From a virus, in the IMG/VR virus record IMGVR_UViG_3300043410_001892, positions 1 through 64,000 of that record: a stretch of 64,000 nucleotides of DNA; one strand, written 5' to 3'. The notes beneath the pieces were generated by a model. The model was given only the letters and a program-made list of their open reading frames with translations. It was not told where the DNA came from and ran no database searches. How positions within the stretch are numbered: position 1 is the stretch's first letter; every line of letters starts with the position of its first letter. The position numbers were made by a program, and so were the translations under genes. Of this stretch, positions 1-64,000 are shown one piece after another.

Positions 1-1
1 C

Positions 2-97
2 GATGGACCTTACGAACATCATGTCTTTGGTAATTGTGTTTATACCGTTATACAATGGTCCACTATTGGCTGGATTAAAGACGAAATGATAGGATAA
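2..97 (+). CDS. 3' end of an unidentified gene (partial)
   Basis: Open from the window edge to TAA at 95-97: 31 residues, ending GWIKDEMIG. No family recognised. It stops 4 bases before the next ATG, so it is the upstream member of the same operon. Confidence 0.5.
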   Translation, partial: DGPYEHHVFGNCVYTVIQWSTIGWIKDEMIG

Positions 98-101
98 AAT
101 A

Positions 102-356
102 ATGAATAAACATATTTACGAGTTTGCAGAGCAAGCTGGAATACAACACCGGATTGAACCCCCTAACGAGATTTGGGGATGGGATCATAATTTAGAAAAG
201 TTTGCTGAACTGATTATCAAAGAATGTATTGATAAGATTGAAACGCATAAGATTCCTGTAGGCAACAGTCCAGCAGGTGAATTAGCAGCTGACTGGACAT
301 ACGACGCATTGTCTGCGGTTAGTAGTAGTATTAACGAACATTTTGGAGTAAACTAA
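102..356 (+). CDS. small phage protein, FAELIIKEC family
   Basis: 84 aa. The pattern is an N-terminal helix IYEFAEQAGI, a middle EKFAELIIKECIDKI and a C-terminal NEHFGVN. It is shared with two other genes here (747-977 and 12727-12927) and is a familiar small phage family whose function is unknown. Overlaps the next gene as TAATG. Confidence 0.8.
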   Translation: MNKHIYEFAEQAGIQHRIEPPNEIWGWDHNLEKFAELIIKECIDKIETHKIPVGNSPAGELAADWTYDALSAVSSSINEHFGVN

Positions 357-631
357 TGAAAAAACATCAAGTTAAATTCACAGCATATGAAGTAACTGAA
401 TCTAATGGATACACCAGCAGCCATGTAGCCTATTTTGAAAAAGAAGAAGATGCGCGTATGTGCGCAGAATTACAAAAAGGTTATCGATACGTTAAGGTAG
501 TTACAGTTTCAAAATCATGGACTGTCTATGAGTCATATGATGAGTATGACCCAGTACTTAAAGCCCAACGTAAAGAAGAAGTCTTGGCTAAATTGACCAC
601 AGAAGAAAAAGAACTACTTGGTTTATTATAA
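356..631 (+). CDS. hypothetical protein
   Basis: 91 aa, starts in the TAATG overlap with the gene before it, so translation is probably coupled. Soluble and charged, with aromatic residues in the first half (YTSSHVAYFEKEEDARMCAE) and a helical KEEVLAKLTTEEKELLGLL tail. No family recognised. Confidence 0.75.
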   Translation: MKKHQVKFTAYEVTESNGYTSSHVAYFEKEEDARMCAELQKGYRYVKVVTVSKSWTVYESYDEYDPVLKAQRKEEVLAKLTTEEKELLGLL

Positions 632-644
632 TGGAGTTAAAACT

Positions 645-743
645 ATGACACTTGAAATTGGACCACATCTTAAAGACTTGATTGAAACTGTTGTGATAAC
701 ATGTGCAATCGCTTATGCCTATATCACTTTCCTAAGAGGGTAA
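645..743 (+). CDS. 32-residue membrane peptide
   Basis: Short ORF preceded by GGAGTT. The hydrophobic stretch IETVVITCAIAYAYITFL could form one membrane helix, and the peptide ends in RG. It fills the gap between two better-supported genes and ends 3 bases before the next ATG. Function unknown. Confidence 0.6.
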   Translation: MTLEIGPHLKDLIETVVITCAIAYAYITFLRG

Positions 744-746
744 CTA

Positions 747-977
747 ATGGACAACCAAATTAGAAAACTTGCAGAACGCGCTGGATACCATTCAGGCGAA
801 CCAACTGCTGAAGCGTTTAATGAATTTAACATTGACAAATTTGCTAACTCAATACTTGATCAAGTATTGACAATTTGCGATGAAGTATCAGAACCAGTTG
901 ATGAAGACGACCCTATGGTACCCGGCGCACAAGTATGTGCTGAAATGATTAGAGAAAACTTTGGTATTAAGAAATGA
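747..977 (+). CDS. small phage protein, FAELIIKEC family
   Basis: 76 aa; second copy of the family seen at 102-356. The same order is visible: IRKLAERAGY, then IDKFANSILDQVLTICDEV, ending MIRENFGIKK. AAGAGGG lies upstream. Overlaps the next start by ATGA. Confidence 0.8.
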   Translation: MDNQIRKLAERAGYHSGEPTAEAFNEFNIDKFANSILDQVLTICDEVSEPVDEDDPMVPGAQVCAEMIRENFGIKK

Positions 978-1189
978 CCAAATATCGAATCAAAGAATCA
1001 ACAGTATGGAGTGCATACCACGGTGGATACAAAACTGTCTTTGTACCACAGCGCAAATGGCTTGGTTTGTTTTGGTGTGATGAAGTCAAAGGAAATTTGC
1101 GTATAGAGTGTGCGACTAAACAAAAAGCTGAGAAGTATATTCGAGATGAGAAGGCAGCTAAGATTGATATCTACTATAAGGTTGACTAA
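974..1189 (+). CDS. hypothetical protein
   Basis: 71 aa, begins in an ATGA overlap. Basic and rich in aromatic residues (KWLGLFWCDEVKGNLRIE, then KQKAEKYIRDEKAAKIDIYY). The layout suggests a small alpha/beta protein. No family recognised. Confidence 0.75.
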   Translation: MTKYRIKESTVWSAYHGGYKTVFVPQRKWLGLFWCDEVKGNLRIECATKQKAEKYIRDEKAAKIDIYYKVD

Positions 1190-1192
1190 ACT

Positions 1193-1555
1193 ATGAATGA
1201 CTTAATTTGTGTAGCATTTCTACTCTTCACAAAACACTTTGTTGTTGACTTCCCGTTACAAGGAGAGTATCAATGGCGTAACAAAGGTACTTATGGACAT
1301 CCAGGAGGCATACTTCATGCAAGTATTCACGGTATTTACACTTTTATTTGTATATATTGGTATGCTCCAGAATCCGCATTACTTTGTTCAGTTATTGATA
1401 TTTTTGTCCATTATCATATCGATTGGGCTAAAGTAACTTTAAATGATATGTTTGAATGGAAGGCAGACACACATAAAGAGTTTTGGATATTGTTAGGGTT
1501 TGATCAATATCTCCACGCTTTAACTTACATTGGATTTTTAGGATTGATATCATGA
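1193..1555 (+). CDS. DUF3307-like membrane protein
   Basis: 120 aa, several hydrophobic segments. The N-terminus TKHFVVDFPLQGEYQWRNKG followed by GHPGGILHASIHG matches what I know of DUF3307 proteins (a HF.aDf.LQ motif, then an H-rich turn), found in phages and bacteria as small inner-membrane proteins of unknown function. The region WKADTHKEFWILLGFDQYLH fits the conserved C-terminal histidine segment. Overlaps the next gene by ATGA. Confidence 0.75.
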   Translation: MNDLICVAFLLFTKHFVVDFPLQGEYQWRNKGTYGHPGGILHASIHGIYTFICIYWYAPESALLCSVIDIFVHYHIDWAKVTLNDMFEWKADTHKEFWILLGFDQYLHALTYIGFLGLIS

Positions 1556-1671
1556 AGCCTGATCCAAACCATAGTGAAAGTTTAATTTGGTTTGCAATAA
1601 TGCTCGCTATAGTAACTGGGCATGTATTCATTGCATTCTTTTTGATTTTGATTGTATTAGAGGGAGCCTAG
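1552..1671 (+). CDS. 39-residue membrane peptide
   Basis: Starts in the ATGA overlap with the DUF3307-like gene. Residues about 10-36 are one long hydrophobic segment (LIWFAIMLAIVTGHVFIAFF). It probably works with, or beside, the upstream membrane protein; this is inferred from coupling only. Confidence 0.65.
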   Translation: MKPDPNHSESLIWFAIMLAIVTGHVFIAFFLILIVLEGA

Positions 1672-1672
1672 A

Positions 1673-2173
1673 ATGTTTGGTATATTCAAATCTTTCTTTA
1701 AACGTACTCCTCCGTTTACTGAAGGAGGTAAACATAAAGGTTGCGCATCCAGAGACTGTTTACGTGAAGTGAGATCGTACGGTGTAGATGTACAATATGA
1801 AAAAGATGCTGCATTCTTTGCGAAGATAATTGGAGTAGAAGGATCCTTTACCATCATAGTTAAAGAGGGTCTTTCTTCTGATCTTAAAAATTATGCAATT
1901 GGTTTTGTATTTGAAAGTCTTCTTCTTAATAAAGATCCTAATCGCTCTAATATGGAGTGTACTTTAATCAACATAATAAGTTCTACTTCTCGTAATTGCA
2001 GTGCTCTGTTTCATGAGATTGAATATTCAACAAGAAAGAAGTTGATTATAAGTCAGTACTTAGAACACTTGATCTATTCAAAAAATGTAACCAGTCCTAC
2101 AACTTTAGCTGAATGTTTTGATGTTCCAGATAGAGTGTTAGTTGATCGACTAAAAGACTTAAATTGGGTTTAA
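1673..2173 (+). CDS. possible inactive ImmA/IrrE-like protein
   Basis: 166 aa. Residues about 59-86 (FTIIVKEGLSSDLKNYAIGF, then VFESLLLN) and the tail FDVPDRVLVDRLKDL resemble the outline of ImmA/IrrE (DUF955) proteins: a beta strand, a helix that normally carries HExxH, and a final 'f.vs...v..RL..l' helix. The HExxH residues are absent (AIGFVFESLL), so it would not be a zinc protease. The match is by eye and weak. It starts 1 base after the previous stop, behind GAGGGAGCC. Confidence 0.45.
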   Translation: MFGIFKSFFKRTPPFTEGGKHKGCASRDCLREVRSYGVDVQYEKDAAFFAKIIGVEGSFTIIVKEGLSSDLKNYAIGFVFESLLLNKDPNRSNMECTLINIISSTSRNCSALFHEIEYSTRKKLIISQYLEHLIYSKNVTSPTTLAECFDVPDRVLVDRLKDLNWV

Positions 2174-2183
2174 AGGAGGTATT

Positions 2184-2390
2184 ATGTCTAAAATAACTAT
2201 GATCTTTTTATTACTAATTTCGTTATGTGCCTTTGGCGCTGGTATATCTGTTGAAATTGACCATCCAGGCATTGCTTTTGCATTTTGTTTTATTGGGTGT
2301 ATGCTTGGCGGATATCGTCTTATTAGCAGTGAAAATGATATTTACGATATCAAACCTCGTGATCAAAAGAGCTCCTTTTGGAGAGATTAA
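2184..2390 (+). CDS. small two-helix membrane protein
   Basis: 68 aa with AAAGGAGG upstream. Two hydrophobic segments: MIFLLLISLCAFGAGISV and IAFAFCFIGCMLGGYRLI. The C-terminal tail is charged. It immediately precedes the first WRLPT-family run, sharing its transcript. Confidence 0.75.
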   Translation: MSKITMIFLLLISLCAFGAGISVEIDHPGIAFAFCFIGCMLGGYRLISSENDIYDIKPRDQKSSFWRD

Positions 2391-2612
2391 ATGATTGAAG
2401 TTGCTCCAACTTCTGAACTAATGTTTCAGTACGATACGGCATGGTTGTATTGTTTAACACTTGAGTATAACGGACATAAAGACTGGCGATTGCCTACCGG
2501 AGCTGAATATGACACTGCTGGTCTTACTGCTGTATGTTGGTATGAAGATGATCCTGCTAACGAAGATGACGATAAATGGTTTGTAAGACCAGTAAGGACA
2601 GTAAATGATTGA
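2391..2612 (+). CDS. WRLPT-family (mini Lcl_C/DUF1566-like) protein
   Basis: 73 aa, first of a four-gene run. Motif order: YDTAWLYCLTLEYNG, KDWRLPTGAEYD, an acidic loop with CWYEDDP, and the closing WFVRPVRTV. This follows the Lcl_C/DUF1566 outline A..YC..L...G..DWRLPt..EL....W.....VR.VR, in a version about half the usual length. Lcl_C-type domains are extracellular C-type-lectin-like modules in bacteria; there is no signal peptide here, so location and ligand are unknown. Its end overlaps the next start by 8 bases (ATGATTGA). Confidence 0.8.
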   Translation: MIEVAPTSELMFQYDTAWLYCLTLEYNGHKDWRLPTGAEYDTAGLTAVCWYEDDPANEDDDKWFVRPVRTVND

Positions 2613-2823
2613 CATTGCAAAACAGTCTGCAGTTTGGGTGCTTTATGATCAAGCATGGTTGCATTGTTTAACACTTGTTCATAATGGACATAAAGACTGG
2701 AGACTGCCTACAGAAGATGAATACAGGGATTATAAGTTTAACGAAGCTTGGTACAATGACGATCCATGGCGTGACGACGTATCTAAATGGTATTCAATAC
2801 CAGTGAGGGACTGCAATGATTGA
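2605..2823 (+). CDS. WRLPT-family protein
   Basis: 72 aa. YDQAWLHCLTLVHNG, KDWRLPTEDEY, AWYNDDPW, SIPVRDCND. The YC pair is HC here. Begins inside the previous gene by 8 bases and is itself entered by the next one by 8 bases, so the run is translationally coupled. Confidence 0.8.
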   Translation: MIDIAKQSAVWVLYDQAWLHCLTLVHNGHKDWRLPTEDEYRDYKFNEAWYNDDPWRDDVSKWYSIPVRDCND

Positions 2824-3025
2824 CCTTGCACCACAATCTGATAAACTGGTTGACTATGACATGGCATGGCTATACTGTGCCACATTAGAATATAATGGAC
2901 ATAGAGATTGGAGAATGCCAACTGCTGTAGAGTATGCGTTAGATGAAACAATATGGGGATGGTACGTAGATAGATCAGATGATCTACATTTTCAACATCA
3001 CGTAAAACCAGTGAGGACTGTATGA
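2816..3025 (+). CDS. WRLPT-family protein
   Basis: 69 aa. YDMAWLYCATLEYNG, RDWRMPTAVEY (Leu to Met in the core), GWYVDR, HVKPVRTV. Overlaps the next gene by 4 bases (ATGA). Confidence 0.8.
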   Translation: MIDLAPQSDKLVDYDMAWLYCATLEYNGHRDWRMPTAVEYALDETIWGWYVDRSDDLHFQHHVKPVRTV

Positions 3026-3258
3026 TTGAAGCAGCTCCAAAAACATTAGTATCTATGAACTATACTCAAGCTCAGATGTACTGTTTTTTTTTAGAACATA
3101 ACGGAAAGAGAGGATGGCGTATTCCATCTCTTAAGGAACTTGAATATATAGAAAAACATCATTATATGTTTCTTAATGATTTACCGTTCCATGTTACTGA
3201 ATTAGAAATCCCTTATTTTCAAAAACGAGTAATGCCAGTTAGAGGAGAATTAGAATGA
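3022..3258 (+). CDS. WRLPT-family protein, divergent
   Basis: 78 aa. YTQAQMYCFFLEHNG, RGWRIPSLKELEY, no CW/SW loop, closing KRVMPVRGELE. The core reads WRIPS instead of WRLPT, so it is the most diverged member of this run. Followed by a 21-codon remnant. Confidence 0.75.
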   Translation: MIEAAPKTLVSMNYTQAQMYCFFLEHNGKRGWRIPSLKELEYIEKHHYMFLNDLPFHVTELEIPYFQKRVMPVRGELE

Positions 3259-3320
3259 TTGAAACTGATACTGACACTGAAATAATTTACGAACAAATTA
3301 TCATTTGCACATCCAATTAA
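3255..3320 (+). pseudogene. 21-codon remnant at the end of the WRLPT run
   Basis: ATGATTGAA overlaps the previous stop exactly as a new WRLPT gene would, but after about 15 codons the frame runs into the next promoter and stops. It looks like the surviving start of a deleted array member. It could also simply be a short spurious frame. Confidence 0.35.
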
Positions 3321-3333
3321 ACTTTGCTATAAT
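3305..3333 (+). promoter_or_regulatory. class I promoter
   Basis: TTGCAC (3305-3310), 17 bp, TATAAT (3328-3333) with an upstream TGC (extended -10). Followed by TATATTTTTT, GTTAAGCAAC and CGGAGCACG before the ATG at 3367. This is the type copy of the cassette that recurs through the window. Confidence 0.8.
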
Positions 3334-3366
3334 ATATTTTTTAGTTAAGCAACTACGGAGCACGTT

Positions 3367-3543
3367 ATGACACCCGATGACTTATTTAGATCAATAGACT
3401 GGGGCTATCTTAGAACACAAAAAGAGTGGTTATTCAGCCAAAACCAACGCGAAGCTGAGGGGTTGTTGTCGCTACTTGACGAGATGCAAGACATGGCAGT
3501 ATTTCACAATTTTGCTACTTCAGAAGAGGTGTTTGGTGAGTAA
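3367..3543 (+). CDS. 58-residue hypothetical protein
   Basis: First gene of a promoter cassette, with CGGAG 7 bases upstream. MTPDDLFRSIDWGYLRTQKE, then a helical AEGLLSLLDEMQDMAVFHNF. No family recognised. Confidence 0.7.
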   Translation: MTPDDLFRSIDWGYLRTQKEWLFSQNQREAEGLLSLLDEMQDMAVFHNFATSEEVFGE

Positions 3544-3691
3544 TTATCGCAATATGGTTATTTTGTTAGCATGGTTAGCACCTGTATCATTGATACTTGG
3601 CCATGGTGATATTACACTGGTTATGTATGCGATAGCAATAATCTTGTTGATCTTTGGCATAGTTGATCAACATCGCAACGATAAACGTTGA
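3536..3691 (+). CDS. small membrane protein, GTG start
   Basis: Taken from GTG at 3536, which overlaps the previous stop and has AGAGG upstream; ATG at 3554 is the alternative. Two hydrophobic segments (MVILLAWLAPVSLILGHG and LVMYAIAIILLIFGIV), then a charged DQHRNDKR tail. Function unknown. Confidence 0.6.
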   Translation: MSNYRNMVILLAWLAPVSLILGHGDITLVMYAIAIILLIFGIVDQHRNDKR

Positions 3692-3703
3692 TACAAAAAC
3701 TGC

Positions 3704-3732
3704 TTGCAATCCAACTATAACTTTGCTATAAT
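3704..3732 (+). promoter_or_regulatory. class I promoter
   Basis: TTGCAA, 17 bp, TATAAT (3727-3732), then ATATTTTT and AAAGGAGCG before the ATG at 3767. The ORF reads back through the promoter, so the in-frame start inside it is ignored. Confidence 0.85.
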
Positions 3733-3766
3733 ATATTTTTACTTAAACAACAAAGGAGCGTATTTT

Positions 3767-3982
3767 ATGCCAACTAAAACACAAGCAGAATTACTTGAGT
3801 TGTTCAGCAACGCTACAATTATCGTCCAAGGTGAAAATTCCTATCGAGTTGACTGTATTGTTGACTTTTGCATTTATGTTACTGATGAAGACACAGGCGA
3901 TGAACACATTCTAGAGTTTGATGATGTTGATTTATCACGTGACTTAGTCTATGGACTTAAACTATTAAATACAAATGATTAA
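3767..3982 (+). CDS. hypothetical protein
   Basis: 71 aa from the ATG behind AAAGGAGCG. Acidic (DEDTGDEHILEFDDVDLS). Overlaps the next WRLPT gene by 8 bases, so the two are coupled. No family recognised. Confidence 0.75.
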   Translation: MPTKTQAELLELFSNATIIVQGENSYRVDCIVDFCIYVTDEDTGDEHILEFDDVDLSRDLVYGLKLLNTND

Positions 3983-4256
3983 GTTTGCGAGGCTCTGTCT
4001 TAATGAGATAGATCAAACCTGGTTTGATTGTATTATTGCTAAAGAAAAACATCCTGAGTTTTGTAAGTATCAAATGACGTTTGAAGCAGCTAAGATGTTT
4101 TGTTTTATGTATAGCGAAAATGGTGACTTTGGTTGGCGACTTCCGACTCAAGAAGAAGCTACAAACAACAAAGAGTTAGCAGGTTGTTGGCACCAAGGAG
4201 ACGATCAAACCGAGAATAGTTTGACGTACTATGTACGACCTGTAAAAGATGTTTAA
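3975..4256 (+). CDS. WRLPT-family protein with N-terminal extension
   Basis: 93 aa. About 30 extra residues precede MTFEAAKMFCFMYSENG, FGWRLPTQEEA, GCWHQGDD and YYVRPVKDV. The Y-C pair is FC. It is closest to 5712-5972, which shares the GCWHQGD and YFVRPVKD parts. Confidence 0.8.
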   Translation: MIKFARLCLNEIDQTWFDCIIAKEKHPEFCKYQMTFEAAKMFCFMYSENGDFGWRLPTQEEATNNKELAGCWHQGDDQTENSLTYYVRPVKDV

Positions 4257-4274
4257 TTCACAATGGAGAGTATT

Positions 4275-4718
4275 ATGACTAACAAAACTTACTGGCATAA
4301 CAATGGCAAATACCAAGCTGATTATGAAAAAGTAGTGAATACTTTAATTCACAGCACTGTATTACCAGAAAAAGGCATAACCGGCACTATTGAAGGTGAA
4401 ATGCTAAGAGCTGTAACTAAGTTGTATTATGATTACTGGAACAATGGAATGTGTAACAACACCTCCGGACCTGCTAAATTCCTACTTAAGATGAATGACG
4501 AGTACTTCTTAAATGTCGGGTATGCGTTGAAACAAGTTTACCAAGAATGTAACACTGGTACCTATACACCAGTATCACTCGGTGAACCATTAGAAGAAAT
4601 CTTTGACTCAGTAGTCAAACATATTAGCTCTGTAAATGGCAAGTATACAGAAACAACTCTTAATATGAACGACTTTGCTGATCCAGACTACATTGATCTT
4701 TACGAGTACGAAGACTAA
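4275..4718 (+). CDS. hypothetical protein
   Basis: 147 aa from the second ATG, because GGAG (4266-4269) sits just before it. Contains YWHNNGKYQADYEKVVNTLI, GEMLRAVTKLYYDYWNNG and an acidic C-terminus. The sequence suggests a helical phage protein; function unknown. Followed by a terminator. Confidence 0.75.
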   Translation: MTNKTYWHNNGKYQADYEKVVNTLIHSTVLPEKGITGTIEGEMLRAVTKLYYDYWNNGMCNNTSGPAKFLLKMNDEYFLNVGYALKQVYQECNTGTYTPVSLGEPLEEIFDSVVKHISSVNGKYTETTLNMNDFADPDYIDLYEYED

Positions 4719-4730
4719 TACCTACTTTGA

Positions 4731-4757
4731 AGCGCGTAGCAATACGCGCTTTTCTCT
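4731..4757 (+). terminator. intrinsic terminator
   Basis: Perfect 8-bp stem AGCGCGTA/TACGCGCT with a GCAA tetraloop, then TTTCTCTTTT. Ends the operon that starts at the 3704 promoter. Confidence 0.85.
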
Positions 4758-4772
4758 TTTCAGGAGTTTCAA

Positions 4773-4991
4773 ATGCCAAAATTAAACCAACAACAAGTCA
4801 TCGAAGAATATCTCAAAACTCTAGAAGAACAGGCAAAAGAGTCTTCAACACAACTTGTTAAAGAAGTATCGTTTGCGTTTATGTATGGGTATGCCCAATC
4901 AGATTTTAAATTCTTACTTGGGGAGTTATTGCTAACTCAAGAGCAATTACAGATTATAGATGAACGGTATGCTAAAGGAGCTAAACAATGA
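4773..4991 (+). CDS. hypothetical helical protein
   Basis: 72 aa behind CAGGAG. Starts PKLNQQQVIEEYLKTLEEQA and looks all-helical. Next start overlaps by ATGA. It lies right after a terminator without an obvious promoter of its own, so it may depend on readthrough. Confidence 0.7.
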   Translation: MPKLNQQQVIEEYLKTLEEQAKESSTQLVKEVSFAFMYGYAQSDFKFLLGELLLTQEQLQIIDERYAKGAKQ

Positions 4992-5176
4992 ATGACACAA
5001 TAGATTTGGTTATTGCTAAACACGCAGGCTTGCTATCAACACAACTTCGCCAACTATCTACTAACAGGTACTTTCTTGACACACACGATGAAATTAAGAC
5101 ATTGTGTAATGACCAGTATGAGATTAAGTTTTCACCAATCTTAGTTGGCACTATCGCAGACGTTACTGTTGCGTAG
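4988..5176 (+). CDS. hypothetical protein
   Basis: 62 aa, ATGA-coupled to the gene before. MNDTIDLVIAKHAGLLSTQL resembles the start of small phage proteins of the 'LAE.AG' type, but no family can be named. Confidence 0.65.
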   Translation: MNDTIDLVIAKHAGLLSTQLRQLSTNRYFLDTHDEIKTLCNDQYEIKFSPILVGTIADVTVA

Positions 5177-5208
5177 TATAAAAACTCAGCTTGAAATTCA
5201 CGCAAAAC

Positions 5209-5250
5209 TTGCGGACTACAGCGTTTTATTATATAATTTAATGCTGTAGT
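5209..5250 (+). promoter_or_regulatory. promoter inside an inverted repeat
   Basis: TTGCGG (5209-5214), 17 bp, TATAAT (5232-5237). The arms ACTACAGC (5215-5222) and GCTGTAGT (5243-5250) bracket the -10. Drives the gene at 5286. A dyad around the -10 is also the mark of the class II promoters. Confidence 0.7.
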
Positions 5251-5285
5251 AATTACAATTTTTTTATAATTTTTTAGAGGTAATT

Positions 5286-5684
5286 ATGGGATTAGACATG
5301 TATGCGTACCGTGTTCCAGCAAGCAAGGTACGTGTTGAAGACAAGAACGCAGAAGTTGATTTTGAATCATATTATGGCGACGGTGCTGATGAATTCTTCT
5401 ATTGGCGTAAACATCCAAACTTACATGGTGCTTTTGGAGAGCTGTATCGAGAGAAAAATGGATCCAAAGATTCCTTTAATTATGCAACACTCAGGCTTAC
5501 TGATAAAGACTTAGTAGAGTTAGAACAAAAGATTAAGAATAAGGAACTACCATTTACGGCGGGATTCTTTTTTGGCACAAGCGATGACGACGATGACGCG
5601 ATCAATCGCGATTTGGAATTTATTAGAGAAGCTAGGAAGTTTGTTGCTAATGGTGACTTTGTTTATTACGATAGTTCTTGGTAG
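5286..5684 (+). CDS. GLDMY-type conserved phage protein
   Basis: 132 aa, starting MGLDMYAYRVP, a signature I know from many phage and prophage hypothetical proteins; none has a proven role as far as I know. It has FYWRKHPNLHGAFGELY in the middle and an acidic loop (TSDDDDDAINRD) before the end. TAGAGGTAATT lies upstream. Confidence 0.8.
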   Translation: MGLDMYAYRVPASKVRVEDKNAEVDFESYYGDGADEFFYWRKHPNLHGAFGELYREKNGSKDSFNYATLRLTDKDLVELEQKIKNKELPFTAGFFFGTSDDDDDAINRDLEFIREARKFVANGDFVYYDSSW

Positions 5685-5711
5685 TAATATCATATGCAAA
5701 TCAAGGAGCAC

Positions 5712-5972
5712 ATGATTAAGTACGCAAACAATTTGTCCAACGAAACTTTTCACTCAGGTCCATTTAAACCCAAACACAAAATGAATCTTGACGAAGCAGT
5801 GATGTTTGTTACATTTTATGAGGAAGACGGCATTAAAGGGTGGCGTCTTCCAACAGAACAGGAATCTATGGATAATTCAGAACTTGTAGGTTGTTGGCAT
5901 CAAGGAGATTTAAGCGCCAGCTGGTCACCTGGTGATTGTTATTTTGTACGTCCAGTAAAAGACATTGACTAA
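5712..5972 (+). CDS. WRLPT-family protein
   Basis: 86 aa from the ATG behind AAGGAGCAC. LDEAVMFVTFYEEDG, KGWRLPTEQES, GCWHQGDL, YFVRPVKDID. The usual YC is FV, so the cysteine of that pair is lost. Single copy in its operon. Confidence 0.8.
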   Translation: MIKYANNLSNETFHSGPFKPKHKMNLDEAVMFVTFYEEDGIKGWRLPTEQESMDNSELVGCWHQGDLSASWSPGDCYFVRPVKDID

Positions 5973-5980
5973 CAAAGTTC

Positions 5981-6010
5981 TTTACAACTCAATTAGCATT
6001 TTGCTATAAT
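5981..6010 (+). promoter_or_regulatory. class I promoter
   Basis: TTTACA (5981-5986), 18 bp, TATAAT (6005-6010) preceded by TTTGC; then TATTTTTT and AGGAG before the ATG at 6040. Confidence 0.8.
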
Positions 6011-6039
6011 ATATTTTTTAAACAAATTAGGAGTAACAC

Positions 6040-6390
6040 ATGGCAAATTACCTGTTAGTTAAAGTAGACGCTAACGAAGATGATTACTTGACAGAGTTTA
6101 ACGCAATTGGTGATCATGATTTGGAAACAATTAAACCTTTGATTGAAAAGATCAAAGCGTGTAAAGAAAAGTATAACTTTCCAAATGGTATGCTGTTTGA
6201 CGAAGATGGCGATATTTATGAAATGTATGCTGAACGAGCTGATGACGGAGATCCAGTTGACGTAGATGAAGCTATTGAGGTTTTAATGCAGTATGTTCCA
6301 GTTACTGAAGATGGGTTTCATTCTATTGTAAAAATTGAAGTGTATGATGTAGGTCACGTTGACACATTGTTTTATCACAATGTCGATTGA
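6040..6390 (+). CDS. hypothetical protein
   Basis: 116 aa, acidic. MANYLLVKVDANEDDYLTEF opens a beta-alpha pattern, and the protein ends in VKIEVYDVGHVDTLFYHNVD. No family recognised. Overlaps the following WRLPT gene by 11 bases. Confidence 0.75.
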   Translation: MANYLLVKVDANEDDYLTEFNAIGDHDLETIKPLIEKIKACKEKYNFPNGMLFDEDGDIYEMYAERADDGDPVDVDEAIEVLMQYVPVTEDGFHSIVKIEVYDVGHVDTLFYHNVD

Positions 6391-6610
6391 AATTGGATAT
6401 GAATCCGACAGAATGATGTCGTATGAAGCAGCAGTCATGTACTGCTTCTTCTATTCTCAAGATGGAAAGACAGGATGGAGATTGCCAACGATAGACGAGT
6501 ACGATGAGTATTATGAACTTGATCGAAGTTGGTATCAAGACGATATTTTAAAAGACTATTCTGATGAAACGTGGCTTGTAGTTCCAGTGAGGGATATTGA
6601 TGACATTTGA
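6380..6610 (+). CDS. WRLPT-family protein
   Basis: 76 aa from ATGTCGATTG, the start that overlaps the previous stop in the way typical of the arrays. YEAAVMYCFFYSQDG, TGWRLPTIDEY, SWYQDD, LVVPVRDIDD. First of three coupled copies. Confidence 0.8.
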   Translation: MSIEIGYESDRMMSYEAAVMYCFFYSQDGKTGWRLPTIDEYDEYYELDRSWYQDDILKDYSDETWLVVPVRDIDDI

Positions 6611-6833
6611 AATTGCTTCACGCTTAGAAAAAAGAATACACTATGACTCGGCATGGTTGTATTGTCTAACACTTAATCATGATGGATATAAAGATTGGAG
6701 ACTACCAACAGTACATGAGTATTCAACCGATGCCCCTGATCAGTTTTCATTATGTTGGTATGAAAATGACCCTGCTAAAGAAAATAACGATATATGGTTC
6801 ACAGTTCCAGTGAGGGATACTAATGAAACGTAG
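6600..6833 (+). CDS. WRLPT-family protein
   Basis: 77 aa from ATG 6600. YDSAWLYCLTLNHDG, KDWRLPTVHEY, CWYENDPAKEN, FTVPVRDTNE. Closest to 2391-2612 (shared AWLYCLTL and CWYE.DPA.E), so the runs at 2.4 and 6.4 kb are related by duplication. Confidence 0.8.
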   Translation: MTFEIASRLEKRIHYDSAWLYCLTLNHDGYKDWRLPTVHEYSTDAPDQFSLCWYENDPAKENNDIWFTVPVRDTNET

Positions 6834-7047
6834 ATTAGAAATAGCACCATGTTCTGATCAGAGGTTAACCTATGACGAAGCTATCATGTATTGTTTTGTG
6901 TTAAAATTTGCTGGAACAGGGTGGAGATTACCGACAGTTAACGAATATATCGTTCATTACGACAGATTATATGCTTGCTGGCATGAAGGTATAAAAGACA
7001 AGAAAGGAAAGTTAAGGGTAATTCCAGTACGCAACAACTCACTATAA
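6823..7047 (+). CDS. WRLPT-family protein
   Basis: 74 aa. YDEAIMYCFVLKFAG, TGWRLPTVNEY, CWHEGI, LRVIPVRNNSL. Two residues shorter between YC and WRLPT than its neighbours. Ends the run. Confidence 0.8.
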   Translation: MKRRLEIAPCSDQRLTYDEAIMYCFVLKFAGTGWRLPTVNEYIVHYDRLYACWHEGIKDKKGKLRVIPVRNNSL

Positions 7048-7057
7048 AGGAAACTTA

Positions 7058-7498
7058 ATGAATACAATTACAAAAGAAATGTTAAAGGACTACGCACAGA
7101 CTTCTAAACTTTGGCCATCGGATACCTACACTTGTATTGATAAAAGGCCAGTTGACTTTTCATCTTACACTGATACATATGAGCGTGAAGGTTGTATCGT
7201 TCGATTTGACTGGGAACATATTAAAGGTCGAGTTTGGAAACTTTCTTCAAGAGAACTTGGGTTCATACACGAGCGAAAGCAAGTTGCAATTGAAGTAAAC
7301 TGGCAAGCAAACTACAGTAGAAAGTACATGGTAGGGAAAAACACCACATCTGGTGATATGTTATATAAGTCTCGAGATCGAATAGAGAAAGGCGAGTCTA
7401 AAAAGGTTATTACTATTGAAGAGTATAACAACTTTTGGGATAATACTATGCGTTCGGTATGCGGATTCCATGCTAACACGATTGATACAGAGTACTAA
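7058..7498 (+). CDS. hypothetical protein
   Basis: 146 aa behind AAAGGAAAC. Contains IVRFDWEHIKGRVWKLSSRE and KQVAIEVNWQANYSRKYMVG, a beta-rich look. No family recognised. Last gene before the next promoter. Confidence 0.75.
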   Translation: MNTITKEMLKDYAQTSKLWPSDTYTCIDKRPVDFSSYTDTYEREGCIVRFDWEHIKGRVWKLSSRELGFIHERKQVAIEVNWQANYSRKYMVGKNTTSGDMLYKSRDRIEKGESKKVITIEEYNNFWDNTMRSVCGFHANTIDTEY

Positions 7499-7503
7499 AC
7501 TTC

Positions 7504-7532
7504 TTTACAACCCAACGACACTGTGCTATAAT
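7504..7532 (+). promoter_or_regulatory. class I promoter
   Basis: TTTACA, 17 bp, TATAAT (7527-7532) with TGTGC before it; then ATGTTTTT and GCAGGAGCAA before the ATG at 7568. Confidence 0.85.
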
Positions 7533-7567
7533 ATGTTTTTATTTGTAACAACGCAGGAGCAACAACT

Positions 7568-8005
7568 ATGCCAAATTATGTAAGCAACAGAGCAATCATT
7601 AGACACTCTGATCCAGCTAAACTTGCACTGCTTGATAGTGCATATCAAGAACGCAACCTGTTCAATACTATCCTACCATGTCCCGAAGGATTACTTGGCA
7701 CACCATCTGGTCGTTATAGTGATCCAGAAAAGCAAGCTGCTATGGAAAAACGCCAAGATGAAAATTATAAGAAATTTGGTTACAGCACAGATTATCAATG
7801 GCGTGTAGAAAATTGGGGTACAAAGTGGGAAGCTATTACAAATGAACAAGCAACATTGTACAAAGAAGATGATGGCGAGATTGTATTAGAGTTTGAAACT
7901 GCATGGGCTCCACCTACTGGCATTTACAAAGCATTACGCGAACAAGGTTACACAGTAGATTACGATTGGTGTGATGAATGGGAAACTAAAGAGGATGAGG
8001 ACTAA
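7568..8005 (+). CDS. DUF1281/YubB-like (Api92-type) protein
   Basis: 145 aa. MPNYVSNRAIIRHSDPAKLA, NTILPCPEGLLG, then WRVENWGTKWEA and ETAWAPPTGIYKALREQG. The pair NWGTKW and TAW.PP is the hallmark of the DUF1281 / YubB ferredoxin-like family found in phages and plasmids; molecular role unknown. Confidence 0.8.
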   Translation: MPNYVSNRAIIRHSDPAKLALLDSAYQERNLFNTILPCPEGLLGTPSGRYSDPEKQAAMEKRQDENYKKFGYSTDYQWRVENWGTKWEAITNEQATLYKEDDGEIVLEFETAWAPPTGIYKALREQGYTVDYDWCDEWETKEDED

Positions 8006-8006
8006 T

Positions 8007-8333
8007 ATGAAACATTTAGTATTTGTTATGATGTTATGTGTTACTGCCGGTGTTCATGCTAAAGGCGGTGGTGGAGGTGGTGGCCACGGCGGAGGTGGCC
8101 ATGCAAGTGGACATAGCAGTGGCAGTCATTCAAGCAGTGGCGGCCATTCATCTTCTGTTCCACATATTTACAGCACAGGGCATCCGTCATTTGGCAAACC
8201 AATGCGTGTATCAAATAACTATTACACACATTATAGTTATCCATCGTTTAACTTTCCTATGTTCCATGGAAGCAGTGATGATTGTAAACCTCCAAGGAAA
8301 TGTGAGATAAAAGACTATGCCCCAAGATTTTGA
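8007..8333 (+). CDS. secreted Gly/His/Ser-rich protein
   Basis: 108 aa from the ATG at 8007. Residues 1-18 look like a signal peptide (HLVFVMMLCVTAGVHA). The mature part opens with runs of Gly and His (GGGGGGGHGGGGHASGHSSG), and then has an aromatic region. It may bind metal or sit in the envelope; both are inference. The coding region continues 17 bases into the next gene. Confidence 0.7.
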   Translation: MKHLVFVMMLCVTAGVHAKGGGGGGGHGGGGHASGHSSGSHSSSGGHSSSVPHIYSTGHPSFGKPMRVSNNYYTHYSYPSFNFPMFHGSSDDCKPPRKCEIKDYAPRF

Positions 8334-8661
8334 AATAGCACCTCAAGAGTTATGGCGAGAAAAACATACCTACGACGAAGCAGTTCTGTACTGTATGTTT
8401 TTAGAACATAATGGACGAGGTTGGCGACTTCCGCATAGCTACGGTTGGTTAGACAATAACAATCGTGTACGACTTAAACATGATGACCTTCATAATGAAA
8501 AAGATGAAGACACCTACGTAAATGATGAAGAAGATACTTTAGTAGGGTTTATGCAAGATTGGCCTGATCCATGTCAATTTTGGGTTGATAACGATCATTC
8601 AAGTATATTTCGTAATGATCAATATACTACAATCCCTGTGAGATCTACTAATGGCAATTGA
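8317..8661 (+). CDS. WRLPT-family protein, large insertion
   Basis: 114 aa. YDEAVLYCMFLEHNG, RGWRLPHSYGW, then about 45 extra acidic residues before QYTTIPVRSTNG. WRLPT is WRLPH. The insertion makes it the longest single-domain member of the early arrays. Confidence 0.75.
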   Translation: MPQDFEIAPQELWREKHTYDEAVLYCMFLEHNGRGWRLPHSYGWLDNNNRVRLKHDDLHNEKDEDTYVNDEEDTLVGFMQDWPDPCQFWVDNDHSSIFRNDQYTTIPVRSTNGN

Positions 8662-8869
8662 GCTGGGTAAACAATTTCCAAATATAGTAACGATTGACGA
8701 AGCCGTTATGATTGCCTTTATGACTCCAGGATGGCGGCTTCCTACATACGAAGAATGGACTGAACATTACGACAGCCTAAAGTATTGTTGGGATCAATCA
8801 GATATAAACCGGTCGGATAAAAACGTACATACAGGCTATCTTAGACTAGTGAGAGATATTGATGATTAA
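8651..8869 (+). CDS. WRLPT-family protein, shortened
   Basis: 72 aa. IDEAVMIAFMTPGWRLPTYE: the NG linker between the YC position and WRLPT is missing, and YC has become IA. CWDQSD, then LRLVRDIDD. Likely a compacted variant. Confidence 0.75.
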   Translation: MAIELGKQFPNIVTIDEAVMIAFMTPGWRLPTYEEWTEHYDSLKYCWDQSDINRSDKNVHTGYLRLVRDIDD

Positions 8870-9296
8870 AGTATTAGAACCATTAGACATAAAATTGACG
8901 TATAACGAAGCATGGTTGTACTGTTTAACCTTATCGTTTGATGGTCGTAAGAATTGGCGACTACCAACTCAAGAAGAATATGACAACTATGATACTATAA
9001 AAGTCCACTCGTGCTATGAGTATGGTAATGACGACTATTCTAAATATATGCTCCGTCAAGTGCAAGCAGTTTGTGATGTAAAGTTTAAAGTAGGACCATT
9101 GTCAGAAGAAAAGATGCAATACGATGAAGCTCTTATGTATTGCTTTATGTTAGAAGTAGATGGCGAGCGAGGTTGGAGGTTACCAACTCATGATGAATAC
9201 AACGACATACTTGGGTTATCTACACAAATTTGGTATTATGATGAAGAGCACAATGTTGGTGAAGTATGGCAAGTGCAACCAATAAAGGAAATATAA
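8862..9296 (+). CDS. two-domain WRLPT-family fusion
   Basis: 144 aa with two complete units in one frame: YNEAWLYCLTLSFDG, KNWRLPTQEEY, then LRQVQAV; followed at about residue 75 by KVGPLSEEKMQYDEALMYCF, RGWRLPTHDEY, WQVQPIKEI. The linker keeps the start of a second unit but no ATG or stop, so two adjacent genes were joined. ATG 8862 is preferred to the TTG 3 bases upstream. Confidence 0.8.
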   Translation: MIKVLEPLDIKLTYNEAWLYCLTLSFDGRKNWRLPTQEEYDNYDTIKVHSCYEYGNDDYSKYMLRQVQAVCDVKFKVGPLSEEKMQYDEALMYCFMLEVDGERGWRLPTHDEYNDILGLSTQIWYYDEEHNVGEVWQVQPIKEI

Positions 9297-9454
9297 TGAC
9301 ACCAGAACAAGAGCAGTGGTTAAAAGATTTAGATAAATCGCTTTCAGAAATGAGTGATGAAGAGTTCCGCAAGGCATACAAGGAATGTGAAAAGCATATT
9401 GGTCCAACAATTAAAGAGTTTTGTGAGTGGAATAATATTCCATATAACGACTAG
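9296..9454 (+). CDS. 52-residue acidic helical protein
   Basis: Behind AAAGGAAAT. TPEQEQWLKDLDKSLSEMSD and EEFRKAYKECEKHIG, helical and charged. No family recognised. It ends 1 base before a GGCCCCGCTGT element. Confidence 0.65.
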   Translation: MTPEQEQWLKDLDKSLSEMSDEEFRKAYKECEKHIGPTIKEFCEWNNIPYND

Positions 9455-9464
9455 GCCCCGCTGT
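9454..9464. repeat. GGCCCCGCTGT element
   Basis: Exact copy between two genes, just upstream of the AGGAGG of the next WRLPT run. The same 11-mer recurs in 46-54 kb. Confidence 0.7.
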
Positions 9465-9480
9465 ACGTGTAGGAGGAATT

Positions 9481-9735
9481 ATGATTGAAGTTAATGCTCC
9501 ATGTAACATTCAACTTGGATTTCCAAGTGAAAACCCAATGACATATGAAGAAGCTGTGTTGTACTGTTTCTTTTATAATCAAGAGGGAAGTACAGGTTGG
9601 CGCATGCCAACAGACATTGAGTGGCAACGCTATGCTCCAGATATTAGTCCGTGGGCGTTAGGTGATAACGACGACTATTTACATATGGCAGATACCTTTT
9701 ATGTTGCACTTCCAGTACGAGATATAACAGCATGA
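9481..9735 (+). CDS. WRLPT-family protein
   Basis: 84 aa behind TAGGAGGAATT. YEEAVLYCFFYNQEG, TGWRMPTDIEW, SPWALGDN, YVALPVRDITA. First of a trio that shares FFYNQ and ALPVRD. Confidence 0.8.
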   Translation: MIEVNAPCNIQLGFPSENPMTYEEAVLYCFFYNQEGSTGWRMPTDIEWQRYAPDISPWALGDNDDYLHMADTFYVALPVRDITA

Positions 9736-9959
9736 TTCAACTTGGTTTTCCATCTAAAAATGAAATGACATATGAAGAAGCCGTTTTGTACTGCTTCTTT
9801 TATAATCAACCAGGCAGTACAGGATGGCGAATGCCAGAAGATATCGAGTGGCGATGCCATACTCCGAGTATTACTCCGTGGGCGGTTGGTGACGATGATT
9901 ATCATGAGTATGTAGATAATTTATATGTTGCACTTCCGGTACGGGATGTAACAGAATGA
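9732..9959 (+). CDS. WRLPT-family protein
   Basis: 75 aa, ATGA-coupled. YEEAVLYCFFYNQPG, TGWRMPEDIEW, TPWAVGDDD, YVALPVRDVTE. Very similar to the previous gene across its whole length, so a recent tandem duplicate. Confidence 0.8.
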   Translation: MIQLGFPSKNEMTYEEAVLYCFFYNQPGSTGWRMPEDIEWRCHTPSITPWAVGDDDYHEYVDNLYVALPVRDVTE

Positions 9960-10180
9960 TTCAACTTGGTATTCGATCTAAAACTCTTATGACCTATGAC
10001 GAAGCCGTTTTGTACTGTTTCTTTTACAATCAAGAGGGTAGTTCAGGATGGCGTATGCCAACTGAAGAAGAAACGTATGATATATACTATGATGAAGAGG
10101 GAATATGGTATGATGGTGATGGTGAACTAGAATACTATGCTGGCGACTGTTGGTATGCACTTCCGGTACGAGATATATAA
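9956..10180 (+). CDS. WRLPT-family protein
   Basis: 74 aa, ATGA-coupled. YDEAVLYCFFYNQEG, SGWRMPTEEET, IWYDGDG, YALPVRDI. The middle acidic loop has been replaced relative to its two neighbours while both ends are kept. Confidence 0.8.
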   Translation: MIQLGIRSKTLMTYDEAVLYCFFYNQEGSSGWRMPTEEETYDIYYDEEGIWYDGDGELEYYAGDCWYALPVRDI

Positions 10181-10185
10181 ACTTC

Positions 10186-10214
10186 TTTACATACCCCGCT
10201 GTTAATGCTATAAT
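10186..10214 (+). promoter_or_regulatory. class I promoter with CCCCGCTGT spacer
   Basis: TTTACA, 17 bp, TATAAT (10209-10214). The spacer contains CCCCGCTGT, the core of the GGCCCCGCTGT element. Drives 10247. Confidence 0.8.
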
Positions 10215-10246
10215 ATGTTTTTACTTAATAAAGTTTGGAGTACACA

Positions 10247-10468
10247 ATGTCTTTAGATTACAGTTTAAACAATCGCGGTGAAATGCTTGAACATTGCAGT
10301 GACGGTATAACATTAAATCTCAGTTATTGGGAATGCGGTTGCTCAAGTTTATCTAATTCAATACATGAAATTGATGAAGAAGAATGTCCAAGATGCGGCG
10401 CATTGAAAGAAGATCACCCAAACGCTTATGCAAGCGATGTTGAAGAAATGTTAGAGGAGGTGGAATGA
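10247..10468 (+). CDS. zinc-ribbon-like protein
   Basis: 73 aa from the ATG behind TTTGGAGTACACA. Two cysteine pairs, ECGCSS and ECPRCG, spaced about 22 residues apart, suggest one zinc-ribbon. The C-terminus DVEEMLEEVE is repeated in a fragment at 10948-10992. Confidence 0.75.
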   Translation: MSLDYSLNNRGEMLEHCSDGITLNLSYWECGCSSLSNSIHEIDEEECPRCGALKEDHPNAYASDVEEMLEEVE

Positions 10469-10650
10469 TTGACGTTTCTGCAGACGATGTGTATGTAGTG
10501 TTCCTTGCCGGTATACAAGAAGCAAAGAACGTTGGTGTATTTGAATCAGTCAAGTTAGCTGATGAATATATTTTTACTCAAGTTGAAAAAGGGTATGTGC
10601 TTGAGCATTTCACAGTTCAAAAATGGCTTATAACAAGAGAGGCAGTATGA
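10465..10650 (+). CDS. hypothetical protein, tandem paralog 1
   Basis: 61 aa, ATGA-coupled. MIDVSADDVYVVFLAGIQEA, FTVQKWLITREAV. The next gene is a direct duplicate. No family recognised. Confidence 0.7.
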   Translation: MIDVSADDVYVVFLAGIQEAKNVGVFESVKLADEYIFTQVEKGYVLEHFTVQKWLITREAV

Positions 10651-10832
10651 TTGACGTTTCTGCAGATGACGTGTATGTAGTATTTTATGATGATCAGTGG
10701 GTAACAAAGAATTTTGGAGTTTATCAATCATATGATTTAGCGTGTAAGGGTATTCAAACACACACTGCTAAAGGGTATGACGCTTCTAATTTTACAGTTG
10801 AAAAATGGCCAGTGATAAGAGAGATAGAATGA
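10647..10832 (+). CDS. hypothetical protein, tandem paralog 2
   Basis: 61 aa from ATG 10647. MIDVSADDVYVVFYDDQWVT, FTVEKWPVIREIE. The first dozen residues and the tail are nearly identical to paralog 1, and the middle has diverged. Confidence 0.7.
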   Translation: MIDVSADDVYVVFYDDQWVTKNFGVYQSYDLACKGIQTHTAKGYDASNFTVEKWPVIREIE

Positions 10833-10951
10833 TAAAGTTTACTAACCTATGGTCAGCTGTCTACCCATTTGTACTTTTTGGTATGCTATGGATAACACTA
10901 ATAGCTATGGTTACATTGGCAATTTGTGAATTAAAACAGTGCTTAGGATGA
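10829..10951 (+). CDS. 40-residue membrane peptide
   Basis: ATGA-coupled. Hydrophobic stretch YPFVLFGMLWITLIAMVTLA forms one membrane helix; tail CELKQCLG. Function unknown. Confidence 0.6.
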   Translation: MIKFTNLWSAVYPFVLFGMLWITLIAMVTLAICELKQCLG

Positions 10952-10992
10952 AAGTTTTTGAAGAAATGTTAGAGGAGGTGAGTCATGATTGA
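10948..10992 (+). pseudogene. duplicated tail of the zinc-ribbon gene
   Basis: 14 codons, MKVFEEMLEEVSHD. About 21 bases, GAAGAAATGTTAGAGGAGGT, are the same as the 3' end of the gene ending at 10468, and both copies lead into an ATGATTGA start. It is best read as a recombination scar left by a tandem duplication. Confidence 0.45.
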
Positions 10993-11206
10993 AGTTGGTG
11001 TTCCAAGTAAAAACGAAATGACCTATGACGAAGCCGTTCTGTATGTCCTTACGTGTGATCAAAATGGACATACAGATTGGAGAATGCCAACCAATGAAGA
11101 GTGGGTTGAACATTCACCTGCAATTGGACCGTGGGCGGCTGAAGACGATAAAGTTTCCGAGTATGATGGTGAATTATATCGCGCACTTCCGGTACGAGAT
11201 GTATAA
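10985..11206 (+). CDS. WRLPT-family protein
   Basis: 73 aa behind GAGGAGGTGAGTC. YDEAVLYVLTCDQNG, TDWRMPTNEEW, GPWAAEDD, RALPVRDV. The cysteine normally after Tyr is displaced by three residues (YVLTC). Confidence 0.8.
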   Translation: MIEVGVPSKNEMTYDEAVLYVLTCDQNGHTDWRMPTNEEWVEHSPAIGPWAAEDDKVSEYDGELYRALPVRDV

Positions 11207-11211
11207 ACTTC

Positions 11212-11240
11212 TTTACATACCCCGCTGTAAATGCTATAAT
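11212..11240 (+). promoter_or_regulatory. class I promoter with CCCCGCTGT spacer
   Basis: TTTACA, 17 bp, TATAAT (11235-11240). Almost identical to the promoter at 10186, including CCCCGCTGT in the spacer. Drives 11273. Confidence 0.8.
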
Positions 11241-11272
11241 ATGTTTTTATTTTTATTAGTGTGGAGTTAGTT

Positions 11273-11557
11273 ATGTCGCGTAAAACTTTTAATGTTGAGC
11301 AGTTTAAAAATCAAGTCAACGACATGTTGGCTCAATCAACAAGCGAACCTGAAGTTCGGCAAGGTATGATTGTTGTGTTAGAACGTATGTTACATGACAC
11401 TGGTAACTATCATGGTTTTAGATATCTTGAGATTAGCCAAGTTCCAGAAGGCTTTAAGCCTGGGATCAATTTAGATCCAAATGAAACAGGAATGCCACAC
11501 ACTGATTACAATTTACGTTTCAAAGATACTGACAGTTCAAGAGTGAGCTACTACTAA
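11273..11557 (+). CDS. conserved phage protein
   Basis: 94 aa from the ATG behind GTGGAG. Contains RQGMIVVLERMLHDTGNYHG and ends DTDSSRVSYY. I recognise the pattern 'RQG...LLE..L..TGNYHGF.YL....SRR.Y' from small proteins in several phage genomes; function unknown. TAATG overlap with the next gene. Confidence 0.75.
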   Translation: MSRKTFNVEQFKNQVNDMLAQSTSEPEVRQGMIVVLERMLHDTGNYHGFRYLEISQVPEGFKPGINLDPNETGMPHTDYNLRFKDTDSSRVSYY

Positions 11558-12495
11558 TGAATATTATTTGCGAAGTTATGTTTGGTAGCAGACTCTACGG
11601 GTTAGAAAACGAAAACTCCGATTTTGATTACAAAGGCATTATTCTACCAACCTCAAGAGAGATATTGTTAGGTAATGCCAAATATCACAAACACACATCA
11701 ACTGGTCAAGTTCACGTTAAGAACTCAAGCACTGATATTGATCGCGGCTTCTACACACTCTCATACTTTATTGATTTAGCCTGCAAGGGCGATACTACTG
11801 CAATTGATATGTTACACGCTGACATATCAAAAACAGTTCAAAGTTCACAAGCATGGGAGTTCTTACAAGATAACCGTAGATTGTTCTATACTAAGAACAT
11901 GAAAGCCTATGTTGGCTATTGCCGTAAGCAAGCAGCCAAGTACGGCATTAAAGGTAGTAGACTTGGCGAACTTGAACGTGCAATCAACGTGCTTTCTAAG
12001 TACTCAACTACTGATGTAATAGGTGATGTTGAAATTGAAGAAAGCGATATTATTAGTTGGATCGATTACAAAGGCAATAGATATCTTGAAATCTGTGGTA
12101 GTAAGTTTCAAGATAACTTAAGAATTCCCTATGCGCTCAACACATTGGAAAAGATCTTTGCTAACTATGGCGAACGAACTAAGTTAGCTAAACTTAATGA
12201 ATCCGTTGATTGGAAAGCTATGACTCATGCCTTTAGAGCAGGTTATCAGACTTTATACATTTTGCAGGATAACGGATTTGAATATCCTCTGCCTGAGACC
12301 GAGTTCTTAAAAGAGATTAAAGCTGGACAACATCACTTCTTAGAGGTTGAGCCACAGCTAACGCAGTTGATTCAAGATATTGAAGCAGCATCTGAGAAGT
12401 CTAACTTACCGGATAATGTTGATAAAGACTTCTGGGATCAATACTTATATGATTTCCATCGTAGAATTGTGACAGGAGAACGTAATGACTCTTAA
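11557..12495 (+). CDS. nucleotidyltransferase, YcgL/COG3541 type
   Basis: 312 aa. The start is diagnostic of pol-beta-type nucleotidyltransferases: GSRLYG (10-15) then SDFDYKGI (21-28), giving the GS and DxD metal-binding residues. The rest (LSYFIDLACKGDTTAIDMLH, then YCRKQAAKYGIKGSRLGELE) fits the predicted nucleotidyltransferases of COG3541 found in bacteria and phages. The substrate is not known; transfer of NMP to RNA or protein is the family expectation. Coupled to its neighbours on both sides. Confidence 0.8.
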   Translation: MNIICEVMFGSRLYGLENENSDFDYKGIILPTSREILLGNAKYHKHTSTGQVHVKNSSTDIDRGFYTLSYFIDLACKGDTTAIDMLHADISKTVQSSQAWEFLQDNRRLFYTKNMKAYVGYCRKQAAKYGIKGSRLGELERAINVLSKYSTTDVIGDVEIEESDIISWIDYKGNRYLEICGSKFQDNLRIPYALNTLEKIFANYGERTKLAKLNESVDWKAMTHAFRAGYQTLYILQDNGFEYPLPETEFLKEIKAGQHHFLEVEPQLTQLIQDIEAASEKSNLPDNVDKDFWDQYLYDFHRRIVTGERNDS

Positions 12496-12730
12496 CATTC
12501 ACAAAGAACACTTTCAAGGTTTGGTTGACAAGAATAAAGAACTTAGAAACATCTTGCACGCCGCAGCCAAAGCTAAGATAAATGGTGATTGGTGTGTTAT
12601 CGAAGCAGTACCACTTGATGAAGAAATGGTCTATTGCTACAATGAAGAAACTAACGCGCAATACGCGATTCGATTTAGAGATATTGACTTTGATAATCTC
12701 AAAACTATTTTAAAAGAAGGATATGTATGA
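12485..12730 (+). CDS. hypothetical protein
   Basis: 81 aa, overlapping the nucleotidyltransferase by 11 bases with AGGAG upstream. MTLNIHKEHFQGLVDKNKEL, helical first half and mixed second half. Tight coupling makes a partner role for the enzyme possible, unproven. Confidence 0.7.
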   Translation: MTLNIHKEHFQGLVDKNKELRNILHAAAKAKINGDWCVIEAVPLDEEMVYCYNEETNAQYAIRFRDIDFDNLKTILKEGYV

Positions 12731-12927
12731 ATCCAGTTATTGAGCGTCTTAGAAAATTATCAATGGAAACCTATACCTATTCAGATTGCGACGGCGATAA
12801 TAATCGCGGAGTAAGGCAAAATGATGTAAAGTTTGCAACAATGATTATTAGGGAATGTGTTAGGTTAAATGGTGACCAACCGGAGTTAGTTGCGGCTTAT
12901 GAAAAACATTTTGGTATTAAGATTTAA
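12727..12927 (+). CDS. small phage protein, FAELIIKEC family
   Basis: 66 aa; third family copy. IERLRKLSM, VKFATMIIRECVRL, then AAYEKHFGIKI. Shorter in the middle than the copies at 102 and 747. Confidence 0.8.
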   Translation: MNPVIERLRKLSMETYTYSDCDGDNNRGVRQNDVKFATMIIRECVRLNGDQPELVAAYEKHFGIKI

Positions 12928-12934
12928 ATATCAT

Positions 12935-12963
12935 TTGCAATACCAAAGTTAGTTTGCTATACT
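12935..12963 (+). promoter_or_regulatory. class I promoter
   Basis: TTGCAA, 17 bp, TATACT (12958-12963), then ATATTTTTTT and GCGGAGCGC before ATG 12996. Confidence 0.85.
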
Positions 12964-12995
12964 ATATTTTTTTAACGCAACACGCGGAGCGCACA

Positions 12996-13295
12996 ATGGC
13001 TACAGTCATTATTAAACTTGCACCAAGAGAAATCTTAGCACACTTGTTCTTTAGCGAACGATCAACTAACATCGCAAAAGCTAATGTAGGCTCTTACACT
13101 AAACTCAAACCCCTCGAAGTAACTGGCACTGGGAAAGATGCAGCAGAAGAAGTGTTTGATTTAACCAACAACCCCTCGCGTGAAGATGAACGCTTAGAAG
13201 TATACGGAACTGGTCGTTCATTGTCATCAGGTGATGTTGTTGAAGTTGACGGTGTGAACTATCTTTGTAAGTCAATTGGTTGGGAAGTGATTTAA
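12996..13295 (+). CDS. YodL-like domain protein
   Basis: 99 aa from the ATG behind GCGGAGCGCACA. EEVFDLTNNPSREDERLEVY, then GTGRSLSSGDVVEVDGVNYL and IGWEVI. The run 'vF..tN......RSlS.GDvV...g..Y.c.s.Gw' is the pattern of YodL-type domains in phages and plasmids. Role unknown. Confidence 0.7.
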   Translation: MATVIIKLAPREILAHLFFSERSTNIAKANVGSYTKLKPLEVTGTGKDAAEEVFDLTNNPSREDERLEVYGTGRSLSSGDVVEVDGVNYLCKSIGWEVI

Positions 13296-13302
13296 ATACC
13301 AT

Positions 13303-13331
13303 TTGCAATACCAACGCAATTTTGCTATACT
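13303..13331 (+). promoter_or_regulatory. class I promoter
   Basis: TTGCAA, 17 bp, TATACT (13326-13331); ATATTTTTTT and ACAGGAGCA before ATG 13363. Confidence 0.85.
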
Positions 13332-13362
13332 ATATTTTTTTAATACAACACAGGAGCATTAC

Positions 13363-13611
13363 ATGACAGCAACTACTATTCAAGTACGTGAGCTAATGCG
13401 CAAACATCACATTATTCCACAAACCGCTGAACTCTACACAAACAAACGTGTTGCATTGGATGACAATGCGCGTACTGTGAAATGTTATGCTCGAGCTGTA
13501 AACGATCCAATGCTATTGATCAATGAACTAATCAAGTTAGCAGGTAAAGGTAACGTGAAAATGACAACAAGCGACAGTCCTGGTATTGTTGTTAAGTGTG
13601 TGTTAGGCTAA
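13363..13611 (+). CDS. hypothetical protein
   Basis: 82 aa from the ATG behind CAGGAGCATTAC; the upstream in-frame ATG lies inside the promoter. Basic; QVRELMRKHHIIPQTAELYT, ending IVVKCVLG. No family recognised. Monocistronic between two promoters. Confidence 0.7.
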   Translation: MTATTIQVRELMRKHHIIPQTAELYTNKRVALDDNARTVKCYARAVNDPMLLINELIKLAGKGNVKMTTSDSPGIVVKCVLG

Positions 13612-13619
13612 CAAATCAC

Positions 13620-13648
13620 TTGCAATACCAAAACAATTTTGCTATACT
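13620..13648 (+). promoter_or_regulatory. class I promoter
   Basis: TTGCAA, 17 bp, TATACT (13643-13648). The spacer holds CAAAA/TTTTG. Drives the AAA+ gene at 13682. Confidence 0.85.
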
Positions 13649-13681
13649 ATATTTTTTTAAACGTAACATACGGGGTACACA

Positions 13682-14758
13682 ATGTCGAATGAGACAACTT
13701 GTTTTATGAAAAACGGTCTAACTTATAAAGTCACATCACGTGGCGACTTAGACCTCCACGATAAACTTCCAGCTGGCAACTATGTTGTTACGTTAGATCC
13801 ATTTGAACAGTTTCAACTATCAAAAGTTGAAGACTTTGAGCCAATTAAAAAACTTTACGGTAACACTACACGCCACGCCACTCGCATTATCAATACATTT
13901 GAAGATCGTCCAAATACAACTGGCGTTATGCTAACTGGCGAAAAAGGTAGCGGCAAGACATTGCTTGCTAGAGAGATTTCAATCAAAGCAGCTGAACGTG
14001 GCTATCCAACTATTGTTATCAACTCTCCATGGCGCGGCGATAAGTTTAACAAGTTTATGCAAATGATTACGCAACCATGTGTTATCTTGTTTGATGAGTT
14101 TGAAAAAGTGTACAGTCGCGATGATCAAGAGTGTATCTTAACACTGTTAGATGGTGTATTTGCAAGTAAGAAACTATTCTTACTAACCTGTAACGACAAG
14201 TGGCGCGTTGATGCTAATATGCGTAATCGTCCAGGTCGTATCTTTTACATGATTGACTTTACTGGACTTGACGAAGCATTCATTCGTGAATACTGTGAAG
14301 ATAATTTGAACAACAAGAAACACATTGACAGTGTCTGTACTATGGCAATGATGTTTGATCAATTTAACTTTGACATGTTAAAGGCAGTTGTTGAAGACAT
14401 GAATCGTTACAATGAATCACCAAGTCAAGTTATGGAACTGTTGAACACTAAACCTGAGTTTAGCAACAACCAACAGTTTAATGTTAAGATGATTAAAGAC
14501 GGTGTTATCATCGATCCAGAAAATTACGAATACCGTTTGTGGAACGGCAATCCGCTAGAACAGAAAAGTGTTGGGTTTGACTATCGAGTTGTTAGTAGTG
14601 ATGACGATGACGATTGGGTTACTATGTTATTTACACAAGAAGATATCAAACAGCTTGATCCTAAACATGGGCTATTTGTATATCAAAACGAAAACGGTGA
14701 TCGTGTAGAACTAACTAAACGTAAATTTACTCCGTTTGATTACACGCACTTAGTTTAA
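13682..14758 (+). CDS. AAA+ ATPase
   Basis: 358 aa. Walker A GEKGSGKT (86-93), Walker B CVILFDEFEKV (133-143), sensor 1 LLTCND (167-172) and arginines NMRNRPGR (179-186) that suit an arginine finger/sensor position. The C-terminus (residues about 280-358) is an extra acidic and basic domain with DDDDDWVTMLF. AAA+ proteins of this kind are remodelling ATPases; the substrate cannot be read from sequence. Monocistronic, with its own promoter. Confidence 0.85.
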   Translation: MSNETTCFMKNGLTYKVTSRGDLDLHDKLPAGNYVVTLDPFEQFQLSKVEDFEPIKKLYGNTTRHATRIINTFEDRPNTTGVMLTGEKGSGKTLLAREISIKAAERGYPTIVINSPWRGDKFNKFMQMITQPCVILFDEFEKVYSRDDQECILTLLDGVFASKKLFLLTCNDKWRVDANMRNRPGRIFYMIDFTGLDEAFIREYCEDNLNNKKHIDSVCTMAMMFDQFNFDMLKAVVEDMNRYNESPSQVMELLNTKPEFSNNQQFNVKMIKDGVIIDPENYEYRLWNGNPLEQKSVGFDYRVVSSDDDDDWVTMLFTQEDIKQLDPKHGLFVYQNENGDRVELTKRKFTPFDYTHLV

Positions 14759-14772
14759 GATTTAAATATCAT

Positions 14773-14807
14773 TTGCAAGTCAGCGCATAGTTTGTTATAC
14801 TATGCGC
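14773..14807 (+). promoter_or_regulatory. class II promoter (GCGCATAG dyad)
   Basis: TTGCAA (14773-14778), 17 bp, TATACT (14796-14801). Arms GCGCATAG (14783-14790) and CTATGCGC (14800-14807) enclose the -10. Drives 14835. Confidence 0.8.
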
Positions 14808-14834
14808 TTACTAACAACAACTGCGGAGCAATGT

Positions 14835-15335
14835 ATGACATTCCAGATTACTTTACCAAACAAACCATCTGCAGAACAAGCACTTGAATTAGCAGAAGCG
14901 ATCTTTGAGTTTGACGAATACGGAAGAAAAGACTCCGTTCGTATTCCAGAACTTGAAGCAATCATTGCAACTGATCCAAACACTGCGCTTAGATATGCGA
15001 GTGAAGAAATTTTTGAGAGATTTGAGTTAGGTGAAGCAGCGATTGCTACTGATGATAGGATTTCGTATGAGTATGCAAAATCTGTAATTTTTGAGAGATT
15101 TGAGTTAGGCGAGCCAGCGATTGCAAAGTCAGCATATTTCTCAATGTACTATGCTAAGTATGTTCTTGAAGATCGGTTTGAATTAGGCGAAGCAGCGATT
15201 GCAACCGATGCTGATATGTCATTTTTATATGCTCGTGATGTATTGCAAGCTCGATTTCGATTAGGTGAAAAGACTATTAAGAAAGATCCAAAACTATCAT
15301 TACTTTACGAATACTTTGTAAAAAAGTGTTGTTAG
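14835..15335 (+). CDS. repeat protein (RFELGEAAIA repeats)
   Basis: 166 aa from the ATG behind TGCGGAGCAATGT. Four consecutive units of about 32 residues: RFELGEAAIATDDRISYEYA, RFELGEPAIAKSAYFSMYYA, RFELGEAAIATDADMSFLYA, and RFRLGEKTIKKDPKLSLLYE. Similar helical repeats occur in proteins of other phages, where they probably form a solenoid for binding; the partner is unknown. Confidence 0.8.
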   Translation: MTFQITLPNKPSAEQALELAEAIFEFDEYGRKDSVRIPELEAIIATDPNTALRYASEEIFERFELGEAAIATDDRISYEYAKSVIFERFELGEPAIAKSAYFSMYYAKYVLEDRFELGEAAIATDADMSFLYARDVLQARFRLGEKTIKKDPKLSLLYEYFVKKCC

Positions 15336-15348
15336 AGTTATAAACCAT

Positions 15349-15377
15349 TTGCAATGCCAAAACAATTTTGCTATAAT
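15349..15377 (+). promoter_or_regulatory. class I promoter
   Basis: TTGCAA, 17 bp, TATAAT (15372-15377); ATGTTTTTT and GCGGGGCGC before ATG 15410. Confidence 0.85.
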
Positions 15378-15409
15378 ATGTTTTTTAGTTAAACAACGCG
15401 GGGCGCATT

Positions 15410-15604
15410 ATGAACAGATTTAAAAGATATCATCGTTATTTTTGTAGAGCTATTGTGTCATCAGTATTTTTGTTTCTTATGGCATTTGTTTTATGGGGAA
15501 TTTTTGAATATAAGGATGTGCAAATAGCGCTCGGTATAGTAACAGGTTCATTTGTGACTATAGTAATTGTTGTCCATATATGGATAACCGCTTTTAGAGA
15601 ATAA
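15410..15604 (+). CDS. membrane protein, tandem paralog 1
   Basis: 64 aa. Basic start MNRFKRYHRYFCRAI and two hydrophobic helices separated by EYKDV. The next gene is a duplicate. Function unknown. Confidence 0.75.
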   Translation: MNRFKRYHRYFCRAIVSSVFLFLMAFVLWGIFEYKDVQIALGIVTGSFVTIVIVVHIWITAFRE

Positions 15605-15613
15605 GAGTCTGAT

Positions 15614-15802
15614 ATGAACAGATTTAAAAGATACCATCGTTATTTTTGTAGAGCTATTCTGTCAGTGGTGTATTTGTCTGCTATGGCATTTGTTCTATGG
15701 GGAGTTTTTGAACATGAGGACGTTCGGCTGATAATTGGGTCAATAGTAGGATCGGTAGTTACTTTAATAGCTGTTGAACATATATGTGACACCGCTTTTT
15801 AG
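15614..15802 (+). CDS. membrane protein, tandem paralog 2
   Basis: 62 aa. Identical first 15 residues to paralog 1 and the same two-helix plan (AMAFVLWGVFEHEDV). The nucleotide identity of the first 45 bases suggests recent duplication. Confidence 0.75.
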   Translation: MNRFKRYHRYFCRAILSVVYLSAMAFVLWGVFEHEDVRLIIGSIVGSVVTLIAVEHICDTAF

Positions 15803-15827
15803 ACAATAGTATTGATGTAAATATCAT

Positions 15828-15856
15828 TTGCAATCCAACTATAACTTTGCTATAAT
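15828..15856 (+). promoter_or_regulatory. class I promoter
   Basis: TTGCAA, 17 bp, TATAAT (15851-15856); ATGTTTTT and GCGGAGCACG before ATG 15890. Confidence 0.85.
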
Positions 15857-15889
15857 ATGTTTTTACTTACACAAACTGCGGAGCACGTT

Positions 15890-16303
15890 ATGTTCAAAAT
15901 GTTTAAATCTTTACTTCCAACTAACAATGAAGTTGTTGAAGAACCAAAATCAATACCAGCATTGACTGCAACTGAATTACGTTGCAAAGCGTCAAAAACC
16001 AAAGCAGAAGCCATTAGCTTTGCTATTCAAAGATTGACTACTGAAATTGATGAAATGCTTGTTATTCGAGCTGAAAAAGGTTCGTGCTCTGGGAATATAA
16101 CAATTTACGAAACAGACAAGGGTTATGTACGGAGAGAAAATAAAGAATGCACTTTGACGTACATAACAAACGATTTAGACATACTGACAAGTGTAACATC
16201 TCAGTACCACGAACAATATCGTAAACGTGGGTTTACTGTAGAAACTAAAACATACGAAGTTGGTGAATATCAAGACTACCAAATCACAACTATTAGCTGG
16301 TAG
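15890..16303 (+). CDS. hypothetical protein, 'GF.VET..TISW' family
   Basis: 137 aa from the ATG behind GCGGAGCACGTT. Long helix AEAISFAIQRLTTEIDEMLV, then beta strands, then YRKRGFTVETKTYEVGEYQD and a final TTISW. Shares this plan with 16316, 16652, 18322 and 18737, so a five-member local family. Function unknown. Confidence 0.75.
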   Translation: MFKMFKSLLPTNNEVVEEPKSIPALTATELRCKASKTKAEAISFAIQRLTTEIDEMLVIRAEKGSCSGNITIYETDKGYVRRENKECTLTYITNDLDILTSVTSQYHEQYRKRGFTVETKTYEVGEYQDYQITTISW

Positions 16304-16315
16304 GGAGAATACACA

Positions 16316-16621
16316 ATGATTTCAGCAAAAGAAGCCAGAGAATTAGTAAAAGCTTCAAGATTTGAAGTAATTCCAACGTTTGAAGATAACGTCAACTATG
16401 TTTTATCATGTGTTGAAAAAGAAATTATTGACTCGTGCCGTGTTGAAGATTGGGCATCAGTGTTTGATATTACAACAAACCATGTTCCTTCTGAACAGAT
16501 AGAAACAGTTGCTAATGCAGTATCTGATGAATTAGTTAAATTGGGCTACACTGTTTCGATAGAAAAACATGATTCAGTATTTACGATTTACTCAATTGAA
16601 GTTGAATGGCCTGAAGACTGA
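16316..16621 (+). CDS. hypothetical protein, same five-member family
   Basis: 101 aa behind GGAGAATACACA. MISAKEARELVKASRFEVIP, VSDELVKLGYTVSIEKHDS, ending SIEVEWPED. The second of three adjacent members. Confidence 0.75.
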   Translation: MISAKEARELVKASRFEVIPTFEDNVNYVLSCVEKEIIDSCRVEDWASVFDITTNHVPSEQIETVANAVSDELVKLGYTVSIEKHDSVFTIYSIEVEWPED

Positions 16622-16651
16622 TTTAAACAATTTTACTTAGGAGAATACACA

Positions 16652-17023
16652 ATGATTTCAGCCAAAGCAGCAACCGCATTATTAACATCAAGCCTTAAAG
16701 AACCACCACCATTATCGAAACTTGCTGATGAATTCATGCAAGATCTGTTTAATGTACTTGAAAGAGAAATTACACGCTTATGTAAATCAGGTGAATCTTC
16801 GCTATCGTTTAATTTTGGTAAGGATAGACGAGATTGGTCGAAATATGGGCTGTCGGAAGAACAGATTCTTAATACACTATCTAGTGAATTAGTTAAAGCT
16901 GGCTATACTTTTTCAGTATCCGATGAATTAGCTAAAGCTGACATTACTATTACAGAATCGGGATCAGTGTCCCACCGCAATGAGTATTGGTACTCGGTTG
17001 AAGTTTTCTGGCCCGAAGCATAG
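16652..17023 (+). CDS. hypothetical protein, same five-member family
   Basis: 123 aa behind an identical GGAGAATACACA. MISAKAATALLTSSLKEPPP, SSELVKAGYTFSVSDE, ending SVEVFWPEA. The start MISAKxA and the GYT...W ending tie it to the gene before. Confidence 0.75.
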   Translation: MISAKAATALLTSSLKEPPPLSKLADEFMQDLFNVLEREITRLCKSGESSLSFNFGKDRRDWSKYGLSEEQILNTLSSELVKAGYTFSVSDELAKADITITESGSVSHRNEYWYSVEVFWPEA

Positions 17024-17031
17024 GAGCTAAT

Positions 17032-17316
17032 ATGAACGAATTAGATTATCCTGATTTAAAGTTTGATGGCAAAACAGTTTCAGAATATGAAATAGATCTG
17101 TTTGGTATTTCAAACAACGAGTTAAATCCAACAGAGCTATTGTTTAACTATGCTAAGTTTGAAAACGGCAAACAACTAACTGATAATCAACTTCGTAAAC
17201 TTAGTAAACAATATCCAGAGATCATTTACTTACTAATAAATGATCTCTTACCTGAGGATAGCATTCATCATGCTACTTATCAACCTATGTTAGTTGATAC
17301 AGCTGGTGAGTATTAG
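17032..17316 (+). CDS. hypothetical protein
   Basis: 94 aa behind TAGGAGCTAAT. NELDYPDLKFDGKTVSEYEI, later LRKLSKQYPEIIYLLINDLL. Mixed helical; no family recognised. Confidence 0.7.
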   Translation: MNELDYPDLKFDGKTVSEYEIDLFGISNNELNPTELLFNYAKFENGKQLTDNQLRKLSKQYPEIIYLLINDLLPEDSIHHATYQPMLVDTAGEY

Positions 17317-17331
17317 CGATGCAATTACCAT

Positions 17332-17360
17332 TTGCAATACCAAACATAGTTTGCTATAAT
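17332..17360 (+). promoter_or_regulatory. class I promoter
   Basis: TTGCAA, 17 bp, TATAAT (17355-17360). Spacer dyad CAAAC-ATA-GTTTG. Drives 17394. Confidence 0.85.
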
Positions 17361-17393
17361 ATGTTTTTTAGTTAAACAACAACGGAGCGCGTT

Positions 17394-17711
17394 ATGACAC
17401 ACGAATTAGACGTTATTGCAAAAATTGATGGATCTACATTAGTGTTAAAAGGTCAACTGTTTGGCAAAGTTGAATACGACTTAACTGAATGGGTAGATAG
17501 CGATGACATGCCAGAACTAACGTGTGATGTTGTAGTAGACGGCGATCCACGCTATCCGACATTAGTATTGTCAACGCGTGTTGGGTTTAGTTTAAGTCCA
17601 CGTACAGGAAAGTTAGAACGTTGCTGTATCTGTTGTGCCTATAGCTCACGCGACTGTGTTTGCGGTGCATGGGACAACGTAGATGATTACTACAATGACG
17701 ACGAGTATTAA
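17394..17711 (+). CDS. cysteine-cluster protein
   Basis: 105 aa. First 70 residues beta-rich; then CCICCAYSSRDCVCG, six cysteines in fifteen residues, likely a zinc knuckle, and an acidic tail YYNDDEY. Family not recognised. Confidence 0.7.
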   Translation: MTHELDVIAKIDGSTLVLKGQLFGKVEYDLTEWVDSDDMPELTCDVVVDGDPRYPTLVLSTRVGFSLSPRTGKLERCCICCAYSSRDCVCGAWDNVDDYYNDDEY

Positions 17712-17748
17712 ACGTCTTTACAATCTAATAACACACGCGGTGAGACAA

Positions 17749-17988
17749 ATGGCTAAAATTGACTTAGATGTAAACTTGCCAACAGAACAATTAATCGTTG
17801 CGTTAAAAGACGGAATCGAACAATTAGAATTATACGACCACTGTACAATAGAACTAGGAGGGGACGTAGTAATTCAATTAGCATCACCCAGAGCGAAAAG
17901 GTTTAGTTTGCATGCGGTAGATTGTGTTAAGTATTCTTTGGCAACTGATGTAAATAGTTCTTTACAATCCAATAACAGTTTGCTATAA
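17749..17988 (+). CDS. hypothetical protein lacking its own promoter
   Basis: 79 aa from ATG 17749. AKIDLDVNLPTEQLIVALKD, then HCTIELGGDVVIQLA. The 37 bases before it look like a class I cassette whose -10 has been deleted. The last 12 residues (NSSLQSNNSLL) are encoded by the next promoter, so the original end of the gene seems to be lost too. Confidence 0.6.
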   Translation: MAKIDLDVNLPTEQLIVALKDGIEQLELYDHCTIELGGDVVIQLASPRAKRFSLHAVDCVKYSLATDVNSSLQSNNSLL

Positions 17989-17989
17989 T
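17961..17989 (+). promoter_or_regulatory. class I promoter
   Basis: TTTACA, 17 bp, TATAAT (17984-17989). The stretch GGCAACTGATGTAAATAG through this promoter is repeated at 18654. Drives 18024. Confidence 0.85.
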
Positions 17990-18023
17990 ATATTTTTACT
18001 TAAACAACAAAGGAGCGCGTACA

Positions 18024-18236
18024 ATGGTAACTTATGAAGTAAAAAATTTTAAAAACTTAGATAAATGGTTAACTGCTGGATTCAGCCTTGAAACAGAATT
18101 ACACCTCCGCAACAACGGTAATTGCTGGGAATTGTTGGATATAACAGGGGAATTGTTTGGACAAATGTATGTTGGTGGATTTTTCACTGGAAGAACACAT
18201 GGATGGTTGTGTGTTTCTGATAAAATAAGTGCTTAA
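18024..18236 (+). CDS. hypothetical protein
   Basis: 70 aa behind AAAGGAGCGCGTACA. VTYEVKNFKNLDKWLTAGFS and FGQMYVGGFFTGRTHGWLCV. Beta-rich. No family recognised. Confidence 0.7.
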   Translation: MVTYEVKNFKNLDKWLTAGFSLETELHLRNNGNCWELLDITGELFGQMYVGGFFTGRTHGWLCVSDKISA

Positions 18237-18260
18237 CTTTCTTAATAGGATTTATATTAC

Positions 18261-18289
18261 TTGCAACATCAAACTAAGTTTGCTATAAT
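18261..18289 (+). promoter_or_regulatory. class I promoter
   Basis: TTGCAA, 17 bp, TATAAT (18284-18289). The spacer holds the perfect dyad CAAACTAAGTTTG. Drives 18322. Confidence 0.85.
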
Positions 18290-18321
18290 ATATTTTTACT
18301 TAAACACACGCGGAGCGTAAT

Positions 18322-18663
18322 ATGTTAAACGAACTTACTGCAATACAAGCAATTGAACTTGGCCGTGAGGTTGAAGCTGCTATGGTAAAGGAACTAACAG
18401 AGTCGGTGATTGCTCGCGTAAACGGAGTAATTAGACTAAAAGCTGAAAACGGCCACACATACGGTGAAGTCGATGTTGTTCACCACGTTGGTGTATGGCG
18501 GCACACTAAAGGTAAAGACACAGTGTACGTTGAAGCACAGACACCGGAAATATTAGACTATGTTATAGAAAACATCAATAATCATTATAAAGAATTTGGG
18601 TTTGAGACAGAGTTTAAATTTGATCGCGACAAATATGTGACAACTATTTGTTGGGGCAACTGA
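18322..18663 (+). CDS. hypothetical protein, 'GF.VET..TISW' family
   Basis: 113 aa. TESVIARVNGVIRLKAENGH, YGEVDVVHHVG, NINNHYKEFGFETEFKFDRD, ending VTTICWGN. Closest to 18737, with the same order and the same CWG ending. Confidence 0.75.
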   Translation: MLNELTAIQAIELGREVEAAMVKELTESVIARVNGVIRLKAENGHTYGEVDVVHHVGVWRHTKGKDTVYVEAQTPEILDYVIENINNHYKEFGFETEFKFDRDKYVTTICWGN

Positions 18664-18675
18664 TGTAAATAGTTC

Positions 18676-18704
18676 TTTACAATCCAATAACAGTTTGCTA
18701 TACT
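18676..18704 (+). promoter_or_regulatory. class I promoter
   Basis: TTTACA, 17 bp, TATACT (18699-18704); ATATTTTTTT and GCGGAGCG before ATG 18737. Confidence 0.85.
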
Positions 18705-18736
18705 ATATTTTTTTAACGCAACACGCGGAGCGTAAT

Positions 18737-19084
18737 ATGTCAATCGTATATAAGGCTGCAGAAGCAGTTGAATTAGCTAAAGAACGCCAATTAGAAATAT
18801 CTAAGGCAATAATTGATCGTGTTATCGTAGCTGTTCATCATCAAATTCGAACAAAAGTTGAAAACGGTGAAACAGAAGGCTATGTGCATATCAATCATAC
18901 TATCAAAGGTAAATGCACTTATCGCGAAACCCAAGATGAAGTGTCAATCAATGCACCAAATGCAAGTGTGTTAGAGTTTGTGAGTATGGAAGTTGACAAA
19001 TATTTTACTGACCTTGGTTATGACACTGAGGTTGAATGGTTTCAAGACAATTACTGCACCACTACTGTTTCATGGGGATGTTGA
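18737..19084 (+). CDS. hypothetical protein, 'GF.VET..TISW' family
   Basis: 115 aa from the ATG behind GCGGAGCGTAAT. IIDRVIVAVHHQIRTKVENG, EGYVHINHTIKG, YFTDLGYDTEVEWFQDNY, ending TTTVSWGC. Tandem paralog of 18322, each with its own copy of the promoter cassette. Confidence 0.75.
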   Translation: MSIVYKAAEAVELAKERQLEISKAIIDRVIVAVHHQIRTKVENGETEGYVHINHTIKGKCTYRETQDEVSINAPNASVLEFVSMEVDKYFTDLGYDTEVEWFQDNYCTTTVSWGC

Positions 19085-19096
19085 TGTAAATAGTTC

Positions 19097-19125
19097 TTTA
19101 CAATCCAAAAACAGTTTGCTATACT
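19097..19125 (+). promoter_or_regulatory. class I promoter with long leader
   Basis: TTTACA, 17 bp, TATACT (19120-19125). Unlike the other class I copies it has a 46-base pyrimidine-rich leader and a strong AAGGAG before ATG 19181. Confidence 0.8.
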
Positions 19126-19180
19126 ATATTTTTTTAACTGCATTACATTTTATTTTTTCTTTCTCTAAGGAGTGTACATC

Positions 19181-19693
19181 ATGACTACTGCTACTATCAA
19201 TACAGCTACAGCTATCGCAATCGCTACAGTTCCTGCTACTGAAAAAACTTTCACAGTTGCGGGCGTGTCAAACTTAAAAGGTGTTTACAAAGCACGATTT
19301 GCTAACAGCTTGGATCGCGTGAAAGTGTTACACGCTAACGCTCACACAGACATTCGCTTAATTGAATTGCCGCATGCAATGGTTAAAGCTGATGCGGTGC
19401 AATACTTACTTAACTTACCATTCAATGATGCAATTGAAGATGAAGCAGTTAAAAAATACTTTGATGATGTCAACGCATTGCAAGCGTTTGAAGACTTTAT
19501 GGCAAGTAAAACTAAGGCCACAGTTAAAACGCCACGTGCTAAAAAAGCAGCCGCAGCTCCTGTTACAGTTACAGTTGATGAGCTGTTAGCTGAGGAGTTA
19601 GTTGAAACACCAGTTGACTTAACTAAAGTGTACGAAAGCGTTGGTTTAGAACCCCCAACTGTTTACGATGACGCTGAACTTGCAACAGCATAA
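19181..19693 (+). CDS. TFTVAGVS-family protein
   Basis: 170 aa. A Thr/Ala-rich start (TTATINTATAIAIATVPATE) is followed by KTFTVAGVSNLKGVYKARFA, NSLDRVKVL, HTDIRLIELPHAM and a helical region, then a Lys/Ala-rich tail with TPRAKKAAAAP. One of four paralogs (also 47509, 52033, and 54197 on the - strand). Each has a strong isolated promoter and a good ribosome site, which suggests an abundant product. Function unknown. Confidence 0.8.
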   Translation: MTTATINTATAIAIATVPATEKTFTVAGVSNLKGVYKARFANSLDRVKVLHANAHTDIRLIELPHAMVKADAVQYLLNLPFNDAIEDEAVKKYFDDVNALQAFEDFMASKTKATVKTPRAKKAAAAPVTVTVDELLAEELVETPVDLTKVYESVGLEPPTVYDDAELATA

Positions 19694-19783
19694 CAAACAA
19701 CGACGTAAGGGTGCAGTGTAAGTGATACTTGGCATGGAAGGAAACTGCATCTTCTAACTACTCTAATCAAGTAGGCGTTAAAT

Positions 19784-19814
19784 AAAAAAGACAGCAATCT
19801 TGCTGTCTTTTTTT
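19784..19814 (+). terminator. intrinsic terminator
   Basis: AGACAGCAA/TTGCTGTCT stem flanked by A and T runs (AAAAAAG...CTTTTTTT), about 90 bases after the 19181 gene. The bases between (19694-19783) hold no ORF; GCAGT and AACTGC there could pair in the mRNA. Confidence 0.85.
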
Positions 19815-19837
19815 ATAATCAAATACAAGTGGATAAC

Positions 19838-20029
19838 ATGAACAAGCTAACAGTATTTAAAGAACATTTTGTTGATGGTGTTTATCATAGAGTAAATGGG
19901 CCATCGGCTTATGATTTTGACGACACTACTGATTATTGGGGATGGCATTTATTTGGAAGTGCTCATAGGTATTATGGCCCGGCAGACGAAAACGGAGATT
20001 GGTGGATACATGGTGAGTTTATTAAATGA
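19838..20029 (+). CDS. HRYYGP-family protein
   Basis: 63 aa, first member of family B. VYHRVNGPSAYDF, WGWHLFGSAHRYYGPA, DWWIHGEFIK. The plan is two half-repeats: HR.NGPA..W..G..W.L.G then HRYYGP....G.W..HG..IK. It recalls the 'HR.DGPA' repeats of some phage proteins and, more remotely, MORN-type repeats, but no named family is certain. It lies just after a terminator with no clear promoter. Confidence 0.75.
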   Translation: MNKLTVFKEHFVDGVYHRVNGPSAYDFDDTTDYWGWHLFGSAHRYYGPADENGDWWIHGEFIK

Positions 20030-20412
20030 TACACCGTGACTATTTAAGGATTTGTGAAGACTACTTTATAACTATGAACAGACGAATTAAGTACGAAGTT
20101 ACAAAACCAACAGAACAATATGTGACATACGATGAAGCAATGATGTATGTATTGTTTTATAAAGATAATGGGCGAGGTTGGAGACTTCCTGATCGTGAAG
20201 AATGGTTCATTGATAAGCGAATATATACGAATGCTTGGTATTTAGACAAACCTCTTTGGTCTGATGTACCTAAACGTCGGGTGCAACTAACCCGCATAAG
20301 ACCAATTGTAGTTAAACTTTGTACACTACACAATACAATAAAACGCGCTAAAGAATACGTTGAATACCAGCTGTTTAAGCGTGTTATAAAATTTTTTAAT
20401 GCTATGCTATAG
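20026..20412 (+). CDS. WRLPT-family protein read into a leader repeat
   Basis: 128 aa, ATGA-coupled to the HRYYGP gene before it. YDEAMMYVLFYKDNG, RGWRLPDREEW, AWYLDKPLW, then instead of VPVRD a basic tail. From about residue 113 the tail (YQLFKRVIKFFNAML) is encoded by the regulatory leader repeat at 20362. It is the only WRLPT gene directly inside an HRYYGP run here. Confidence 0.7.
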   Translation: MIHRDYLRICEDYFITMNRRIKYEVTKPTEQYVTYDEAMMYVLFYKDNGRGWRLPDREEWFIDKRIYTNAWYLDKPLWSDVPKRRVQLTRIRPIVVKLCTLHNTIKRAKEYVEYQLFKRVIKFFNAML

Positions 20413-20455
20413 CTAAAAATAAAACGTGCTAAACAGCAAATAAATGAAGGCATAA
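20362..20455 (+). promoter_or_regulatory. HRYYGP-array leader repeat, copy 1
   Basis: About 95 bases starting GAATACCAGCTGTTTAAGCG, with GCTATGCTATAGC in the middle and AAAACGTGCTAAACAGC near the end; the outer parts are an imperfect inverted repeat. A second copy (34237) precedes the big HRYYGP array and a partial third lies at 39783. Function (promoter, operator or RNA leader) not settled. Confidence 0.6.
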
Positions 20456-20680
20456 ATGACTGTAGAAACTATTGTTACTCCCGAAAGTACAGAATATTAT
20501 TTTAATGGTGATCTACATCGATCTAATGGACCTGCAAGTATATGGCATACACAGTGGAATTGGTATTTATTTGGTGAGTATCACAGATACTATGGACCTC
20601 AGGATTATGGCAATGAATGGTGGATCCACGGGGATTATATTAAAACAGAAGGCATATATGATTACAAGAATTCTTACTAA
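20456..20680 (+). CDS. HRYYGP-family protein with C-terminal tail
   Basis: 74 aa behind GAAGGCATAA. LHRSNGPASIWH, WNWYLFGEYHRYYGPQD, EWWIHGDYIK, then TEGIYDYKNSY. Most members stop right after IK, so the stop was lost and the tail overlaps the next gene by 23 bases. Confidence 0.75.
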   Translation: MTVETIVTPESTEYYFNGDLHRSNGPASIWHTQWNWYLFGEYHRYYGPQDYGNEWWIHGDYIKTEGIYDYKNSY

Positions 20681-20852
20681 TCTAGATAATGTTGAGTATT
20701 ATAAAGACGATGTTATACATAGAACTAATGGCCCCGCGCGTACCTGGTTTGATGGTGTAGAAGCTTGGTATCTATTTGGCGAGTATCATAGATACTATGG
20801 TCCGCAAGATGTTGACGGAAGTTGGTGGTTACACGGTGATCAAATAAAATGA
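20658..20852 (+). CDS. HRYYGP-family protein
   Basis: 64 aa from ATG 20658, inside the end of the previous gene. VIHRTNGPARTWFDGVEAWY, LFGEYHRYYGPQDVDGSWWL, HGDQIK. Nearly the same as the next gene. Confidence 0.8.
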   Translation: MITRILTNLDNVEYYKDDVIHRTNGPARTWFDGVEAWYLFGEYHRYYGPQDVDGSWWLHGDQIK

Positions 20853-21049
20853 CTATAAGAATTATTCATAATGATTATAGTGTTGACTACTACCACTATG
20901 ATGTTATACATAGAACTAATGGCCCCGCGCGTAAATGGAATGATGGTGTAGAAGCTTGGTTTTTATTTGGAGAGTATCACAGATACTATGGTCCGCAAGA
21001 TGTTGACGGAAGTTGGTGGTTGCATGGGAACCTAATTAAAGATGACTAA
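20849..21049 (+). CDS. HRYYGP-family protein
   Basis: 66 aa, ATGA-coupled. VIHRTNGPARKWNDGVEAWF, LFGEYHRYYGPQDVDGSWWL, HGNLIKDD. The central 130 bases are almost identical to the previous gene, whereas the first 15 residues differ. Confidence 0.8.
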   Translation: MTIRIIHNDYSVDYYHYDVIHRTNGPARKWNDGVEAWFLFGEYHRYYGPQDVDGSWWLHGNLIKDD

Positions 21050-21242
21050 GCCAACTAAAATAAAAACCTATTTTGGTACCGAGTATTGGTATGATCACAA
21101 CTTACATAGAACTGATGGTCCAGCAGTGTTTTGGTTAGATGAATTTGTATGGTACTTGCATGGTAAGCAACATAGATATTACGGCCCAGCCGATCACATG
21201 GGCGAATGGTATATACACGGGGAGTTTATACATGATATATAA
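21042..21242 (+). CDS. HRYYGP-family protein
   Basis: 66 aa. LHRTDGPAVFWLDEFVWYLH, GKQHRYYGPADHMGEWYIHG, EFIHDI. TDGP replaces TNGP, closest to the 'DGPA' repeats known elsewhere. Ends the first run. Confidence 0.8.
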   Translation: MTKPTKIKTYFGTEYWYDHNLHRTDGPAVFWLDEFVWYLHGKQHRYYGPADHMGEWYIHGEFIHDI

Positions 21243-21247
21243 AGTAT

Positions 21248-21276
21248 TTGCTAAATCAATAATAGTTTGCTATAAT
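21248..21276 (+). promoter_or_regulatory. class I promoter
   Basis: TTGCTA (weaker -35), 17 bp, TATAAT (21271-21276); ATATTTTTTT and GTAGGAGAC before ATG 21308. Confidence 0.75.
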
Positions 21277-21307
21277 ATATTTTTTTAACTAACAGTAGGA
21301 GACTACA

Positions 21308-21898
21308 ATGTTTTTTGGACCATCTAAATCAAGTCAGATTAAAGAGTTAAGAGAGTCTCTAGATCGAGCTAAAGATTCACTACATGAACGTATCAATAAT
21401 GTTCGTGTGACACTTCGTGAACAAACCGACTGGGTCATTAGATTAAGAGATGATTATTCTGCGTTGCGAACAGAGTTTGACGAATTACACGATTTGTTGT
21501 CTCCAACTATAAACGCTCTTAAACAAGAGCGAGAGCAACGTATTCTTGAAATGAATCGTGAGATTGCTGATCGTTTACGTGACACTGCGGTAAGGAATCG
21601 TGAATTTGCTGATCGTTTACGTGACGCTCGAATAGCTGATGAAGAACAAACCCAAAAAAGACGTCAAGAATTTGACCGAGCACGTGAAGCTGTTACCCAA
21701 CGTGCAAAATATGAGTACGATGAACGTACTACCCCTACTCCTCGTGATTGGGATACATTAGCATCCAGCTTTGTTAGTGATGATTCATCTCGTAGTAGTT
21801 CATCCTGCGACAGTTCAAGTAGTAGCTCATACAGTAGCTCATGCGACAGCAGTTCGTACAGTAGCTCAAGCGACAGTGGCTCATGTGGATGTGATTAG
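21308..21898 (+). CDS. coiled-coil protein with Ser/Cys-rich tail
   Basis: 196 aa. Residues about 8-145 are one long charged helix with heptad character (LRESLDRAKDSLHERINNV; REIADRLRDTAVRNREFADR). The last 40 residues are Ser runs interrupted by Cys (SSSCDSSSSSSYSSSCDSSS) ending GSCGCD. No signal peptide. The contrast of rod and low-complexity tail suggests a structural or membrane-contacting role; unproven. Confidence 0.75.
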   Translation: MFFGPSKSSQIKELRESLDRAKDSLHERINNVRVTLREQTDWVIRLRDDYSALRTEFDELHDLLSPTINALKQEREQRILEMNREIADRLRDTAVRNREFADRLRDARIADEEQTQKRRQEFDRAREAVTQRAKYEYDERTTPTPRDWDTLASSFVSDDSSRSSSSCDSSSSSSYSSSCDSSSYSSSSDSGSCGCD

Positions 21899-21906
21899 GA
21901 GGTAAT

Positions 21907-22137
21907 ATGGCAGATTTAATAGTTACAGGTATAGCCTGGTTGATTGTAGGATTATTTGTTGTTGATATAACTGCTAAGATTCCTGGGTTTAACGATTTCT
22001 TTACGACTCGTCAGTCAAGAATTACTGTAAAGACTATTGGCTTAGTAGCATGGCCGGCGTATTTTGCAATCATTTGTATAGGATTTTTGATTGTTGGATT
22101 AGAGGACGCTGGCTTCTTTAAGCGATTCCTTGAGTAA
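21907..22137 (+). CDS. membrane protein, paralog 1
   Basis: 76 aa behind TAGGAGGTAAT. Two hydrophobic helices (AWLIVGLFVVDI; LVAWPAYFAIICIGFLIVGL) joined by TTRQSRITVKTIG, ending FFKRFLE. Paralog of 22206. Confidence 0.75.
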   Translation: MADLIVTGIAWLIVGLFVVDITAKIPGFNDFFTTRQSRITVKTIGLVAWPAYFAIICIGFLIVGLEDAGFFKRFLE

Positions 22138-22145
22138 AAAATCAT

Positions 22146-22180
22146 TTGCAATTCAGCGCATATTGCTTTATAATATGCGC
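22146..22180 (+). promoter_or_regulatory. class II promoter (GCGCATATT dyad)
   Basis: TTGCAA, 17 bp, TATAAT (22169-22174). Arms GCGCATATT and AATATGCGC enclose the -10; the right arm overlaps it. Drives 22206. Confidence 0.8.
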
Positions 22181-22205
22181 TTACTACAACAACTGCGGAG
22201 GTAAT

Positions 22206-22439
22206 ATGGAAACTATAGAACTAGTGATCTTTTGGTCATTTTGGTTGTTTGCTGGGATAATAGTAGTTCATACTTTTTTAACTGAACCACTTAATGATAT
22301 GATCAAGTATCGATGGTTACGAATTACTATAAAGGTTATTAGTTTACTTTTATGGCCATTGACCCTAATCTGTATAATGGTAGCAGTTATTGGTTTTATA
22401 ATCTCGGACCTTGAAGTTGTTAAGAAATTCTTTGAGTAA
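22206..22439 (+). CDS. membrane protein, paralog 2
   Basis: 77 aa from the ATG behind GCGGAGGTAAT. Same plan as 21907: two hydrophobic helices, the RWLRITIKVISLLLWPL junction, and a VVKKFFE end. Confidence 0.75.
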   Translation: METIELVIFWSFWLFAGIIVVHTFLTEPLNDMIKYRWLRITIKVISLLLWPLTLICIMVAVIGFIISDLEVVKKFFE

Positions 22440-22447
22440 AAAACCAT

Positions 22448-22482
22448 TTGCAATTCAGCGCATATTGCTTTATAATATGCGC
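22448..22482 (+). promoter_or_regulatory. class II promoter (GCGCATATT dyad)
   Basis: TTGCAA, 17 bp, TATAAT (22471-22476); identical dyad to 22146. Drives 22511. Confidence 0.8.
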
Positions 22483-22510
22483 TTACTTACACAAACATTA
22501 GGAGCAAGTA

Positions 22511-22699
22511 ATGGCTAACAAGCAAACAAACAAAGAACGATCAGAATGTTGCGGGCAAGGCTGCAACAACCACGAAAACAGAATGAAGCAAGCAGAAGAT
22601 GAAACCTGCAGTTACGTTACTCGCATTACTATTGGTGTAGTAGTAGCAATCGGTGGCATCTTTATGTTACTAAATTCATTCGTATTTCCAAACCTTTAA
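22511..22699 (+). CDS. small membrane protein with cysteine-rich head
   Basis: 62 aa behind TTAGGAGCAAGTA. The head ERSECCGQGCNNHENRMKQA is followed by one membrane helix ITIGVVVAIGGIFMLLNSFV. Topology and role unknown. Confidence 0.7.
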   Translation: MANKQTNKERSECCGQGCNNHENRMKQAEDETCSYVTRITIGVVVAIGGIFMLLNSFVFPNL

Positions 22700-22708
22700 G
22701 GAGGTATC

Positions 22709-23401
22709 ATGCTACAACACCCACACTCTAAAATAGCACTCGCAATTATGGTTGCGTTATCTTTAACTGCCTGTGGCGAAAGTGCTGAGGAAAAGCAAGC
22801 AAGGTTGTTTAAAGAACAGCAAGCCCAGATCCAGCAGCTTCAAAATCAACAAATGCAACAAGCTCAGATCCAACAGCAACAACAAGTTCAGCAACCACAA
22901 TACGCGCCACAGCCGCAAGTTATTCAGCAGCCAGCAGCGCCAGTTGTAGTACAGGCACCACATCAAGACAATACATTATTGAACATGGCAACAGGTGCAC
23001 TTATTGGGCATACGATTGCTAACATGGGTAACAATAATAATGACAGACCTACTGAACGTGTAGTTGAGCGTACTATTGTGCATCATGTACCTGCGCCTAC
23101 TGCAGGCCCCGCTGTAACGCCTGCGCCTGTTGCGAGTGTAGCACCTCCTACTCCTGCTGCGCCAGTGACAACTCCGTCTGCACCAAAAGCAGGTGCAATG
23201 GATATGGCTAAGTTAAGTGAGTCTGCAAAGTATTCACCTCCAAGTTCAACTCCATCAGTTGCTGCACCAAGTGCGCCTAAGCCAAGTAGTATGAACATGT
23301 CAGCTTTATCGAGTAGCGCATCGCGTCCTGCAGTGTCGTTATCTAAACCAAGTAGCGGCAGTATGAACATGTCACGCTTATCATCTTCAGGCAGACGCTA
23401 A
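22709..23401 (+). CDS. lipoprotein with Gln-rich and Pro/Ala/Ser-rich regions
   Basis: 230 aa behind AAGGAGGTATC. Signal peptide with lipobox LTAC (cysteine 22), so the product should be lipidated and anchored in the envelope. Residues 35-70 are a Gln-rich stretch (KEQQAQIQQLQNQQMQQAQI); residues 115-230 are Pro/Ala/Ser-rich with repeated AP.PSSMNMS.LSSS motifs. A possible envelope exclusion or adsorption factor; inference only. Confidence 0.75.
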   Translation: MLQHPHSKIALAIMVALSLTACGESAEEKQARLFKEQQAQIQQLQNQQMQQAQIQQQQQVQQPQYAPQPQVIQQPAAPVVVQAPHQDNTLLNMATGALIGHTIANMGNNNNDRPTERVVERTIVHHVPAPTAGPAVTPAPVASVAPPTPAAPVTTPSAPKAGAMDMAKLSESAKYSPPSSTPSVAAPSAPKPSSMNMSALSSSASRPAVSLSKPSSGSMNMSRLSSSGRR

Positions 23402-23408
23402 TTGCTAA

Positions 23409-23484
23409 CTGCCTATAGCTTAACAGGATAGAGCCTCCCTCTCCTAAAGGGAAGATATGTGTTCGAGTCACATTAGGCAGGCCA
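23409..23484 (+). tRNA. tRNA-Arg(CCU)
   Basis: Acceptor CTGCCTA (23409-23415) pairs with TAGGCAG (23474-23480), followed by G and an encoded CCA. Anticodon arm TCCCT-CTCCTAA-AGGGA gives anticodon CCT, reading AGG. T arm ATGTG-TTCGAGT-CACAT is regular. Confidence 0.9.
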
Positions 23485-23488
23485 ATAC

Positions 23489-23516
23489 AGGCGCGTACGA
23501 TACGCGCCTATTTAAT
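23489..23516 (+). terminator. intrinsic terminator after the tRNA
   Basis: AGGCGCGTA/TACGCGCCT stem, 3-base loop, then ATTTAATT. Five bases after the tRNA CCA end. Confidence 0.75.
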
Positions 23517-23530
23517 TAAAGAGAATAGCG

Positions 23531-23743
23531 ATGCAATTTGAAGAAGTAGTAAGTGAATATTATACACGAATCTATGATGAGGATGACAATTCTCACAAAC
23601 CCAATGGTCCTGCGATAATGTGGGATAATGGCGATTGGGATTGGTATTTATATGATCAATGGCACAGATATTACGGACCGCAAACTAACCCTGAGTTTTG
23701 TCTTAGTGAAGAATGGTGGCTACATGGTGAGAAGGTTAAATAG
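23531..23743 (+). CDS. HRYYGP-family protein
   Basis: 70 aa. HKPNGPAIMWDNGDWDWYLY, DQWHRYYGPQTNPEFCLSEE, WWLHGEKVK. First of three members that carry an insertion of about five residues (NPEF type) between HRYYGPQ and WW.HG. Confidence 0.75.
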   Translation: MQFEEVVSEYYTRIYDEDDNSHKPNGPAIMWDNGDWDWYLYDQWHRYYGPQTNPEFCLSEEWWLHGEKVK

Positions 23744-23751
23744 GACAAATT

Positions 23752-23961
23752 ATGAGTTCTGAGACTATACGATATTATAATGATATTGAACAAAAACATC
23801 GAACTAACGGACCTGCTGTTGAATGGGAGAGTGGCGATTGGCATTGGTATTTAAACAGTTGGTGTCACAGGTATTATGGCTTGCAATGTAACCCTGAGTT
23901 CTCCCATAATGACCAATGGTGGTTACATGGAACTTTAATTAAAGTAAGAAAACATGATTGA
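23752..23961 (+). CDS. HRYYGP-family protein
   Basis: 69 aa. KHRTNGPAVEWESGDWHWYL, NSWCHRYYGLQCNPEFSHND, QWWLHGTLIK then VRKHD. HRYYGP is HRYYGL here. Overlaps the next start by 8 bases. Confidence 0.75.
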   Translation: MSSETIRYYNDIEQKHRTNGPAVEWESGDWHWYLNSWCHRYYGLQCNPEFSHNDQWWLHGTLIKVRKHD

Positions 23962-24181
23962 GCATACTGATAGACAAACTAGACGAACAATTTACTATAA
24001 TGATATTGGCCAACGACACCGAGCTAACGGACCTGCTGTTGAATGGGACGATAATGATTGGTGTTGGGTCTTATTTGGTAGGCAACATCGGTACTATGGG
24101 TATCAGTGTTCGTTTAAAGAGTATGCGTATCGAGAATGGTGGATACACGGAAAGGTAATTAAAAAAGATTTAGTGATTTAA
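23954..24181 (+). CDS. HRYYGP-family protein
   Basis: 75 aa. RHRANGPAVEWDDNDWCWVL, FGRQHRYYGYQCSFKEYAYR, EWWIHGKVIK then KDLVI. The second proline is replaced by Tyr. Confidence 0.75.
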   Translation: MIEHTDRQTRRTIYYNDIGQRHRANGPAVEWDDNDWCWVLFGRQHRYYGYQCSFKEYAYREWWIHGKVIKKDLVI

Positions 24182-24188
24182 AAACCAT

Positions 24189-24217
24189 TTGCAATACCAA
24201 TAACAGTTTGCTATAAT
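24189..24217 (+). promoter_or_regulatory. class I promoter
   Basis: TTGCAA, 17 bp, TATAAT (24212-24217); ATATTTTTTTT and a weak CAGGCGC before ATG 24251. Confidence 0.85.
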
Positions 24218-24250
24218 ATATTTTTTTTAGCACAACACGCAGGCGCAATT

Positions 24251-24559
24251 ATGCAAGTCACCTCAGATACATTTGTAAAGCAAGTAGGCAACTACAATGT
24301 TCATACTTTTTCCGCAGTCCCTTTCTTTAAAGACATGTTCCAAAAACTAATTACAGAGCACCCAGATGCAGAAGAATATGCAACACCAGTTGACGAAACT
24401 GACGAGCGTACAATCGTGTATGTAGTAGACATCAACGACGCAGATAACTTTGTATGGACTGCAGTTGATCACCCACATGAAGTAAACAATTCACTCATTA
24501 CATCTTTAACACTTGACTTATTACATTTTATGGAGGAAGACAATGACTACAGTATCTGA
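24251..24559 (+). CDS. hypothetical protein
   Basis: 102 aa. QVTSDTFVKQVGNYNVHTFS, later ERTIVYVVDINDADNFVWTA. Soluble alpha/beta pattern. Overlaps the next gene by 17 bases. Confidence 0.75.
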   Translation: MQVTSDTFVKQVGNYNVHTFSAVPFFKDMFQKLITEHPDAEEYATPVDETDERTIVYVVDINDADNFVWTAVDHPHEVNNSLITSLTLDLLHFMEEDNDYSI

Positions 24560-24992
24560 AACATTCCCAGCTGGAAAATATGTAATCTCTGACTTATGTT
24601 ATGTACTGTCAGATGATACTTGGACAGAAATTCACGAGCTTATGTTCCCACCTGGGCATAATGGACACGAAATAAACGGTTTGTTTACATTGAAAGATGG
24701 ACGCAAGTTGTTTATAGGTTGCACTAAATACGGCGACGGCAACTATCCTGATACAGTAGGTAATGTCTACGGTGTTGACTCGGGTACTATTGGTATTATG
24801 TTAGAGTCAGAGATTGACGGCGAAGCAGACGGCGACGATAGTATTGTTCATATATTTGATGAGCCATTTACTGTTTTGTATGACAATGGCAACTTTAGCT
24901 TTGGCCACATTGACATTGATACTGGTTTTTATGACGATCATGAAGAAGATGACTGGGACGAGGAAGACGAACCACATCCTAACGCTAATTAG
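24543..24992 (+). CDS. conserved phage protein, 'GKYVISDLCYVL' type
   Basis: 149 aa from ATG 24543 with GGAGGA upstream. FPAGKYVISDLCYVLSDDTW, later YGVDSGTIGIMLESE and a strongly acidic tail. The start 'G.Y.i.DlCYvl.d..W' recurs in hypothetical proteins of other phages and prophages. Function unknown. Confidence 0.75.
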   Translation: MTTVSETFPAGKYVISDLCYVLSDDTWTEIHELMFPPGHNGHEINGLFTLKDGRKLFIGCTKYGDGNYPDTVGNVYGVDSGTIGIMLESEIDGEADGDDSIVHIFDEPFTVLYDNGNFSFGHIDIDTGFYDDHEEDDWDEEDEPHPNAN

Positions 24993-25019
24993 ACATTTGG
25001 ACGGTGATGTAAAAACTGC

Positions 25020-25054
25020 TTGCAATCCAGCGCACATTGCTTTATAATGTGCGC
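25020..25054 (+). promoter_or_regulatory. class II promoter (GCGCACATT dyad)
   Basis: TTGCAA, 17 bp, TATAAT (25043-25048). Arms GCGCACATT/AATGTGCGC: compared with 22146 both arms have changed at the same paired position. Confidence 0.8.
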
Positions 25055-25083
25055 ATACTTAACAACAACTGTGAGAGCGTATT

Positions 25084-25224
25084 ATGCCAAACGAAATCTT
25101 TAATGATGTACTTGATCAAATTAAAACTGACATTGCGAGCGGGGATCTTACTGCACTTGCAGAATTGTTGTCGTTTGTGCCACGCGAAAACTTAATTGCT
25201 TACATGACTGAAGACAATGACTAG
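25084..25224 (+). CDS. 46-residue hypothetical protein
   Basis: First gene after the class II promoter, behind GAGAGCG. MPNEIFNDVLDQIKTDIASG, LTALAELLSFVPRENLIAYM. It looks all-helical. Overlaps the next gene by 8 bases. Function unknown. Confidence 0.65.
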   Translation: MPNEIFNDVLDQIKTDIASGDLTALAELLSFVPRENLIAYMTEDND

Positions 25225-25375
25225 ACGTGAATTTAAAGATATAAGCATTGGCAGGTTGTTTCATCTTAATGGCAACGACTACTGCAAACAGAGTACACGA
25301 ACTGCTCGTATGACTTCTAATGGCAGAGTGTTTTACTTTAGCCAAAAGGATATTGTATTTCCTGTTAGTTGGTAA
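25217..25375 (+). CDS. 52-residue basic protein
   Basis: Coupled to the gene before. MTRREFKDISIGRLFHLNGN, ARMTSNGRVFYFSQKD, ending VFPVSW. A small beta-rich basic fold; no family recognised. Confidence 0.65.
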   Translation: MTRREFKDISIGRLFHLNGNDYCKQSTRTARMTSNGRVFYFSQKDIVFPVSW

Positions 25376-25376
25376 T

Positions 25377-25580
25377 ATGACGCTTGAGATACTTGAAGTA
25401 AATGACGATCTAACGGTATATCTATCAGATCGTAAACTTATGATACTACATAGACCTAATGGGCCTGCAGCAGTCAGGAGCTCCTCTGGGTCTACGTGGT
25501 ATTTGAACAATAAAAAACACCGTTACTACGGTCCAGCTAGATACAATGAGTGGTGGATACATGACAGTCATATCAAATAA
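25377..25580 (+). CDS. HRYYGP-family protein
   Basis: 67 aa from ATG 25377. LHRPNGPAAVRSSSGSTWYL, NNKKHRYYGPARYNEWWIHD, SHIK. HG has become HD in the last motif. Confidence 0.75.
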   Translation: MTLEILEVNDDLTVYLSDRKLMILHRPNGPAAVRSSSGSTWYLNNKKHRYYGPARYNEWWIHDSHIK

Positions 25581-25743
25581 ACACTCAACTGGCCCTGAGA
25601 CGTATCTTGATGGAAAAACTATAATATGGAAAATGAACGGCGGCTGGCATAGATACTATGGCCCTGCTGTTAGCAATACTAATAGCTGGTGGTTACACAA
25701 CAACAAGGTGAAACATGGCAAACCTCAAAAAGCACAAAATTGA
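25561..25743 (+). CDS. HRYYGP-family protein, first repeat decayed
   Basis: 60 aa from ATG 25561. The HRTNGPA position reads NKHSTGPETYLDG; the second half is intact (GGWHRYYGPAVSNTNSWWLH, NNKVK) but is followed by HGKPQKAQN. Overlaps both neighbours. Confidence 0.7.
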   Translation: MTVISNKHSTGPETYLDGKTIIWKMNGGWHRYYGPAVSNTNSWWLHNNKVKHGKPQKAQN

Positions 25744-26056
25744 ATTTTACAAATGGGACAAAGTGCAAGAATGGATGTGTTCTGAACTCAACATGAGTGT
25801 TGCAGAATTTAACACACCTAACGAAGGTGATACTTATTCGTTGTTTCGTGTATGGGAGTTATTAGATTCAAATGCTGAGATGTATGAGACTGAGTTCTTT
25901 GAAACAAACATTAAACGATGTGTTGAAGAATTGTTAAATGCTGAATTCTACAGTGATGGCATTTACGAAGCAGCTGGCGCTGGTTGTATGCGATTAGTTC
26001 CAGTGTTGAATAAATTAAAAGATCATGTTGGTCCAATTGTCCTCATTCAATACTAA
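25715..26056 (+). CDS. hypothetical protein
   Basis: 113 aa. KHKIEFYKWDKVQEWMCSEL and FETNIKRCVEELLNAEFYSD. Helical. The start overlaps the HRYYGP gene by 29 bases. No family recognised. Confidence 0.7.
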   Translation: MANLKKHKIEFYKWDKVQEWMCSELNMSVAEFNTPNEGDTYSLFRVWELLDSNAEMYETEFFETNIKRCVEELLNAEFYSDGIYEAAGAGCMRLVPVLNKLKDHVGPIVLIQY

Positions 26057-26065
26057 GGAGTTAAA

Positions 26066-26227
26066 ATGGAAAGTGAAGATAAAGTTTTTATGGCACTTGT
26101 GATTTCATTTGCATTAGCAGTAACCGTAGTCATAAGCGTCAATGTAATTACAACAAACACCTGTGTAATGTCTCTTTCAAAAGACTCAACACGTTCTATA
26201 GAAGATATCAAACAAATCTGCAGGTAA
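26066..26227 (+). CDS. 53-residue membrane protein
   Basis: Behind AAGGAGTTAAA. MESEDK then VFMALVISFALAVTVVISVN, one membrane helix; the outer part CVMSLSKDSTRSIEDIKQIC has two cysteines at its ends. Function unknown. Confidence 0.65.
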   Translation: MESEDKVFMALVISFALAVTVVISVNVITTNTCVMSLSKDSTRSIEDIKQICR

Positions 26228-26232
26228 CTAAT

Positions 26233-26508
26233 ATGGCAATGAAATACCCAAACAAACTAATACCCGGCGATAAAGTTTTATTAGAAGACGGGAATATTCA
26301 AATAGTTGAATCAACTACTGTTGATCGCAAGAACATGTCAATTAAGTTTCGTTCTGGTAAGACGTTCTTAGTAAACGCGAATACCCAATTGCCAGTTATC
26401 GTAAGTAACTTTGACCCTAGCCAACATTCAATTGATGAAGTGTACAATATGATTCTTGATGATCGGATGTCGTTGTATGAGTTTACACTTTGGTGCTCTG
26501 AGAAATGA
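26233..26508 (+). CDS. hypothetical protein, SH3-like start
   Basis: 91 aa. LIPGDKVLLEDGNIQIVEST, then VDRKNMSIKFRSGKTFLVNA; such GDKV...G...V patterns usually form small beta barrels. C-terminus helical. ATGA-coupled to the following HRYYGP gene. Confidence 0.7.
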   Translation: MAMKYPNKLIPGDKVLLEDGNIQIVESTTVDRKNMSIKFRSGKTFLVNANTQLPVIVSNFDPSQHSIDEVYNMILDDRMSLYEFTLWCSEK

Positions 26509-26705
26509 TCACTGATAAGTATGGTGTCACACGCTATTATCATAAAGATAATAGCATTTTGATACATCGAACTAATGGTTCGGCGAGGATTGAAGGCAAT
26601 CAATGGGAATGGTTCTTACATGGTAAATATCACAGATATTACGGCCCTGAAGATAGTCGTGGTAATTGGTTCATACACGGTGACGCGATTAAGAAAGAGT
26701 CTTAA
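26505..26705 (+). CDS. HRYYGP-family protein
   Basis: 66 aa. LIHRTNGSARIEGNQWEWFL, HGKYHRYYGPEDSRGNWFIH, GDAIK, then KES. NGPA is NGSA. Confidence 0.8.
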   Translation: MITDKYGVTRYYHKDNSILIHRTNGSARIEGNQWEWFLHGKYHRYYGPEDSRGNWFIHGDAIKKES

Positions 26706-26707
26706 TA

Positions 26708-26899
26708 ATGAACAAGGAATTTATACTTGAAGATAGACGTATCTATGTAGTAGATGAACGGTATCATAGAACCAATGGCCCATCCGTTATCTACAACAAT
26801 GGCGAGTGGAGTTGGTATCTACATGGCCAAGCCCATAGGTATTACGGTCCTGCGTATGATACAGGATGGTGGGCTATTTGTGGAGACTTCATACCATGA
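26708..26899 (+). CDS. HRYYGP-family protein
   Basis: 63 aa. YHRTNGPSVIYNNGEWSWYL, HGQAHRYYGPAYDTGWWAIC, GDFIP. The final HG..IK has changed to CGDFIP, unusual for the family. Confidence 0.8.
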   Translation: MNKEFILEDRRIYVVDERYHRTNGPSVIYNNGEWSWYLHGQAHRYYGPAYDTGWWAICGDFIP

Positions 26900-27078
26900 A
26901 TACAGCTATAAATTCGATTGATTTAAGACATGATGAAGACTGGCATAATACAAATGGCCCAATTCTTTGGGAAAACGGCAACCGATGGGAATGGTGGCTA
27001 TTTGATGGTTACCACAGATACTACGGCCCCCAGGATTCAGATGGCAAATGGTTCTTGCATAACAAGCGTATTAAATGA
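26896..27078 (+). CDS. HRYYGP-family protein
   Basis: 60 aa from ATG 26896 (ATGA overlap). WHNTNGPILWENGNRWEWWL, FDGYHRYYGPQDSDGKWFLH, NKRIK. HRTNGPA is HNTNGPI. Confidence 0.8.
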   Translation: MNTAINSIDLRHDEDWHNTNGPILWENGNRWEWWLFDGYHRYYGPQDSDGKWFLHNKRIK

Positions 27079-27278
27079 TAGAACGACTTGAACTTGAAAA
27101 TAGAATTCAATACCAATTAAACGGCAAAACACACAAGACTAATGGCCCAGCTGTAATACTACATAGTGGCAATAGGTGGAGTTGGTGGTTAAATGGGAAG
27201 TTGCATAGATATTACGGACCATTTAGCAAATCCGGTGATTGGATTCTACATGATGAATGTGTTAAAATTGGTAAATGA
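27075..27278 (+). CDS. HRYYGP-family protein
   Basis: 67 aa, ATGA-coupled. THKTNGPAVILHSGNRWSWW, LNGKLHRYYGPFSKSGDWIL, HDECVKIGK. Ends the run. Confidence 0.8.
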   Translation: MIERLELENRIQYQLNGKTHKTNGPAVILHSGNRWSWWLNGKLHRYYGPFSKSGDWILHDECVKIGK

Positions 27279-27294
27279 ATGATTATAATATCAG

Positions 27295-27323
27295 TTGCAA
27301 TACCAAACAGAATTTGCTATAAT
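27295..27323 (+). promoter_or_regulatory. class I promoter
   Basis: TTGCAA, 17 bp, TATAAT (27318-27323); TTATTTTTT and TCGGAGTAC before ATG 27359. Confidence 0.85.
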
Positions 27324-27358
27324 TTATTTTTTAGTTAAACAATATCGGAGTACATATT

Positions 27359-27787
27359 ATGGGTTACAGAAGTGACGTTGCAATTAAGATTTATGGCAAC
27401 AAGGAAAAGTTAAAACAGGTAAAAGACTTTGCTGAAGCTAAGTTTGCTAAGTTAGATACCGAACAACAATCTTACGTTGAAGAGCTGGTAAAAGATTCTG
27501 AAGAGTATCTGGATCGCAGCCTTTGGGAAGACGAAGAAGATGACGCATCGTTTTTCTTCTTTGCACAATGGATTAAATGGTATGACGGTTATCCGTCAGT
27601 AGATTACTTCAACGCTATCTATGAGAAAGCTAACGAGATTGGTCTTGCTGATGAAGACCAAACAGAATCTGATTTGTTATACGGTGAGTTTGTTAGAATT
27701 GGTGAAGACTCAGATGACAATGAAGAACGACGCTTTAACACTGATGGTGATGATCAAGTAACCATTAGACGTTCAATTGAGTATTAG
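27359..27787 (+). CDS. conserved phage protein, MGYRSDVAI type
   Basis: 142 aa. MGYRSDVAIKIYGNKEKLKQ, FFFFAQWIKWYDGYPSVDYF, then GEFVRIGEDSDD. The start MGYRSDVAI and 'W..i.WY.gy..V..f' are familiar from hypothetical proteins of many phages. Function unknown. Confidence 0.8.
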   Translation: MGYRSDVAIKIYGNKEKLKQVKDFAEAKFAKLDTEQQSYVEELVKDSEEYLDRSLWEDEEDDASFFFFAQWIKWYDGYPSVDYFNAIYEKANEIGLADEDQTESDLLYGEFVRIGEDSDDNEERRFNTDGDDQVTIRRSIEY

Positions 27788-27795
27788 GAGTGACG

Positions 27796-28017
27796 ATGAC
27801 CCCAATAGTAGTAGCAATGGAAGTAGAGCCAAACGGGACAATTAAACACGAAGGGTTCACTGTAATTAGTGATTTTAATACAGTGCAAAGAACAGTAGCT
27901 CGACTTGAAGATGAATTTGATAGTGGATTCCCTACATGGGGAGCAGAACGTACAAAAGTAGCCAACGATGCTATTGCACGAGGTAATCGATTAGTATTTA
28001 GACCGTTCTTTTTTTAG
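27796..28017 (+). CDS. hypothetical protein
   Basis: 73 aa from ATG 27796, 5 bases after AGGAG; GTG 27790 is rejected because it lies in the ribosome site. FTVISDFNTVQRTVARLEDE, ending LVFRPFFF. No family recognised. Confidence 0.7.
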   Translation: MTPIVVAMEVEPNGTIKHEGFTVISDFNTVQRTVARLEDEFDSGFPTWGAERTKVANDAIARGNRLVFRPFFF

Positions 28018-28030
28018 AGTTAAATATCAT

Positions 28031-28065
28031 TTGCATATCAGCGCATAGTTTGTTATAATATGCGC
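28031..28065 (+). promoter_or_regulatory. class II promoter (GCGCATA dyad)
   Basis: TTGCAT, 17 bp, TATAAT (28054-28059); arms GCGCATA/TATGCGC. Drives 28093. Confidence 0.8.
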
Positions 28066-28092
28066 TTACTAACAACAAATGCGGAGCACACT

Positions 28093-28461
28093 ATGGCATC
28101 AATACAAGATAAAATCACTAATGACATCTGCAATACATTTGAAAAGTACGGCTTTGATCCAGTAACTGTTAAATCATGTAGCAACGTAGGTTATTGGAGT
28201 ATTCAACGTCCGGATAGCTTAGATGAGTATGGACGTGTAAACTTTGACTTCCAAGGTAGCTACAACATCTTTAGAATTACGATTGGTGATCGTAAAATTG
28301 AAAGCCAACCAGGTCGTGCAGATTACTTTGACTTTCACATTAAGACCAGTGAAAATGACAGGTATCAAAACTTTAAGAAAGTTTTAGATGCAGAACTATT
28401 TGAATTGAACTACGAATTAGATGGCCCTAGTGGATCCGTGTATGCAGGCAGCTATGAATAA
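28093..28461 (+). CDS. hypothetical protein
   Basis: 122 aa from the ATG behind TGCGGAGCACACT. SIQDKITNDICNTFEKYGFD, then beta-rich FDFQGSYNIFRITIGDRKI and a helical end. Overlaps the MazG-like gene by 8 bases. Confidence 0.75.
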   Translation: MASIQDKITNDICNTFEKYGFDPVTVKSCSNVGYWSIQRPDSLDEYGRVNFDFQGSYNIFRITIGDRKIESQPGRADYFDFHIKTSENDRYQNFKKVLDAELFELNYELDGPSGSVYAGSYE

Positions 28462-28846
28462 ATCACTCTTTAATGTAGTAAAAGAACATTCAGTACAGGT
28501 AGATCAACTTGAACTGAAACCTCGTAGTACCTACAGCGTACTATCTCATTTAATGAGCGAAGTAGGCGAGTTAGCACAAGAGGTTGCAGTTGCACAGGGT
28601 GATCATTACAAATCACACAGCACTGATCATATTGTAGGTGAAGCTGTTGATGTATTGTTATGTGCATTGGATTTGATACACGCACACGATCCTTCAATTA
28701 CAGAAAAAGACTTAGTAGCTATTGCTACGAGCAAAGGTACCAAGTGGGTTACGGCAGTTACTAAGCAGAGATGTGAAGTGATTACTAGAGAATCGATACG
28801 TACATCGTATGAGTTGTTTAATCGCCTAACAGGAGACCAAGAATGA
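28454..28846 (+). CDS. MazG-like NTP pyrophosphohydrolase
   Basis: 130 aa from ATG 28454, which overlaps the previous stop. The metal-binding signature of all-alpha NTP pyrophosphohydrolases is visible: SEVGELAQEVA (E36, E39, E43) and, a helix later, GEAVDVLLCALDL (E63, D66). Such enzymes cleave NTPs to NMP and PPi; phage MazG proteins are thought to adjust (p)ppGpp or nucleotide pools during infection. Coupled by ATGA to a small membrane peptide. Confidence 0.8.
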   Translation: MNKSLFNVVKEHSVQVDQLELKPRSTYSVLSHLMSEVGELAQEVAVAQGDHYKSHSTDHIVGEAVDVLLCALDLIHAHDPSITEKDLVAIATSKGTKWVTAVTKQRCEVITRESIRTSYELFNRLTGDQE

Positions 28847-28989
28847 TTAGGCTTATAATTGTGATTATAGGTGAGCTGGCGCTTGCTTATATGGCAGCTG
28901 ATGCAGTCACTGAGTTAATGAAAAAGGCAATGACTGAGCATCACATGGTATCTCCTGAACAAGTTCAAGCTATGAAGGAATTGAAATGA
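28843..28989 (+). CDS. 48-residue membrane-anchored peptide
   Basis: ATGA-coupled to the MazG-like gene. LIIVIIGELALAYMAADAVT is a likely membrane helix; the rest is helical with several Met. Function unknown. Confidence 0.65.
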   Translation: MIRLIIVIIGELALAYMAADAVTELMKKAMTEHHMVSPEQVQAMKELK

Positions 28990-29279
28990 TAAACACTGCA
29001 TTGGTAGAAGAGTACATTCAGTTTAACGATTTTACTCGCAGTTTAGCTGAGAAGTGTAACACAAACGGTTCTGCATTAGTCCAATTACGCAACAATGCGC
29101 TTATGGAAGTTGAATTCTACGATCAAAGTGAGGGCAGAAATGATCTCGCATTTTTTAGATCAGTAGATGGTGAACATCTGTGGTATGCTGATGGCTCCAA
29201 TCAACGGAGCTTTGTGTTTGATATGCTAATGATTGGCAGTAAGAAGTTATTATCTAATAAGTGGGAGGACTATCTATGA
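28986..29279 (+). CDS. hypothetical protein
   Basis: 97 aa, ATGA-coupled. LVEEYIQFNDFTRSLAEKCN, FFRSVDGEHLWYADGSNQRS. No family recognised. Confidence 0.7.
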   Translation: MINTALVEEYIQFNDFTRSLAEKCNTNGSALVQLRNNALMEVEFYDQSEGRNDLAFFRSVDGEHLWYADGSNQRSFVFDMLMIGSKKLLSNKWEDYL

Positions 29280-29572
29280 AACCTGTTGTTATTGAAGATA
29301 AAGGAAATCCAGTGTTTAGGCTAACGATTGCAGCCAATCAAGTACGGATTAAGATGGCCGCTAACACTAGTGAGCAAGAGCGTGCAGAAATTGTTCAATT
29401 CTTTACTGCCGTTGCAGCACTTCCTGAGATTCAAAACTTTGATAGATCATTACGTGGCAAAGTATATAGTACAGCCGATCATGGAGCAGAATCTATTAAG
29501 ACACAGTTATTGATTTTGCGAACTGATAGCAAAGATGAAATGTTTCGTTTTAATCGTAGTGACTTTGTTTAA
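29276..29572 (+). CDS. hypothetical protein
   Basis: 98 aa from ATG 29276 (ATGA overlap, GGGAGG upstream). VFRLTIAANQVRIKMAANTS, EQERAEIVQFFTAVAALPEI. Mixed alpha/beta. Confidence 0.7.
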   Translation: MKPVVIEDKGNPVFRLTIAANQVRIKMAANTSEQERAEIVQFFTAVAALPEIQNFDRSLRGKVYSTADHGAESIKTQLLILRTDSKDEMFRFNRSDFV

Positions 29573-29584
29573 TAGGAGCACAAT

Positions 29585-29905
29585 ATGGAACTATCAGAAT
29601 TTGTAACAGCATTGGTTGAGCGTAAGGTATTAGAAAACCCGGTAAAACATAAAGGCTATACGACTTACTGTGTAGATGATACTAAATTCAAACTTTGTTA
29701 TGTCGATTTGTTTAGTTTTATTGGCGGTGAATCACCTGTGTCTACAATCCGTGTCTTAGATCATCACAGTGCTGGGATTAGAGTACAGTTTGTTAATAAT
29801 GAGATGTGTCCAACAATTTGGGTAAAACCAGTTGATGATGACCCTAGAGTTAGATTTAACTATGATGCGTTTGCACTGTATAGATTAGTTAGGGAAACGA
29901 TTTAA
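29585..29905 (+). CDS. hypothetical protein
   Basis: 106 aa behind TAGGAGCACAAT. ELSEFVTALVERKVLENPVK, then beta-rich to the end. No family recognised. Confidence 0.7.
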   Translation: MELSEFVTALVERKVLENPVKHKGYTTYCVDDTKFKLCYVDLFSFIGGESPVSTIRVLDHHSAGIRVQFVNNEMCPTIWVKPVDDDPRVRFNYDAFALYRLVRETI

Positions 29906-29912
29906 ATATCAT

Positions 29913-29947
29913 TTGCACACCAACGCATATTAGTGTATAATATGCGT
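29913..29947 (+). promoter_or_regulatory. class II promoter (ACGCATATT dyad)
   Basis: TTGCAC, 17 bp, TATAAT (29936-29941). Arms ACGCATATT/AATATGCGT: first and last paired bases both changed from the GCGC copies. Drives 29974. Confidence 0.8.
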
Positions 29948-29973
29948 TTACTTAGTTATTTTAGGAGTTAGTC

Positions 29974-30174
29974 ATGTATTATGATAAAACATTCAAAAAC
30001 AAATTAGCCGCTATGAGTTGGGAACAACTTGAAGCAATGTTTGAACAATACAGTGAAATGGAATCAAGATCAGTTCTCGATGAGATCAAGTTAGAAATGA
30101 TCGCACATGAACTCGATGCACGCGAAGCTGACGAAGACTTAAAATGGGAGTGTTATAATGTTTACGGATACTAA
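29974..30174 (+). CDS. small helical protein, LAAMS family copy 1
   Basis: 66 aa. FKNKLAAMSWEQLEAMFEQY, DEIKLEMIAHELDAREAD. Paralog of 33457-33681. Function unknown. Confidence 0.75.
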   Translation: MYYDKTFKNKLAAMSWEQLEAMFEQYSEMESRSVLDEIKLEMIAHELDAREADEDLKWECYNVYGY

Positions 30175-30493
30175 TCCTATGAGCAATGATGACATTGCGT
30201 GTAGCTTACATGAAATGTTAGAGACCCTGAACGACGTGCATGATACGCTTATTGGCGGAACTAACGACGAGCTTATCAGATCTATCAAAAAAGCAAAATG
30301 GTCAATATCACACGCACTGTATAACATACACAAAGAAGTTGAGTCGCGTATTATACGCGAGTCATACGAGGACGGTGTATGTCCAGACTGCGGCGATGCT
30401 ATTCCAACTGACGTAGAACACGAGGCAGCGTGTACAAACTGTGGCCATGTGTTTTACGATCCAAGACTAAACAAAGGCGATGAAATGATTTAA
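30158..30493 (+). CDS. zinc-ribbon protein
   Basis: 111 aa. A helical N-terminal two thirds, then CPDCGDAIPTDVEHEAACTN and CGHVF: two CxxC knuckles 19 residues apart, a classical zinc ribbon. It may bind nucleic acid or protein. Begins 17 bases inside the previous gene. Confidence 0.75.
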   Translation: MFTDTNPMSNDDIACSLHEMLETLNDVHDTLIGGTNDELIRSIKKAKWSISHALYNIHKEVESRIIRESYEDGVCPDCGDAIPTDVEHEAACTNCGHVFYDPRLNKGDEMI

Positions 30494-30500
30494 ATATCAT

Positions 30501-30535
30501 TTGCAATCCAGCGCATATGGCGTTATACTATGCGC
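30501..30535 (+). promoter_or_regulatory. class II promoter (GCGCATA dyad)
   Basis: TTGCAA, 17 bp, TATACT (30524-30529); arms GCGCATA/TATGCGC. Drives 30563. Confidence 0.8.
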
Positions 30536-30562
30536 TTACTAACAACAACTATGGAGCAACAC

Positions 30563-30838
30563 ATGGGCTTACTATTAGCAGAGGTGGCTGCTGATCGTAT
30601 AAAAAATACGATTTGCGATGTTTACATATCTACTGGATTAGCAGAAAGCGATGAACAAGCAGTTTCATGGATTGTAGCTGACCTCATTCATTATTGCAAA
30701 GCTAATAACTTGAGTTTGAATTCAGTGTATAAAGAAGCTAGACACTTTGTGGCTGAGGATTTATCGTCAGACGCTGAACTTGTCAATCTCATAAATGACC
30801 GTATCCATCAGAACCAATTATTAAAAGGTAACGTATGA
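30563..30838 (+). CDS. hypothetical helical protein
   Basis: 91 aa from the ATG behind TATGGAGCAACAC. AAD.RIKNTICDVYISTGLAE, WIVADLIHYCKANNLSLNSV. Looks all-helical. ATGA-coupled onward. Confidence 0.7.
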   Translation: MGLLLAEVAADRIKNTICDVYISTGLAESDEQAVSWIVADLIHYCKANNLSLNSVYKEARHFVAEDLSSDAELVNLINDRIHQNQLLKGNV

Positions 30839-31071
30839 ATAAAAAACAGCTTGCGTTAAAGATAATTGAAAAGCTCATTGAGCTTAAGATCGATTTTAGT
30901 TACACTGGCCGAACTGTACTTGTAAACGATCCAGTGATGATTGGTTCTGACGATCTTGGCGATATTGTTATTACGGATAGCAATGTGTACTTTGACGAAT
31001 GGGATTCAGAATACACTGTTAACAATGAGGAAGACCTTAAACGTATCTACCTATTGTGGGATGAAGACTGA
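30835..31071 (+). CDS. hypothetical protein
   Basis: 78 aa. Basic helical start NKKQLALKIIEKLIELKIDF, then strands and an acidic end. No family recognised. Confidence 0.7.
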   Translation: MNKKQLALKIIEKLIELKIDFSYTGRTVLVNDPVMIGSDDLGDIVITDSNVYFDEWDSEYTVNNEEDLKRIYLLWDED

Positions 31072-31083
31072 TACAAATACCAT

Positions 31084-31112
31084 TTGCAATTCCAAAATAT
31101 GTTTGCTATAAT
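31084..31112 (+). promoter_or_regulatory. class I promoter
   Basis: TTGCAA, 17 bp, TATAAT (31107-31112); ATATTTTTT and ACGGAGCGC before ATG 31146. Confidence 0.85.
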
Positions 31113-31145
31113 ATATTTTTTAGTTAAGCAACAACGGAGCGCACA

Positions 31146-31421
31146 ATGCCAAAACAAGCTAAAGTTTACTCAGTAACAGCCTACGTTGATCGTACAGGCA
31201 AATCTTTAACTCATGTAGGCACGTTACCAGAACTAATTCAAATCCATTCTTACACATTGGAATGTGGCAAAAGTTGGGAACATGAAAAAGGTAACAAGAA
31301 GATCAACACCCAACCAAAAACTATCAAATCATTAGTTACTAACCTAACTAATGCCGTAAACAACAGCGCCGCAAATGGATATGCAGGCAGATCATATGAC
31401 TGGGAAGAAGTTGCACTTTAA
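31146..31421 (+). CDS. hypothetical protein
   Basis: 91 aa, basic. YSVTAYVDRTGKSLTHVGTL, CGKSWEHEKGNKKINTQPKT, TNLTNAVNNSAANGYAGRSY. This layout occurs in hypothetical proteins of other phages. Function unknown. Confidence 0.75.
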   Translation: MPKQAKVYSVTAYVDRTGKSLTHVGTLPELIQIHSYTLECGKSWEHEKGNKKINTQPKTIKSLVTNLTNAVNNSAANGYAGRSYDWEEVAL

Positions 31422-31444
31422 TTCAATAACTGCGGAGCGTATTT

Positions 31445-31567
31445 ATGAAACAATGGTTTAAAGAGTTTATCCACAACGTAATTGTTCACCCACTAATGAT
31501 GTTTATGCCAGCTAAGTATGGCAATCGTTTGCACAATGCCAACGCTAAGTGGACATTTGGAGATTAG
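31445..31567 (+). CDS. 40-residue conserved peptide
   Basis: Behind TGCGGAGCG. MKQWFKEFIHNVIVHPLMMF, then MPAKYGNRLHNANAKWTFGD. The pattern HN..vHP......p...g..lH..ta.w.f recurs in tiny proteins of other phages; function unknown. Confidence 0.7.
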   Translation: MKQWFKEFIHNVIVHPLMMFMPAKYGNRLHNANAKWTFGD

Positions 31568-31569
31568 TT

Positions 31570-31686
31570 ATGATCGCACAGTTTCTTGTATTTTTTGCAT
31601 CATTCATTAGCCTTGGCTACTTAATACTGTCGGTTATGATAGTGTCAGAGTATTATGAAAGACGGCGTGACAAGAATAAACGGTAG
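31570..31686 (+). CDS. 38-residue membrane peptide
   Basis: Two bases after the previous stop. One hydrophobic segment IAQFLVFFASFISLGYLILS and a basic tail ERRRDKNKR-like (YERRRDKNKR). Confidence 0.6.
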   Translation: MIAQFLVFFASFISLGYLILSVMIVSEYYERRRDKNKR

Positions 31687-31701
31687 CGATACAAAAACTG
31701 C

Positions 31702-31730
31702 TTGCATAATCGCAAGCAGTTTGCTATAAT
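31702..31730 (+). promoter_or_regulatory. class I promoter with CTGCTTGC dyad
   Basis: TTGCAT, 17 bp, TATAAT (31725-31730). Perfect arms CTGCTTGC (31699-31706) and GCAAGCAG (31713-31720) overlap the -35. Drives 31762. Confidence 0.85.
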
Positions 31731-31761
31731 TTGTTTTTTACACACAACACGCGGAGTAGTT

Positions 31762-32031
31762 ATGTTTTTGATTACAACAGCAAAGAAGTATCCAAAAAAT
31801 GTATTGCCATTGCTATTTAAGTTAAGGCTGTTTCACAAATTGCCCGGACGTACTAAGCTCATGAAGAGCGGCAGAATAATGCCAGTACCACGTAAAAACA
31901 GCCCTGTTTCACTCAACGATGTAAGGTTTATGGAGGAGGACCAACGAACTAAGAATTCTAATCATGTGTTTGAAATAATGTTCCGCATTGACCTGAGGAA
32001 ATGGAATGCAGATCGTAAGTCGAAAGTGTAA
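31762..32031 (+). CDS. basic hypothetical protein
   Basis: 89 aa from the ATG behind GCGGAGTAGTT. FLITTAKKYPKNVLPLLFKL, KSGRIMPVPRKNS, ending RKWNADRKSKV. Strongly basic. Overlaps the next gene by 26 bases. Confidence 0.7.
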   Translation: MFLITTAKKYPKNVLPLLFKLRLFHKLPGRTKLMKSGRIMPVPRKNSPVSLNDVRFMEEDQRTKNSNHVFEIMFRIDLRKWNADRKSKV

Positions 32032-32170
32032 GACTTGCAGAAACATATTTGGAGCTAGGCAAGCAGATGTTAAGCGAGGCTGGGCACTGTACTGTAGCAA
32101 GTCCTGTAAGGCCATCAAGCAAGAACAACAGACTGGACAATTCAAAAAACTTTTAAGAGGTGAATTATGA
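32006..32170 (+). CDS. 54-residue zinc-finger peptide
   Basis: RKCKTCRNIFGARQADVKRG, WALYCSKSCKAIKQ: CxxC and CxxxC spaced like a treble-clef zinc finger, the plan seen in many tiny phage proteins. Probably nucleic-acid binding. ATGA-coupled to the next gene. Confidence 0.75.
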   Translation: MQIVSRKCKTCRNIFGARQADVKRGWALYCSKSCKAIKQEQQTGQFKKLLRGEL

Positions 32171-32337
32171 GCGCGTATGAAGAACAAGGCTTTGCCAATC
32201 GTAAAGAATACTTAATTGACTTAGCAGATCAATATGGCGTTGATCAAGAAGACGTATTCATGTTAGCATCAGTGCTTGGCCCAAGCGAAGACTTTGATGG
32301 CTTAATTACTTCAATTGAAGATGAGTTGTGCTGCTAA
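32167..32337 (+). CDS. 56-residue acidic helical protein
   Basis: AYEEQGFANRKEYLIDLADQ, YGVDQEDVFMLASVLGPSED, ending EDELCC. The pattern 'fanr.dYL..La..yg......v..la..lG.sEdfDGLv..l' is known from small phage proteins; function unknown. Confidence 0.7.
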   Translation: MSAYEEQGFANRKEYLIDLADQYGVDQEDVFMLASVLGPSEDFDGLITSIEDELCC

Positions 32338-32465
32338 TGGCACAGGTAGTAGGCTATGTCCTATGGTTCACATTTTTGTTATTAGCCGGGTGGAAACTTG
32401 GAGGCGAAATACATGCACCTATTAAGCCTGACATTCACCCAAGGCACGTTGTAGCAGACAAGTGA
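32337..32465 (+). CDS. 42-residue membrane peptide
   Basis: TAATG-coupled. AQVVGYVLWFTFLLLAGWKL is one membrane helix; the His-containing tail HAPIKPDIHPRHVVADK follows. Confidence 0.6.
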   Translation: MAQVVGYVLWFTFLLLAGWKLGGEIHAPIKPDIHPRHVVADK

Positions 32466-32477
32466 TGCAAAAACTGC

Positions 32478-32506
32478 TTGCAATTCAGCAAGCAGTTTGC
32501 TATAAT
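32478..32506 (+). promoter_or_regulatory. class I promoter with CTGCTTGC dyad
   Basis: TTGCAA, 17 bp, TATAAT (32501-32506). The arms CTGCTTGC/GCAAGCAG are the same as at 31702. Drives 32540. Confidence 0.85.
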
Positions 32507-32539
32507 ATATTTTTTTAGTTAAGCAATGCGGAGCGCAAT

Positions 32540-32644
32540 ATGCAATCACTTTATAATGTTATGTTCCCTGAGGGGTACACAATTGGCCATGCTATCTTTG
32601 ATATCATTGCTACACTTATTCTTGTTTTAGTTTTCTTTCTTTAG
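32540..32644 (+). CDS. 34-residue membrane peptide
   Basis: Behind GCGGAGCGCAAT. MQSLYNVMFPEGYTIGHAIF then IIATLILVLVFFL, a C-terminal membrane helix. Confidence 0.6.
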   Translation: MQSLYNVMFPEGYTIGHAIFDIIATLILVLVFFL

Positions 32645-32654
32645 GAGCTTTACT

Positions 32655-33011
32655 ATGTTACATCAAACCAAAATTACTAAAAATATGCACGGCCAATGGG
32701 TTGCAACCTCTTATGTAACTATCGGCGGCAATCATGTGTTGACCCTAACAACTACAAGAACCTATTCCGGTTATGTAACGTCAAATGCTTCTGTGTCCGA
32801 ACACAAAGATGGCGTTCAAACACACATGATTTACCAAGACTATAGCAAACAACTAATGAAAGAAAAGTATGCGCGTGTGACTTCTAAGGTTGTCGAAACA
32901 CAACACATGATGGCGCTTGGCGATATGGATCGTTGTATTGAAGAAGCTCAAAAGATGTACGGTTACCCCGTAACTGTTGGCACTGAACACGAAGTGTTAG
33001 AGGTAGCATAA
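32655..33011 (+). CDS. hypothetical protein
   Basis: 118 aa behind TAGGAGCTTTACT. Beta-rich first half (WVATSYVTIGGNHVLTLTTT), helical second half. TAATG overlap with the next gene. No family recognised. Confidence 0.75.
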   Translation: MLHQTKITKNMHGQWVATSYVTIGGNHVLTLTTTRTYSGYVTSNASVSEHKDGVQTHMIYQDYSKQLMKEKYARVTSKVVETQHMMALGDMDRCIEEAQKMYGYPVTVGTEHEVLEVA

Positions 33012-33445
33012 TGGGTTACGTTGTAAAGATTGAAAAGTCTACAGCAGTTATTCCAAATGTCAATCGTACTATGATCTTAGACACTTGGAAGAACTTGAAC
33101 GCCCCCGAAAATGATCACATGAAGCGTGGGCAAAGTTTTAGCCGTAGTGGAGGGGTTGAATCAGTTACTAAGCACTATTCATGGCTACCTACACACTACG
33201 ACACAACAGTCAAGAGCATTGAAGACATGTTGGACTTGTTTGAGTTTTCTTACGAAGTTGATCCAATTACTAATGACATTGCAATTACGGGCTATGAAGC
33301 TAAAATGGGTCAGGAAGAGCTGTTCTTCCAGCGTGTATTCGATTTACTAACGGGTAAGATCTTCTGGCATGGTGAAGATGATAGCCGCTGGGTTTGGAAC
33401 TTTGGTAAGCTACCAAAGAATGGATCTTTCAACACTGAGATTTAA
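33011..33445 (+). CDS. hypothetical protein
   Basis: 144 aa. MILDTWKNLNAPENDHMKRG, YDTTVKSIEDMLDLFEFSYE, then HGEDDSRWVWNFGKLPKNGS. I know the 'G....f.W.f......' ending from proteins in other phages; no function known. Confidence 0.75.
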   Translation: MGYVVKIEKSTAVIPNVNRTMILDTWKNLNAPENDHMKRGQSFSRSGGVESVTKHYSWLPTHYDTTVKSIEDMLDLFEFSYEVDPITNDIAITGYEAKMGQEELFFQRVFDLLTGKIFWHGEDDSRWVWNFGKLPKNGSFNTEI

Positions 33446-33456
33446 CGGAGAGTATT

Positions 33457-33681
33457 ATGCACCCAAGACATAAAGCAACTAAGGCTCGATTAGCGGCAAT
33501 GAGCTATTCACAACTAGGTGTGTTTCACGAGCAGATTCATGCAAAAGGATCATTATCGGTTGATGATGTGATTGTGCTTGAATTGTTAGCACACGAACTC
33601 GATACTCGTGAAGACGAACTAACTGAACATCGCAGACGACACGTTGAGGAAGATTATGGATCATTTGATTGCGTACACTAA
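33457..33681 (+). CDS. small helical protein, LAAMS family copy 2
   Basis: 74 aa. ATKARLAAMSYSQLGVFHEQ, DDVIVLELLAHELDTREDEL. Same order as 29974-30174 (LAAMS..QL, then LE..AHELD.RE). Confidence 0.75.
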   Translation: MHPRHKATKARLAAMSYSQLGVFHEQIHAKGSLSVDDVIVLELLAHELDTREDELTEHRRRHVEEDYGSFDCVH

Positions 33682-33847
33682 GAACTATGTTAAAGAACAC
33701 GGATTATTGAATTCGTTCTTTGTATTTTGGGCACTTGCTATTATAACGGCAGCAACGATAAAACTGCTAGGGTTTAAAGGCATTATGCTTATTACTGGCC
33801 TTGTGCTTTTGTCCACATTGCTTATCTACGTTGAAGATAAGAAATAA
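33656..33847 (+). CDS. membrane protein
   Basis: 63 aa from ATG 33656 with GAGGAAG upstream (the TTG at 33644 is rejected). Two hydrophobic segments, FFVFWALAIITAATIKLLGF and IMLITGLVLLSTLLIYV. Overlaps the previous gene by 26 bases. Confidence 0.7.
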   Translation: MDHLIAYTKNYVKEHGLLNSFFVFWALAIITAATIKLLGFKGIMLITGLVLLSTLLIYVEDKK

Positions 33848-33854
33848 TTATCAT

Positions 33855-33890
33855 TTGACTATCAGCGTGTATTAGTTTATAATACACGCT
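33855..33890 (+). promoter_or_regulatory. class II promoter (AGCGTGTATT dyad)
   Basis: TTGACT, 17 bp, TATAAT (33878-33883). Arms AGCGTGTATT (33864-33873) and AATACACGCT (33881-33890), 10 perfect pairs. Drives 33922. Confidence 0.8.
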
Positions 33891-33921
33891 TTTTTTTAGG
33901 TTCGCAACATTAGAGGTTTTT

Positions 33922-34071
33922 ATGACTATTGAAGAGCAAGTATTAGAAATGCTTACAAGTGCGTCGTTTGAAGTTTGGTATGAAACAGAGTTTATGGACT
34001 TTGTTGAAGGCGAGAAAGGAGCCCCAAGTAAACAGCAAGTATTGGAGTTTATTAAATCTCATGTCAACTAA
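33922..34071 (+). CDS. 49-residue hypothetical protein
   Basis: Behind AGAGG. TIEEQVLEMLTSASFEVWYE, then EKGAPSKQQVLEFIKSHVN. Helical. Overlaps the next gene by 11 bases. Confidence 0.65.
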   Translation: MTIEEQVLEMLTSASFEVWYETEFMDFVEGEKGAPSKQQVLEFIKSHVN

Positions 34072-34213
34072 CAAATACATCACATATTATCCTAACGGCA
34101 TATATCTTCAATGGGAATGGCATTTAAATTGGGTATGCCACCGGTACTATGGCCCGCAAGATAATCGCGGCAACTGGTACATACATGGCGTGCGTGTTGC
34201 ACACAATGTTTAA
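34061..34213 (+). CDS. HRYYGP-family protein, N-terminal half lost
   Basis: 50 aa. STNKYITYYPNGIYLQWEWH, LNWVCHRYYGPQDNRGNWYI, HGVRVAHNV. The HRTNGPA half-repeat is missing and IK is replaced by RVAHNV. Confidence 0.7.
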   Translation: MSTNKYITYYPNGIYLQWEWHLNWVCHRYYGPQDNRGNWYIHGVRVAHNV

Positions 34214-34236
34214 GTTTTTACTCAATAAAACACAGT

Positions 34237-34330
34237 GAATATCAGCTGTTTAAGCGTGTTATTATATTTTTTAATGCTACACTGTAGCTAAAAATAAAAC
34301 GCGCTAAACAGCAAACAAATGGAGACATAA
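34237..34330 (+). promoter_or_regulatory. HRYYGP-array leader repeat, copy 2
   Basis: GAATATCAGCTGTTTAAGCG at the start, GCTACACTGTAGC in the middle, AAAACGCGCTAAACAGC near the end. The central hairpin differs from copy 1 (GCTATGCTATAGC) but still pairs. Immediately upstream of the 25-gene array. Confidence 0.65.
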
Positions 34331-34483
34331 ATGAAATACCTATCGAACAAATCATGGTACGGTATATGGTACGATGAAAATGGAAACTATCATAGATACT
34401 ATGGTCCTGCATTTACGGTATTTGATCCTAACATAATGGAAGTTGTAGGTCGATGGCGATTACATGGAGACTTTATTAAATGA
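34331..34483 (+). CDS. HRYYGP-family protein, short
   Basis: 50 aa behind TGGAGACATAA. WYGIWYDENGNYHRYYGPAF, then EVVGRWRLHGDFIK. Only the second half-repeat. First gene after the leader; resembles 35008. Confidence 0.75.
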   Translation: MKYLSNKSWYGIWYDENGNYHRYYGPAFTVFDPNIMEVVGRWRLHGDFIK

Positions 34484-34683
34484 CACCTAATAGAGAGCGA
34501 ACTAAAGGTGATAACGGTTATGTATATGTAGTCAACGACAAGTATCATCGAGCCAATGGACCGGCCCTTAACTTTGACGACAGAGATTGGAGTTGGTGGT
34601 TACATAATCGCTTGCATAGATATTACGGATCTGCAATAAGTAAGGGAGAACAATGGCATCTCCATGGTCGAGAAATTAAATGA
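34480..34683 (+). CDS. HRYYGP-family protein
   Basis: 67 aa, ATGA-coupled. YHRANGPALNFDDRDWSWWL, HNRLHRYYGSAISKGEQWHL, HGREIK. HRYYGP is HRYYGS. Confidence 0.8.
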   Translation: MTPNRERTKGDNGYVYVVNDKYHRANGPALNFDDRDWSWWLHNRLHRYYGSAISKGEQWHLHGREIK

Positions 34684-34844
34684 TTAAACATTGTAAAAGT
34701 GATGCGATAAAAACTAACGGTCCCTCTATTCGTACAGCTACCGGAAGCTGGTGGTGGATTAATGAAGACGTTTATGGCCACAGGTATTATGGGCCGTATA
34801 ACCATCGAGGCGAATGGCGAATACATGGGAGACTAATTAAATGA
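34680..34844 (+). CDS. HRYYGP-family protein
   Basis: 54 aa, ATGA-coupled. AIKTNGPSIRTATGSWWWIN, EDVYGHRYYGPYNHRGEWRI, HGRLIK. First HR is IK. Confidence 0.75.
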   Translation: MIKHCKSDAIKTNGPSIRTATGSWWWINEDVYGHRYYGPYNHRGEWRIHGRLIK

Positions 34845-35011
34845 TTGACGAAGAACATCGTGTAAATGGTGAGTTGCATAGACCCAATGGCCCTGCGCGT
34901 ATATGGTCTACTGGTGTAAAGGCCTGGTTCTTATTTGGCAAGTATCATAGATATTACGGCCCGTCAAGTACCAACGGCCACTGGCGAATTCATAATAGGT
35001 TTATTAAATGA
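34841..35011 (+). CDS. HRYYGP-family protein
   Basis: 56 aa, ATGA-coupled. ELHRPNGPARIWSTGVKAWF, LFGKYHRYYGPSSTNGHWRI, HNRFIK. Close to 20658 in the middle (PAR.W..GV.AW.LFG.YHRYYGP). Confidence 0.8.
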   Translation: MIDEEHRVNGELHRPNGPARIWSTGVKAWFLFGKYHRYYGPSSTNGHWRIHNRFIK

Positions 35012-35193
35012 TTGAAACTACATGGCGTAACACAACTGGTAAAGTTCATAGATACTATGGCTACTCTTTCTATATGAATGACCCTATGACATTTGAAGTT
35101 GTAGGCTATTGGTTTTTAGACGGCCAACTGATTAAACATGAAAAAGTAGGTATGCTTAGTAGACCAACTAGAAAGAAATTTCTAATTAGGTAA
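35008..35193 (+). CDS. HRYYGP-family protein, half unit with new tail
   Basis: 61 aa. NTTGKVHRYYGYSFYMNDPM, EVVGYWFLDGQLIKHEKVGM, then a basic tail SRPTRKKFLIR. Only the second half-repeat. The following 33 bases before the next gene contain TATAAT but no convincing -35. Confidence 0.7.
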   Translation: MIETTWRNTTGKVHRYYGYSFYMNDPMTFEVVGYWFLDGQLIKHEKVGMLSRPTRKKFLIR

Positions 35194-35226
35194 ATTAGAT
35201 AAACACGATAATATAATTGGATTAAA

Positions 35227-35442
35227 ATGATACAACGAGAAGAAACGGATGAGTGTATTTCGTATCGATTAGATACTCGATTACATCGAACTAATGGTCC
35301 AGCTTTGATTGGGAAGGGCAAAGAATATGGTTGTATTACTTGTTGGTATTTACGAGGTAATGAACACCGATACTACGGACCAAGTTCACATCTTAGTTAT
35401 TGGGTAATAAACGGCCGAGTGATTAAATATGAATCAAGATAG
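35227..35442 (+). CDS. HRYYGP-family protein
   Basis: 71 aa. LHRTNGPALIGKGKEYGCIT, CWYLRGNEHRYYGPSSHLSY, WVINGRVIK then YESR. Runs 14 bases into the next gene. Confidence 0.75.
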   Translation: MIQREETDECISYRLDTRLHRTNGPALIGKGKEYGCITCWYLRGNEHRYYGPSSHLSYWVINGRVIKYESR

Positions 35443-35611
35443 ATTTGAATATCGAATAGACGGTAAGTTGCATCGACCTAATGGCCCAGCGATATCTTTT
35501 AGAGAATCTAACTACTGTCAATGGTACTTAAATGGTAAGGTTCACCGATACTACGGGTCGGTGGTAGCTGATTCAGATGATTGGGTAATACATGGGCGTA
35601 GGGTTAAATGA
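35429..35611 (+). CDS. HRYYGP-family protein
   Basis: 60 aa. LHRPNGPAISFRESNYCQWY, LNGKVHRYYGSVVADSDDWV, IHGRRVK. Its stop overlaps the 6-codon frame at 35608. Confidence 0.75.
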   Translation: MNQDRFEYRIDGKLHRPNGPAISFRESNYCQWYLNGKVHRYYGSVVADSDDWVIHGRRVK

Positions 35612-35628
35612 CAAGACAAAAAATATGA
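35608..35628 (+). CDS. 6-codon coupling mini-ORF
   Basis: ATG ACA AGA CAA AAA ATA TGA: begins in the AAATGA stop overlap of the previous gene and ends in an ATGA overlap with the next start at 35625. No Shine-Dalgarno precedes 35625, so this frame may pass ribosomes on. Confidence 0.35.
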   Translation: MTRQKI

Positions 35629-35843
35629 TAACAGTATTAAAGCAAGTTTCTTCTAGTGGCAATATCGAATATTATGATGCTGATACTGTTCAACATAGAT
35701 CTAACGGCCCTGCTGTATATTGGGAAAAATCTAGAGAGTGGATGTGGTTTTGGTTTTTGCATGGAAAGAGACATCGATACTATGGCCCATCAAACGATGA
35801 TGGAGAATGGTACTTACACGGTAAAAAAATAAAAGCAATATGA
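35625..35843 (+). CDS. HRYYGP-family protein
   Basis: 72 aa. VQHRSNGPAVYWEKSREWMW, FWFLHGKRHRYYGPSNDDGE, WYLHGKKIKAI. ATG 35625 chosen; 35592 is in frame but lies inside the previous gene. Confidence 0.7.
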   Translation: MITVLKQVSSSGNIEYYDADTVQHRSNGPAVYWEKSREWMWFWFLHGKRHRYYGPSNDDGEWYLHGKKIKAI

Positions 35844-36031
35844 TTATGAAAGAACACGCGCCAGGCGGGGTTAAGTACACGTTAACTGGCAGACCTCATC
35901 GACCTAATGGACCTGCGTTCATAGGTGATTATAATGCAGAGCCTTGGTATTTGTATGGCAAACGTCATCGGTATTACGGACCGGCGTTGTACAAAAATGA
36001 ATGGCGGATACATGGGGAGTTTATTAAATGA
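35840..36031 (+). CDS. HRYYGP-family protein
   Basis: 63 aa, ATGA-coupled. PHRPNGPAFIGDYNAEPWYL, YGKRHRYYGPALYKNEWRIH, GEFIK. Pair with the next gene: shared REYAAGG.KYTLNG-like start and PNGPAF.GDYN.EPWYL. Confidence 0.8.
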   Translation: MIMKEHAPGGVKYTLTGRPHRPNGPAFIGDYNAEPWYLYGKRHRYYGPALYKNEWRIHGEFIK

Positions 36032-36231
36032 TTAAACGAGAATACGCAGCAGGCGGGTTTAAGTACACGTTAAATGGCAAACTTCATCAACCCAATGGAC
36101 CTGCGTTCGTGGGTGATTATAATTCGGAGCCTTGGTATTTGTTTGGTAGGTGTCACAGATATTATGGACCGGCTGTAATAAGGAGGAATGGCGGCTTTAC
36201 TTGGTTCATACATGGAAGTAGTATAAAATGA
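36028..36231 (+). CDS. HRYYGP-family protein
   Basis: 67 aa. LHQPNGPAFVGDYNSEPWYL, FGRCHRYYGPAVIRRNGGFT, WFIHGSSIK. Recent duplicate of 35840 with an insertion (RRNGGFT) in the second half. Confidence 0.8.
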   Translation: MIKREYAAGGFKYTLNGKLHQPNGPAFVGDYNSEPWYLFGRCHRYYGPAVIRRNGGFTWFIHGSSIK

Positions 36232-36422
36232 TTAAACGAAACGAATATGAATATACTGTTGAATACACGTTAAATCGACAGTTGCATCGACCTAATGGAC
36301 CTGCATTTGAAAGAGCAGATGGATTTTGGATTTGGTGGTTACATGGAAGAGTGCATCGATATTATGGTCCAAATCAATACAAAGTAGAAAAATGGTATCT
36401 ACATGGGAATATGATAAAATGA
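36228..36422 (+). CDS. HRYYGP-family protein
   Basis: 64 aa. LHRPNGPAFERADGFWIWWL, HGRVHRYYGPNQYKVEKWYL, HGNMIK. ATGA-coupled both sides. Confidence 0.8.
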   Translation: MIKRNEYEYTVEYTLNRQLHRPNGPAFERADGFWIWWLHGRVHRYYGPNQYKVEKWYLHGNMIK

Positions 36423-36655
36423 TTAAAAGAACATTAGAATGGTTTAGATCACTAGGTAGTAATCGTTTTAAAATTAGAAGGAAATCTGATAGTAGCATGG
36501 AACTACATTGTACTAATGGTCCAGCTATAGATTTCCGTGATAACGAATGGGTATGGCGATTACACGGTTTACGACATCGATACTACGGTCCATCTGACAA
36601 GTTTGGAAGCACTGCGTTTTGGTTTATACATGACGAGTATATCAAACATGACTAA
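36419..36655 (+). CDS. HRYYGP-family protein, extended N-terminus
   Basis: 78 aa. About 20 extra basic residues (RTLEWFRSLGSNRFKIRRKS) precede LHCTNGPAIDFRDNEWVWRL, HGLRHRYYGPSDKFGSTAFW, FIHDEYIKHD. HR is HC in the first repeat. Confidence 0.75.
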   Translation: MIKRTLEWFRSLGSNRFKIRRKSDSSMELHCTNGPAIDFRDNEWVWRLHGLRHRYYGPSDKFGSTAFWFIHDEYIKHD

Positions 36656-36872
36656 TGATTTAGATCACTTAGCGATAACATCAGATCTCCCTATACATCA
36701 AAGTTATACTGATGGAGTTCGACACCGAACTAATGGACCTGCTGTTGTGTACAGTGCCAACCGATTTGTTTGGTTTCTCAATGACCAATGTCATAGATAC
36801 TACGGCCCAGCTAATCATTTAAGGAATTGGTTTTTTCACGGTGAATTTATACATAAGGAACCTACACTATGA
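36648..36872 (+). CDS. HRYYGP-family protein
   Basis: 74 aa from ATG 36648, overlapping the previous stop by 8 bases. VRHRTNGPAVVYSANRFVWF, LNDQCHRYYGPANHLRNWFF, HGEFIHKEPTL. Confidence 0.8.
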   Translation: MTNDLDHLAITSDLPIHQSYTDGVRHRTNGPAVVYSANRFVWFLNDQCHRYYGPANHLRNWFFHGEFIHKEPTL

Positions 36873-37099
36873 TGTCTCAAGAAGATGGTAAAGTTGTATA
36901 TCGATCAGAAGAAGGCGAGTTGCATAGAGTAAATGGGCCAGCAGTTATACATCTCGATACACTTGCTGGCCCTGTAGAATACGGTAAGGGCTATTGGTGG
37001 TGTAATGGCATGTGGCATAGATATTACGGACCAAGAGACCCTCTTGGATCATGGTACTTACATAACAAAGGAATTAAAAGGCATCCTTTCTATGGCTAA
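36869..37099 (+). CDS. HRYYGP-family protein
   Basis: 76 aa. LHRVNGPAVIHLDTLAGPVE, YGKGYWWCNGMWHRYYGPRD, SWYLHNKGIK then RHPFYG. A longer linker between the two half-repeats than usual. Confidence 0.8.
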   Translation: MMSQEDGKVVYRSEEGELHRVNGPAVIHLDTLAGPVEYGKGYWWCNGMWHRYYGPRDPLGSWYLHNKGIKRHPFYG

Positions 37100-37145
37100 A
37101 ATTGAAAACGGTGATTGGTTCCTTAACATGAGATTTATTAAATGA
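37092..37145 (+). pseudogene. 17-residue fossil of an HRYYGP unit
   Basis: MAKIENGDWFLNMRFIK: only the closing part of a unit (G.W.L...FIK) remains, still with an ATG and still ATGA-coupled to the next gene. It may survive because it keeps ribosomes moving down the array. Confidence 0.5.
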
Positions 37146-37345
37146 CTAAAGTTAAGGTAGTTGAAATTGCTAATAAGGTTAGATACGTAACCGAACAAGG
37201 TGATTATTTGCATAGGGTAGATGGTCCGGCTATCTCATGGAGTGACGGAGACTGGTGTTGGTTGTTAAATGATTTAATGCACAGATATTATGGTCCGGCA
37301 CATGTCCAAGGCACTTGGTACATTCACAACGAGAAGATAAAATGA
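37142..37345 (+). CDS. HRYYGP-family protein
   Basis: 67 aa. LHRVDGPAISWSDGDWCWLL, NDLMHRYYGPAHVQGTWYIH, NEKIK. NGPA is DGPA. Confidence 0.8.
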   Translation: MTKVKVVEIANKVRYVTEQGDYLHRVDGPAISWSDGDWCWLLNDLMHRYYGPAHVQGTWYIHNEKIK

Positions 37346-37539
37346 TTAGAAAAGTCGTTCTTGATGATCGGGTTAGATATGTACGAGAAGATGATATTTT
37401 ACATAGGACTAATGGTCCAGCTGTAATTTGGAATGATGGACAAGCGTCATGGTTTCTTTATGGGAAGAGACATCGATACTACGGCCCATTGAATAATTTT
37501 GGATCCTGGCAACTACATGGAGAATGGTTAAATGGATGA
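37342..37539 (+). CDS. HRYYGP-family protein
   Basis: 65 aa, ATGA-coupled. LHRTNGPAVIWNDGQASWFL, YGKRHRYYGPLNNFGSWQLH, GEWLNG. Ends in LNG, not IK. Confidence 0.8.
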   Translation: MIRKVVLDDRVRYVREDDILHRTNGPAVIWNDGQASWFLYGKRHRYYGPLNNFGSWQLHGEWLNG

Positions 37540-37735
37540 CGCGTTTATACATACACTACATCAAAACAATCAAAACCAAATACATCGAACAAATGGCCCT
37601 GCAAGAATATGGCATCACGGCGCCGAAGATTGGCATTTATTTGGGAGATATCACAGATACTATGGACCTGCTGTATCATGGACTAGTAGTAACTGGATTT
37701 TACATGGGAAACTAATTAAAGATGATGGTGACTAG
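37532..37735 (+). CDS. HRYYGP-family protein
   Basis: 67 aa. QIHRTNGPARIWHHGAEDWH, LFGRYHRYYGPAVSWTSSNW, ILHGKLIKDDGD. Followed by a fossil segment rather than directly by a gene. Confidence 0.8.
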   Translation: MDDAFIHTLHQNNQNQIHRTNGPARIWHHGAEDWHLFGRYHRYYGPAVSWTSSNWILHGKLIKDDGD

Positions 37736-37780
37736 ACTTTTACGGACCACGGTGGATACATGGCGAGTTTATTAAGTTCA
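37736..37780 (+). pseudogene. fossil of an HRYYGP unit reused as a gene start
   Basis: TTTTACGGACCACGGTGGAT, then ACATGGCGAGTTTATTAA, reads Y-G-P then W-I-H-G-E-F-I-K in one frame with the middle deleted. The ATG inside CATGGCGAG (HGE) is now the start of 37760 in another frame. Confidence 0.55.
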
Positions 37781-38005
37781 AAAGAAATTGTACATCACTT
37801 ATATGATGTACATCCGTTAAGTACACAACGTAAAGAAGAATACGTGATAAAGGGAACTACTAACAAAAATCACAGAACTAATGGCCCGGCTGTTATATGG
37901 GCCAATGGCAGTTGGAACTGGGCTTTGAATCACAAGTGTCATAGATACTACGGTCCGGACAGTGATAGAAACTTTTGGCATCTGCACGGAGATTTTATTA
38001 AATGA
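37760..38005 (+). CDS. HRYYGP-family protein with recruited N-terminus
   Basis: 81 aa. The first six or so residues (MASLLS) are encoded by the old HGEFIK segment in a different frame. Then NKNHRTNGPAVIWANGSWNW, ALNHKCHRYYGPDSDRNFWH, LHGDFIK. Confidence 0.75.
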   Translation: MASLLSSKEIVHHLYDVHPLSTQRKEEYVIKGTTNKNHRTNGPAVIWANGSWNWALNHKCHRYYGPDSDRNFWHLHGDFIK

Positions 38006-38202
38006 TTAAACGCTGTGTTACTGAGTTTAGTGAATCGTATACCCTAAACGGCAAGTACCATCGACCCAATGGCCCAGCACATTTATGGAGTAGTGGGTAT
38101 GGAGAATGGTGGGTATGGTTTCTTCATGAAAAGAAACATAGATACTATGGACCACAGTGTATAAATGGTGATTGGTACCTACATCATGAAAGGGTTAAAT
38201 GA
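38002..38202 (+). CDS. HRYYGP-family protein
   Basis: 66 aa. YHRPNGPAHLWSSGYGEWWV, WFLHEKKHRYYGPQCINGDW, YLHHERVK. HG is HH, as in the following block. Confidence 0.8.
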   Translation: MIKRCVTEFSESYTLNGKYHRPNGPAHLWSSGYGEWWVWFLHEKKHRYYGPQCINGDWYLHHERVK

Positions 38203-38393
38203 AAGAACGCAACGAGAATAGTTTAGAACGGATTTGGTACACTACAAACGGTAGGTATCATCGTGCTAATGGTCCTGCGCTGGTGTGGGCCAAGGATATA
38301 TGGGCTTGGTGGTTATATGGCAAACTACATAGATACTACGGCCCAGCACTCGATGAAGGTAACTGGTACTCACATGGAGATAAAATTAAATGA
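38199..38393 (+). CDS. HRYYGP-family protein
   Basis: 64 aa. YHRANGPALVWAKDIWAWWL, YGKLHRYYGPALDEGNWYSH, GDKIK. ATGA-coupled. Confidence 0.8.
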   Translation: MKERNENSLERIWYTTNGRYHRANGPALVWAKDIWAWWLYGKLHRYYGPALDEGNWYSHGDKIK

Positions 38394-38569
38394 TGAACTA
38401 CTTTGACACACAGGGCTTCTATCACAAAACAAATGGCCCTGCGAAGATATGGTCTACAGATGCGCAGGAATGGATATACCACGGCCGTCGGCACAGATAT
38501 TACGGCCCTTCGAGAATATGGAAGGATGGTAATGAACATTGGTACCTAAATCATAAAAGGGTTAAATGA
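38390..38569 (+). CDS. HRYYGP-family protein
   Basis: 59 aa. FYHKTNGPAKIWSTDAQEWI, YHGRRHRYYGPSRIWKDGNE, HWYLNHKRVK. Opens a sub-block of five compact genes (38390-39258) with YHG in place of L.G and H.KR(V/I)K endings. Confidence 0.8.
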   Translation: MMNYFDTQGFYHKTNGPAKIWSTDAQEWIYHGRRHRYYGPSRIWKDGNEHWYLNHKRVK

Positions 38570-38745
38570 AGACATACGTTGACAATGAGCGCAAGGTTCA
38601 CAGAACAAATGGCCCTGCGAGAGAATGGGGTCTGGGTGTGCAGTCATGGTGCTATCACGGCCAATTGCATAGGTATTACGGCCCTTCAAACATATGGAGT
38701 GATGGTAGTTCAAACTGGTACCTACATCATAAAAGGGTCAAATGA
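38566..38745 (+). CDS. HRYYGP-family protein
   Basis: 59 aa. KVHRTNGPAREWGLGVQSWC, YHGQLHRYYGPSNIWSDGSS, NWYLHHKRVK. Second of the compact block. Confidence 0.8.
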   Translation: MKTYVDNERKVHRTNGPAREWGLGVQSWCYHGQLHRYYGPSNIWSDGSSNWYLHHKRVK

Positions 38746-38915
38746 AAGAATACATTGACAATGAGAATAGGGTTCACAAAACTAATGGCCCTGCGCGTAT
38801 ATGGCCTAGTGGTATGGAGGAATGGCGGTGTCACGGACAATGGCATAGATACTATGGCCCGGCATTTACTGGTAGCTTTACTTCTTGGCATCTATATGAT
38901 AAGCGGGTCAAATGA
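38742..38915 (+). CDS. HRYYGP-family protein
   Basis: 57 aa. RVHKTNGPARIWPSGMEEWR, CHGQWHRYYGPAFTGSFTSW, HLYDKRVK. Starts MKEYIDNEN, like its neighbours. Confidence 0.8.
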   Translation: MKEYIDNENRVHKTNGPARIWPSGMEEWRCHGQWHRYYGPAFTGSFTSWHLYDKRVK

Positions 38916-39094
38916 AAGAATATATTGACGATGTGAATAGGATTCACAAAACTAATGGCCCTGCGCGTATATGGGCTAATGGTATGGAGGAATGGCGTTG
39001 TCACGGACTATGGCATAGATACTATGGCCCAGCATTTATATCAACTGGTAGCCTTCTTAGTGCTTGGTATATACATCATAAAAAGATCAAATGA
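38912..39094 (+). CDS. HRYYGP-family protein
   Basis: 60 aa. RIHKTNGPARIWANGMEEWR, CHGLWHRYYGPAFISTGSLL, SAWYIHHKKIK. Most of the first 100 bases match the gene before. Confidence 0.8.
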   Translation: MKEYIDDVNRIHKTNGPARIWANGMEEWRCHGLWHRYYGPAFISTGSLLSAWYIHHKKIK

Positions 39095-39258
39095 AAGAAT
39101 ACATTGATAGGATTCACAAAACTAATGGTCCTGCATGGATCGATGCTAGGCTGCAGGAATGGGTATATTACGGCCAATGGCATAGATACTACGGTCCTGC
39201 AAAAAGTTGGTCTTGGGGACGTGAAGAATGGTACTTACGTCATAAAAAGATTAAATAA
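39091..39258 (+). CDS. HRYYGP-family protein
   Basis: 55 aa. MKEYIDRIHKTNGPAWIDAR, LQEWVYYGQWHRYYGPAKSW, EEWYLRHKKIK. Last gene of the big array; four residues shorter at the start than its neighbour. Confidence 0.8.
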   Translation: MKEYIDRIHKTNGPAWIDARLQEWVYYGQWHRYYGPAKSWSWGREEWYLRHKKIK

Positions 39259-39262
39259 TCAC

Positions 39263-39291
39263 TTGCAATATCAAACTAAGTTTGCTATACT
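39263..39291 (+). promoter_or_regulatory. class I promoter
   Basis: TTGCAA, 17 bp, TATACT (39286-39291). Spacer dyad CAAACTAAGTTTG. Drives 39323. Confidence 0.85.
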
Positions 39292-39322
39292 ATATTTTTT
39301 TACAAATTGCTAGGGGTAACAC

Positions 39323-39586
39323 ATGGCTATTATACACACAACATTTGAATGTACTGAGTTCAATGACTTGTTTGATGACGATAACGAATGGATTGGCACA
39401 GTTAAATCCTTTAAGATGGTTACCGGGCCTTTAACTGAAGTGTTCTCTGACTGTGAGTTTGAAGTATTCCACACACCAAGCGAATACTCGTTCTATGTTA
39501 AAGACGCAGATAAACATGCCATGGCCACTCCAAATGGACAAGCTATGATTGACTTCATCTTTTGGTTCTCTGCTGTATATGCCTAG
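39323..39586 (+). CDS. hypothetical protein
   Basis: 87 aa behind TAGGGGTAAC. ECTEFNDLFDDDNEWIGTVK, ending MIDFIFWFSAVYA. No family recognised. Overlaps the next gene by 8 bases. Confidence 0.7.
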   Translation: MAIIHTTFECTEFNDLFDDDNEWIGTVKSFKMVTGPLTEVFSDCEFEVFHTPSEYSFYVKDADKHAMATPNGQAMIDFIFWFSAVYA

Positions 39587-39719
39587 TAAACGTACTATCA
39601 TTGAGATCTTAGTATTAGTGGCATTCTTTATCTATGCCACTACTACTATTGAATATGAACTTATCCCAGAGCCAGGTGTTGTTGATATGGGCAATGGCGT
39701 TCTTCTATACACCTTATAA
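39579..39719 (+). CDS. 46-residue membrane peptide
   Basis: PSKRTIIEILVLVAFFIYAT is a single membrane helix after a basic start; the outer part is YELIPEPGVVDMGNGVLLYT. Function unknown. Confidence 0.65.
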   Translation: MPSKRTIIEILVLVAFFIYATTTIEYELIPEPGVVDMGNGVLLYTL

Positions 39720-39750
39720 TACTGTGTAATTGCAGTATAAAACACTGTTG

Positions 39751-39777
39751 AGCAATGTGCAAAATTTGCACATTGCT
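39751..39777. repeat. 27-bp near-perfect palindrome
   Basis: AGCAATGTGCAAA, one base, TTTGCACATTGCT: 13 pairs. No T run follows. It lies between two operons and 30 bases after ATACTG/CAGTAT (39719-39738). Either a factor-dependent terminator or an operator. Confidence 0.6.
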
Positions 39778-39782
39778 GTTGA

Positions 39783-39853
39783 TATCCAGCTGTTAAAATA
39801 AAAACATAAGCAAACTATTAAATAATAAAACACATTAAAATTTGGAGATTAAA
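39783..39853 (+). promoter_or_regulatory. partial third copy of the HRYYGP-array leader
   Basis: ATCCAGCTGTTAAAATAAAAAC, then AATAATAAAACACATTAAAA and GGAGATTAAA before ATG 39854. It shares the CAGCTGTT head with copies 1 and 2 but lacks their 3' arm, and it precedes a gene unrelated to HRYYGP. Confidence 0.4.
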
Positions 39854-40093
39854 ATGACTACATCAATTACAGGAATACCCTCGATATTATCAGACGCAAG
39901 ATATGTTACTGACTTGTTCAATAAGCAAAAAGCCGTTCAGCAAGCTAGTATTCAGAAACCCTTACAGCAAGTGCAATTGGCTAATAAGATGCACAATGAT
40001 CAGTTGGCTACAGACCCAACATGGATCAATGGCGTTCATTGTCATGATTCAGCAAGTCGGCACAACTACACTTATCTCAATAATACCAAATAG
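39854..40093 (+). CDS. hypothetical protein
   Basis: 79 aa from the ATG behind TTGGAGATTAAA. TTSITGIPSILSDARYVTDL, then Gln-rich QKAVQQASIQKPLQQVQLAN. Likely helical. Function unknown. Confidence 0.7.
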   Translation: MTTSITGIPSILSDARYVTDLFNKQKAVQQASIQKPLQQVQLANKMHNDQLATDPTWINGVHCHDSASRHNYTYLNNTK

Positions 40094-40106
40094 AGTATTA
40101 AAATTC

Positions 40107-40135
40107 TTGCAATTCTATAATTAGTTTGCTATAAT
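40107..40135 (+). promoter_or_regulatory. class I promoter
   Basis: TTGCAA, 17 bp, TATAAT (40130-40135); ATATTTTTTT and TAGGAGTAG before ATG 40169. Confidence 0.85.
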
Positions 40136-40168
40136 ATATTTTTTTAACAACACAACCTAGGAGTAGTT

Positions 40169-40324
40169 ATGTCAGTACATAGCAGAGAACAATTAGTTAG
40201 CCTTTTAGATCGTGCCCTAGCATTTATTGAAGAACCAGGTAATTACAGCGATCATGAACGCAGTGAATTGCTTGACGACATGTCTGAAGCAGTTGTTAAA
40301 GAACATCCTGCACACTGGGAGTAA
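40169..40324 (+). CDS. 51-residue helical protein
   Basis: SVHSREQLVSLLDRALAFIE, HERSELLDDMSEAVVKEHPA. All-helical appearance; function unknown. Confidence 0.65.
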   Translation: MSVHSREQLVSLLDRALAFIEEPGNYSDHERSELLDDMSEAVVKEHPAHWE

Positions 40325-40327
40325 GTT

Positions 40328-40483
40328 ATGAAAGAATTTGGTGTAACATTTACCGTTAACCCAGACGATAACGGTTATCATTATGAAGTTATCGATGCAG
40401 AAAACGAAGATGATGCAAGATGTATTTTATTAAGCGTACTTGGACCTTATACTGCAATCCGTTCAATTGAATTGGTGGACTAA
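40328..40483 (+). CDS. 51-residue hypothetical protein
   Basis: KEFGVTFTVNPDDNGYHYEV, DAENEDDARCILLSVLGPYT. A beta-alpha-beta pattern. TAATG overlap with the next gene. Confidence 0.65.
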   Translation: MKEFGVTFTVNPDDNGYHYEVIDAENEDDARCILLSVLGPYTAIRSIELVD

Positions 40484-40764
40484 TGAAACAACTATTATTA
40501 CTTGCCGCTTTACTCCCAGCTGTAGCATCAGCTGATCCCTTAGTAGTTATTCCTGCTTATCCAGACCCTACTAACTTTTATCATCACATTCATTGCACTG
40601 GTCAAAGCCTTTACGATTTATGTCCAACACGTATGGTAATTGATTATCATATCGATGATCTACAACCATCCAAAACAATACATTTACCGCGCACTGATAC
40701 TAGAGCGCAAATGCGTAAGATTGACCCTAATGCGGACTACCGCTATAACTATCGAATTCAATAA
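40483..40764 (+). CDS. secreted protein with signal peptide
   Basis: 93 aa. Signal peptide KQLLLLAALLPAVASA (cleavage near residue 17), then a Pro/His-rich mature part HHIHCTGQSLYDLCPTRM with two cysteines. Exported product of unknown role. Confidence 0.7.
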   Translation: MKQLLLLAALLPAVASADPLVVIPAYPDPTNFYHHIHCTGQSLYDLCPTRMVIDYHIDDLQPSKTIHLPRTDTRAQMRKIDPNADYRYNYRIQ

Positions 40765-40772
40765 GGAATCAC

Positions 40773-41018
40773 ATGAAACAACACGCAATTACCGCTATCA
40801 ATGTCTTCTGTTACTTTGCTACGGCTTCTCTGTTATCATTGTTTATATGGGTATATACAGGCCCAGCTGATGATTCACCAGAAGGCCTACAACTTCATCA
40901 ATGTATGGAAATTGCTAGAGTATTGTCCCCAGACGCTGATACTAAGCTACTAATTCAACGTGGCTGCTTTGGCAATTACTTAATCAGTATTGGCCAAGAG
41001 ATTAAAACCCCCGAATAA
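40773..41018 (+). CDS. membrane-anchored protein
   Basis: 81 aa behind AAGGAATCAC. One N-terminal helix (TAINVFCYFATASLLSLFIW), then an outer part with QLHQCMEIARVLSPDADTKL and RGCFGN. It may act in the envelope with the gene before it. Confidence 0.7.
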   Translation: MKQHAITAINVFCYFATASLLSLFIWVYTGPADDSPEGLQLHQCMEIARVLSPDADTKLLIQRGCFGNYLISIGQEIKTPE

Positions 41019-41027
41019 CAATTACTC

Positions 41028-41054
41028 AGCGTAGTGAGTTACCCTCACTACGCT
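41028..41054 (+). terminator. strong hairpin, possible terminator
   Basis: AGCGTAGTGAG-TTACC-CTCACTACGCT, 11 perfect pairs, followed by ATCTCTCGTT instead of a T run. Located just after the 41018 stop. Confidence 0.6.
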
Positions 41055-41075
41055 ATCTCTCGTTAAGGAACTATC

Positions 41076-41273
41076 ATGCACTTCATAACATTAAACAGAG
41101 TAGTACATAAGTCAACAGTAGAAGTAGAAACACATGAAATAGACATTAGGATAAAAGACATTGTAGCATTTCACGATGGCCTCATTGCAGTAGGACATCA
41201 TCAGTATAATATTGTTGAATCAAAGAAAACTATACACGATAAGATTCGTGAGGCAGGTATGACATGGGAGTAA
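41076..41273 (+). CDS. hypothetical protein
   Basis: 65 aa behind AAGGAACTATC. FITLNRVVHKSTVEVETHEI, KDIVAFHDGLIAVGHHQYNI, VVESKKTIHDKI-like end. This short beta-rich plan (a start like F..L......, then 'V.ES...I...I') is common in phage genomes. Overlaps the next gene by 10 bases. Confidence 0.7.
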   Translation: MHFITLNRVVHKSTVEVETHEIDIRIKDIVAFHDGLIAVGHHQYNIVESKKTIHDKIREAGMTWE

Positions 41274-41638
41274 TTCCAGCTAACCCGCCACCAATGAAAA
41301 GTTCACTTTCACTTAAAACCACACTAATCAGTAATTCTGACATACAAGAGATCAGAACTGGTCTTAGTGAGAAGATTATTAACCCTGCATTAAGATGGGT
41401 AGGTAGAATGCTGTTAAACGTAGAGTTAGCCCCTCGATCAGAAAACAAAATGTCATTTGATGAAGCTCAAATGTATGTGCTGTTTTGTAGACATGATGGA
41501 CATAAAAACTGGAGATTTCCAACTCGCGAAGAATGGGAAACTATTCACGGTTGGGAGACACCTGTATGGCTAGCTGAAAAGGACAACGTAGTAACAGATA
41601 AGGATTGGTATGTACAGCCAATTAGAGATAAGAAATGA
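41264..41638 (+). CDS. WRLPT-family protein with long N-terminal region
   Basis: 124 aa. The first 50 residues (GVIPANPPPMKSSLSLKTTL, then NPALRWVGRM) belong to no other member. Then FDEAQMYVLFCRHDG, KNWRFPTREEW, PVWLAEKD, YVQPIRDKK. Opens the 41-44 kb mixed operon. Confidence 0.75.
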   Translation: MGVIPANPPPMKSSLSLKTTLISNSDIQEIRTGLSEKIINPALRWVGRMLLNVELAPRSENKMSFDEAQMYVLFCRHDGHKNWRFPTREEWETIHGWETPVWLAEKDNVVTDKDWYVQPIRDKK

Positions 41639-41880
41639 TTGAACTAGCCCCACGAGAACTTTGGAAGTATGATTTAACCAAAGACGAAGCTAGGTTTTAC
41701 ATATTCACGCTTCCAGGCTATAGAATATCTACATTTGCAGAACTCAACTCATTAGTAGAAGATATACGAGCAATTGATCATGACATGTGGGACGCTTGGA
41801 CACAAGATACACTTGATAGCGACAATATACCCGATGACGAAACCGGTACTGTAGTCCCAGTGAGAGATAAAGATGATTGA
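41635..41880 (+). CDS. WRLPT-family variant lacking the core
   Basis: 81 aa, ATGA-coupled. KDEARFYIFTLPGYRISTFA replaces the usual YC...NG..WRLPT part: the NG loop and Trp are gone and R-I-S-T remains. Then DAWTQD and GTVVPVRDKDD. Near twin of 42097. Confidence 0.7.
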   Translation: MIELAPRELWKYDLTKDEARFYIFTLPGYRISTFAELNSLVEDIRAIDHDMWDAWTQDTLDSDNIPDDETGTVVPVRDKDD

Positions 41881-42100
41881 ACCCGGACCACCTTCTAACG
41901 ATCAAATAACCTTTGATCAAGCATTCTTATACTGTATTACCCTAAACCATAACAACCATAAAGACTGGCGACTGCCTACTAGAATGGAATATCTTCATAG
42001 CGGCTTAGTTCCCTCCAATTCTTTTGACGAAACCGATGTTAGGAATTCAGGCGATGACAGTTGCCAATTACTAATATACCCAGTGAGAGATATAAAATGA
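41873..42100 (+). CDS. WRLPT-family protein
   Basis: 75 aa. FDQAFLYCITLNHNN, KDWRLPTRMEYL, then LLIYPVRDIK. Shares QAFLYCITL with 42789. Confidence 0.8.
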   Translation: MIEPGPPSNDQITFDQAFLYCITLNHNNHKDWRLPTRMEYLHSGLVPSNSFDETDVRNSGDDSCQLLIYPVRDIK

Positions 42101-42336
42101 TTGAAATAGCCCCACGAGAACTTTGGAAATATAACCTAACCGCAGACGAATCCAGACTGTATATATTCACAATCCCAGGCTATAGGATTGCCACAGAACA
42201 TGAACTCTACAATATAAGCGAAGAAGTTAGAAAGCTTGATAATACTATGCGCGATGCTTGGTGCCAAGAAGATCTCAATAATCCATCATTTGAGGGCGAA
42301 ACAGGCACAGCAATCCCAGTGAGAGATATAAAATGA
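42097..42336 (+). CDS. WRLPT-family variant lacking the core
   Basis: 79 aa from ATG 42097 (ATGA). IAPRELWKYNLTADESRLYI, FTIPGYRIATEHEL, DAWCQED, GTAIPVRDIK. Duplicate of 41635 with 41873 in between, so a two-gene unit was copied. Confidence 0.7.
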   Translation: MIEIAPRELWKYNLTADESRLYIFTIPGYRIATEHELYNISEEVRKLDNTMRDAWCQEDLNNPSFEGETGTAIPVRDIK

Positions 42337-42569
42337 TTGAACTAGCCCCTAAGACTATTGACAAATTAGATGCGTATAGAGCCGAACTATATATTTGGAC
42401 TTGTACACACAATGGAAAAAACGACTGGCGATTTCCTACAACACGCGAAACTGCAGAGTTAGATATAACCGGCAGCTGGCAGACCAGTGATTTTGAAAAC
42501 TTTGATATTGAACAAATGGTATTAGACGGCTACGATTGGAGGGTAGTCCCAGTGAGAGATATATGTTAG
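42333..42569 (+). CDS. WRLPT-family protein
   Basis: 78 aa. LDAYRAELYIWTCTHNG, NDWRFPTTRETA, GSWQTSD, WRVVPVRDIC. YC is YI with a Cys four residues on (compare 10985). Confidence 0.8.
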   Translation: MIELAPKTIDKLDAYRAELYIWTCTHNGKNDWRFPTTRETAELDITGSWQTSDFENFDIEQMVLDGYDWRVVPVRDIC

Positions 42570-42802
42570 AATACGGCACACCCTCAGAAGAACCCCTAAC
42601 CTATGATCAAGCGTATATGTACTGCTTTTGGCATGAACCAGTTGGACATTGGCGATTACCCACAGCAGATGAATACTTTACCAGCGAAAAGAACTTAGTA
42701 CGCTACTGGTATGAAGATAGAGATCAATTGTCAGAACGTATGTATCTACAACCAGCTAAGATGCAGGTAATACCAGTGAGGACAATACATGATAACTGCT
42801 GA
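42563..42802 (+). CDS. WRLPT-family protein
   Basis: 79 aa from ATG 42563. YDQAYMYCFWHEPVG, HWRLPTADEYF, RYWYEDRD, MQVIPVRTIHD. Confidence 0.8.
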   Translation: MLEYGTPSEEPLTYDQAYMYCFWHEPVGHWRLPTADEYFTSEKNLVRYWYEDRDQLSERMYLQPAKMQVIPVRTIHDNC

Positions 42803-42992
42803 CCCCACCCCACCCCTGACCTATGACCAAGCATTCTTATACTGTATTACCCTAACACACGACAACTATAAAGACTGGATGATGCCCTTGATACTTGATA
42901 ATAAAGACCCTAGCTGGAGACTACATGACGTTAGAAGACAGAAACATTACAATAGATACCCAGTCACCCCTGTTAGATACAACAACGACTAA
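42789..42992 (+). CDS. WRLPT-family protein, degenerate
   Basis: 67 aa. YDQAFLYCITLTHDN, KDWMMPLILDNKDPSWRLHD, RYPVTPVRYNND. The core WRLPT is WMMPL, with a WRL displaced downstream. The last 68 bases also encode the start of the next gene. Confidence 0.65.
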   Translation: MITADPTPPLTYDQAFLYCITLTHDNYKDWMMPLILDNKDPSWRLHDVRRQKHYNRYPVTPVRYNND

Positions 42993-43182
42993 ATGGCATA
43001 ACCCCAGACATCCAGTTATCAATAAGTCTTGGTACTTACATGGTCGTATGCATCGATACTACGGACCAGCTTACACCCCTCCAGATAGACTTAGAAATGA
43101 ACTTAGACTTAGACATGGACTTGATAAAAATCAATATAAACTAAACTGGTTTCTCAATGGAGAATGGATTAAAGATGATTGA
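42925..43182 (+). CDS. HRYYGP-family protein, modified first half
   Basis: 85 aa from ATG 42925. TTKWHNPRHPVINKSWYLHG, RMHRYYGPAYTPPDRL, then an insertion, NWFLNGEWIKDD. The NGPA repeat is replaced by WHNPRHP. Starts 68 bases inside the preceding WRLPT gene, in another frame. Confidence 0.7.
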   Translation: MTLEDRNITIDTQSPLLDTTTTKWHNPRHPVINKSWYLHGRMHRYYGPAYTPPDRLRNELRLRHGLDKNQYKLNWFLNGEWIKDD

Positions 43183-43372
43183 CAACCCCAGAATGATTCA
43201 TAAGAACAAAGATAACGATATACACAACACTAACGGACCAGCTATGATCTTTCATACTACTAACGAATGGGCACTTAACGAATGGGCACTTTGGGGTAAG
43301 AAACATCGATACTACGGCAATCAGAATAATTATCAAGATACTTGGTTCCTACACGGTAAACAAATTAAATGA
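43175..43372 (+). CDS. HRYYGP-family protein
   Basis: 65 aa from ATG 43175. DIHNTNGPAMIFHTTNEWAL, NEWALWGKKHRYYGNQNNYQ, DTWFLHGKQIK. NEWAL is repeated, an internal 15-base duplication; HRYYGP is HRYYGN. Confidence 0.75.
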   Translation: MIDNPRMIHKNKDNDIHNTNGPAMIFHTTNEWALNEWALWGKKHRYYGNQNNYQDTWFLHGKQIK

Positions 43373-43593
43373 TAGTATATGACGACTACAACAGAATTAT
43401 CTATACCCTCGACGACAAAAATGTCCATACTATCGACGGACATCAAACTAAACACAGAACTAACGGCCCGGCAAGTTATTGGAATAATACGAATCTTAGT
43501 TATTGGTACTTATTTGGCGAGTATCACAGATACTACGGCCCCGCCAATACTTTCGATTATCCTTGGTTCCTACACGGTAAACTAATTAAATGA
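43369..43593 (+). CDS. HRYYGP-family protein
   Basis: 74 aa. TKHRTNGPASYWNNTNLSYW, YLFGEYHRYYGPANTFDYPW, FLHGKLIK. ATGA-coupled to a WRLPT gene. Confidence 0.8.
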   Translation: MIVYDDYNRIIYTLDDKNVHTIDGHQTKHRTNGPASYWNNTNLSYWYLFGEYHRYYGPANTFDYPWFLHGKLIK

Positions 43594-43829
43594 TTACTCT
43601 AGCTGATACACATATACACTTGACAGATCAATATCATCTTTCTAAGGATGAGATATTCCTGTACTGCTTAACTCTCTCACATAACGGATATAAAGACTGG
43701 CGACAAATTAGACTTGGCGAACTTAGATTAGATGGTACGTATTCGCTGTTTAAAGAACGAATGGACGAGGCTATTCGTATGATGCCTGATACTAAATTTG
43801 AATGTATTACTCCTGTGAGAGATGGCTAA
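43590..43829 (+). CDS. WRLPT-family protein, core changed
   Basis: 79 aa. KDEIFLYCLTLSHNG, KDWRQIRLGELR, then ECITPVRDG. WRLPT is WRQIR. It ends the mixed operon and is coupled to an HRYYGP gene in front. Confidence 0.7.
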   Translation: MITLADTHIHLTDQYHLSKDEIFLYCLTLSHNGYKDWRQIRLGELRLDGTYSLFKERMDEAIRMMPDTKFECITPVRDG

Positions 43830-43863
43830 TAAAGAAAGCAACGAATAAGTAGCAAAATAAGAA

Positions 43864-43921
43864 AAAGCAACGCATCCATTGCATACTATAGAAGAAAGCA
43901 ACGCATCCATTGCATACTATA
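43864..43921. repeat. tandem 27-bp repeat
   Basis: AAAGCAACGCATCCATTGCA plus TACTATA at 43864-43890 and again at 43895-43921; a partial AAAGCAACG copy lies at 43835. Part of a 400-base stretch (43830-44230) without genes. Confidence 0.8.
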
Positions 43922-43922
43922 T

Positions 43923-44024
43923 GATTACTCTATATATAGACTATAGTAACACATACCTATATACAGACTATAGTGATAATCCATATAGTACGATTACTCT
44001 ATATATAGACTATAGTAACACATA
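43923..44024. repeat. 33-bp direct repeat
   Basis: GATTACTCTATATATAGACT plus ATAGTAACACATA at 43923-43955 and 43992-44024, with CTATATACAGACTATAGTG between. Rich in ACTATAGT. The rest of the gap to 44232 shows no ORF, only a CCTGC/GCAGG stem near 44195-44215. Confidence 0.8.
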
Positions 44025-44248
44025 GGCTATAACTCTTATATACAGAATCTTAGATGATTCTTTGATTAGAGTGAATATACCTTGGGATTTTGATGCTTTT
44101 ATACTGGGAGCCTGGGGTTTTTATGGGGTTTTGAACACATTTTGGCTGAAGTTTGGTGGTATTCTTTGTAGCTACGCCGCCACCAACCATCCTGCAGATC
44201 AATAAAATCAGCAGGTTGTAAAATGGTATAATGTGCCAAAAAAAATCG

Positions 44249-44277
44249 TAGGAATATCAAGTAAACTGTGCTATAAT
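44249..44277 (+). promoter_or_regulatory. class I promoter, degenerate -35
   Basis: TAGGAA in the TTGCAA position, 17 bp, TATAAT (44272-44277) with TGTGC in front; ATATTTTTATT and GGAGTG before ATG 44311. It probably relies on the extended -10. Confidence 0.6.
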
Positions 44278-44310
44278 ATATTTTTATTAGCAATACTATT
44301 GGAGTGTGTA

Positions 44311-44499
44311 ATGTTTGGTCTAATTTTTGCAACAGCATTGACTATCGTGGTTGTATATATAGTATTCACCTTCGTCGCATTCTTTCTTACTATAGGACTA
44401 CTCGCAGTCGGAGCAATAGGATTTGCCCAGTATCACGAACCACTATTCTTAATACCATTAGTATTGGGAATGTGTCTTTCATCCGTATTCACACAATAA
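44311..44499 (+). CDS. membrane protein
   Basis: 62 aa from the ATG behind TTGGAGTGTGTA. Nearly all hydrophobic: GLIFATALTIVVVYIVFTFV, FLTIGLLAVGAIGFAQYHEP, LFLIPLVLGMCL. Two or three membrane helices. Confidence 0.7.
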   Translation: MFGLIFATALTIVVVYIVFTFVAFFLTIGLLAVGAIGFAQYHEPLFLIPLVLGMCLSSVFTQ

Positions 44500-44508
44500 G
44501 GAGTTCAA

Positions 44509-44703
44509 ATGGTAGCAACCTTTTACCTTACACAGCGCAAGATCAACACACAGCCGTTCATCTTTAAGTATAGAGAGAAGGGATCGACTGTATGGGATGT
44601 AGTACGATTAGTAGCAGTAAGTAGTCAATCTGCGAGCAAATGGTTTGAGCAGAACTTCACTGATGTTGCAGAGTATGAGATCGGAACGGTGTTTTTAGCA
44701 TAA
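44509..44703 (+). CDS. hypothetical protein
   Basis: 64 aa behind AAGGAGTTCAA. FYLTQRKINTQPFIFKYREK, SASKWFEQNFTDVAEYEIGT. Basic alpha/beta. No family recognised. Confidence 0.7.
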   Translation: MVATFYLTQRKINTQPFIFKYREKGSTVWDVVRLVAVSSQSASKWFEQNFTDVAEYEIGTVFLA

Positions 44704-44711
44704 AATAATCG

Positions 44712-44746
44712 TTGACAACCAGCGCATATTGCTTTATAATATGCGC
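44712..44746 (+). promoter_or_regulatory. class II promoter with consensus -35
   Basis: TTGACA (44712-44717), 17 bp, TATAAT (44735-44740); dyad GCGCATATT/AATATGCGC. The best sigma70 match in the window. Drives the AAA+ gene at 44772. Confidence 0.85.
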
Positions 44747-44771
44747 TTACTATATAACAACGGAGCAACAA

Positions 44772-45635
44772 ATGCAAACCACAGTGCAACCGCGTATAAT
44801 TACTGCAAGTGCGCCAACTGCTCGTACAGTACAAAGAGCAGTTGAACCAGTAATACAAGAAACTGATGATGAGATCTTAGAGCGATTAGAAATGCGCTTT
44901 ACTATATTAGAAGACATGACCAAAGCAGTAAAGCGTGGTGATGTTCGGGGAATGATTGTAAGTGGACCGCCAGGAGTTGGTAAATCGTTTGGAATTGAAA
45001 AGGTATTAAGTAGACATGATATGTTTGCTGATATAGCGCAAGATGACAGTCTGCGTAAGTATGAAATTGCCAAAGGCAATATATCAGCATTAGGATTATA
45101 CCAAATGTTGTGGAACCATCGAGACAAGAAGTCTATTATAGTGTTTGATGACTGTGATAGTGTATTGTTTGATGACTTATCGCTCAATGTGCTCAAAGCA
45201 GCGTTAGACACTGGTAAGAAGCGTACATTAAGTTGGCACACGGAGTCGCGCATACTAAAAGAAGCAGGGATTCCAAATAGTTTCAACTTTGAAGGTGGAT
45301 GTATATTCATTACCAATGTTAAGTTTGATCATGTTCGTAGTAAGAAGTTGCGTGATCATCTAGAAGCGTTAGAGTCCAGATGCCATTACTTAGATCTCAC
45401 TATAGACTCAGATAGGGAGAAGATGTTGCGTATTAAGCAAATGGTTAGTCACGGTATGTTAGATCGTTATCAATTTGAGAACAATGAAGTTGAAGAGATT
45501 CTCGACTATATAGACACTAATCGACGCAGAATGCGTGAGTTATCATTGCGCATGGTTATCAAGGTAGCGGATCTGCGTAAATCAATGCCAAAGTCGTGGG
45601 AGTCAGTAGCTTCCATAACTTGTATGCGAACATAA
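44772..45635 (+). CDS. AAA+ ATPase
   Basis: 287 aa from the ATG behind ACGGAGCAACAA. Walker A GPPGVGKS (65-72), Walker B SIIVFDDCD (121-129), sensor 1 IFITN (178-182) and a basic region RSKKLRDHLEALESR after it. Compared with 13682 it has no C-terminal extra domain and a different Walker B (DD in place of DE). Target unknown. Monocistronic; a terminator follows. Confidence 0.85.
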   Translation: MQTTVQPRIITASAPTARTVQRAVEPVIQETDDEILERLEMRFTILEDMTKAVKRGDVRGMIVSGPPGVGKSFGIEKVLSRHDMFADIAQDDSLRKYEIAKGNISALGLYQMLWNHRDKKSIIVFDDCDSVLFDDLSLNVLKAALDTGKKRTLSWHTESRILKEAGIPNSFNFEGGCIFITNVKFDHVRSKKLRDHLEALESRCHYLDLTIDSDREKMLRIKQMVSHGMLDRYQFENNEVEEILDYIDTNRRRMRELSLRMVIKVADLRKSMPKSWESVASITCMRT

Positions 45636-45660
45636 AGAGAAGAACTAATCGCATACTATA

Positions 45661-45693
45661 GTTAAGTGATATACTCGCTCCATATCACTTAAC
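45661..45693. repeat. 12-bp perfect inverted repeat
   Basis: GTTAAGTGATAT, 9 bases, ATATCACTTAAC, between the AAA+ stop and the terminator. Preceded by ACTATA. Possibly an mRNA 3' structure. Confidence 0.6.
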
Positions 45694-45700
45694 ACACTCT

Positions 45701-45746
45701 AAAGACTCAAAGATAAATCGCTCCTATTTTTGAGTCTTTTTCTTTT
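45701..45746 (+). terminator. intrinsic terminator
   Basis: AAAGACTCAAA/TTTGAGTCTTT stem, loop of 17, then TTCTTTT. Beyond it, 45747-46026 has no ORF but holds TTTTACCAAA/TTTGGTAAAA (45743-45795), AGGAG/CTCCT around 45860 and one GGCCCCGCTGT element. Confidence 0.75.
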
Positions 45747-45948
45747 ACCAAAAAACCAGTTCAAGCTGCCATTATAGCTATGATCTTTGGTAAAAACTTG
45801 GCGTTTTTTAGCCTGGTTATATAACCGACCCTGTACTCTGGTACTGGTCCTGGTATATTTAGGAGATCTCGGCTCCTACAGACCGCTAACGACGCGGGCC
45901 AAAAACCCCTAAAACGTCGTTTATAAATGGGTCCTGGAGTATATAAAA

Positions 45949-45959
45949 GGCCCCGCTGT
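45949..45959. repeat. GGCCCCGCTGT element
   Basis: Exact copy in the gene-free stretch before the 46027 promoter. Confidence 0.75.
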
Positions 45960-46026
45960 TCAATTAGCTATATGCGTGTATATAGTATAGCATATATGTG
46001 TGTGGATGTCAAGAGCAATATATATC

Positions 46027-46055
46027 TTTACATATCACTATAGTAGTGTTATACT
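46027..46055 (+). promoter_or_regulatory. promoter of the transglycosylase operon
   Basis: TTTACA (46027-46032), 17 bp, TATACT (46050-46055). The spacer contains CACTATAGTAGTG, a dyad made of the ACTATAGT motif. Drives 46090, which has GTGGAGCAAGCAG. Confidence 0.75.
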
Positions 46056-46089
46056 ATATACATACTAACAACTAAGTGGAGCAAGCAGT

Positions 46090-46386
46090 ATGAAACTATG
46101 TAATGTACCGCAAGACTTATTAGCCAAACAAGCAATCATAGAAACCATTCCAGACATTGCCATTATACTAGTGCTCACTGGAGTATTAGTTGGATCATAT
46201 CAGTTGTTTAGATTCTTAAAAGATGAGTTAGGTGGAAGTGAAGTGTTTAGTATTGGCTGTGTAACGATTGGAGTATGGATGGGCGGTATTGCGATGATTG
46301 CTCATGTGCTCACTAATATAGTCACCGCTGTAGCCAATCCAGAATATGCAGCAATGGTTAAGTTCGCAGCTGAGTGCACCAAATGA
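46090..46386 (+). CDS. two-helix membrane protein, possible holin
   Basis: 98 aa. Hydrophobic segments IPDIAIILVLTGVLVGSYQL and FSIGCVTIGVWMGGIAMIAH with a charged loop (FRFLKDELGGS). It is ATGA-coupled to a lytic transglycosylase, which makes a holin or export partner plausible. No direct family match seen. Confidence 0.65.
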   Translation: MKLCNVPQDLLAKQAIIETIPDIAIILVLTGVLVGSYQLFRFLKDELGGSEVFSIGCVTIGVWMGGIAMIAHVLTNIVTAVANPEYAAMVKFAAECTK

Positions 46387-46934
46387 TCCGTGTGCTCGCT
46401 CTCGCTACTATAGTAGCGATGCCGGCGCAGGCTGATGTATATCGGTATAAGGGACCGGATGGGAGAGTATGGTTGACTGATCATCCGGTAGAAGTTCAAA
46501 CAGCCGCTAAACCAGTTGCGCCAGTTCATCATACTATAGTAAAGAAACCAGTGAACCAATGGGAAATCAATCACTATGTACATCAAGCAGCAAAGAAGTA
46601 TGGAGTGGATGAGAAGTTAGTTCACGCTGTAATCAAAACCGAAAGCACATATAGGACAGCAGCGATCAGTAAGAAGGGAGCAATGGGACTGATGCAGTTG
46701 ATGCCAGCAACGGCAGAACGATTTGGAGTGAGTGATCGGAGAGATGTGCGGCAGAACATTGACGGAGGAGTAAGGTTCTTAAGGTTCTTACTGGATACAT
46801 TCAAAGATCCGAAGTTAGCGATTGCTGGATATAATGCTGGAGAGAATGCAGTGATAAGGCACAAGAATAAGATACCGCCATATCCGGAAACTCAGAACTA
46901 TGTCGGATTGGTCATGGCTGCCTATAAAGAGTAA
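46383..46934 (+). CDS. lytic transglycosylase (SLT family)
   Basis: 183 aa from ATG 46383 (ATGA overlap). Signal peptide to about residue 17 (RVLALATIVAMPAQA), a short DUF4124-like module VYRYKGPDGRVWLTDHP (19-35), then the SLT domain: KTES with catalytic Glu 87, GAMGLMQLMPATA (99-111), AGYNAGENAV (148-157) and the YP.TQNYV end. It should cleave peptidoglycan glycan strands in the periplasm, for entry, exit or DNA transfer. The DUF4124 part is typical of proteobacteria. Confidence 0.9.
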   Translation: MIRVLALATIVAMPAQADVYRYKGPDGRVWLTDHPVEVQTAAKPVAPVHHTIVKKPVNQWEINHYVHQAAKKYGVDEKLVHAVIKTESTYRTAAISKKGAMGLMQLMPATAERFGVSDRRDVRQNIDGGVRFLRFLLDTFKDPKLAIAGYNAGENAVIRHKNKIPPYPETQNYVGLVMAAYKE

Positions 46935-46942
46935 AATATCAT

Positions 46943-46971
46943 TTGACAGTCAAGTTGTAATAGTTTACAAT
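46943..46971 (+). promoter_or_regulatory. promoter with TTGTAA dyad
   Basis: TTGACA (46943-46948), 17 bp, TACAAT (46966-46971). TTGTAA-TAGT-TTACAA overlaps the -10, a class II style dyad with different arms. Drives 47005. Confidence 0.7.
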
Positions 46972-47004
46972 ATACACTTATTATATATAGAGAGGCAAGC
47001 AGTT

Positions 47005-47094
47005 ATGTCTATAGTGATCAATGTATGTGTATATACTATATTAGTAGTCGTTACTATAGTAGCGATTTTGAACCATGTGAGCATAGTGGTTTAA
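47005..47094 (+). CDS. 29-residue membrane peptide
   Basis: Behind GAGGCAAGCAG. INVCVYTILVVVTIVAILNH is one membrane helix making up most of the peptide. Confidence 0.55.
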   Translation: MSIVINVCVYTILVVVTIVAILNHVSIVV

Positions 47095-47101
47095 AAACTT
47101 C

Positions 47102-47130
47102 TTTACAACTCAAAAATAGTTTGTTAAACT
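47102..47130 (+). promoter_or_regulatory. class I-like promoter
   Basis: TTTACA, 17 bp, TAAACT (47125-47130). The -10 is weak and sits in the dyad AGTTTGTTAAACT. Drives 47164 (TGCGGAGCGC). Confidence 0.6.
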
Positions 47131-47163
47131 ATGTGCAAGTTAAACAACAATGCGGAGCGCAAA

Positions 47164-47379
47164 ATGTACAAATTGAAACTTAAAGAAGCAAACGGGCGTG
47201 AGGCAGTTATCTACTTCACAAATGCAATCTCATTATCATCAGCTAACAATTACACTTATGTGCGTGATGAAATGGGTACTACATGGCAAACAGATGAAAG
47301 CGTGGAAAGCATTGAAGCGCGTATTGATGCAATCATTGCTGCGGCAGCACCAAGAAGACCGGTGCCCTGCGACTTGTAA
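47164..47379 (+). CDS. hypothetical protein
   Basis: 71 aa from the ATG behind TGCGGAGCGCAAA. YKLKLKEANGREAVIYFTNA, then DESVESIEARIDAIIAAAAP. No family recognised. Confidence 0.7.
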   Translation: MYKLKLKEANGREAVIYFTNAISLSSANNYTYVRDEMGTTWQTDESVESIEARIDAIIAAAAPRRPVPCDL

Positions 47380-47402
47380 GCGGTAACTGATGTAAAAACT
47401 GC

Positions 47403-47430
47403 TTGCTAATTTGTTTTTTTAGTGTATAAT
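47403..47430 (+). promoter_or_regulatory. promoter of the second TFTVAGVS gene
   Basis: TTGCTA, 16 bp, TATAAT (47425-47430), followed by an 80-base leader containing AAGTTAGCAAGC and AGCAAGCAACTT. The 16-bp spacing matches class III. Confidence 0.65.
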
Positions 47431-47508
47431 ATTAAACAAGTTAGCAAGCATAGCAAGCAACTTAATCAAGCAGTACAATTTAACTTTACTCTTTTTGGAG
47501 CGTACAAA

Positions 47509-47916
47509 ATGGCTAAAATTATTACTTCTTCTTCAATCGTAGAAAAAACATTCACAGTTGCTGGCGTTAGCGACCTCAATGGTGTGTACAAATTGCGTGT
47601 TGCCAACTCAACCGACCGTGTCAAAGTGTTGATGCGCAATGGGCACGAAGATGTTCGTTTAATTGAGTTGCCGAACCCAATGACAAAGTTGCAAGCAACT
47701 GACTACTTAATGAGCTTGCCAGTTGCGTTCCCAAACACTGACTTAGCAACGATGTTCACAGATGCAGATGCACAACAAGCGTTCGCTGACTTCTACGCTA
47801 AAGCAAAAGTTGAAGCACCTGTGATTGTAACAGCAGAAGAGTCAGCTGATGCAATTGACTTAGCTGCTTTGGAAGCAGAGATTGCAGCTGACGATGCTGA
47901 GTTAGCAATGGCGTAA
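47509..47916 (+). CDS. TFTVAGVS-family protein
   Basis: 135 aa from the ATG behind TTTGGAGCGTACAAA. KTFTVAGVSDLNGVYKLRVA, NSTDRVKVLMRNGHEDVRLI, ELPNPMTKLQATDYLMSLP. Same order as 19181; the C-terminal third is acidic instead of Lys-rich. Confidence 0.8.
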   Translation: MAKIITSSSIVEKTFTVAGVSDLNGVYKLRVANSTDRVKVLMRNGHEDVRLIELPNPMTKLQATDYLMSLPVAFPNTDLATMFTDADAQQAFADFYAKAKVEAPVIVTAEESADAIDLAALEAEIAADDAELAMA

Positions 47917-47926
47917 GGCCCCGCTG
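47917..47926. repeat. GGCCCCGCTG element
   Basis: Starts directly after the TAA of the 47509 gene; next base is C instead of T. Confidence 0.75.
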
Positions 47927-47933
47927 CACAGTG

Positions 47934-47968
47934 TAGCGCATACACTGATATGTGATGTGTATGCGCTA
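47934..47968 (+). terminator. 12-bp hairpin, possible terminator
   Basis: TAGCGCATACAC, 11 bases, GTGTATGCGCTA, then TTATATAG. It lies 17 bases after the 47509 gene. Confidence 0.6.
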
Positions 47969-48043
47969 TTATATAGTATAACGCGCTGATGTATGTGACA
48001 CGCATGTGTGAGCGCGTGTATATACATATACGGGAGGGACTTG

Positions 48044-48163
48044 ATGTCGTTGTATTATATATATTACCGAATGACACTGATCGCAATAACGATCATACCA
48101 ATTGACCGATTGGCTAAAGAGTGGGCAACTTTAGCAGTCAATCTTCGTATTCGCCCGCTGTAA
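48044..48163 (+). CDS. 39-residue peptide
   Basis: A strong GGGAGGG precedes the ATG by 6 bases. SLYYIYYRMTLIAITIIPID is hydrophobic, then RLAKEWATLAVNLRIRPL. Perhaps membrane bound. Confidence 0.5.
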   Translation: MSLYYIYYRMTLIAITIIPIDRLAKEWATLAVNLRIRPL

Positions 48164-48180
48164 ATCTAACAGGAGATCAA

Positions 48181-48345
48181 ATGGATCAAAAAGAACACAC
48201 TGATGATTGGGATTCAAGTGAAGACAAGCACATTAGTCTTGATGAGCTCAGCAAGCTCTTAGAGTATGATGACGAAGACGGCGATGATGACTACTCCAAC
48301 TTGGAAGAGTTTCGTGTGTTTGGCAATTCCAATCACGACGACTAA
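48181..48345 (+). CDS. 54-residue acidic protein
   Basis: Behind AGGAGATCAA. DQKEHTDDWDSSEDKHISLD, ELSKLLEYDDEDGDDDYSNL. Highly acidic, DNA-mimic-like in composition, though that is only a guess. Ends 15 bases before a GC-rich island. Confidence 0.65.
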   Translation: MDQKEHTDDWDSSEDKHISLDELSKLLEYDDEDGDDDYSNLEEFRVFGNSNHDD

Positions 48346-48360
48346 TTGAACAACGCCAAG

Positions 48361-48416
48361 AGTTGGCCGATCGGCCAACTCGGCGGCCGGGAGGGCCCGG
48401 GGCGCCGGCCAACCAA
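48361..48416. repeat. GC-rich hairpin island 1
   Basis: Starts with the perfect 20-bp palindrome AGTTGGCCGATCGGCCAACT, then CGGCGGCCGGGAGGGCCCGG and GGCGCCGGCC. Almost all G and C in an AT-rich genome. It ends directly before the tRNA-Cys. Confidence 0.75.
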
Positions 48417-48417
48417 C

Positions 48418-48492
48418 CTTGTCGTAGCATAACGGTAGTGTGCGGGTCTGCAAAACCTTGAGGTGTCGGTTCGAATCCGATCGATAAGTCCA
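48418..48492 (+). tRNA. tRNA-Cys(GCA)
   Basis: Acceptor CTTGTCG (48418-48424) pairs with CGATAAG (one G-T), then T73 (the usual discriminator of bacterial tRNA-Cys) and an encoded CCA. Anticodon loop CTGCAAA gives GCA. T arm GTCGG-TTCGAAT-CCGAT. The anticodon stem CGGGT/ACCTT has one mismatch at its base. Confidence 0.85.
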
Positions 48493-48519
48493 ATACTTGA
48501 TGTAAGATAAAAATATCAT

Positions 48520-48548
48520 TTGACAATCAGTTTGTTTAACAATATAAT
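48520..48548 (+). promoter_or_regulatory. promoter with TTGTT dyad
   Basis: TTGACA (48520-48525), 17 bp, TATAAT (48543-48548), TTGTTTAACAA in the spacer, then ATGCGCTTACTT as in class II. Drives 48585. Confidence 0.75.
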
Positions 48549-48584
48549 ATGCGCTTACTTTAACAACAACAAGCGTGTAATCAT

Positions 48585-48890
48585 ATGTCAATAAACATAA
48601 AGTCTCTAGCGTCAGTACAGCAATGTGTTAGTAACAATAAAGCTCTGGCTTTCTTCGTCCCCAACTCGGGCAGCACCATTTACGAGCCAGTGCCGGGCTT
48701 TGAATTCGTAGTTGGTGTTAGCTACGGCGGATGTATAGTGGATCGCATAGAACACACAGCATCCGGGATGTTGTGGGGCATAAACGACGACGGCGATGAC
48801 TACTTGATCATCGAGGAAGAAGAAAACGATTGGGAACTTGAGTTTGCAACAGACTACAACATTGATTGGGTTCGTGTTGAAGCTGACTAA
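48585..48890 (+). CDS. hypothetical protein
   Basis: 101 aa, no clear Shine-Dalgarno (AGCGTGTAATCAT). ALAFFVPNSGSTIYEPVPGF, EFVVGVSYGGCIVDRIEHTA, acidic end. Beta-rich. Function unknown. Confidence 0.7.
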   Translation: MSINIKSLASVQQCVSNNKALAFFVPNSGSTIYEPVPGFEFVVGVSYGGCIVDRIEHTASGMLWGINDDGDDYLIIEEEENDWELEFATDYNIDWVRVEAD

Positions 48891-48898
48891 AAAATAGT

Positions 48899-48954
48899 TT
48901 GCATTTAACGTGCTAACGTGTATAATGTACACGTTAGCGCAATAACGCGCTAAC
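48899..48954 (+). promoter_or_regulatory. class III promoter, copy 1
   Basis: TTGCAT, 16 bp, TATAAT (48921-48926). GCTAACGTGTA (48912-48922) and TACACGTTAGC (48928-48938) pair perfectly around the -10. Then GTTAGCGC/GCGCTAAC (48933-48954) forms a hairpin at the expected mRNA 5' end. Drives 48977. Confidence 0.85.
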
Positions 48955-48976
48955 ACAACTTATTGAGGAGTGATCA

Positions 48977-49357
48977 ATGTCACAATTAACACTTAGTCAA
49001 CAAGCTCAAATTGCAGCAGTAGTTGGCCAACGTCCTGACACCGAGGTACTCAGTGTCATGCACTACGCATACTGCGTAACCAAAAACCCAAATAACATGA
49101 TATGCGACGATGACGAAGCGTACTTTGATGAAAAGGACATTGACACTAAAGCAGCTGACTTTGACATTTTTGCACATGGTGAGCTATGCTGTACAGGTCA
49201 TTGGAAAGCGTTTAAAGCGATCAGTGATGATATTGAAGCAGTGATTGCGTATGCGTGGCGATTGGCACTTGCTATTAAGGCAAATGATCCAACTGAACAT
49301 CCCAATATACGCCAACGCTGTGTCTCTAAGCTCGAAGAGCTAGACGCGGTGATGTAA
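48977..49357 (+). CDS. hypothetical protein
   Basis: 126 aa behind TGAGGAGTGATCA. SQLTLSQQAQIAAVVGQRPD, ADFDIFAHGELCCTGHWKAF. An N-terminal Q/A helix and the DFDIF part resemble 50568. Function unknown. Confidence 0.7.
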   Translation: MSQLTLSQQAQIAAVVGQRPDTEVLSVMHYAYCVTKNPNNMICDDDEAYFDEKDIDTKAADFDIFAHGELCCTGHWKAFKAISDDIEAVIAYAWRLALAIKANDPTEHPNIRQRCVSKLEELDAVM

Positions 49358-49364
49358 AAATAGT

Positions 49365-49420
49365 TTGCATTTAACGTGCTAACGTGTATAATGTACACGT
49401 TAGCGCAATAACGCGCTAAT
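49365..49420 (+). promoter_or_regulatory. class III promoter, copy 2
   Basis: TTGCAT, 16 bp, TATAAT (49387-49392); the same two dyads, last arm GCGCTAAT (one change). Drives 49446. Confidence 0.85.
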
Positions 49421-49445
49421 GTAACAACAAACAAGCGAGTCAACT

Positions 49446-49637
49446 ATGTCTACAAACTACTTCCCTTGCCCTGTACGCTCAAAACAAATACGCGCTCTCG
49501 CGTACGAACTCAAATTCAAAGCCAAAAACTCAAAAGGTTTCTTAGAGATCAACGATCAGCTAAACAAATTGTACTTGCAGGAAATTGAAGCAGAAGAAGC
49601 ATTTAAACGCGATGAAGCTGTAGAACACATGATGTAA
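49446..49637 (+). CDS. hypothetical protein
   Basis: 63 aa with a weak GCGAGTCAACT. PVRSKQIRALAYELKFKAKN, KLYLQEIEAEEAFKRDEAVE. Basic then acidic helices. Confidence 0.65.
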   Translation: MSTNYFPCPVRSKQIRALAYELKFKAKNSKGFLEINDQLNKLYLQEIEAEEAFKRDEAVEHMM

Positions 49638-49644
49638 AAAAAGT

Positions 49645-49701
49645 TTGCATTTAACGTGCTAACGTGTATAATGTTACACGTTAGCGCAATAACGCGCTAA
49701 C
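49645..49701 (+). promoter_or_regulatory. class III promoter, copy 3
   Basis: TTGCAT, 16 bp, TATAAT (49667-49672); loop of the first dyad one base longer (TAATGT). Drives 49722. Confidence 0.85.
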
Positions 49702-49721
49702 ATAACACAAGTGAGAACAAC

Positions 49722-50084
49722 ATGAGCATTCAAACAGTTTTAAATTTAGCACACAGTGTAAAAGCAGAGCAAGAGATGCAATTGCCAAAATGGATCTGCG
49801 CTGCGGACGTAAAGAAACGCGATGCTGCGAACAAAAAGAACTACACTGCGGCGCAATTGGCGCAAGGCGACAGCTTGAAACTAGCAGTTGAGAGCGTGTA
49901 TGGACGCAGTAAGGTCTACATGAACTTTCGCAAAAAGTTCATTGTTGTCAAAGTTGACAAACCCCACATTGCTGATCGCTTGTCAACAGCAGCAGTTAAG
50001 TTGGACTGCTGGTGCGAGACTAATGATGTTGTTAAGGAAACAACGGCTTATGGCAACTATGTGTACAGAATGCTGGTAAAATAA
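49722..50084 (+). CDS. hypothetical protein
   Basis: 120 aa. LPKWICAADVKKRDAANKKN, then FRKKFIVVKVDKPHIADRLS, ending YGNYVYRMLVK. Basic, may bind nucleic acid. Confidence 0.7.
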   Translation: MSIQTVLNLAHSVKAEQEMQLPKWICAADVKKRDAANKKNYTAAQLAQGDSLKLAVESVYGRSKVYMNFRKKFIVVKVDKPHIADRLSTAAVKLDCWCETNDVVKETTAYGNYVYRMLVK

Positions 50085-50098
50085 TAACTTGCATTTAA

Positions 50099-50145
50099 CG
50101 TGCTAACGTGTATAATGTTACACGTTAGCGCAATAACGCGCTAAC
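50099..50145 (+). promoter_or_regulatory. class III promoter, copy 4
   Basis: TTGCAT, 16 bp, TATAAT (50121-50126) with both dyads. Drives 50165 (TGAGGAGCC). Confidence 0.85.
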
Positions 50146-50164
50146 ACAAACTGAGGAGCCAACT

Positions 50165-50479
50165 ATGCCCAACCAAACTGCTAATCCCGCAATCATTACA
50201 GTGCTTGCAAAGTGCGTCGCCGACTTCAGATCTCAAGCAAAAGAGTATCTGAATGCAGTCGGACGTGACCTGGGCGATCTGGCTTACTTGGCAACTGAAG
50301 ATGCCAAGTACAATCTCAAATGTTTGAACAACTACAAACGATCTGGCGACTTTGACAAGCTGATCAAAGAGCTGAGATATCAAGACACACTGCCAAGAGA
50401 GAAAGTGTTTTGGGCATTGATGCAAGCCGGCCACTATCCAACTAAACAAGAACAGTTGGACATAGAGTTTTATTGTTAA
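50165..50479 (+). CDS. hypothetical protein
   Basis: 104 aa. TVLAKCVADFRSQAKEYLNA, LKCLNNYKRSGDFDKLIKEL, REKVFWALMQAGHYPT. All-helical. Confidence 0.7.
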   Translation: MPNQTANPAIITVLAKCVADFRSQAKEYLNAVGRDLGDLAYLATEDAKYNLKCLNNYKRSGDFDKLIKELRYQDTLPREKVFWALMQAGHYPTKQEQLDIEFYC

Positions 50480-50487
50480 AATAATAC

Positions 50488-50544
50488 TTGCATTTAACGT
50501 GCTAACGTGTATAATGTTACACGTTAGCGCAATAACGCGCTAAC
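50488..50544 (+). promoter_or_regulatory. class III promoter, copy 5
   Basis: TTGCAT, 16 bp, TATAAT (50510-50515) with both dyads. Drives 50568. Confidence 0.85.
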
Positions 50545-50567
50545 GTAATTAAATTGGAGAGCGAACA

Positions 50568-50858
50568 ATGGCATTAACAACAGAACAAAAAGCGCAAGTG
50601 ATGCAGATTGCAAATGCGTATGATGAAGAACTCTTGACTAAGATCGCAATGGCCATTACTGACAGTGGCATTATGCGGGACATGCTAACTGATGAGGACA
50701 TTGACACTGCAGAACAAATGGGTGTTGATGTTGATGCTGACGACTTTGACATTATGGATGTGAAGTATGACTGGGAGTTTAGACAAGCGTATGATGAACT
50801 CCAAGATGTAAGCGAGGACATGGAAGAGGCGTGTGAGCATCTACTGACGCTTATTTGA
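50568..50858 (+). CDS. hypothetical protein
   Basis: 96 aa behind TTGGAGAGCGAACA. ALTTEQKAQVMQIANAYDEE, then DADDFDIMDVKYDWEFRQAY and an acidic helix. Partial likeness to 48977. Confidence 0.7.
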   Translation: MALTTEQKAQVMQIANAYDEELLTKIAMAITDSGIMRDMLTDEDIDTAEQMGVDVDADDFDIMDVKYDWEFRQAYDELQDVSEDMEEACEHLLTLI

Positions 50859-50862
50859 TATA

Positions 50863-50872
50863 GGCCCCGCTG
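50863..50872. repeat. GGCCCCGCTG element
   Basis: Five bases after the 50568 stop; followed by GCACATGATACATTATGTGC, a short hairpin, and then class III copy 6. Confidence 0.75.
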
Positions 50873-50913
50873 CTCATGTAGCATATTATGCGAGCACATG
50901 ATACATTATGTGC

Positions 50914-50970
50914 TTGCATTTAACGTGCTAACGTGTATAATATAACACGTTAGCGCAATAACGCGCTAAC
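50914..50970 (+). promoter_or_regulatory. class III promoter, copy 6
   Basis: TTGCAT, 16 bp, TATAAT (50936-50941). The loop reads TAATATA, with the arms unchanged. Drives 50992. Confidence 0.85.
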
Positions 50971-50991
50971 ATAACTAAGCGAGTAATCATT

Positions 50992-51312
50992 ATGTGTATA
51001 AATTTACAAAAGTTTGCAACAAATAACTTTACAGCTAAAACTGGCTCCGGCCCCAGCAAGACCAGTGCGATCGCAGCGATTGCTTGGGAACGCAATGAGT
51101 ACAGCGGGATTAAACACGTTAAGACAGTTGTAAATGAGCTTAACGCGATTGTTGATCGATACACAGATGTTGGTTGGAACGATGGCGACACTGTGATGCA
51201 AGAGGTCATTGCGGAAGTTGAACAACACGATCACTTAGTGAACTACATAAACACAATGCTAATGATCCCAGAGTTCATTGAGGACACTGGCGAAGTAAGC
51301 GGAGCTTGGTAA
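50992..51312 (+). CDS. hypothetical protein
   Basis: 106 aa with a weak GCGAG. NNFTAKTGSGPSKTSAIAAI, VKTVVNELNAIVDRYTDVGW. TGSGPSKTSAIA superficially resembles a P-loop but lacks the G-K-S/T order. Function unknown. Confidence 0.65.
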   Translation: MCINLQKFATNNFTAKTGSGPSKTSAIAAIAWERNEYSGIKHVKTVVNELNAIVDRYTDVGWNDGDTVMQEVIAEVEQHDHLVNYINTMLMIPEFIEDTGEVSGAW

Positions 51313-51319
51313 TACGATG

Positions 51320-51390
51320 AGGGAGGGGGAGACCCCCTCCCGGGCGCCCGGGTTGGCGAGCCCAGCTCGGGGTGAGACCCCGACAACCGG
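51320..51390. repeat. GC-rich hairpin island 2
   Basis: GGGAGGGGG-AGA-CCCCCTCCC (51321-51341); CCCGGGCGCCCGGG palindrome (51339-51352); then GGTTG (51351-51355) pairs with CAACC (51384-51388) around two small stems CGAG/CTCG and TCGGGG-TGAGA-CCCCGA. Looks like a folded multi-stem structure. Confidence 0.75.
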
Positions 51391-51412
51391 TAACTGAATT
51401 AAAGGAGCGAGA

Positions 51413-51769
51413 ATGCAAACAGAGATTAAAGATCAAATAACGGTGTTAGAACAATTAGCCAGTCACGGACGCGAAGCTGTGCAGTATACGATGTCACAGA
51501 ATCCACGGATTGCGGCAATGGTCGATGGTGTTACATTCAACCACTTCCACAACATGCCCGATAAAGATCGAAAGATGATCAACGGTATGATCCGGCCAAC
51601 GATGGCACTTGAACTGGGAATGAACACTGGCGAGCTGGAAGCGATCATTGTTCGACTACACGAGACAACGACAGTTGGCATTGCGAGCACGACTGAAAGT
51701 GATGCGTTTGATTTAATATACAACTATGAGTTGGATGACTTGATCGATCAACTGAAGGTGGCACTATGA
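51413..51769 (+). CDS. hypothetical protein
   Basis: 118 aa behind AAAGGAGCGAGA. ITVLEQLASHGREAVQYTMS, GMIRPTMALELGMNTGELEA. Helical. ATGA overlap with the next gene. No family recognised. Confidence 0.75.
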   Translation: MQTEIKDQITVLEQLASHGREAVQYTMSQNPRIAAMVDGVTFNHFHNMPDKDRKMINGMIRPTMALELGMNTGELEAIIVRLHETTTVGIASTTESDAFDLIYNYELDDLIDQLKVAL

Positions 51770-51909
51770 GCAGACACGTGAAAGCGAAGCAACGATTTGT
51801 TGATGACATGATCAACTACTTCATACGTGGTCATGTAGTCAACGCCCAACAGGCCAAAGCCATTTATCAAAAGCATTATGCTTTGACCCCCCGGACAATT
51901 AAAGTGTAA
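51766..51909 (+). CDS. 47-residue basic protein
   Basis: SRHVKAKQRFVDDMINYFIR, GHVVNAQQAKAIYQKHYALT, ending TPRTIKV. Basic and helical, perhaps DNA-binding. Followed by the leader of a TFTVAGVS-family gene. Confidence 0.65.
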   Translation: MSRHVKAKQRFVDDMINYFIRGHVVNAQQAKAIYQKHYALTPRTIKV

Positions 51910-51926
51910 AAAAAGTAAAAAAATAC

Positions 51927-51986
51927 TTGTTTTTTATTTTTTTACTTGTATAATAGTTTGCAAGTTAAGCAATATTGCTTAACTTG
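51927..51986 (+). promoter_or_regulatory. promoter with 26-bp palindrome at the mRNA 5' end
   Basis: TTGTTT, 16 bp, TATAAT (51949-51954). About seven bases on, CAAGTTAAGCAAT-ATTGCTTAACTTG (51961-51986) is a perfect palindrome that would form a hairpin at the start of the mRNA. Drives 52033. Confidence 0.75.
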
Positions 51987-52032
51987 TTACTAAACGTAAC
52001 TTTTTTTAACTTTAACGTATAGCGTGTAAATT

Positions 52033-52419
52033 ATGCAAAATAACACTACTTTAATTACTGCAACAACAACAAATGCAACAACAAAATTGTTCTCACACGC
52101 GGGTATCAGCAAGCACCCAAGTGAGTCAATCGGCTACGACATGAGAGCAGGGAACAGTGCTAACAGATTTGCAAAGGAGTTGGCGCGTTATGGACACACT
52201 GAGATACGTGGCGTGTTGTTAAGCGAGCCCAAAACGAAGCTTGACGCTGCAATTGAGCTGCTGGGCAATGAACACTTCCAGGATGAGCTGGCGCAGACTG
52301 TGTTGAAAGCATACATTGCGAAAAACGGGGGCGTGGTGCCAGAAGCAACAACAACTGAAGTTGACGCAACAGACACTAAGAAGCACGGCAAAAGAACTAA
52401 AGAGCTGGCGCTGGCGTAA
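52033..52419 (+). CDS. TFTVAGVS-family protein (HAGIS branch)
   Basis: 128 aa. QNNTTLITATTTNATTKLFS, HAGISKHPSESIGYDMRAGN, SANRFAKELARYGHTEIRGV. The order GxS..(V)G...R.(G/A)NS..R.....(G)H.(D/E)IR matches 19181 and 47509. Closest relative is 54197 on the other strand; the first 12 residues and the leader are shared. Confidence 0.8.
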   Translation: MQNNTTLITATTTNATTKLFSHAGISKHPSESIGYDMRAGNSANRFAKELARYGHTEIRGVLLSEPKTKLDAAIELLGNEHFQDELAQTVLKAYIAKNGGVVPEATTTEVDATDTKKHGKRTKELALA

Positions 52420-52453
52420 GGCAACTGACAAGCACATGGACGTGCAAACTGTA

Positions 52454-52463
52454 GGCCCCGCTG
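52454..52463. repeat. GGCCCCGCTG element
   Basis: Between the 52033 gene and the next class III promoter. Confidence 0.75.
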
Positions 52464-52501
52464 CTCACATATACGCGTAGAGCAGCTGATAAAATTAGTG
52501 C

Positions 52502-52557
52502 TTGTTTTTTTAATGCTAACGTGTATAATATTACACGTTAGCGCAATAACGCGCTAA
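52502..52557 (+). promoter_or_regulatory. class III promoter, copy 7
   Basis: TTGTTT in place of TTGCAT, 16 bp, TATAAT (52524-52529), both dyads intact (GCTAACGTGTA/TACACGTTAGC; GTTAGCGC/GCGCTAAC). Drives 52586. Confidence 0.85.
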
Positions 52558-52585
52558 CAATACTTTAAACACTGAGGAGCGAACA

Positions 52586-52840
52586 ATGGCTAACTTATTA
52601 AGCAATGCAAACAAACTAGAACAAGCGGCTGCACTTGAAGCAAGAATTGCAGCATTTGTGAACAACGGCGGCACAATTAAGAGACGCGGCGTTGTTGAAG
52701 CTGTTGAAGACGACAGCGTGAGCGCAAAGGTTGCGCATGAACCCAAGAAGCTAACATGGGATGAGGCGCTTGCGGCACTTGACGCACTGGGACGCAACTG
52801 GCAAGCAGAACGCGAGGCAAGTGTGTTAGCTGAAGCGTAA
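52586..52840 (+). CDS. hypothetical protein
   Basis: 84 aa behind TGAGGAGCGAACA. ANLLSNANKLEQAAALEARI, AAFVNNGGTIKRRGVVEAVE, LTWDEALAALDALGRNWQAE. Helical, Ala-rich. Confidence 0.7.
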   Translation: MANLLSNANKLEQAAALEARIAAFVNNGGTIKRRGVVEAVEDDSVSAKVAHEPKKLTWDEALAALDALGRNWQAEREASVLAEA

Positions 52841-52903
52841 GACAACAGACAGTACAGTGCGAGCAATGAGCTTGCACTGTACACAACAACTGAGGAGCGA
52901 GCA

Positions 52904-53080
52904 ATGGCAATAGAATTATTGGCTGCCCGGACAGGGTGGGTGGCGCCGGTACAGAGAACCGGTGACCGGGACCCCGGGGCGGCGCGGCGCCGGGAGGCGG
53001 CCCGGCGGGCCGCGGCAATGAATAAAGACAGCAGATCATTTGCTGAAGTAATGGCAAGCGCGATGGCTGATCACAGTTAA
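52904..53080 (+). CDS. 58-residue ORF interrupted in frame by GC-rich island
   Basis: Behind TGAGGAGCGAGCA. MAIELLA, then about 31 Arg/Ala/Pro-rich residues coded by island 3, then AMNKDSRSFAEVMASAMADH. The flanks look like a normal small phage gene; the middle is inserted without breaking the frame. It may or may not still be made. Confidence 0.5.
   Translation: MAIELLAARTGWVAPVQRTGDRDPGAARRREAARRAAAMNKDSRSFAEVMASAMADHS
52921..53016. repeat. GC-rich hairpin island 3
   Basis: About 96 bases, nearly all G and C. Stems: CCGGT-ACAGAGA-ACCGG (52946-52962), CCCCGGGG, GGCGC/GCGCC, and GCGGCCCG-G-CGGGCCGC (52997-53013). Confidence 0.75.
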
Positions 53081-53169
53081 AAGTTGAGTTTGAATCAAGT
53101 GTGGCTGATTGTGATTGTCGGCTGCACTTACTAATAAGAAGCTGAGCCAATAGATTGTAGATACTAATT

Positions 53170-53180
53170 GGCCCCGCTGT
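53170..53180. repeat. GGCCCCGCTGT element
   Basis: Exact copy in the gene-poor stretch 53081-53798, which has no convincing ORF on either strand. Confidence 0.75.
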
Positions 53181-53270
53181 GCGGTTTGAGATAATAACTT
53201 GAATAGATTGAGCGAACTATTTGAGTAAAGAGTTTAAGAGTAGTACACGCTCCCCCTGCCAGTCAGGGTC

Positions 53271-53309
53271 GCCCGGATCATGCCGCATACATGGTTCGGG
53301 CTTTCTTTT
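53271..53309 (+). terminator. possible intrinsic terminator
   Basis: GCCCGGATCATG ... CATGGTTCGGGC with a T-rich run TTTCTTTT. CCCTG-CCAGT-CAGGG forms another stem just upstream (53254-53268). With no gene in front, it could end a short untranslated RNA. Confidence 0.5.
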
Positions 53310-53397
53310 GGCTCGCACTTGCTCAATGCTCGATCACATATCGGCCAACTCATTCTGCAATCAATAATCTCCCAATTCATTCTACCACAATATTCTG

Positions 53398-53408
53398 TGC
53401 CCCGCTGT
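53398..53408. repeat. TGCCCCGCTGT element (one change)
   Basis: Same element with GG changed to TG. In gene-poor DNA. Confidence 0.6.
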
Positions 53409-53574
53409 AACTTTTTTAAACTTGTTAAACGTGCTTAAAATGCACAAATTTTTAAGCTGAAATTCAAGCTGTAATAGTGGCTGTCAACGCGTTTAATTAG
53501 TAAGTAATACAAGTATAACACTACACTAAAAACAACAAACACAGCGCATTTTCGGAGGTGACCACTTCTATAAA

Positions 53575-53585
53575 GGCCCCGCTGT
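53575..53585. repeat. GGCCCCGCTGT element
   Basis: Exact copy, preceded by TATAAA as at 45949 (ATATAAAAGG), so the context is also partly kept. Confidence 0.75.
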
Positions 53586-53739
53586 GACATTTGAAGATCT
53601 GACCTATTGATATAGACTATTGACTATGGCTGATTGACTGACCAGATTGATAGTGAGCACATGGGCAGCGCGGCCATGCTGCCAGCTTACTCATTACTAT
53701 GTGAGCAATTGATCTATTGACAACTGATTGCTTTTGTGC

Positions 53740-53768
53740 TTGCTTGTATAGTGCTAACGTGCTATAAT
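53740..53768 (+). promoter_or_regulatory. hybrid class I/III promoter
   Basis: TTGCTT, 17 bp, TATAAT (53763-53768) then ATATTTTTTT (class I), but the spacer carries GTGCTAACGTGC, the class III half-site without its partner. Drives 53799. Confidence 0.7.
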
Positions 53769-53798
53769 ATATTTTTTTAACTACACACACAGAGGACA

Positions 53799-53924
53799 AT
53801 GATGATGAACAAACTGATTGCATACAAACTAATGCTAGTGGACACTCATGCTACTGCCAAGAAGGTCCATGGCTCATATGCTATTGCATCAGTGTATGAT
53901 CGCATTAAGAGATTAGAACACTAA
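53799..53924 (+). CDS. 41-residue hypothetical protein
   Basis: Behind AGAGGACA; three ATG codons in a row at the start. NKLIAYKLMLVDTHATAKKV, HGSYAIASVYDRIKRLEH. Basic. The only gene in 53.1-54.2 kb. Confidence 0.6.
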   Translation: MMMNKLIAYKLMLVDTHATAKKVHGSYAIASVYDRIKRLEH

Positions 53925-53976
53925 GAGTAAATGGAATGCGGTAACAGGGAAGTTGATGTGTTGAACATATGATGCT

Positions 53977-54002
53977 ATCGCTATAGTGATCACTATAGCG
54001 AT
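53977..54002. repeat. 26-bp perfect palindrome
   Basis: ATCGCTATAGTGA-TCACTATAGCGAT with no spacer. Contains CTATAG twice. Not near a gene start; 53925-54150 otherwise holds no ORF. Confidence 0.7.
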
Positions 54003-54099
54003 CAGGGGACCTCGATCCGGAACCTGCATTCAATCAGAGCTCGGGAATCGACTATCAGATACTAAAGATCAGCGAGCCCAACTACCAACCACCGCGTCA

Positions 54100-54110
54100 G
54101 GCCCCGCTGT
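54100..54110. repeat. GGCCCCGCTGT element
   Basis: Exact copy, the last one, 40 bases before the terminator of the - strand gene. Confidence 0.75.
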
Positions 54111-54151
54111 CACATATTATGTTATAGTATAACATAACACATAAAAAACAC

Positions 54152-54188
54152 ATAAAAAAGCACTACACTTAATTAAGTGTAGTGCTTT
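54152..54188 (-). terminator. intrinsic terminator
   Basis: Perfect 26-bp palindrome GCACTACACTTAA-TTAAGTGTAGTGC (54160-54185); on the - strand it is followed by TTTTTTAT. It ends the 54197 gene. Confidence 0.8.
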
Positions 54189-54196
54189 ATAACTTG

Positions 54197-54517
54197 TTAC
54201 GCTGTAATTACAGCACTAGTGCTATGTTTAGCTAAGTAAGCACTAAACAAATTTTGTGCTAACTCATCTGCAAAGTATTCACTTTGCTGTAGCTCTAGCA
54301 CTGCCTCGTACTCAGTACACGCTTTGCTTAGTGCTATAGCGCGTATCTCTGTGTGCCCATAGCGCCCAAGCTCCTTAGCAAACCTGTTAGCACTGTTGCC
54401 AAAGCGTACAGCGTAGCCTATGTGAGCTTTGGGGTGCAAGCTGACGCCTGCGTGTGTGTATGTTTTTGCGCTTGCTGTAGTAGCAGTTGCAGTAATTAAA
54501 GTAGTATTATTTTGCAT
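54197..54517 (-). CDS. TFTVAGVS-family protein (HAGIS branch), - strand
   Basis: 106 aa. QNNTTLITATATTASAKTYT, HAGVSLHPKAHIGYAVRFGN, SANRFAKELGRYGHTEIRAI. Inverted duplicate of 52033: the bases just before the ATG (TATAGCGTGTAAATT) and the first 35 coding bases are the same. It is the only - strand gene left of 55.4 kb. GC-poorer C-terminal half than its partner and 22 residues shorter. Confidence 0.8.
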   Translation of the reverse strand: MQNNTTLITATATTASAKTYTHAGVSLHPKAHIGYAVRFGNSANRFAKELGRYGHTEIRAIALSKACTEYEAVLELQQSEYFADELAQNLFSAYLAKHSTSAVITA

Positions 54518-54551
54518 AATTTACACGCTATAAAGTAAAATTAAAAGTAGT

Positions 54552-54638
54552 GCTAACGCTTTAAAGCGTTAGCGTTAAAACAAGTTAAGTAATTACTTAA
54601 CTTGCTTACTATTATACAAGCAAAAAATATTATTGCAA
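54552..54638 (-). promoter_or_regulatory. - strand promoter with two palindromes in the leader
   Basis: TTGCAA (54638-54633), 16 bp, TATAAT (54616-54611). Then CAAGTTAAGTAATTACTTAACTTG (24-bp perfect, 54581-54604) at the expected mRNA start and GCTAACGCTTTAAAGCGTTAGC (22-bp perfect, 54552-54573) further on. Compared with the twin at 51961, the palindrome centre differs but remains perfect. Confidence 0.75.
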
Positions 54639-54639
54639 G

Positions 54640-54960
54640 CTTTTTTTTACTTTTTTTACATTTTTTTTTGCATTTTGTAAAAAAAAATTACTTGCTTTTT
54701 TTATTTTTTTATGTTAAAATATTTTAAGCAAAAAATTATGCGAGGGGTGGGGGGTGTATATATACAACAAACTGTTGTTTTTTTGCAACAGCGCAACCTC
54801 TTTCTCCCTCTCTTTCCTCTCATTTTCCTAAACTCTTTTTTCAAAATCCCTTAAAAATCAACCATACAGAGGTAAAATCACCCCTCTGAATCTGTAAGTA
54901 CTTCTTTATAATTTTTCGCGCGGAAATTTTTTAAACCCTGTAGACCAAATCCGGGCCGAC
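54640..54960. other. low-complexity switch region, no gene
   Basis: Between the - strand gene and 55006. Poly(T)/poly(A) runs (54640-54715), GAGGGGTGGGGGGTG (54743-54757), TTTGTTG/CAACAGC elements, a pyrimidine tract CTCTTTCTCCCTCTCTTTCC (54797-54820) and GGGGTGATTTTACCTCTGTA-type symmetry near 54870-54890. I see no ORF. The composition would suit a replication origin or strand-switch region; not shown. Confidence 0.4.
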
Positions 54961-55005
54961 AATATCTAACAGTGATATATACAGTATGTCACAGTAGGAG
55001 TCCCA

Positions 55006-55200
55006 ATGGAACAATATAATCACATTTCTCGTCACGATATGAAGCCAGCAGCAGTAAAAGACAGTAGCGTCAGCCAATCCAACAGCCATCTATATAGCTT
55101 AGTACACCGTCTAATGGAAACGGTAGAAAAGCAGTCGAGGCAGATCTCTAGGCTGGAATCTACCATAAGTGAAATTTCCAGTACCATGCGAAATCAGTAA
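55006..55200 (+). CDS. coiled-coil protein
   Basis: 64 aa behind GTAGGAGTCCCA. The C-terminal half is a heptad-type helix (LVHRLMETVEKQSRQISRLE, STISEISSTMRNQ). No class I-III promoter is found; GTGATATATACAGTATGTCAC (54972-54992) upstream is a partial dyad. Confidence 0.65.
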   Translation: MEQYNHISRHDMKPAAVKDSSVSQSNSHLYSLVHRLMETVEKQSRQISRLESTISEISSTMRNQ

Positions 55201-55304
55201 TGGTAAGAAAAATTAAATTCATGGTAATATCAACTGTTTGTCCTCCAACTCTAAAAACAGTAGATTAAAGGTATTCGAGCCGGAATTAAGTTGGGGATAA
55301 AATA

Positions 55305-55332
55305 AAAGCCAGTTCACACCTGGCTTTCATTT
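55305..55332. terminator. bidirectional terminator
   Basis: AAAGCCAG-TTCACAC-CTGGCTTT; T-rich on both sides (CATTT on +, TTATTTTAT on -). It separates the + gene 55006 from the converging - strand genes. Flanked by a direct repeat AGTAGATTAAAGGTAT (55258 and 55338). Confidence 0.75.
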
Positions 55333-55464
55333 GGTTAGTAGATTAAAGGTATAAAAATTTGTTTACCAGCTGTTTCACAGTCTTGGTATGTTGTCATCTT
55401 TTTAATTATATATATCGGTTAAGCTCAAATGGCGTTGTATTCCTATTATCAATTATTTATTAGC

Positions 55465-57840
55465 TTAATCTTCATAGTCGTACTCTTCATCATTGTCGTG
55501 AACGCCATATTCGATGTCTAAGTCTTTAGCAATATCTGATAATATTTTTTGTTGGTTAGGTGGTAGGAGTTCTCTGTATCCGGAAAACTCTAACAAGCTA
55601 GAAGCAGTGTCTCCGCCGTTGCCATCGCCCATAAAATTGTGAAAGCCTTTAACTAGTCCAATTCTGCATAGTCTATAGAAGTCTTGTGGATTAGCGTGTG
55701 CAATAGCAGCTGGAAGTGATGGTAGTGCTGCTGCAGATGAAGTAACCGCTTGGTTACATAATGCAACTGTTCTATGTTCTTCTGGCACGTCATTGAGCAA
55801 TGCTCCGTCGCTTTTAACTGCTTTTAAGCAACGATCAAAGGTTCTAAGTTTATATGGAACAAACTGTAATTCCCATGGATGATTGTCAATTCCAATTGCA
55901 CAAATTTCTGGTGTTTTAAATCTTTCTGGTACGTAACGTAGTGTTCCATCATGTTCCATTGCAATTTCACATAGTTCAAGAGTTATTTGTTTTTTCGGAA
56001 CTTCATTTAGATTCCAACCGTTAGTAGTAACTGCTGCTTTACATATTTCATAGTCTTTAAATTGATCTGGAAGATATTGAAGTACATTTGAAGTCTTAAC
56101 TGCATCAAGACACAGGTCACGAGTTATAATACCTTCTGGAACGTGTCTAATTGCATAGCCGTCATTTTTAACTGCAAGTTTACATAGTTCTGGAGTTATT
56201 TCGTGATCCGGAATATATCTAAGTGCTGTGCCGTATTTTGAAACTGCTATCTTATATATTTCTGGAGTTCTAAATTCCTCCGGAACATAGTCTAAGGCTT
56301 CGCCAAACTGTTCAACTGCAAATTTACATAGTTCTGGAGTTATAAGGTCTGATGGAACTTCGCCCAATGCGTATTGGCTTAACTTAATTGCAGCTTTACA
56401 TATTTCCAGAGTACGTAACTCAGCTGGAACCTGCATCAATGATGTGCCTTTGGTCTTAACTGATTTCAAATAATTTTCAGGAGTACGTAGCTCTTCTGGA
56501 AGTCTATAAAGTGGACAGCCGTGTTCTATAGCAAGGATAAACATGTCATTGGTTTTAAGTTTTTCCGGTACGTGATGGATTGCACTACCACTTTGTATTA
56601 CTGCTTTTTTACATAGCTCAATTGTGCGGTATTCTTCTGGAACATAACTGAGAAAGTTACCATTCTCAGCAACTGCAATCTCGTACATTTCAGCAGTATG
56701 GCCAGCTGGTGGAATATGACGTATTGATTCAGGATTCAGTTTTACTACTGCATTAGTAATTTCTCGATCTTTAATAATATGTCTCGGAGCTTCGAGGAAT
56801 AGATGCGGTGATTTAGCCAGCTCGTCAATTACTCGTTGTTTATAATTTTTAAGGGTAGTTGGACCATGTACAACATATGTTGGATTAGCTGCTATAGCTC
56901 TTTCCCAAGCTTCAATCGAGTCATCTAATTTGCCATTTACAAAGAAATTTTCCATATCGATGTCTGCGTCAATTGCAGCTTCTTGATACTGTGGATCATT
57001 TCTAATAATTTCAGGAGCTCGTAAGATTTCGCGTGGAGTAGCTAAAATTTGATCTTTAATAAACGATGGACGTTGTTGCATGATTATATTGAAATTATTT
57101 TTATCTAAATCAAAAATACTAAAGTTAAATTCAGGCCCCCACCCTGCGCCTTTTATGCCTTTAACGAAATCACTAAGTAATATATCCATAATGTATGGAT
57201 GTAATTTAGCATCAGGTTTTTGATTACCAGTAGCTTTCATTTCGCCAAGGAATCCGTTAGTTTCGAGAATAAACGTAAGGGTTACTCGCATCTTGTGTCT
57301 AAGTGACAGTATGCGTTGATCTTGTTTAGTTTGGCCAACTACGTTACCGCAGTGCTTACCGCTACGTCCTTCTTCTGAACAGAACGCTCTATCAACAAAC
57401 CACCACTGAAATCCATTACCGTAATCTTTTATCACATAATCACCTTGTTGTGGTTGTAATGGTCTAGTGGGAATAAATTTCCATTTATCTTCAAGTTGTA
57501 TTAGATCGTTGAGTACCTCACTAACTGGTTTAGCATTAAATGCGTAGTCTTTAATAGGTTGATAATCAATTGTAGAAAAGTGTTCTAATTTAGATTGAAA
57601 GTTATTAAATTCAGCAACTGTATAATTGCCAAGACGTTTTTGTAATCTACTTTGATCTCCGCTCATTACATCAGCAATGATCAGCATATACCATTCAGCG
57701 CCTTTTGGAAAAGTTTTTCTAATCCAATTTGCGTGACTGTCAATATAATCCACTTGATCTGGATACGTTGTTTTCAGACGTTTAATTACGTCAGCAACGC
57801 TTTCAAGTATAAGTGTAGTGTATAGTTCTCTTAATCTCAT
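55465..57840 (-). CDS. HCGN-core protein with LRTPELCK repeats, paralog 1
   Basis: 791 aa. N-terminal tag MRLRELYTTLILESVADVIK; a core with GNGFQWWFVDRAFC, SGKHCGNVVGQ (160-170), ILSLR (177-181), LTFILETNGFLGEMKATGNQ and HPYIMDILLSD; then about 370 residues of 23-residue repeats such as FRTPEIYKIAVSKYGTALRY and ITPELCKLAVKNDGYAIRHV. The core order HC.g...Y...I.SLR....LTle...G.i...kG..N is that of PcfJ-like phage/plasmid proteins; the repeats recall DUF4116. Acidic C-terminus. Perhaps a virion or host-takeover protein; function unknown. Confidence 0.8.
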   Translation of the reverse strand: MRLRELYTTLILESVADVIKRLKTTYPDQVDYIDSHANWIRKTFPKGAEWYMLIIADVMSGDQSRLQKRLGNYTVAEFNNFQSKLEHFSTIDYQPIKDYAFNAKPVSEVLNDLIQLEDKWKFIPTRPLQPQQGDYVIKDYGNGFQWWFVDRAFCSEEGRSGKHCGNVVGQTKQDQRILSLRHKMRVTLTFILETNGFLGEMKATGNQKPDAKLHPYIMDILLSDFVKGIKGAGWGPEFNFSIFDLDKNNFNIIMQQRPSFIKDQILATPREILRAPEIIRNDPQYQEAAIDADIDMENFFVNGKLDDSIEAWERAIAANPTYVVHGPTTLKNYKQRVIDELAKSPHLFLEAPRHIIKDREITNAVVKLNPESIRHIPPAGHTAEMYEIAVAENGNFLSYVPEEYRTIELCKKAVIQSGSAIHHVPEKLKTNDMFILAIEHGCPLYRLPEELRTPENYLKSVKTKGTSLMQVPAELRTLEICKAAIKLSQYALGEVPSDLITPELCKFAVEQFGEALDYVPEEFRTPEIYKIAVSKYGTALRYIPDHEITPELCKLAVKNDGYAIRHVPEGIITRDLCLDAVKTSNVLQYLPDQFKDYEICKAAVTTNGWNLNEVPKKQITLELCEIAMEHDGTLRYVPERFKTPEICAIGIDNHPWELQFVPYKLRTFDRCLKAVKSDGALLNDVPEEHRTVALCNQAVTSSAAALPSLPAAIAHANPQDFYRLCRIGLVKGFHNFMGDGNGGDTASSLLEFSGYRELLPPNQQKILSDIAKDLDIEYGVHDNDEEYDYED

Positions 57841-57853
57841 TTATATTCCTTAA

Positions 57854-60136
57854 TTATTGATAATCATTTGGTAATCTAACAGCCATATTTTCTAGTTCAT
57901 CTTGTTGTTCTTGATTCAAGTAAGATCTAAATAAAGAGTCATTAAGTAGTTCTAGTGGACTTCCAAAATTTTCATCAAATCCATGTTCCTTTGCTATTTT
58001 GTTAGCAGCCGTTATAGCAATTTTGCATAATTCAAAATAACTATCGGGATCAGTTTCTCCGATAGATTCAGGAATAGAGTGTAAGACTGTTGGTGCATCA
58101 CTAATCGCTAATTTACAAAGTTCTAAAGTTTTTAATTCATCTGGAACAAAATCTATTGCATTCCCGTTCTGTTTAACTGCTGTATAGCACAACTCTGGAG
58201 TTCTAAGGTCTTCTGGGATATATCCTAATATACTGCCGTCTTTTTCTAAAGCTGATTTGCAAAGTTCTGGAGTTAACAATTCATTTGGAACATGTAAAAT
58301 TGCATGCGCAGATGATTCTACAGCTAATTTGCAAAGTTCTGGAGTTCGTTGTTCTCTTGGAATATGTCTTAACAAATGACCAAATTCTTTAACACAGTCA
58401 GTAACCATCTTTGGAGTTCTAAGGTGTTTTGGAACAAATTCTAATGCATTCTTGTTATTCTTAAGTGCAATTTTGCAAAGTTCTGGAGTTTTTAATTCAT
58501 CTGGAATATATTGTAGTGCTCGTCCGTATGTAGGAAGAGCAAGAATAGCAAGGTCTGGAGTTCTCTCATGATCTAGTAAATGTTCAATTGCGGTTCCGTT
58601 TAGTGTAACCGCATACCCAAGAAGTTCAGGAGTTCTTAGTTCAGTCGGAACATGCTTTATTATAAATGGCATATTAGTAACTGCAAGTTTGGCTGTTTCA
58701 GCTGTTATAAATGATTTTGGAATTTTTTCTATATTCCAACCGTTGGTTGCTACTGCTTTTTTAGCCATTTCATAGGTGTGAAACTTATCTGGAATATCGT
58801 TCCAACTAGTCGTTGTTTTAGTTGCAATATCTACTAGTTCTTGAGTTTTAAATTTCTCTGGAGTATGCTTTAACGCAAATCCGGAGTTAGAAACTGCAAG
58901 TTTGCAAAGTTCTTGAGTTCTCATTTCTTCCGGAACATCTTTTAGTAACACACCACGCTTAGAAACTAGAGTTTTGCATAACTGCATAGTTTTACCAGCA
59001 GGTGGCACATATTGAAATGCATCTGAATTGTTTTCAACAAGTGATAAAATGAACGCTTCGTCTTTGATAATGGCACGCGGGCATTCCATAAGTAAGTTTG
59101 GAAAGGTCGTTAGTACAGCCGTTATTTTTTCTCGATAGTTGTTAACTTCTTGAGGAGCATGGATAACATATTTTGGGTTTACAGCAATAGCTTTTTCCCA
59201 ATTTGCTATCGAATTATCCATCTTACCATTTACAAAAAAGTTTGATAAATTTTTATCTTTGCTAATTGCAACTTGTTGATACTCTGGATTATTTTTAATA
59301 AAATCAGGTGCTCGAAAAATTTCACGTGGTGTAGCTTGAATCTGTGTAGAAATTAGAATAGATTTACCTGCTTGTATTAAGATATTAAGATTATTTTCAT
59401 CTAAGTCAAAAACACTAAAATTAAACTCAGGTATATAGCCTGCACCTTGTATGCCTTTAACCATATTACTAAGTAGTAAATCCATAATGTATGAATGATA
59501 TTTAGGATTAGGTTTTTGATTTCCGACAGCTTTCATTTCACCAAGGAAACCATTAGGTTCAAGTATAAAAGTAAGTACGACCTTCATATTTTGTCTAAGT
59601 GAAAGTATGCGTTGATCTGTTTTTTCTCGACCAGTTACGTTACCGCAGTGTTTACCGCTACGTCCTTCGTCTGCGCAGAAGCCTCTATCAACAAACCACC
59701 ACTGAAATCCATTGCCATAATCTTTTATTACATAATCGCCTTGTTGCGGGTGTACTGGTCTACTAGGAAGTAGTTTCCATTTATCTTCAAGGTCTTTTAA
59801 ATCTGCAAGTACCTGCTGAACCGTTTTAGCATTAAATGCGTAATCTTTAATTGGTTGATAATCAAGTGAAGCATAATGTTCAAGGATTTCTGGCAATTTA
59901 TTAAGTTCAAAAAGTAGAAAAGGACCAAGACGCTTTTGTAATTTATCTTGATCTCCGGACAGTTGATCACCAATAATCAGCATATACCATTCAGCGCCTT
60001 TTGGAAAAGTTTTTCTAATCCAATTTGCACGTTCATCAATAAACGGTACTTGATCTGGGTAAGTCGTTTTCAAACGTTTAATTACGTCTGCAACGCTTTC
60101 AAATATAATTGTAGTATAAAGTTCTCTTAGTCTCAT
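57854..60136 (-). CDS. HCGN-core protein with LRTPELCK repeats, paralog 2
   Basis: 760 aa from ATG 60136, which gives the same MRLRELYTTIIFESVADVIK start as paralog 1 (the TTG 12 bases upstream is rejected). GNGFQWWFVDRGFC, SGKHCGNVTGR, ILSLR, NGFLGEMKAVGNQKP; then repeats LRTPELLGYAVTLNGTAIEH, LKTPELCKIALKNNKNALEF, and so on. Full-length tandem duplicate of 55465, diverged through the repeat region. Confidence 0.8.
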   Translation of the reverse strand: MRLRELYTTIIFESVADVIKRLKTTYPDQVPFIDERANWIRKTFPKGAEWYMLIIGDQLSGDQDKLQKRLGPFLLFELNKLPEILEHYASLDYQPIKDYAFNAKTVQQVLADLKDLEDKWKLLPSRPVHPQQGDYVIKDYGNGFQWWFVDRGFCADEGRSGKHCGNVTGREKTDQRILSLRQNMKVVLTFILEPNGFLGEMKAVGNQKPNPKYHSYIMDLLLSNMVKGIQGAGYIPEFNFSVFDLDENNLNILIQAGKSILISTQIQATPREIFRAPDFIKNNPEYQQVAISKDKNLSNFFVNGKMDNSIANWEKAIAVNPKYVIHAPQEVNNYREKITAVLTTFPNLLMECPRAIIKDEAFILSLVENNSDAFQYVPPAGKTMQLCKTLVSKRGVLLKDVPEEMRTQELCKLAVSNSGFALKHTPEKFKTQELVDIATKTTTSWNDIPDKFHTYEMAKKAVATNGWNIEKIPKSFITAETAKLAVTNMPFIIKHVPTELRTPELLGYAVTLNGTAIEHLLDHERTPDLAILALPTYGRALQYIPDELKTPELCKIALKNNKNALEFVPKHLRTPKMVTDCVKEFGHLLRHIPREQRTPELCKLAVESSAHAILHVPNELLTPELCKSALEKDGSILGYIPEDLRTPELCYTAVKQNGNAIDFVPDELKTLELCKLAISDAPTVLHSIPESIGETDPDSYFELCKIAITAANKIAKEHGFDENFGSPLELLNDSLFRSYLNQEQQDELENMAVRLPNDYQ

Positions 60137-60144
60137 TTTAATTC

Positions 60145-63003
60145 TCAAAAATCATCGTCGTAGATATTATAATCATCAACATCTTCAACGTTGTCGTCAC
60201 CGACTATTTCAGCTGGACCAAGGTCAAACTTTTGTGCAACATAGTATGCAATATCTTGATAAGCAGGTTTGCTCATAGCCCAGTTGTATACTTGTTGCAT
60301 AGGTTCGGTATTTATGTGTGTTGTACCTCTTCTATTTGGATATGGTGCTTTCTCTACTGCATACTTTAGTATCCAAGGTTGCAATACGTTAAAATTAAAA
60401 CCGTTAAATATTTCTAAACAATCAGCATTTGATGATTTTCTATCAAAATATGATCTAAATGCTTCACGAGCAACTGCCTGGAACCAGTTCACATCATCTT
60501 CCGAAAATACCTCTGCAAATATGTTAGATGCTTCTTTTATTAGGCCTGGATTTTTATTCAATATTTTATGTTCAACTATACTTCCCATTACTACTGGGTA
60601 CACGTCATGTAAGAAATCAGTTTTAGCAAATGAAGAAAGACTGATATGATTAACTATATTATATCCAACTTCATCGCCATCTATGTCGGCTAAGTGTTCA
60701 AATATGTCAGCATATATATCATCTGAAATTGAATACTGAGCTATTGCATTATATAATTTATCGGCATTGTCAACTTCTTGAGCAGATAAAAATTCAATAA
60801 CTTTATCTACATACCATTTTCTATTTTTAGCTACTAGATCATCAGGAAGTCCTATTAAGTTACTACACTCACCTTTCATTGAATTGTCTACTAAGTTTTT
60901 ATAATCTCTATTAGTTGTGCCCTTTGGCATTACTAAATCATCTATTGTTTTATATCCTTTTGCAATGATAGTGTCATATATAAAATAACATCTTCGGCTT
61001 ATAACATCATCGTTTTCAATTTCTGTAAAATGTTCATTGATGTATTTTAAAATCTTATCTAATGAGACGTTCGAGCGTCTAACAGCATCTTTTGCTAACC
61101 TTAGATATGATAGAATGTCATCACGATATTTGTCACTTACAGCGTCAAATCCTGTTGAAATAACATAAGAAATGGTAGAATCAATACTGAGCATCTCTTG
61201 AAAATCAAGTGCTTTATACATATCAGTATTTAAAAATTCTTGAAGTTTCTCGCCAGTAGGAGGCATCCATATTACATAGGCACGCATAAAATCTTCAGTC
61301 CACAGTTCTTTTGGAACGATACTCATATCTATAATAGCAACTTGTACTGCAAATGATTTATAGTCATCCTCAGACATTACACTTTTAGGAGTATGTTCAA
61401 ATACGTTTCTAGCTCTTTCAGATTTTTCTGCATGTGATAGTGAGTGGTGTATTCTTATGTTACGCAAAATTCCATCTGCTAAATCTTTTGATTTATCTTT
61501 ATCAGGTAATAGATTATACAATACGCCAGTTTCATCAAATCTTACTAATGGTTCTGTTAATTCTCGTTGTTGCTCTTTAGTGAATGTATGTAAATTCATT
61601 ATTTGCATTAGTTTATCAACAGGTATTGCATCATAGCCGTGACTTGTGTCTTCAAAATTCTTAACTGCTGCTTTACATAGCTCAAAGGTTCTTAAGTTTT
61701 CTGGAATAGCTTCTAATAATCTATGTCTCCTTGAAACTGCAATGATTGCTAAATCATTATACGAAGGTGCTCTTAGAGGTACAGTTTCAATTGCTTCAGG
61801 TTTTACTTCTAAAACATGTTTCATTATATTATAGCTACCTCTTATCTTTGCTGAGCAATATCCAAGTAGATTTGGTTGCTGTCTTAGTAATAGTGCAACA
61901 CGAGCTTCCCAATCATTTAATGTATTAGGAGCATATATAAGTAAATCTGAACTACGTCGAATAGCATCTTCCCAGGTTTCATTTGAATCATCTACAGTAC
62001 CATCTTCTCTAATAATTGCAGAAAGTCCGGGATGTTTTCTTATTGCAAGATTTCTAAAATTAGGATAATCTTTAATAATATCTCCTGGAGCTCTTAAAAT
62101 ATCAATTGGATACTTTTCAATTTGAGTTTCAATTAAAACAGGTTTCTGTTCTGCAACAGTTCGTAGGTCATTAGCAGATAAATCAAAAACAGAAAAGTCA
62201 TTAGCAGGTTGGTAAGAATATCTACTACTAATGCCTGAGATTAAATCGCTCAGTATTAGTGCAAGTATATACGGATGGAATTTATTCCCAGGTTTAGCAT
62301 TAAAAGGACCTTTTGATTGATAAAGCAATTTATCATCTCTATTCCATTCAAATGTCAATACAGGCCAAACTGGTTTTAAACTGCGAAGACTTAGTAGATA
62401 ATTTTCAGATCTTGATGCATTACCGCAGTGTCCCATAGCTTTTGATTCTAGTGGGTGCGTTGAGTGCGGTAACACCCACCAGTTATATTTTCCAACTGGC
62501 AAGATTATTGAGTCACCTTCGAGAAGTTCAATATCTGGACGATTATCTAATTCTTGTTGTTTTTTATTATCAGCAATTATCTTTTGTTCTGCTGCAGTTG
62601 CATTTGCTATCAATGCGTTTACTGTAGTAGTAGCAGGGCGAATAGCTTTAAGTACATTAGACATGTGTTGATTATTGCCGTAATTGCCTGCAAAGAAATG
62701 TGTTAAATCTGTTTGTAGTTTATCAAATCCTTGAAACTGATATTCACCCTCGCCCCACATTTTATTAAATTCTGTTTGAAATGCTGGGTCTTGTGTTTCA
62801 TTAAATCTTACAAAATTATTGTACAACAATGTAAACCATTGCAATGCTTGTTCTTTAATAAGTGTAGTTTTAGCCCATGATACTCGTGTGTCAAGTTCTT
62901 GTTCACCTGAAGTACCAGGTGCACAGCTAGGTAGGTCAAGTTTCATCTTCCTAACTGTACTAGCATGATTTTCTAATAGAATTTTAAATTCATTAAATCT
63001 CAT
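60145..63003 (-). CDS. HCGN-core protein, paralog 3
   Basis: 952 aa. Start MRFNEFKILLENHASTVRKM. Core: KYNWWVLPHSTHPLESKAMG, HCGNASRSENYLLSLRSLKP, PVLTFEWN, FNAKPGNKFHPYILALILSD, NDFSVFDLS. Only one or two LRT.ELCK repeats follow (LRTFELCKAAVKNFED); the last 400 residues are a different helical region with an acidic end. So the core is kept while the repeat part is replaced. Overlaps both neighbours (ATGA type). Confidence 0.8.
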   Translation of the reverse strand: MRFNEFKILLENHASTVRKMKLDLPSCAPGTSGEQELDTRVSWAKTTLIKEQALQWFTLLYNNFVRFNETQDPAFQTEFNKMWGEGEYQFQGFDKLQTDLTHFFAGNYGNNQHMSNVLKAIRPATTTVNALIANATAAEQKIIADNKKQQELDNRPDIELLEGDSIILPVGKYNWWVLPHSTHPLESKAMGHCGNASRSENYLLSLRSLKPVWPVLTFEWNRDDKLLYQSKGPFNAKPGNKFHPYILALILSDLISGISSRYSYQPANDFSVFDLSANDLRTVAEQKPVLIETQIEKYPIDILRAPGDIIKDYPNFRNLAIRKHPGLSAIIREDGTVDDSNETWEDAIRRSSDLLIYAPNTLNDWEARVALLLRQQPNLLGYCSAKIRGSYNIMKHVLEVKPEAIETVPLRAPSYNDLAIIAVSRRHRLLEAIPENLRTFELCKAAVKNFEDTSHGYDAIPVDKLMQIMNLHTFTKEQQRELTEPLVRFDETGVLYNLLPDKDKSKDLADGILRNIRIHHSLSHAEKSERARNVFEHTPKSVMSEDDYKSFAVQVAIIDMSIVPKELWTEDFMRAYVIWMPPTGEKLQEFLNTDMYKALDFQEMLSIDSTISYVISTGFDAVSDKYRDDILSYLRLAKDAVRRSNVSLDKILKYINEHFTEIENDDVISRRCYFIYDTIIAKGYKTIDDLVMPKGTTNRDYKNLVDNSMKGECSNLIGLPDDLVAKNRKWYVDKVIEFLSAQEVDNADKLYNAIAQYSISDDIYADIFEHLADIDGDEVGYNIVNHISLSSFAKTDFLHDVYPVVMGSIVEHKILNKNPGLIKEASNIFAEVFSEDDVNWFQAVAREAFRSYFDRKSSNADCLEIFNGFNFNVLQPWILKYAVEKAPYPNRRGTTHINTEPMQQVYNWAMSKPAYQDIAYYVAQKFDLGPAEIVGDDNVEDVDDYNIYDDDF

Positions 63004-64000
63004 TGTTGTCCCTCAAACGGATCTGGCCGCCATTGCTGTTGTTCAATGCTTTCTTTCATTTCTCTGATATAATCTTGAAATGCTTCCTCTTCAGTTGGGT
63101 GGCCAGCTATATCACGTAATTCGTTTAATTCTTCCTCACTAAACTTATCCGAGGCTACAACACCATCTATCTGATACATATGAAGTCGCAACGCGGTTGC
63201 AGCTAATTCAAACGTTTGATATCTACTTGGAATTGCAGCAAACGCTCCCCCGTTTTCGCCATTATTGCTATGTTGTATTGTTTTTAAATGTAGCTCATCA
63301 ATTTCTTCGGGAGTAAGAATCTTTGTAAAAACGTTATAATTTAGCCTGTTAATAATACAATCATTGTCAACATCATCATCATGTTCTACACCGGTAAACA
63401 ATACATGTTTTATCAAGTTACGATCAAGTAAGTGATACGGTAGCCAATCAGAAGTTATTAGGTATAATGAATTATTCGCGTCGTCTTCGGCAACAAACTC
63501 TAATGCATCAGTCCAAACGTCTCGAATTTCTTCAGTAGTAAAACTTTCGGGCGGAGTTGGGTTTTCTTCTAACTCAAGGAATTTCCAAGTGTTTCTTGTC
63601 ATCATAAGATTTATACCCTGTAATCTAAGATCCCCGTCTATTAGTTCAGGGTCGGCATACTCTAGTTGGTCTGGGTCTTTTTCAATTGCGTCTTTAGTTA
63701 TTGATTTTAGAAGCTCTATGTTAAACAATCCTTTTGGGATTTCATTTAACTTAAATGGATTATACATTTTACTAGAAAATACTGCAATCCAAGCTTTTTT
63801 TAATATTGCTTTATTTTTAAGAAGATGTTCTGGAAATTCTCTTAAATTATCTGGTTTTGCATAGCATCCCCTGACCCAAAAGTCTGCTTGGGTTTCGTCA
63901 CCATATGAATCAATATACGGGGCAATATTTACGTATTCAGGATGGTTACGTAATGTTTCATTTACAAACTCGTGTTTAAGACTGTTAGATATTAAGGCAT
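63000..64000 (-). CDS. HCGN/repeat cluster protein, paralog 4 (partial)
   Basis: The frame stays open from the stop at 63000 to the window edge (at least 333 residues), so ATG 63767 is internal and the true start is outside. Visible parts: RNHPEYVNIAPYIDSYGDET, REFPEHLLKNKAILKKAWIA, then IPKGLFNIELLKSITKDAIE and YQTFELAATALRLHMYQID, which look like decayed repeats. Acidic; C-terminus WRPDPFEGQQ. The HCGN core is not in view. ATGA-type overlap with paralog 3. Confidence 0.75.
   Translation of the reverse strand, partial: ALISNSLKHEFVNETLRNHPEYVNIAPYIDSYGDETQADFWVRGCYAKPDNLREFPEHLLKNKAILKKAWIAVFSSKMYNPFKLNEIPKGLFNIELLKSITKDAIEKDPDQLEYADPELIDGDLRLQGINLMMTRNTWKFLELEENPTPPESFTTEEIRDVWTDALEFVAEDDANNSLYLITSDWLPYHLLDRNLIKHVLFTGVEHDDDVDNDCIINRLNYNVFTKILTPEEIDELHLKTIQHSNNGENGGAFAAIPSRYQTFELAATALRLHMYQIDGVVASDKFSEEELNELRDIAGHPTEEEAFQDYIREMKESIEQQQWRPDPFEGQQ

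Follow-up and report, generated by a model that had tools for sequence, protein, structure and literature searches.

The window analyzed here, positions 1–64,000 of the 372,173-base IMG/VR record IMGVR_UViG_3300043410_001892, which represents a T4-type jumbo phage, encodes the motif HRYYG in frame 43 times on the plus strand and not once on the minus strand (motif scan). The 43 corresponding genes for small HRYYGP proteins form seven runs of 1, 4, 3, 2, 4, 26, and 3 genes within 19,838–43,593; the array reported in an earlier note on this DNA, with about 44 copies at these places, is thus real. Comparison of a family profile with the entire record yielded exactly 57 HRYYGP genes, the 43 in the window and 14 more at 365,253–368,044; a DNA pattern for HRYYGP had matches in two records. 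All 57 genes start with ATG. Among the 49 within-run junctions in the whole record, 31 are 4-base ATGA overlaps and 44 are either overlaps or gaps of at most 10 bases, which bears out the gene coupling noticed earlier, and small unrelated genes interrupt the runs. Shine-Dalgarno tetramers precede 41 of the 57 starts, with a broad set of tetramers and without a control.

All features listed below are on the plus strand. Early-type promoters, that is, sigma70-like promoters with a TGCTATAAT-type −10 element, were located with a weight-matrix scan (strong, >17 bits). Such a promoter (19082..19136, −10 at ~19117) lies 5′ of runs 1 and 2. Run 1 is a single gene (19838..20029; profile and motif matches), and run 2 (20456..21242) consists of 20456–20680, 20658–20852, 20849–21049, and 21042–21242, with 20658/20849 as its youngest pair; directly after it, at a distance of 26 bases from the run end, comes the next promoter (21233..21287, −10 at ~21268). 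The promoter nearest upstream of run 3 is a weaker match of 19.5 bits (22433..22487, −10 at ~22468). Run 3 (23531..24181: 23531–23743, 23752–23961, 23954–24181) sits 3′ of a lipoprotein gene and a tRNA-Arg gene and is followed by a promoter (24174..24228, −10 at ~24209) that is upstream of both run 4 (25377..25743: 25377–25580, 25561–25743) and run 5 (26505..27278: 26505–26705, 26708–26899, 26896–27078, 27075–27278); the end of run 5 is 37 bases from the next early-type promoter. Run 6 (34061..39258), downstream of its nearest promoter (32463..32517, −10 at ~32498), comprises 26 genes: 34061–34213, 34331–34483, 34480–34683, 34680–34844, 34841–35011, 35008–35193, 35227–35442, 35429–35611, 35625–35843, 35840–36031, 36028–36231, 36228–36422, 36419–36655, 36648–36872, 36869–37099, 37142–37345, 37342–37539, 37532–37735, 37760–38005, 38002–38202, 38199–38393, 38390–38569, 38566–38745, 38742–38915, 38912–39094, and 39091–39258. 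Directly after this run, 25 bases from its end, is another promoter (39248..39302, −10 at ~39283), and the one nearest upstream of run 7 (42925..43593: 42925–43182, 43175–43372, 43369–43593) is at 40092..40146 (−10 at ~40127).

The HRYYGP genes thus sit inside a promoter-rich, early-type block: all 38 strong plus-strand promoter matches fall between 355 kb and the end of the record or between 1 and 54 kb. The contrast in T4-type late promoters (TATAAATA), 4 in the 74.7 kb early block versus 21 in the remaining 297.5 kb, is uninformative. We infer that the block is probably read first in infection. The same block encodes the RNA-repair protein RlaP.

Alongside the HRYYGP genes, the record contains a second family of mini-proteins, with 48 Lcl_C/DUF1566-like paralogs detected by a family profile. 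One of these genes (20026..20412, profile E 5e-30) separates runs 1 and 2; eight surround run 7 (41264..43829, starting at 41264, 41635, 41873, 42061, 42333, 42536, 42789, and 43590), the last of which, 43590–43829, is directly 3′ of that run; and 16 more are found within 2391..11206 (2391–3258, 3975, 5694, 6359–7047, 8317–9296, 9481–10180, and 10985). A diversity-generating retroelement, considered for this family, was ruled out by the lack of any RVT_1 reverse transcriptase match in the record.

The HRYYGP proteins are 50–85 residues long (median 66), as originally described, contain many aromatic and basic residues, and, in ungapped members, have a spacing of about 23 residues between the first and second HR motifs. 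The described first half-repeat, HR.NGPA, holds as a general pattern but is missing from a few members (34061, 34331, and 35008). The second half-repeat, characterized in the earlier note as nearly invariant, is fixed only at HRYYG (57 of 57), W, L/I-H-G, and I/V-K; the first ten or so residues do vary, as noted, but not alone, the loop after HRYYGP being variable in both sequence and length. It is the protein motif, not the DNA, that is conserved, because the 57 HRYYG copies are encoded by 40 different DNA strings. This variety, together with the use of synonymous codons and a core dN/dS of 0.11, rules out an artefact of reading frame or repetitive DNA.

When eight young pairs were pooled, dN/dS was 0.11 for the core and 0.91 (about 0.9–1.0) for the variable sites, with equal dS. 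In these analyses, 20658 was entered from residue 6 (as 20673) and, in the alignment, 34061 from an internal position (as 34070), at the cost of a few N-terminal residues, with the core untouched. The difference between core and edges indicates selected proteins with freely changing edges, in line with the earlier proposal of a scaffold with variable edges made in many versions. The edge values reach about 1 but are not clearly above it, so drift under relaxed constraint fits the edges equally well, and binding or evasion of a diverse host target, as suggested in the earlier note, stays a conjecture. The copies clearly arose by tandem duplication: 15 of the 57 genes have their closest paralog as an immediate neighbor, compared to 2.0 expected and a maximum of 10 in 2,000 permutations. 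The median identity between paralogs is 40%.

The HRYYGP family is a minimal branch of a repeat that has no name, here denoted HRxDGPA. This repeat of 22–23 residues occurs in hundreds of phage contigs as well as in giant viruses and bacteria. A single multi-repeat relative produced 48 matches in the record (best E 8e-11), covering most of the members, and a joint alignment of the mini-proteins with the relatives was made. Common to both are the core H-R-x-x-G-P ... W-x-L-x-G and the tandem gene arrays in phages, where a viral locus can contain as many as 22 family genes and 75 of 92 loci have at least two. The differences are that the relatives contain 2–15 repeats per chain, whereas the HRYYGP proteins contain only two, lack the helix cap, have an invariant YY in the last repeat, and reach 57 copies per genome. 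The YY pair follows HR in all 57 second repeats here but in none of 1,290 viral and 498 cellular repeats of the relatives; in the latter, an acidic or polar pair (mostly ED) occupies this place, and none of the 57 second repeats has such a pair. Absent from some 1,790 repeats of relatives, the invariant YY is a fixed, lineage-specific patch, and it marks the HRYYGP proteins as a distinct branch of the HRxDGPA family rather than as non-members. Given that tandem HRxDGPA arrays are common in phage contigs and that the same phage carries the 48-gene Lcl_C-like set, the word "unusual," originally applied to the array, is too strong.

Searches of Pfam, PHROGs, NCBIfam, PADLOC (which covers defense, not anti-defense), and PDB sequences found no family for the mini-proteins, and a tblastn search with a mini-protein against 50,697 isolated-phage records gave no match. 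The earlier note would have taken a match to a known, functionally defined repeat protein as decisive against its reading; no family in Pfam, PHROG, NCBIfam, or PADLOC provides such a match. Pfam touches the HRxDGPA repeats only through part of DUF6745 (PF20530): the match is limited to multi-repeat relatives and to positions ~58–105 of 206, with no mini-protein match and no full-length domain match above the cut-off. Agrobacterium phage Atu_ph07, also a jumbo phage, encodes several small HRxDGPA proteins at seven places (BFVD matches), but these are few in number, annotated only as hypothetical, and lack HRYYG. In bacteria, relatives on mobilisable elements lie near methyltransferases and a PrrC-like gene; a Duganella relative has its array inside an operon for mobilisation, next to a candidate defense gene of the PrrC-like/PDC-S06 type.

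The structural model of a multi-repeat relative (pLDDT 94) matches TbMORN1 in a Foldseek search (E 3e-7), and we are confident in predicting a MORN-type fold for this protein. The monomer model of an HRYYGP mini-protein has a pLDDT of 88, and its best Foldseek match is not significant (E 3.3); Helicobacter pylori IceA2 is among the matches at this level. The likeness to MORN proteins includes the period of about 23 residues and, for the relative, the predicted beta-hairpin solenoid, which resembles MORN1 structures; however, the MORN motifs GxG and YEGEW are replaced by GPA and W-x-L-x-G, and neither the 57 members nor five relatives matched Pfam MORN or MORN_2 at E 0.1–1. MORN repeats are protein-protein interaction modules, and solved MORN proteins dimerise and oligomerise; the repeats were long regarded as lipid binders, but TbMORN1 did not bind membranes (PMC7725318).

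A colinear sister phage of the same size, G003, with a terminase 83–89% identical to that of the present phage, has 45 Lcl_C-like genes and no HRYYGP genes at all; it is near-empty at the sites of the HRYYGP runs, and the site of run 3 is empty. Because so close a relative lacks the whole family, the family is not essential to the lineage, and the best reading of these comparisons is that the HRYYGP set is an accessory one with fast turnover.

We tentatively favor, at somewhat short of even confidence, the possibility that the HRYYGP proteins are a repertoire of early protein-binding modules whose paralogs address different host or defense proteins. Each protein would fold into a compact, MORN-like beta-hairpin structure in which a variable N-terminal hairpin is followed by a single canonical HRxNGPA repeat and then by a second repeat that bears the invariant HRYYG and acts as a cap; long operons of coupled genes would supply these proteins early in infection. 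The constant core, chiefly the HRYYG patch, would hold the fold and probably provide one common contact, be it self-contact or contact with a single shared partner. A changeable face would be made up of the N-terminal strand together with the loop that follows HRYYGP; because this face can change, the paralogs are proposed to bind different host proteins, most likely those involved in host takeover or defense. New copies would arise by tandem duplication, diverge at this face, and eventually be lost, so that the set would be accessory and differ between close phages. The two faces, the protein binding, and the role in counter-defense or takeover are all inferred, and no known anti-defense gene was found to adjoin any HRYYGP member. 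In a bolder version, which we consider rather unlikely, the constant HRYYG face docks a common partner or other members while the variable face picks the host or defense protein, and the 48 Lcl_C-like proteins form a second repertoire on a lectin-type scaffold, for a total of about 105 interchangeable early binders.

Several other explanations have to be weighed against a binder repertoire. The mini-proteins might be pieces of a split solenoid that stack through the HRYYG repeat into mixed MORN polymers of structural function, with diversity setting length, order, or dose. The presence of only two repeats per chain, as against 2–15 in relatives, without a C-terminal helix cap, the invariant, lineage-specific YY pair, the oligomerisation of solved MORN proteins (PMC7725318), and the gene coupling that favors co-assembly all speak for such stacking; yet it does not require free variation of the N-terminus and loop length, 57 versions exceed the needs of a simple polymer, and the sister phage has none, so we regard this explanation as improbable. 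The absence from the colinear sister is compatible, on the other hand, with relaxed or selfish accumulation, in which a recombining phage frequently duplicates genes in tandem, tolerates the copies, and slowly loses them under selection for foldability (non-toxicity) only. The edge dN/dS of about 0.9–1.0, the clear tandem duplication, and the loss of the first repeat in some members agree with such a process, but a core dN/dS of 0.11 and an HRYYG motif kept in 57 of 57 copies are strict for unused genes, and every copy retains its start codon, with the coupling preserved throughout; this account, too, seems to us unlikely.

Polyimmunity loci and YwqK-type MORN antitoxins are thought to neutralise toxins. 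By analogy, each HRYYGP member could neutralise a toxin of a host abortive-infection system or a competing mobile element, which is a special case of the host/defense binder reading. The MORN-type fold of the relatives, the early-type promoter setting, the neighbors of the relatives on mobilisable elements, and the RlaP gene in the same block are in its favor; nevertheless, with no match to MORN_2/YwqK or any other antitoxin model and no toxin gene observed as the partner of an HRYYGP gene, we consider it quite improbable. Least credible, and very unlikely in our estimate, is that these are early lipid- or nucleic-acid-binding proteins whose copy number provides dosage: the abundance of aromatic and basic residues and the traditional view of MORN repeats fit this idea, but the result for TbMORN1 (PMC7725318) argues against lipid binding, and dosage leaves the diverging edges unexplained.

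Among the small proteins that phages make early, inhibitors of bacterial defense are plentiful, but most of these proteins are unrelated singletons. Multiplication of small anti-defense genes in tandem by recombination has precedents in T4-like phages, where T4 overcomes ToxIN by multiplying tifA, a small inhibitor gene, in tandem (PMC9391042) and tifA/SegB segmental amplification is known (PMC9391042, PMC13096335); those copies, however, are recent, identical, and obtained under laboratory selection, whereas the HRYYGP genes are old, diverged paralogs. Bacillus phage G, also a jumbo phage, offers a parallel in copy number, since a small zinc-ribbon protein has expanded in this lineage specifically to about 35 copies (PMC7824862), but the fold and the proposed role are unrelated. 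In the phage described here, more than 100 genes are given to two scaffold families, one of which is wholly absent from a near relative. The HRYYGP and Lcl_C-like sets may be viewed as a natural library on fixed scaffolds, with which the use of repertoires of binders, as opposed to single inhibitors, by jumbo phages becomes testable, and the HRYYGP family points to a MORN-like repeat, widespread and still unnamed, in hundreds of phage contigs.

The phage record is 372,173 bases long, of which the window covers bases 1-64,000, and encodes a T4-type large terminase with 53% identity to those of the Pseudomonas jumbo phage PA5oct and its kin. By motif search, HRYYG is found in frame at 43 places in the window, all of them on the + strand and none on the - strand; a family profile run over the whole record detects exactly 57 HRYYGP genes, the 43 in the window and 14 more at 365,253-368,044, so that the tandem copies of the earlier note (about 44) are borne out and their number is raised to 57. 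All 57 genes start with ATG and encode proteins of 50-85 residues. At 44 of the 49 within-run junctions the genes overlap or are at most 10 bases apart, with a 4-base ATGA overlap at 31 of the 49.

The earlier note allowed that this might prove to be a known annotated repeat protein; we looked for one, and no family fitting the mini-proteins was found in Pfam, PHROG, NCBIfam, PADLOC or PDB sequence searches. When viral contigs were scanned with close HRYYGP members, 14 loci emerged, one of them (L025) near-identical to the phage and the others encoding proteins in which HRxDGPA(I/V)E..DG.KEW.L.G is repeated from 2 to over 10 times; one multi-repeat HRxDGPA protein yields 48 matches in the phage record (best E 8e-11). 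A wider HRxDGPA scan yielded at least 600 viral-contig stretches and, from cellular genomes, 76 loci, and 75 of the 92 viral loci examined (some overlapping within the same contig) carry at least 2 genes of the family, up to 22. The Pfam match of these relatives is limited to part of DUF6745. One relative, modelled at pLDDT 94, matches Trypanosoma MORN1 (E 3e-7) as well as many MORN-type proteins of viruses. The HRYYGP mini-protein is modelled as a short beta protein (pLDDT 88), and a fold search with this model alone gave no significant match, which would not be surprising for roughly two hairpins; its fold is thus predicted to be MORN-like by homology to the relatives, not by a direct fold match. 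The repeat core is common to both, whereas YY after HR is peculiar to the HRYYGP proteins: it is present in 57 of 57, the relatives mostly have ED, and YY is found in 0 of 1,290 viral and 0 of 498 cellular repeats, a count biased by the partial selection of loci with ED-type patterns. The replacement of a polar pair by an invariant aromatic one suggests a fixed contact surface.

One W and H-R-Y-Y-G are invariant in all 57 proteins, HRYYG being spelled by 40 DNA variants; H..NGPA, a second W, H-G and I/V-K are nearly so. The variable parts are the N-terminal ten to fifteen residues, the stretch from NGPA to W and, in length as well as sequence, the loop that follows HRYYGP. Eight young pairs, pooled, give a dN/dS of 0.11 where site entropy is low and 0.91 where it is high (0.09 and 0.99 for the five youngest pairs), with dS alike (0.43 and 0.46); the site classes were set by family-wide entropy, so that the dN contrast is partly built in, but this does not apply to the similar dS or to the level near 1. 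In neither set does the edge value exceed 1, so these figures give no sign of positive selection. The interpretation in the earlier note holds in part, namely for a conserved scaffold with free edges made in many versions (0.11 vs 0.91).

For 15 of the 57 HRYYGP genes the most similar paralog is the neighbouring gene, against 2.0 expected and a maximum of 10 in 2,000 permutations, the pattern of tandem duplication; median identity among members is 40%, so most copies are old. The related 42,960-base fragment G001, most of whose shared proteins are 40-70% identical to those of the phage, carries six family genes (one with NRYYG in place of HRYYG) that, where a best match exists, match different, non-corresponding members. 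The sister jumbo-phage record G003 (372,016 bases; terminase 83-89% identical) is largely colinear with the phage through the early-type block but has no HRYYGP genes by the family profile, which does detect the family in the controls G001 and G002. The 3.9 kb that separate tRNA-Arg (end 23,484) from the gene at 27,359 in the phage include nine HRYYGP genes and correspond to about 80 bases in G003; likewise, the 6.6 kb with 14 HRYYGP genes at record 365,056-371,700 correspond to about 90 bases there. The family is therefore accessory, gained or lost as whole runs. No HRYYGP was found in the 98 kb examined of the fragment G005 (terminase 86% identical). The G003 terminase (G003:20977-23775; L213) is split by an in-frame, intein-like insert of about 400 residues within one 963-residue frame.

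With a weight matrix for TTGCAA-N17-TGCTATAAT, built from 16 -10 sites of identical sequence, the + strand of the record gives 39 matches above 15 bits and the - strand 2; a shuffled genome gives none. The 38 + strand sites that exceed 17 bits are all confined to a block that runs from 355 kb to the record end and on from the record start to 54 kb. These nearly forty near-identical, strong sigma70-type sites (TTGCAA-N17-TGCTATAATATATTTT; + strand, window 3325-53760 and record 355280-368865, the block spanning the record ends) read in the same direction as the HRYYGP arrays. They look like host-sigma70 promoters, hence the predicted early-type timing of the block. Of the eight HRYYGP runs, seven in the window and one at 365 kb, five end 25-37 bases before the -10 element of the next promoter, so the runs tend to occupy 3' ends of transcription units. 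The block also contains an RlaP-type RNA-repair nucleotidyltransferase gene (window 11557-12495), and a GIY-YIG (SegE-like)/NUMOD3 endonuclease gene lies just outside it (record 349171-349947; L023:5171-5944).

Interleaved with the HRYYGP genes in this block are 47 of the record's 48 Lcl_C/DUF1566-like mini-protein genes (WRLPT...PVRD; window 2391-11206, 20026-20412 and 41264-43829, record 351940-363280), the upstream part starting at 351.9 kb; G003 has 45 and G005 28. Diversity-generating retroelements often target DUF1566 domains (PMC6642488); no reverse transcriptase was found in the phage record. No other paralog group in the genome exceeds about six genes. On the - strand lie five large paralogs (about 690-950 residues; window 55465-64000, continuing to record 65711, and 134624-136687) that start with M(R)LRELY or a similar sequence; some of them contain repeated ELRTPELCK-type units.

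MORN repeats mediate protein-protein interactions and can dimerise and oligomerise (PMC7725318). The HRYYGP proteins may be a repertoire that binds host proteins, a reading that fits small, duplicated, accessory and early-type genes whose scaffold is fixed while the edges drift. Its chief rivals, each also plausible, are a split-solenoid assembly of these proteins and the accumulation of copies with little function; the copies are proteins under selection with free edges, at which dN/dS is near 1. T4 overcomes ToxIN by amplifying in tandem tifA, a small inhibitor gene (PMC9391042), and the SegB homing endonuclease drives such amplification at anti-defence loci (PMC13096335). In a Duganella genome (L129:4065-8781), tandem HRxDGPA genes lie in a mobilisation operon between MobC/NikA and a relaxase-like gene, near a PrrC-like AAA_13 gene (PADLOC PDC-S06); the regulator of this element is common to seven cellular HRxDGPA loci, and other loci lie near DNA methyltransferases. 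The association of HRxDGPA arrays with mobilisation, candidate defence and methyltransferase genes is suggestive only. We conclude that the HRYYGP family is a minimal branch, multiplied to high copy number, of an unnamed MORN-like repeat that is widespread in phages.
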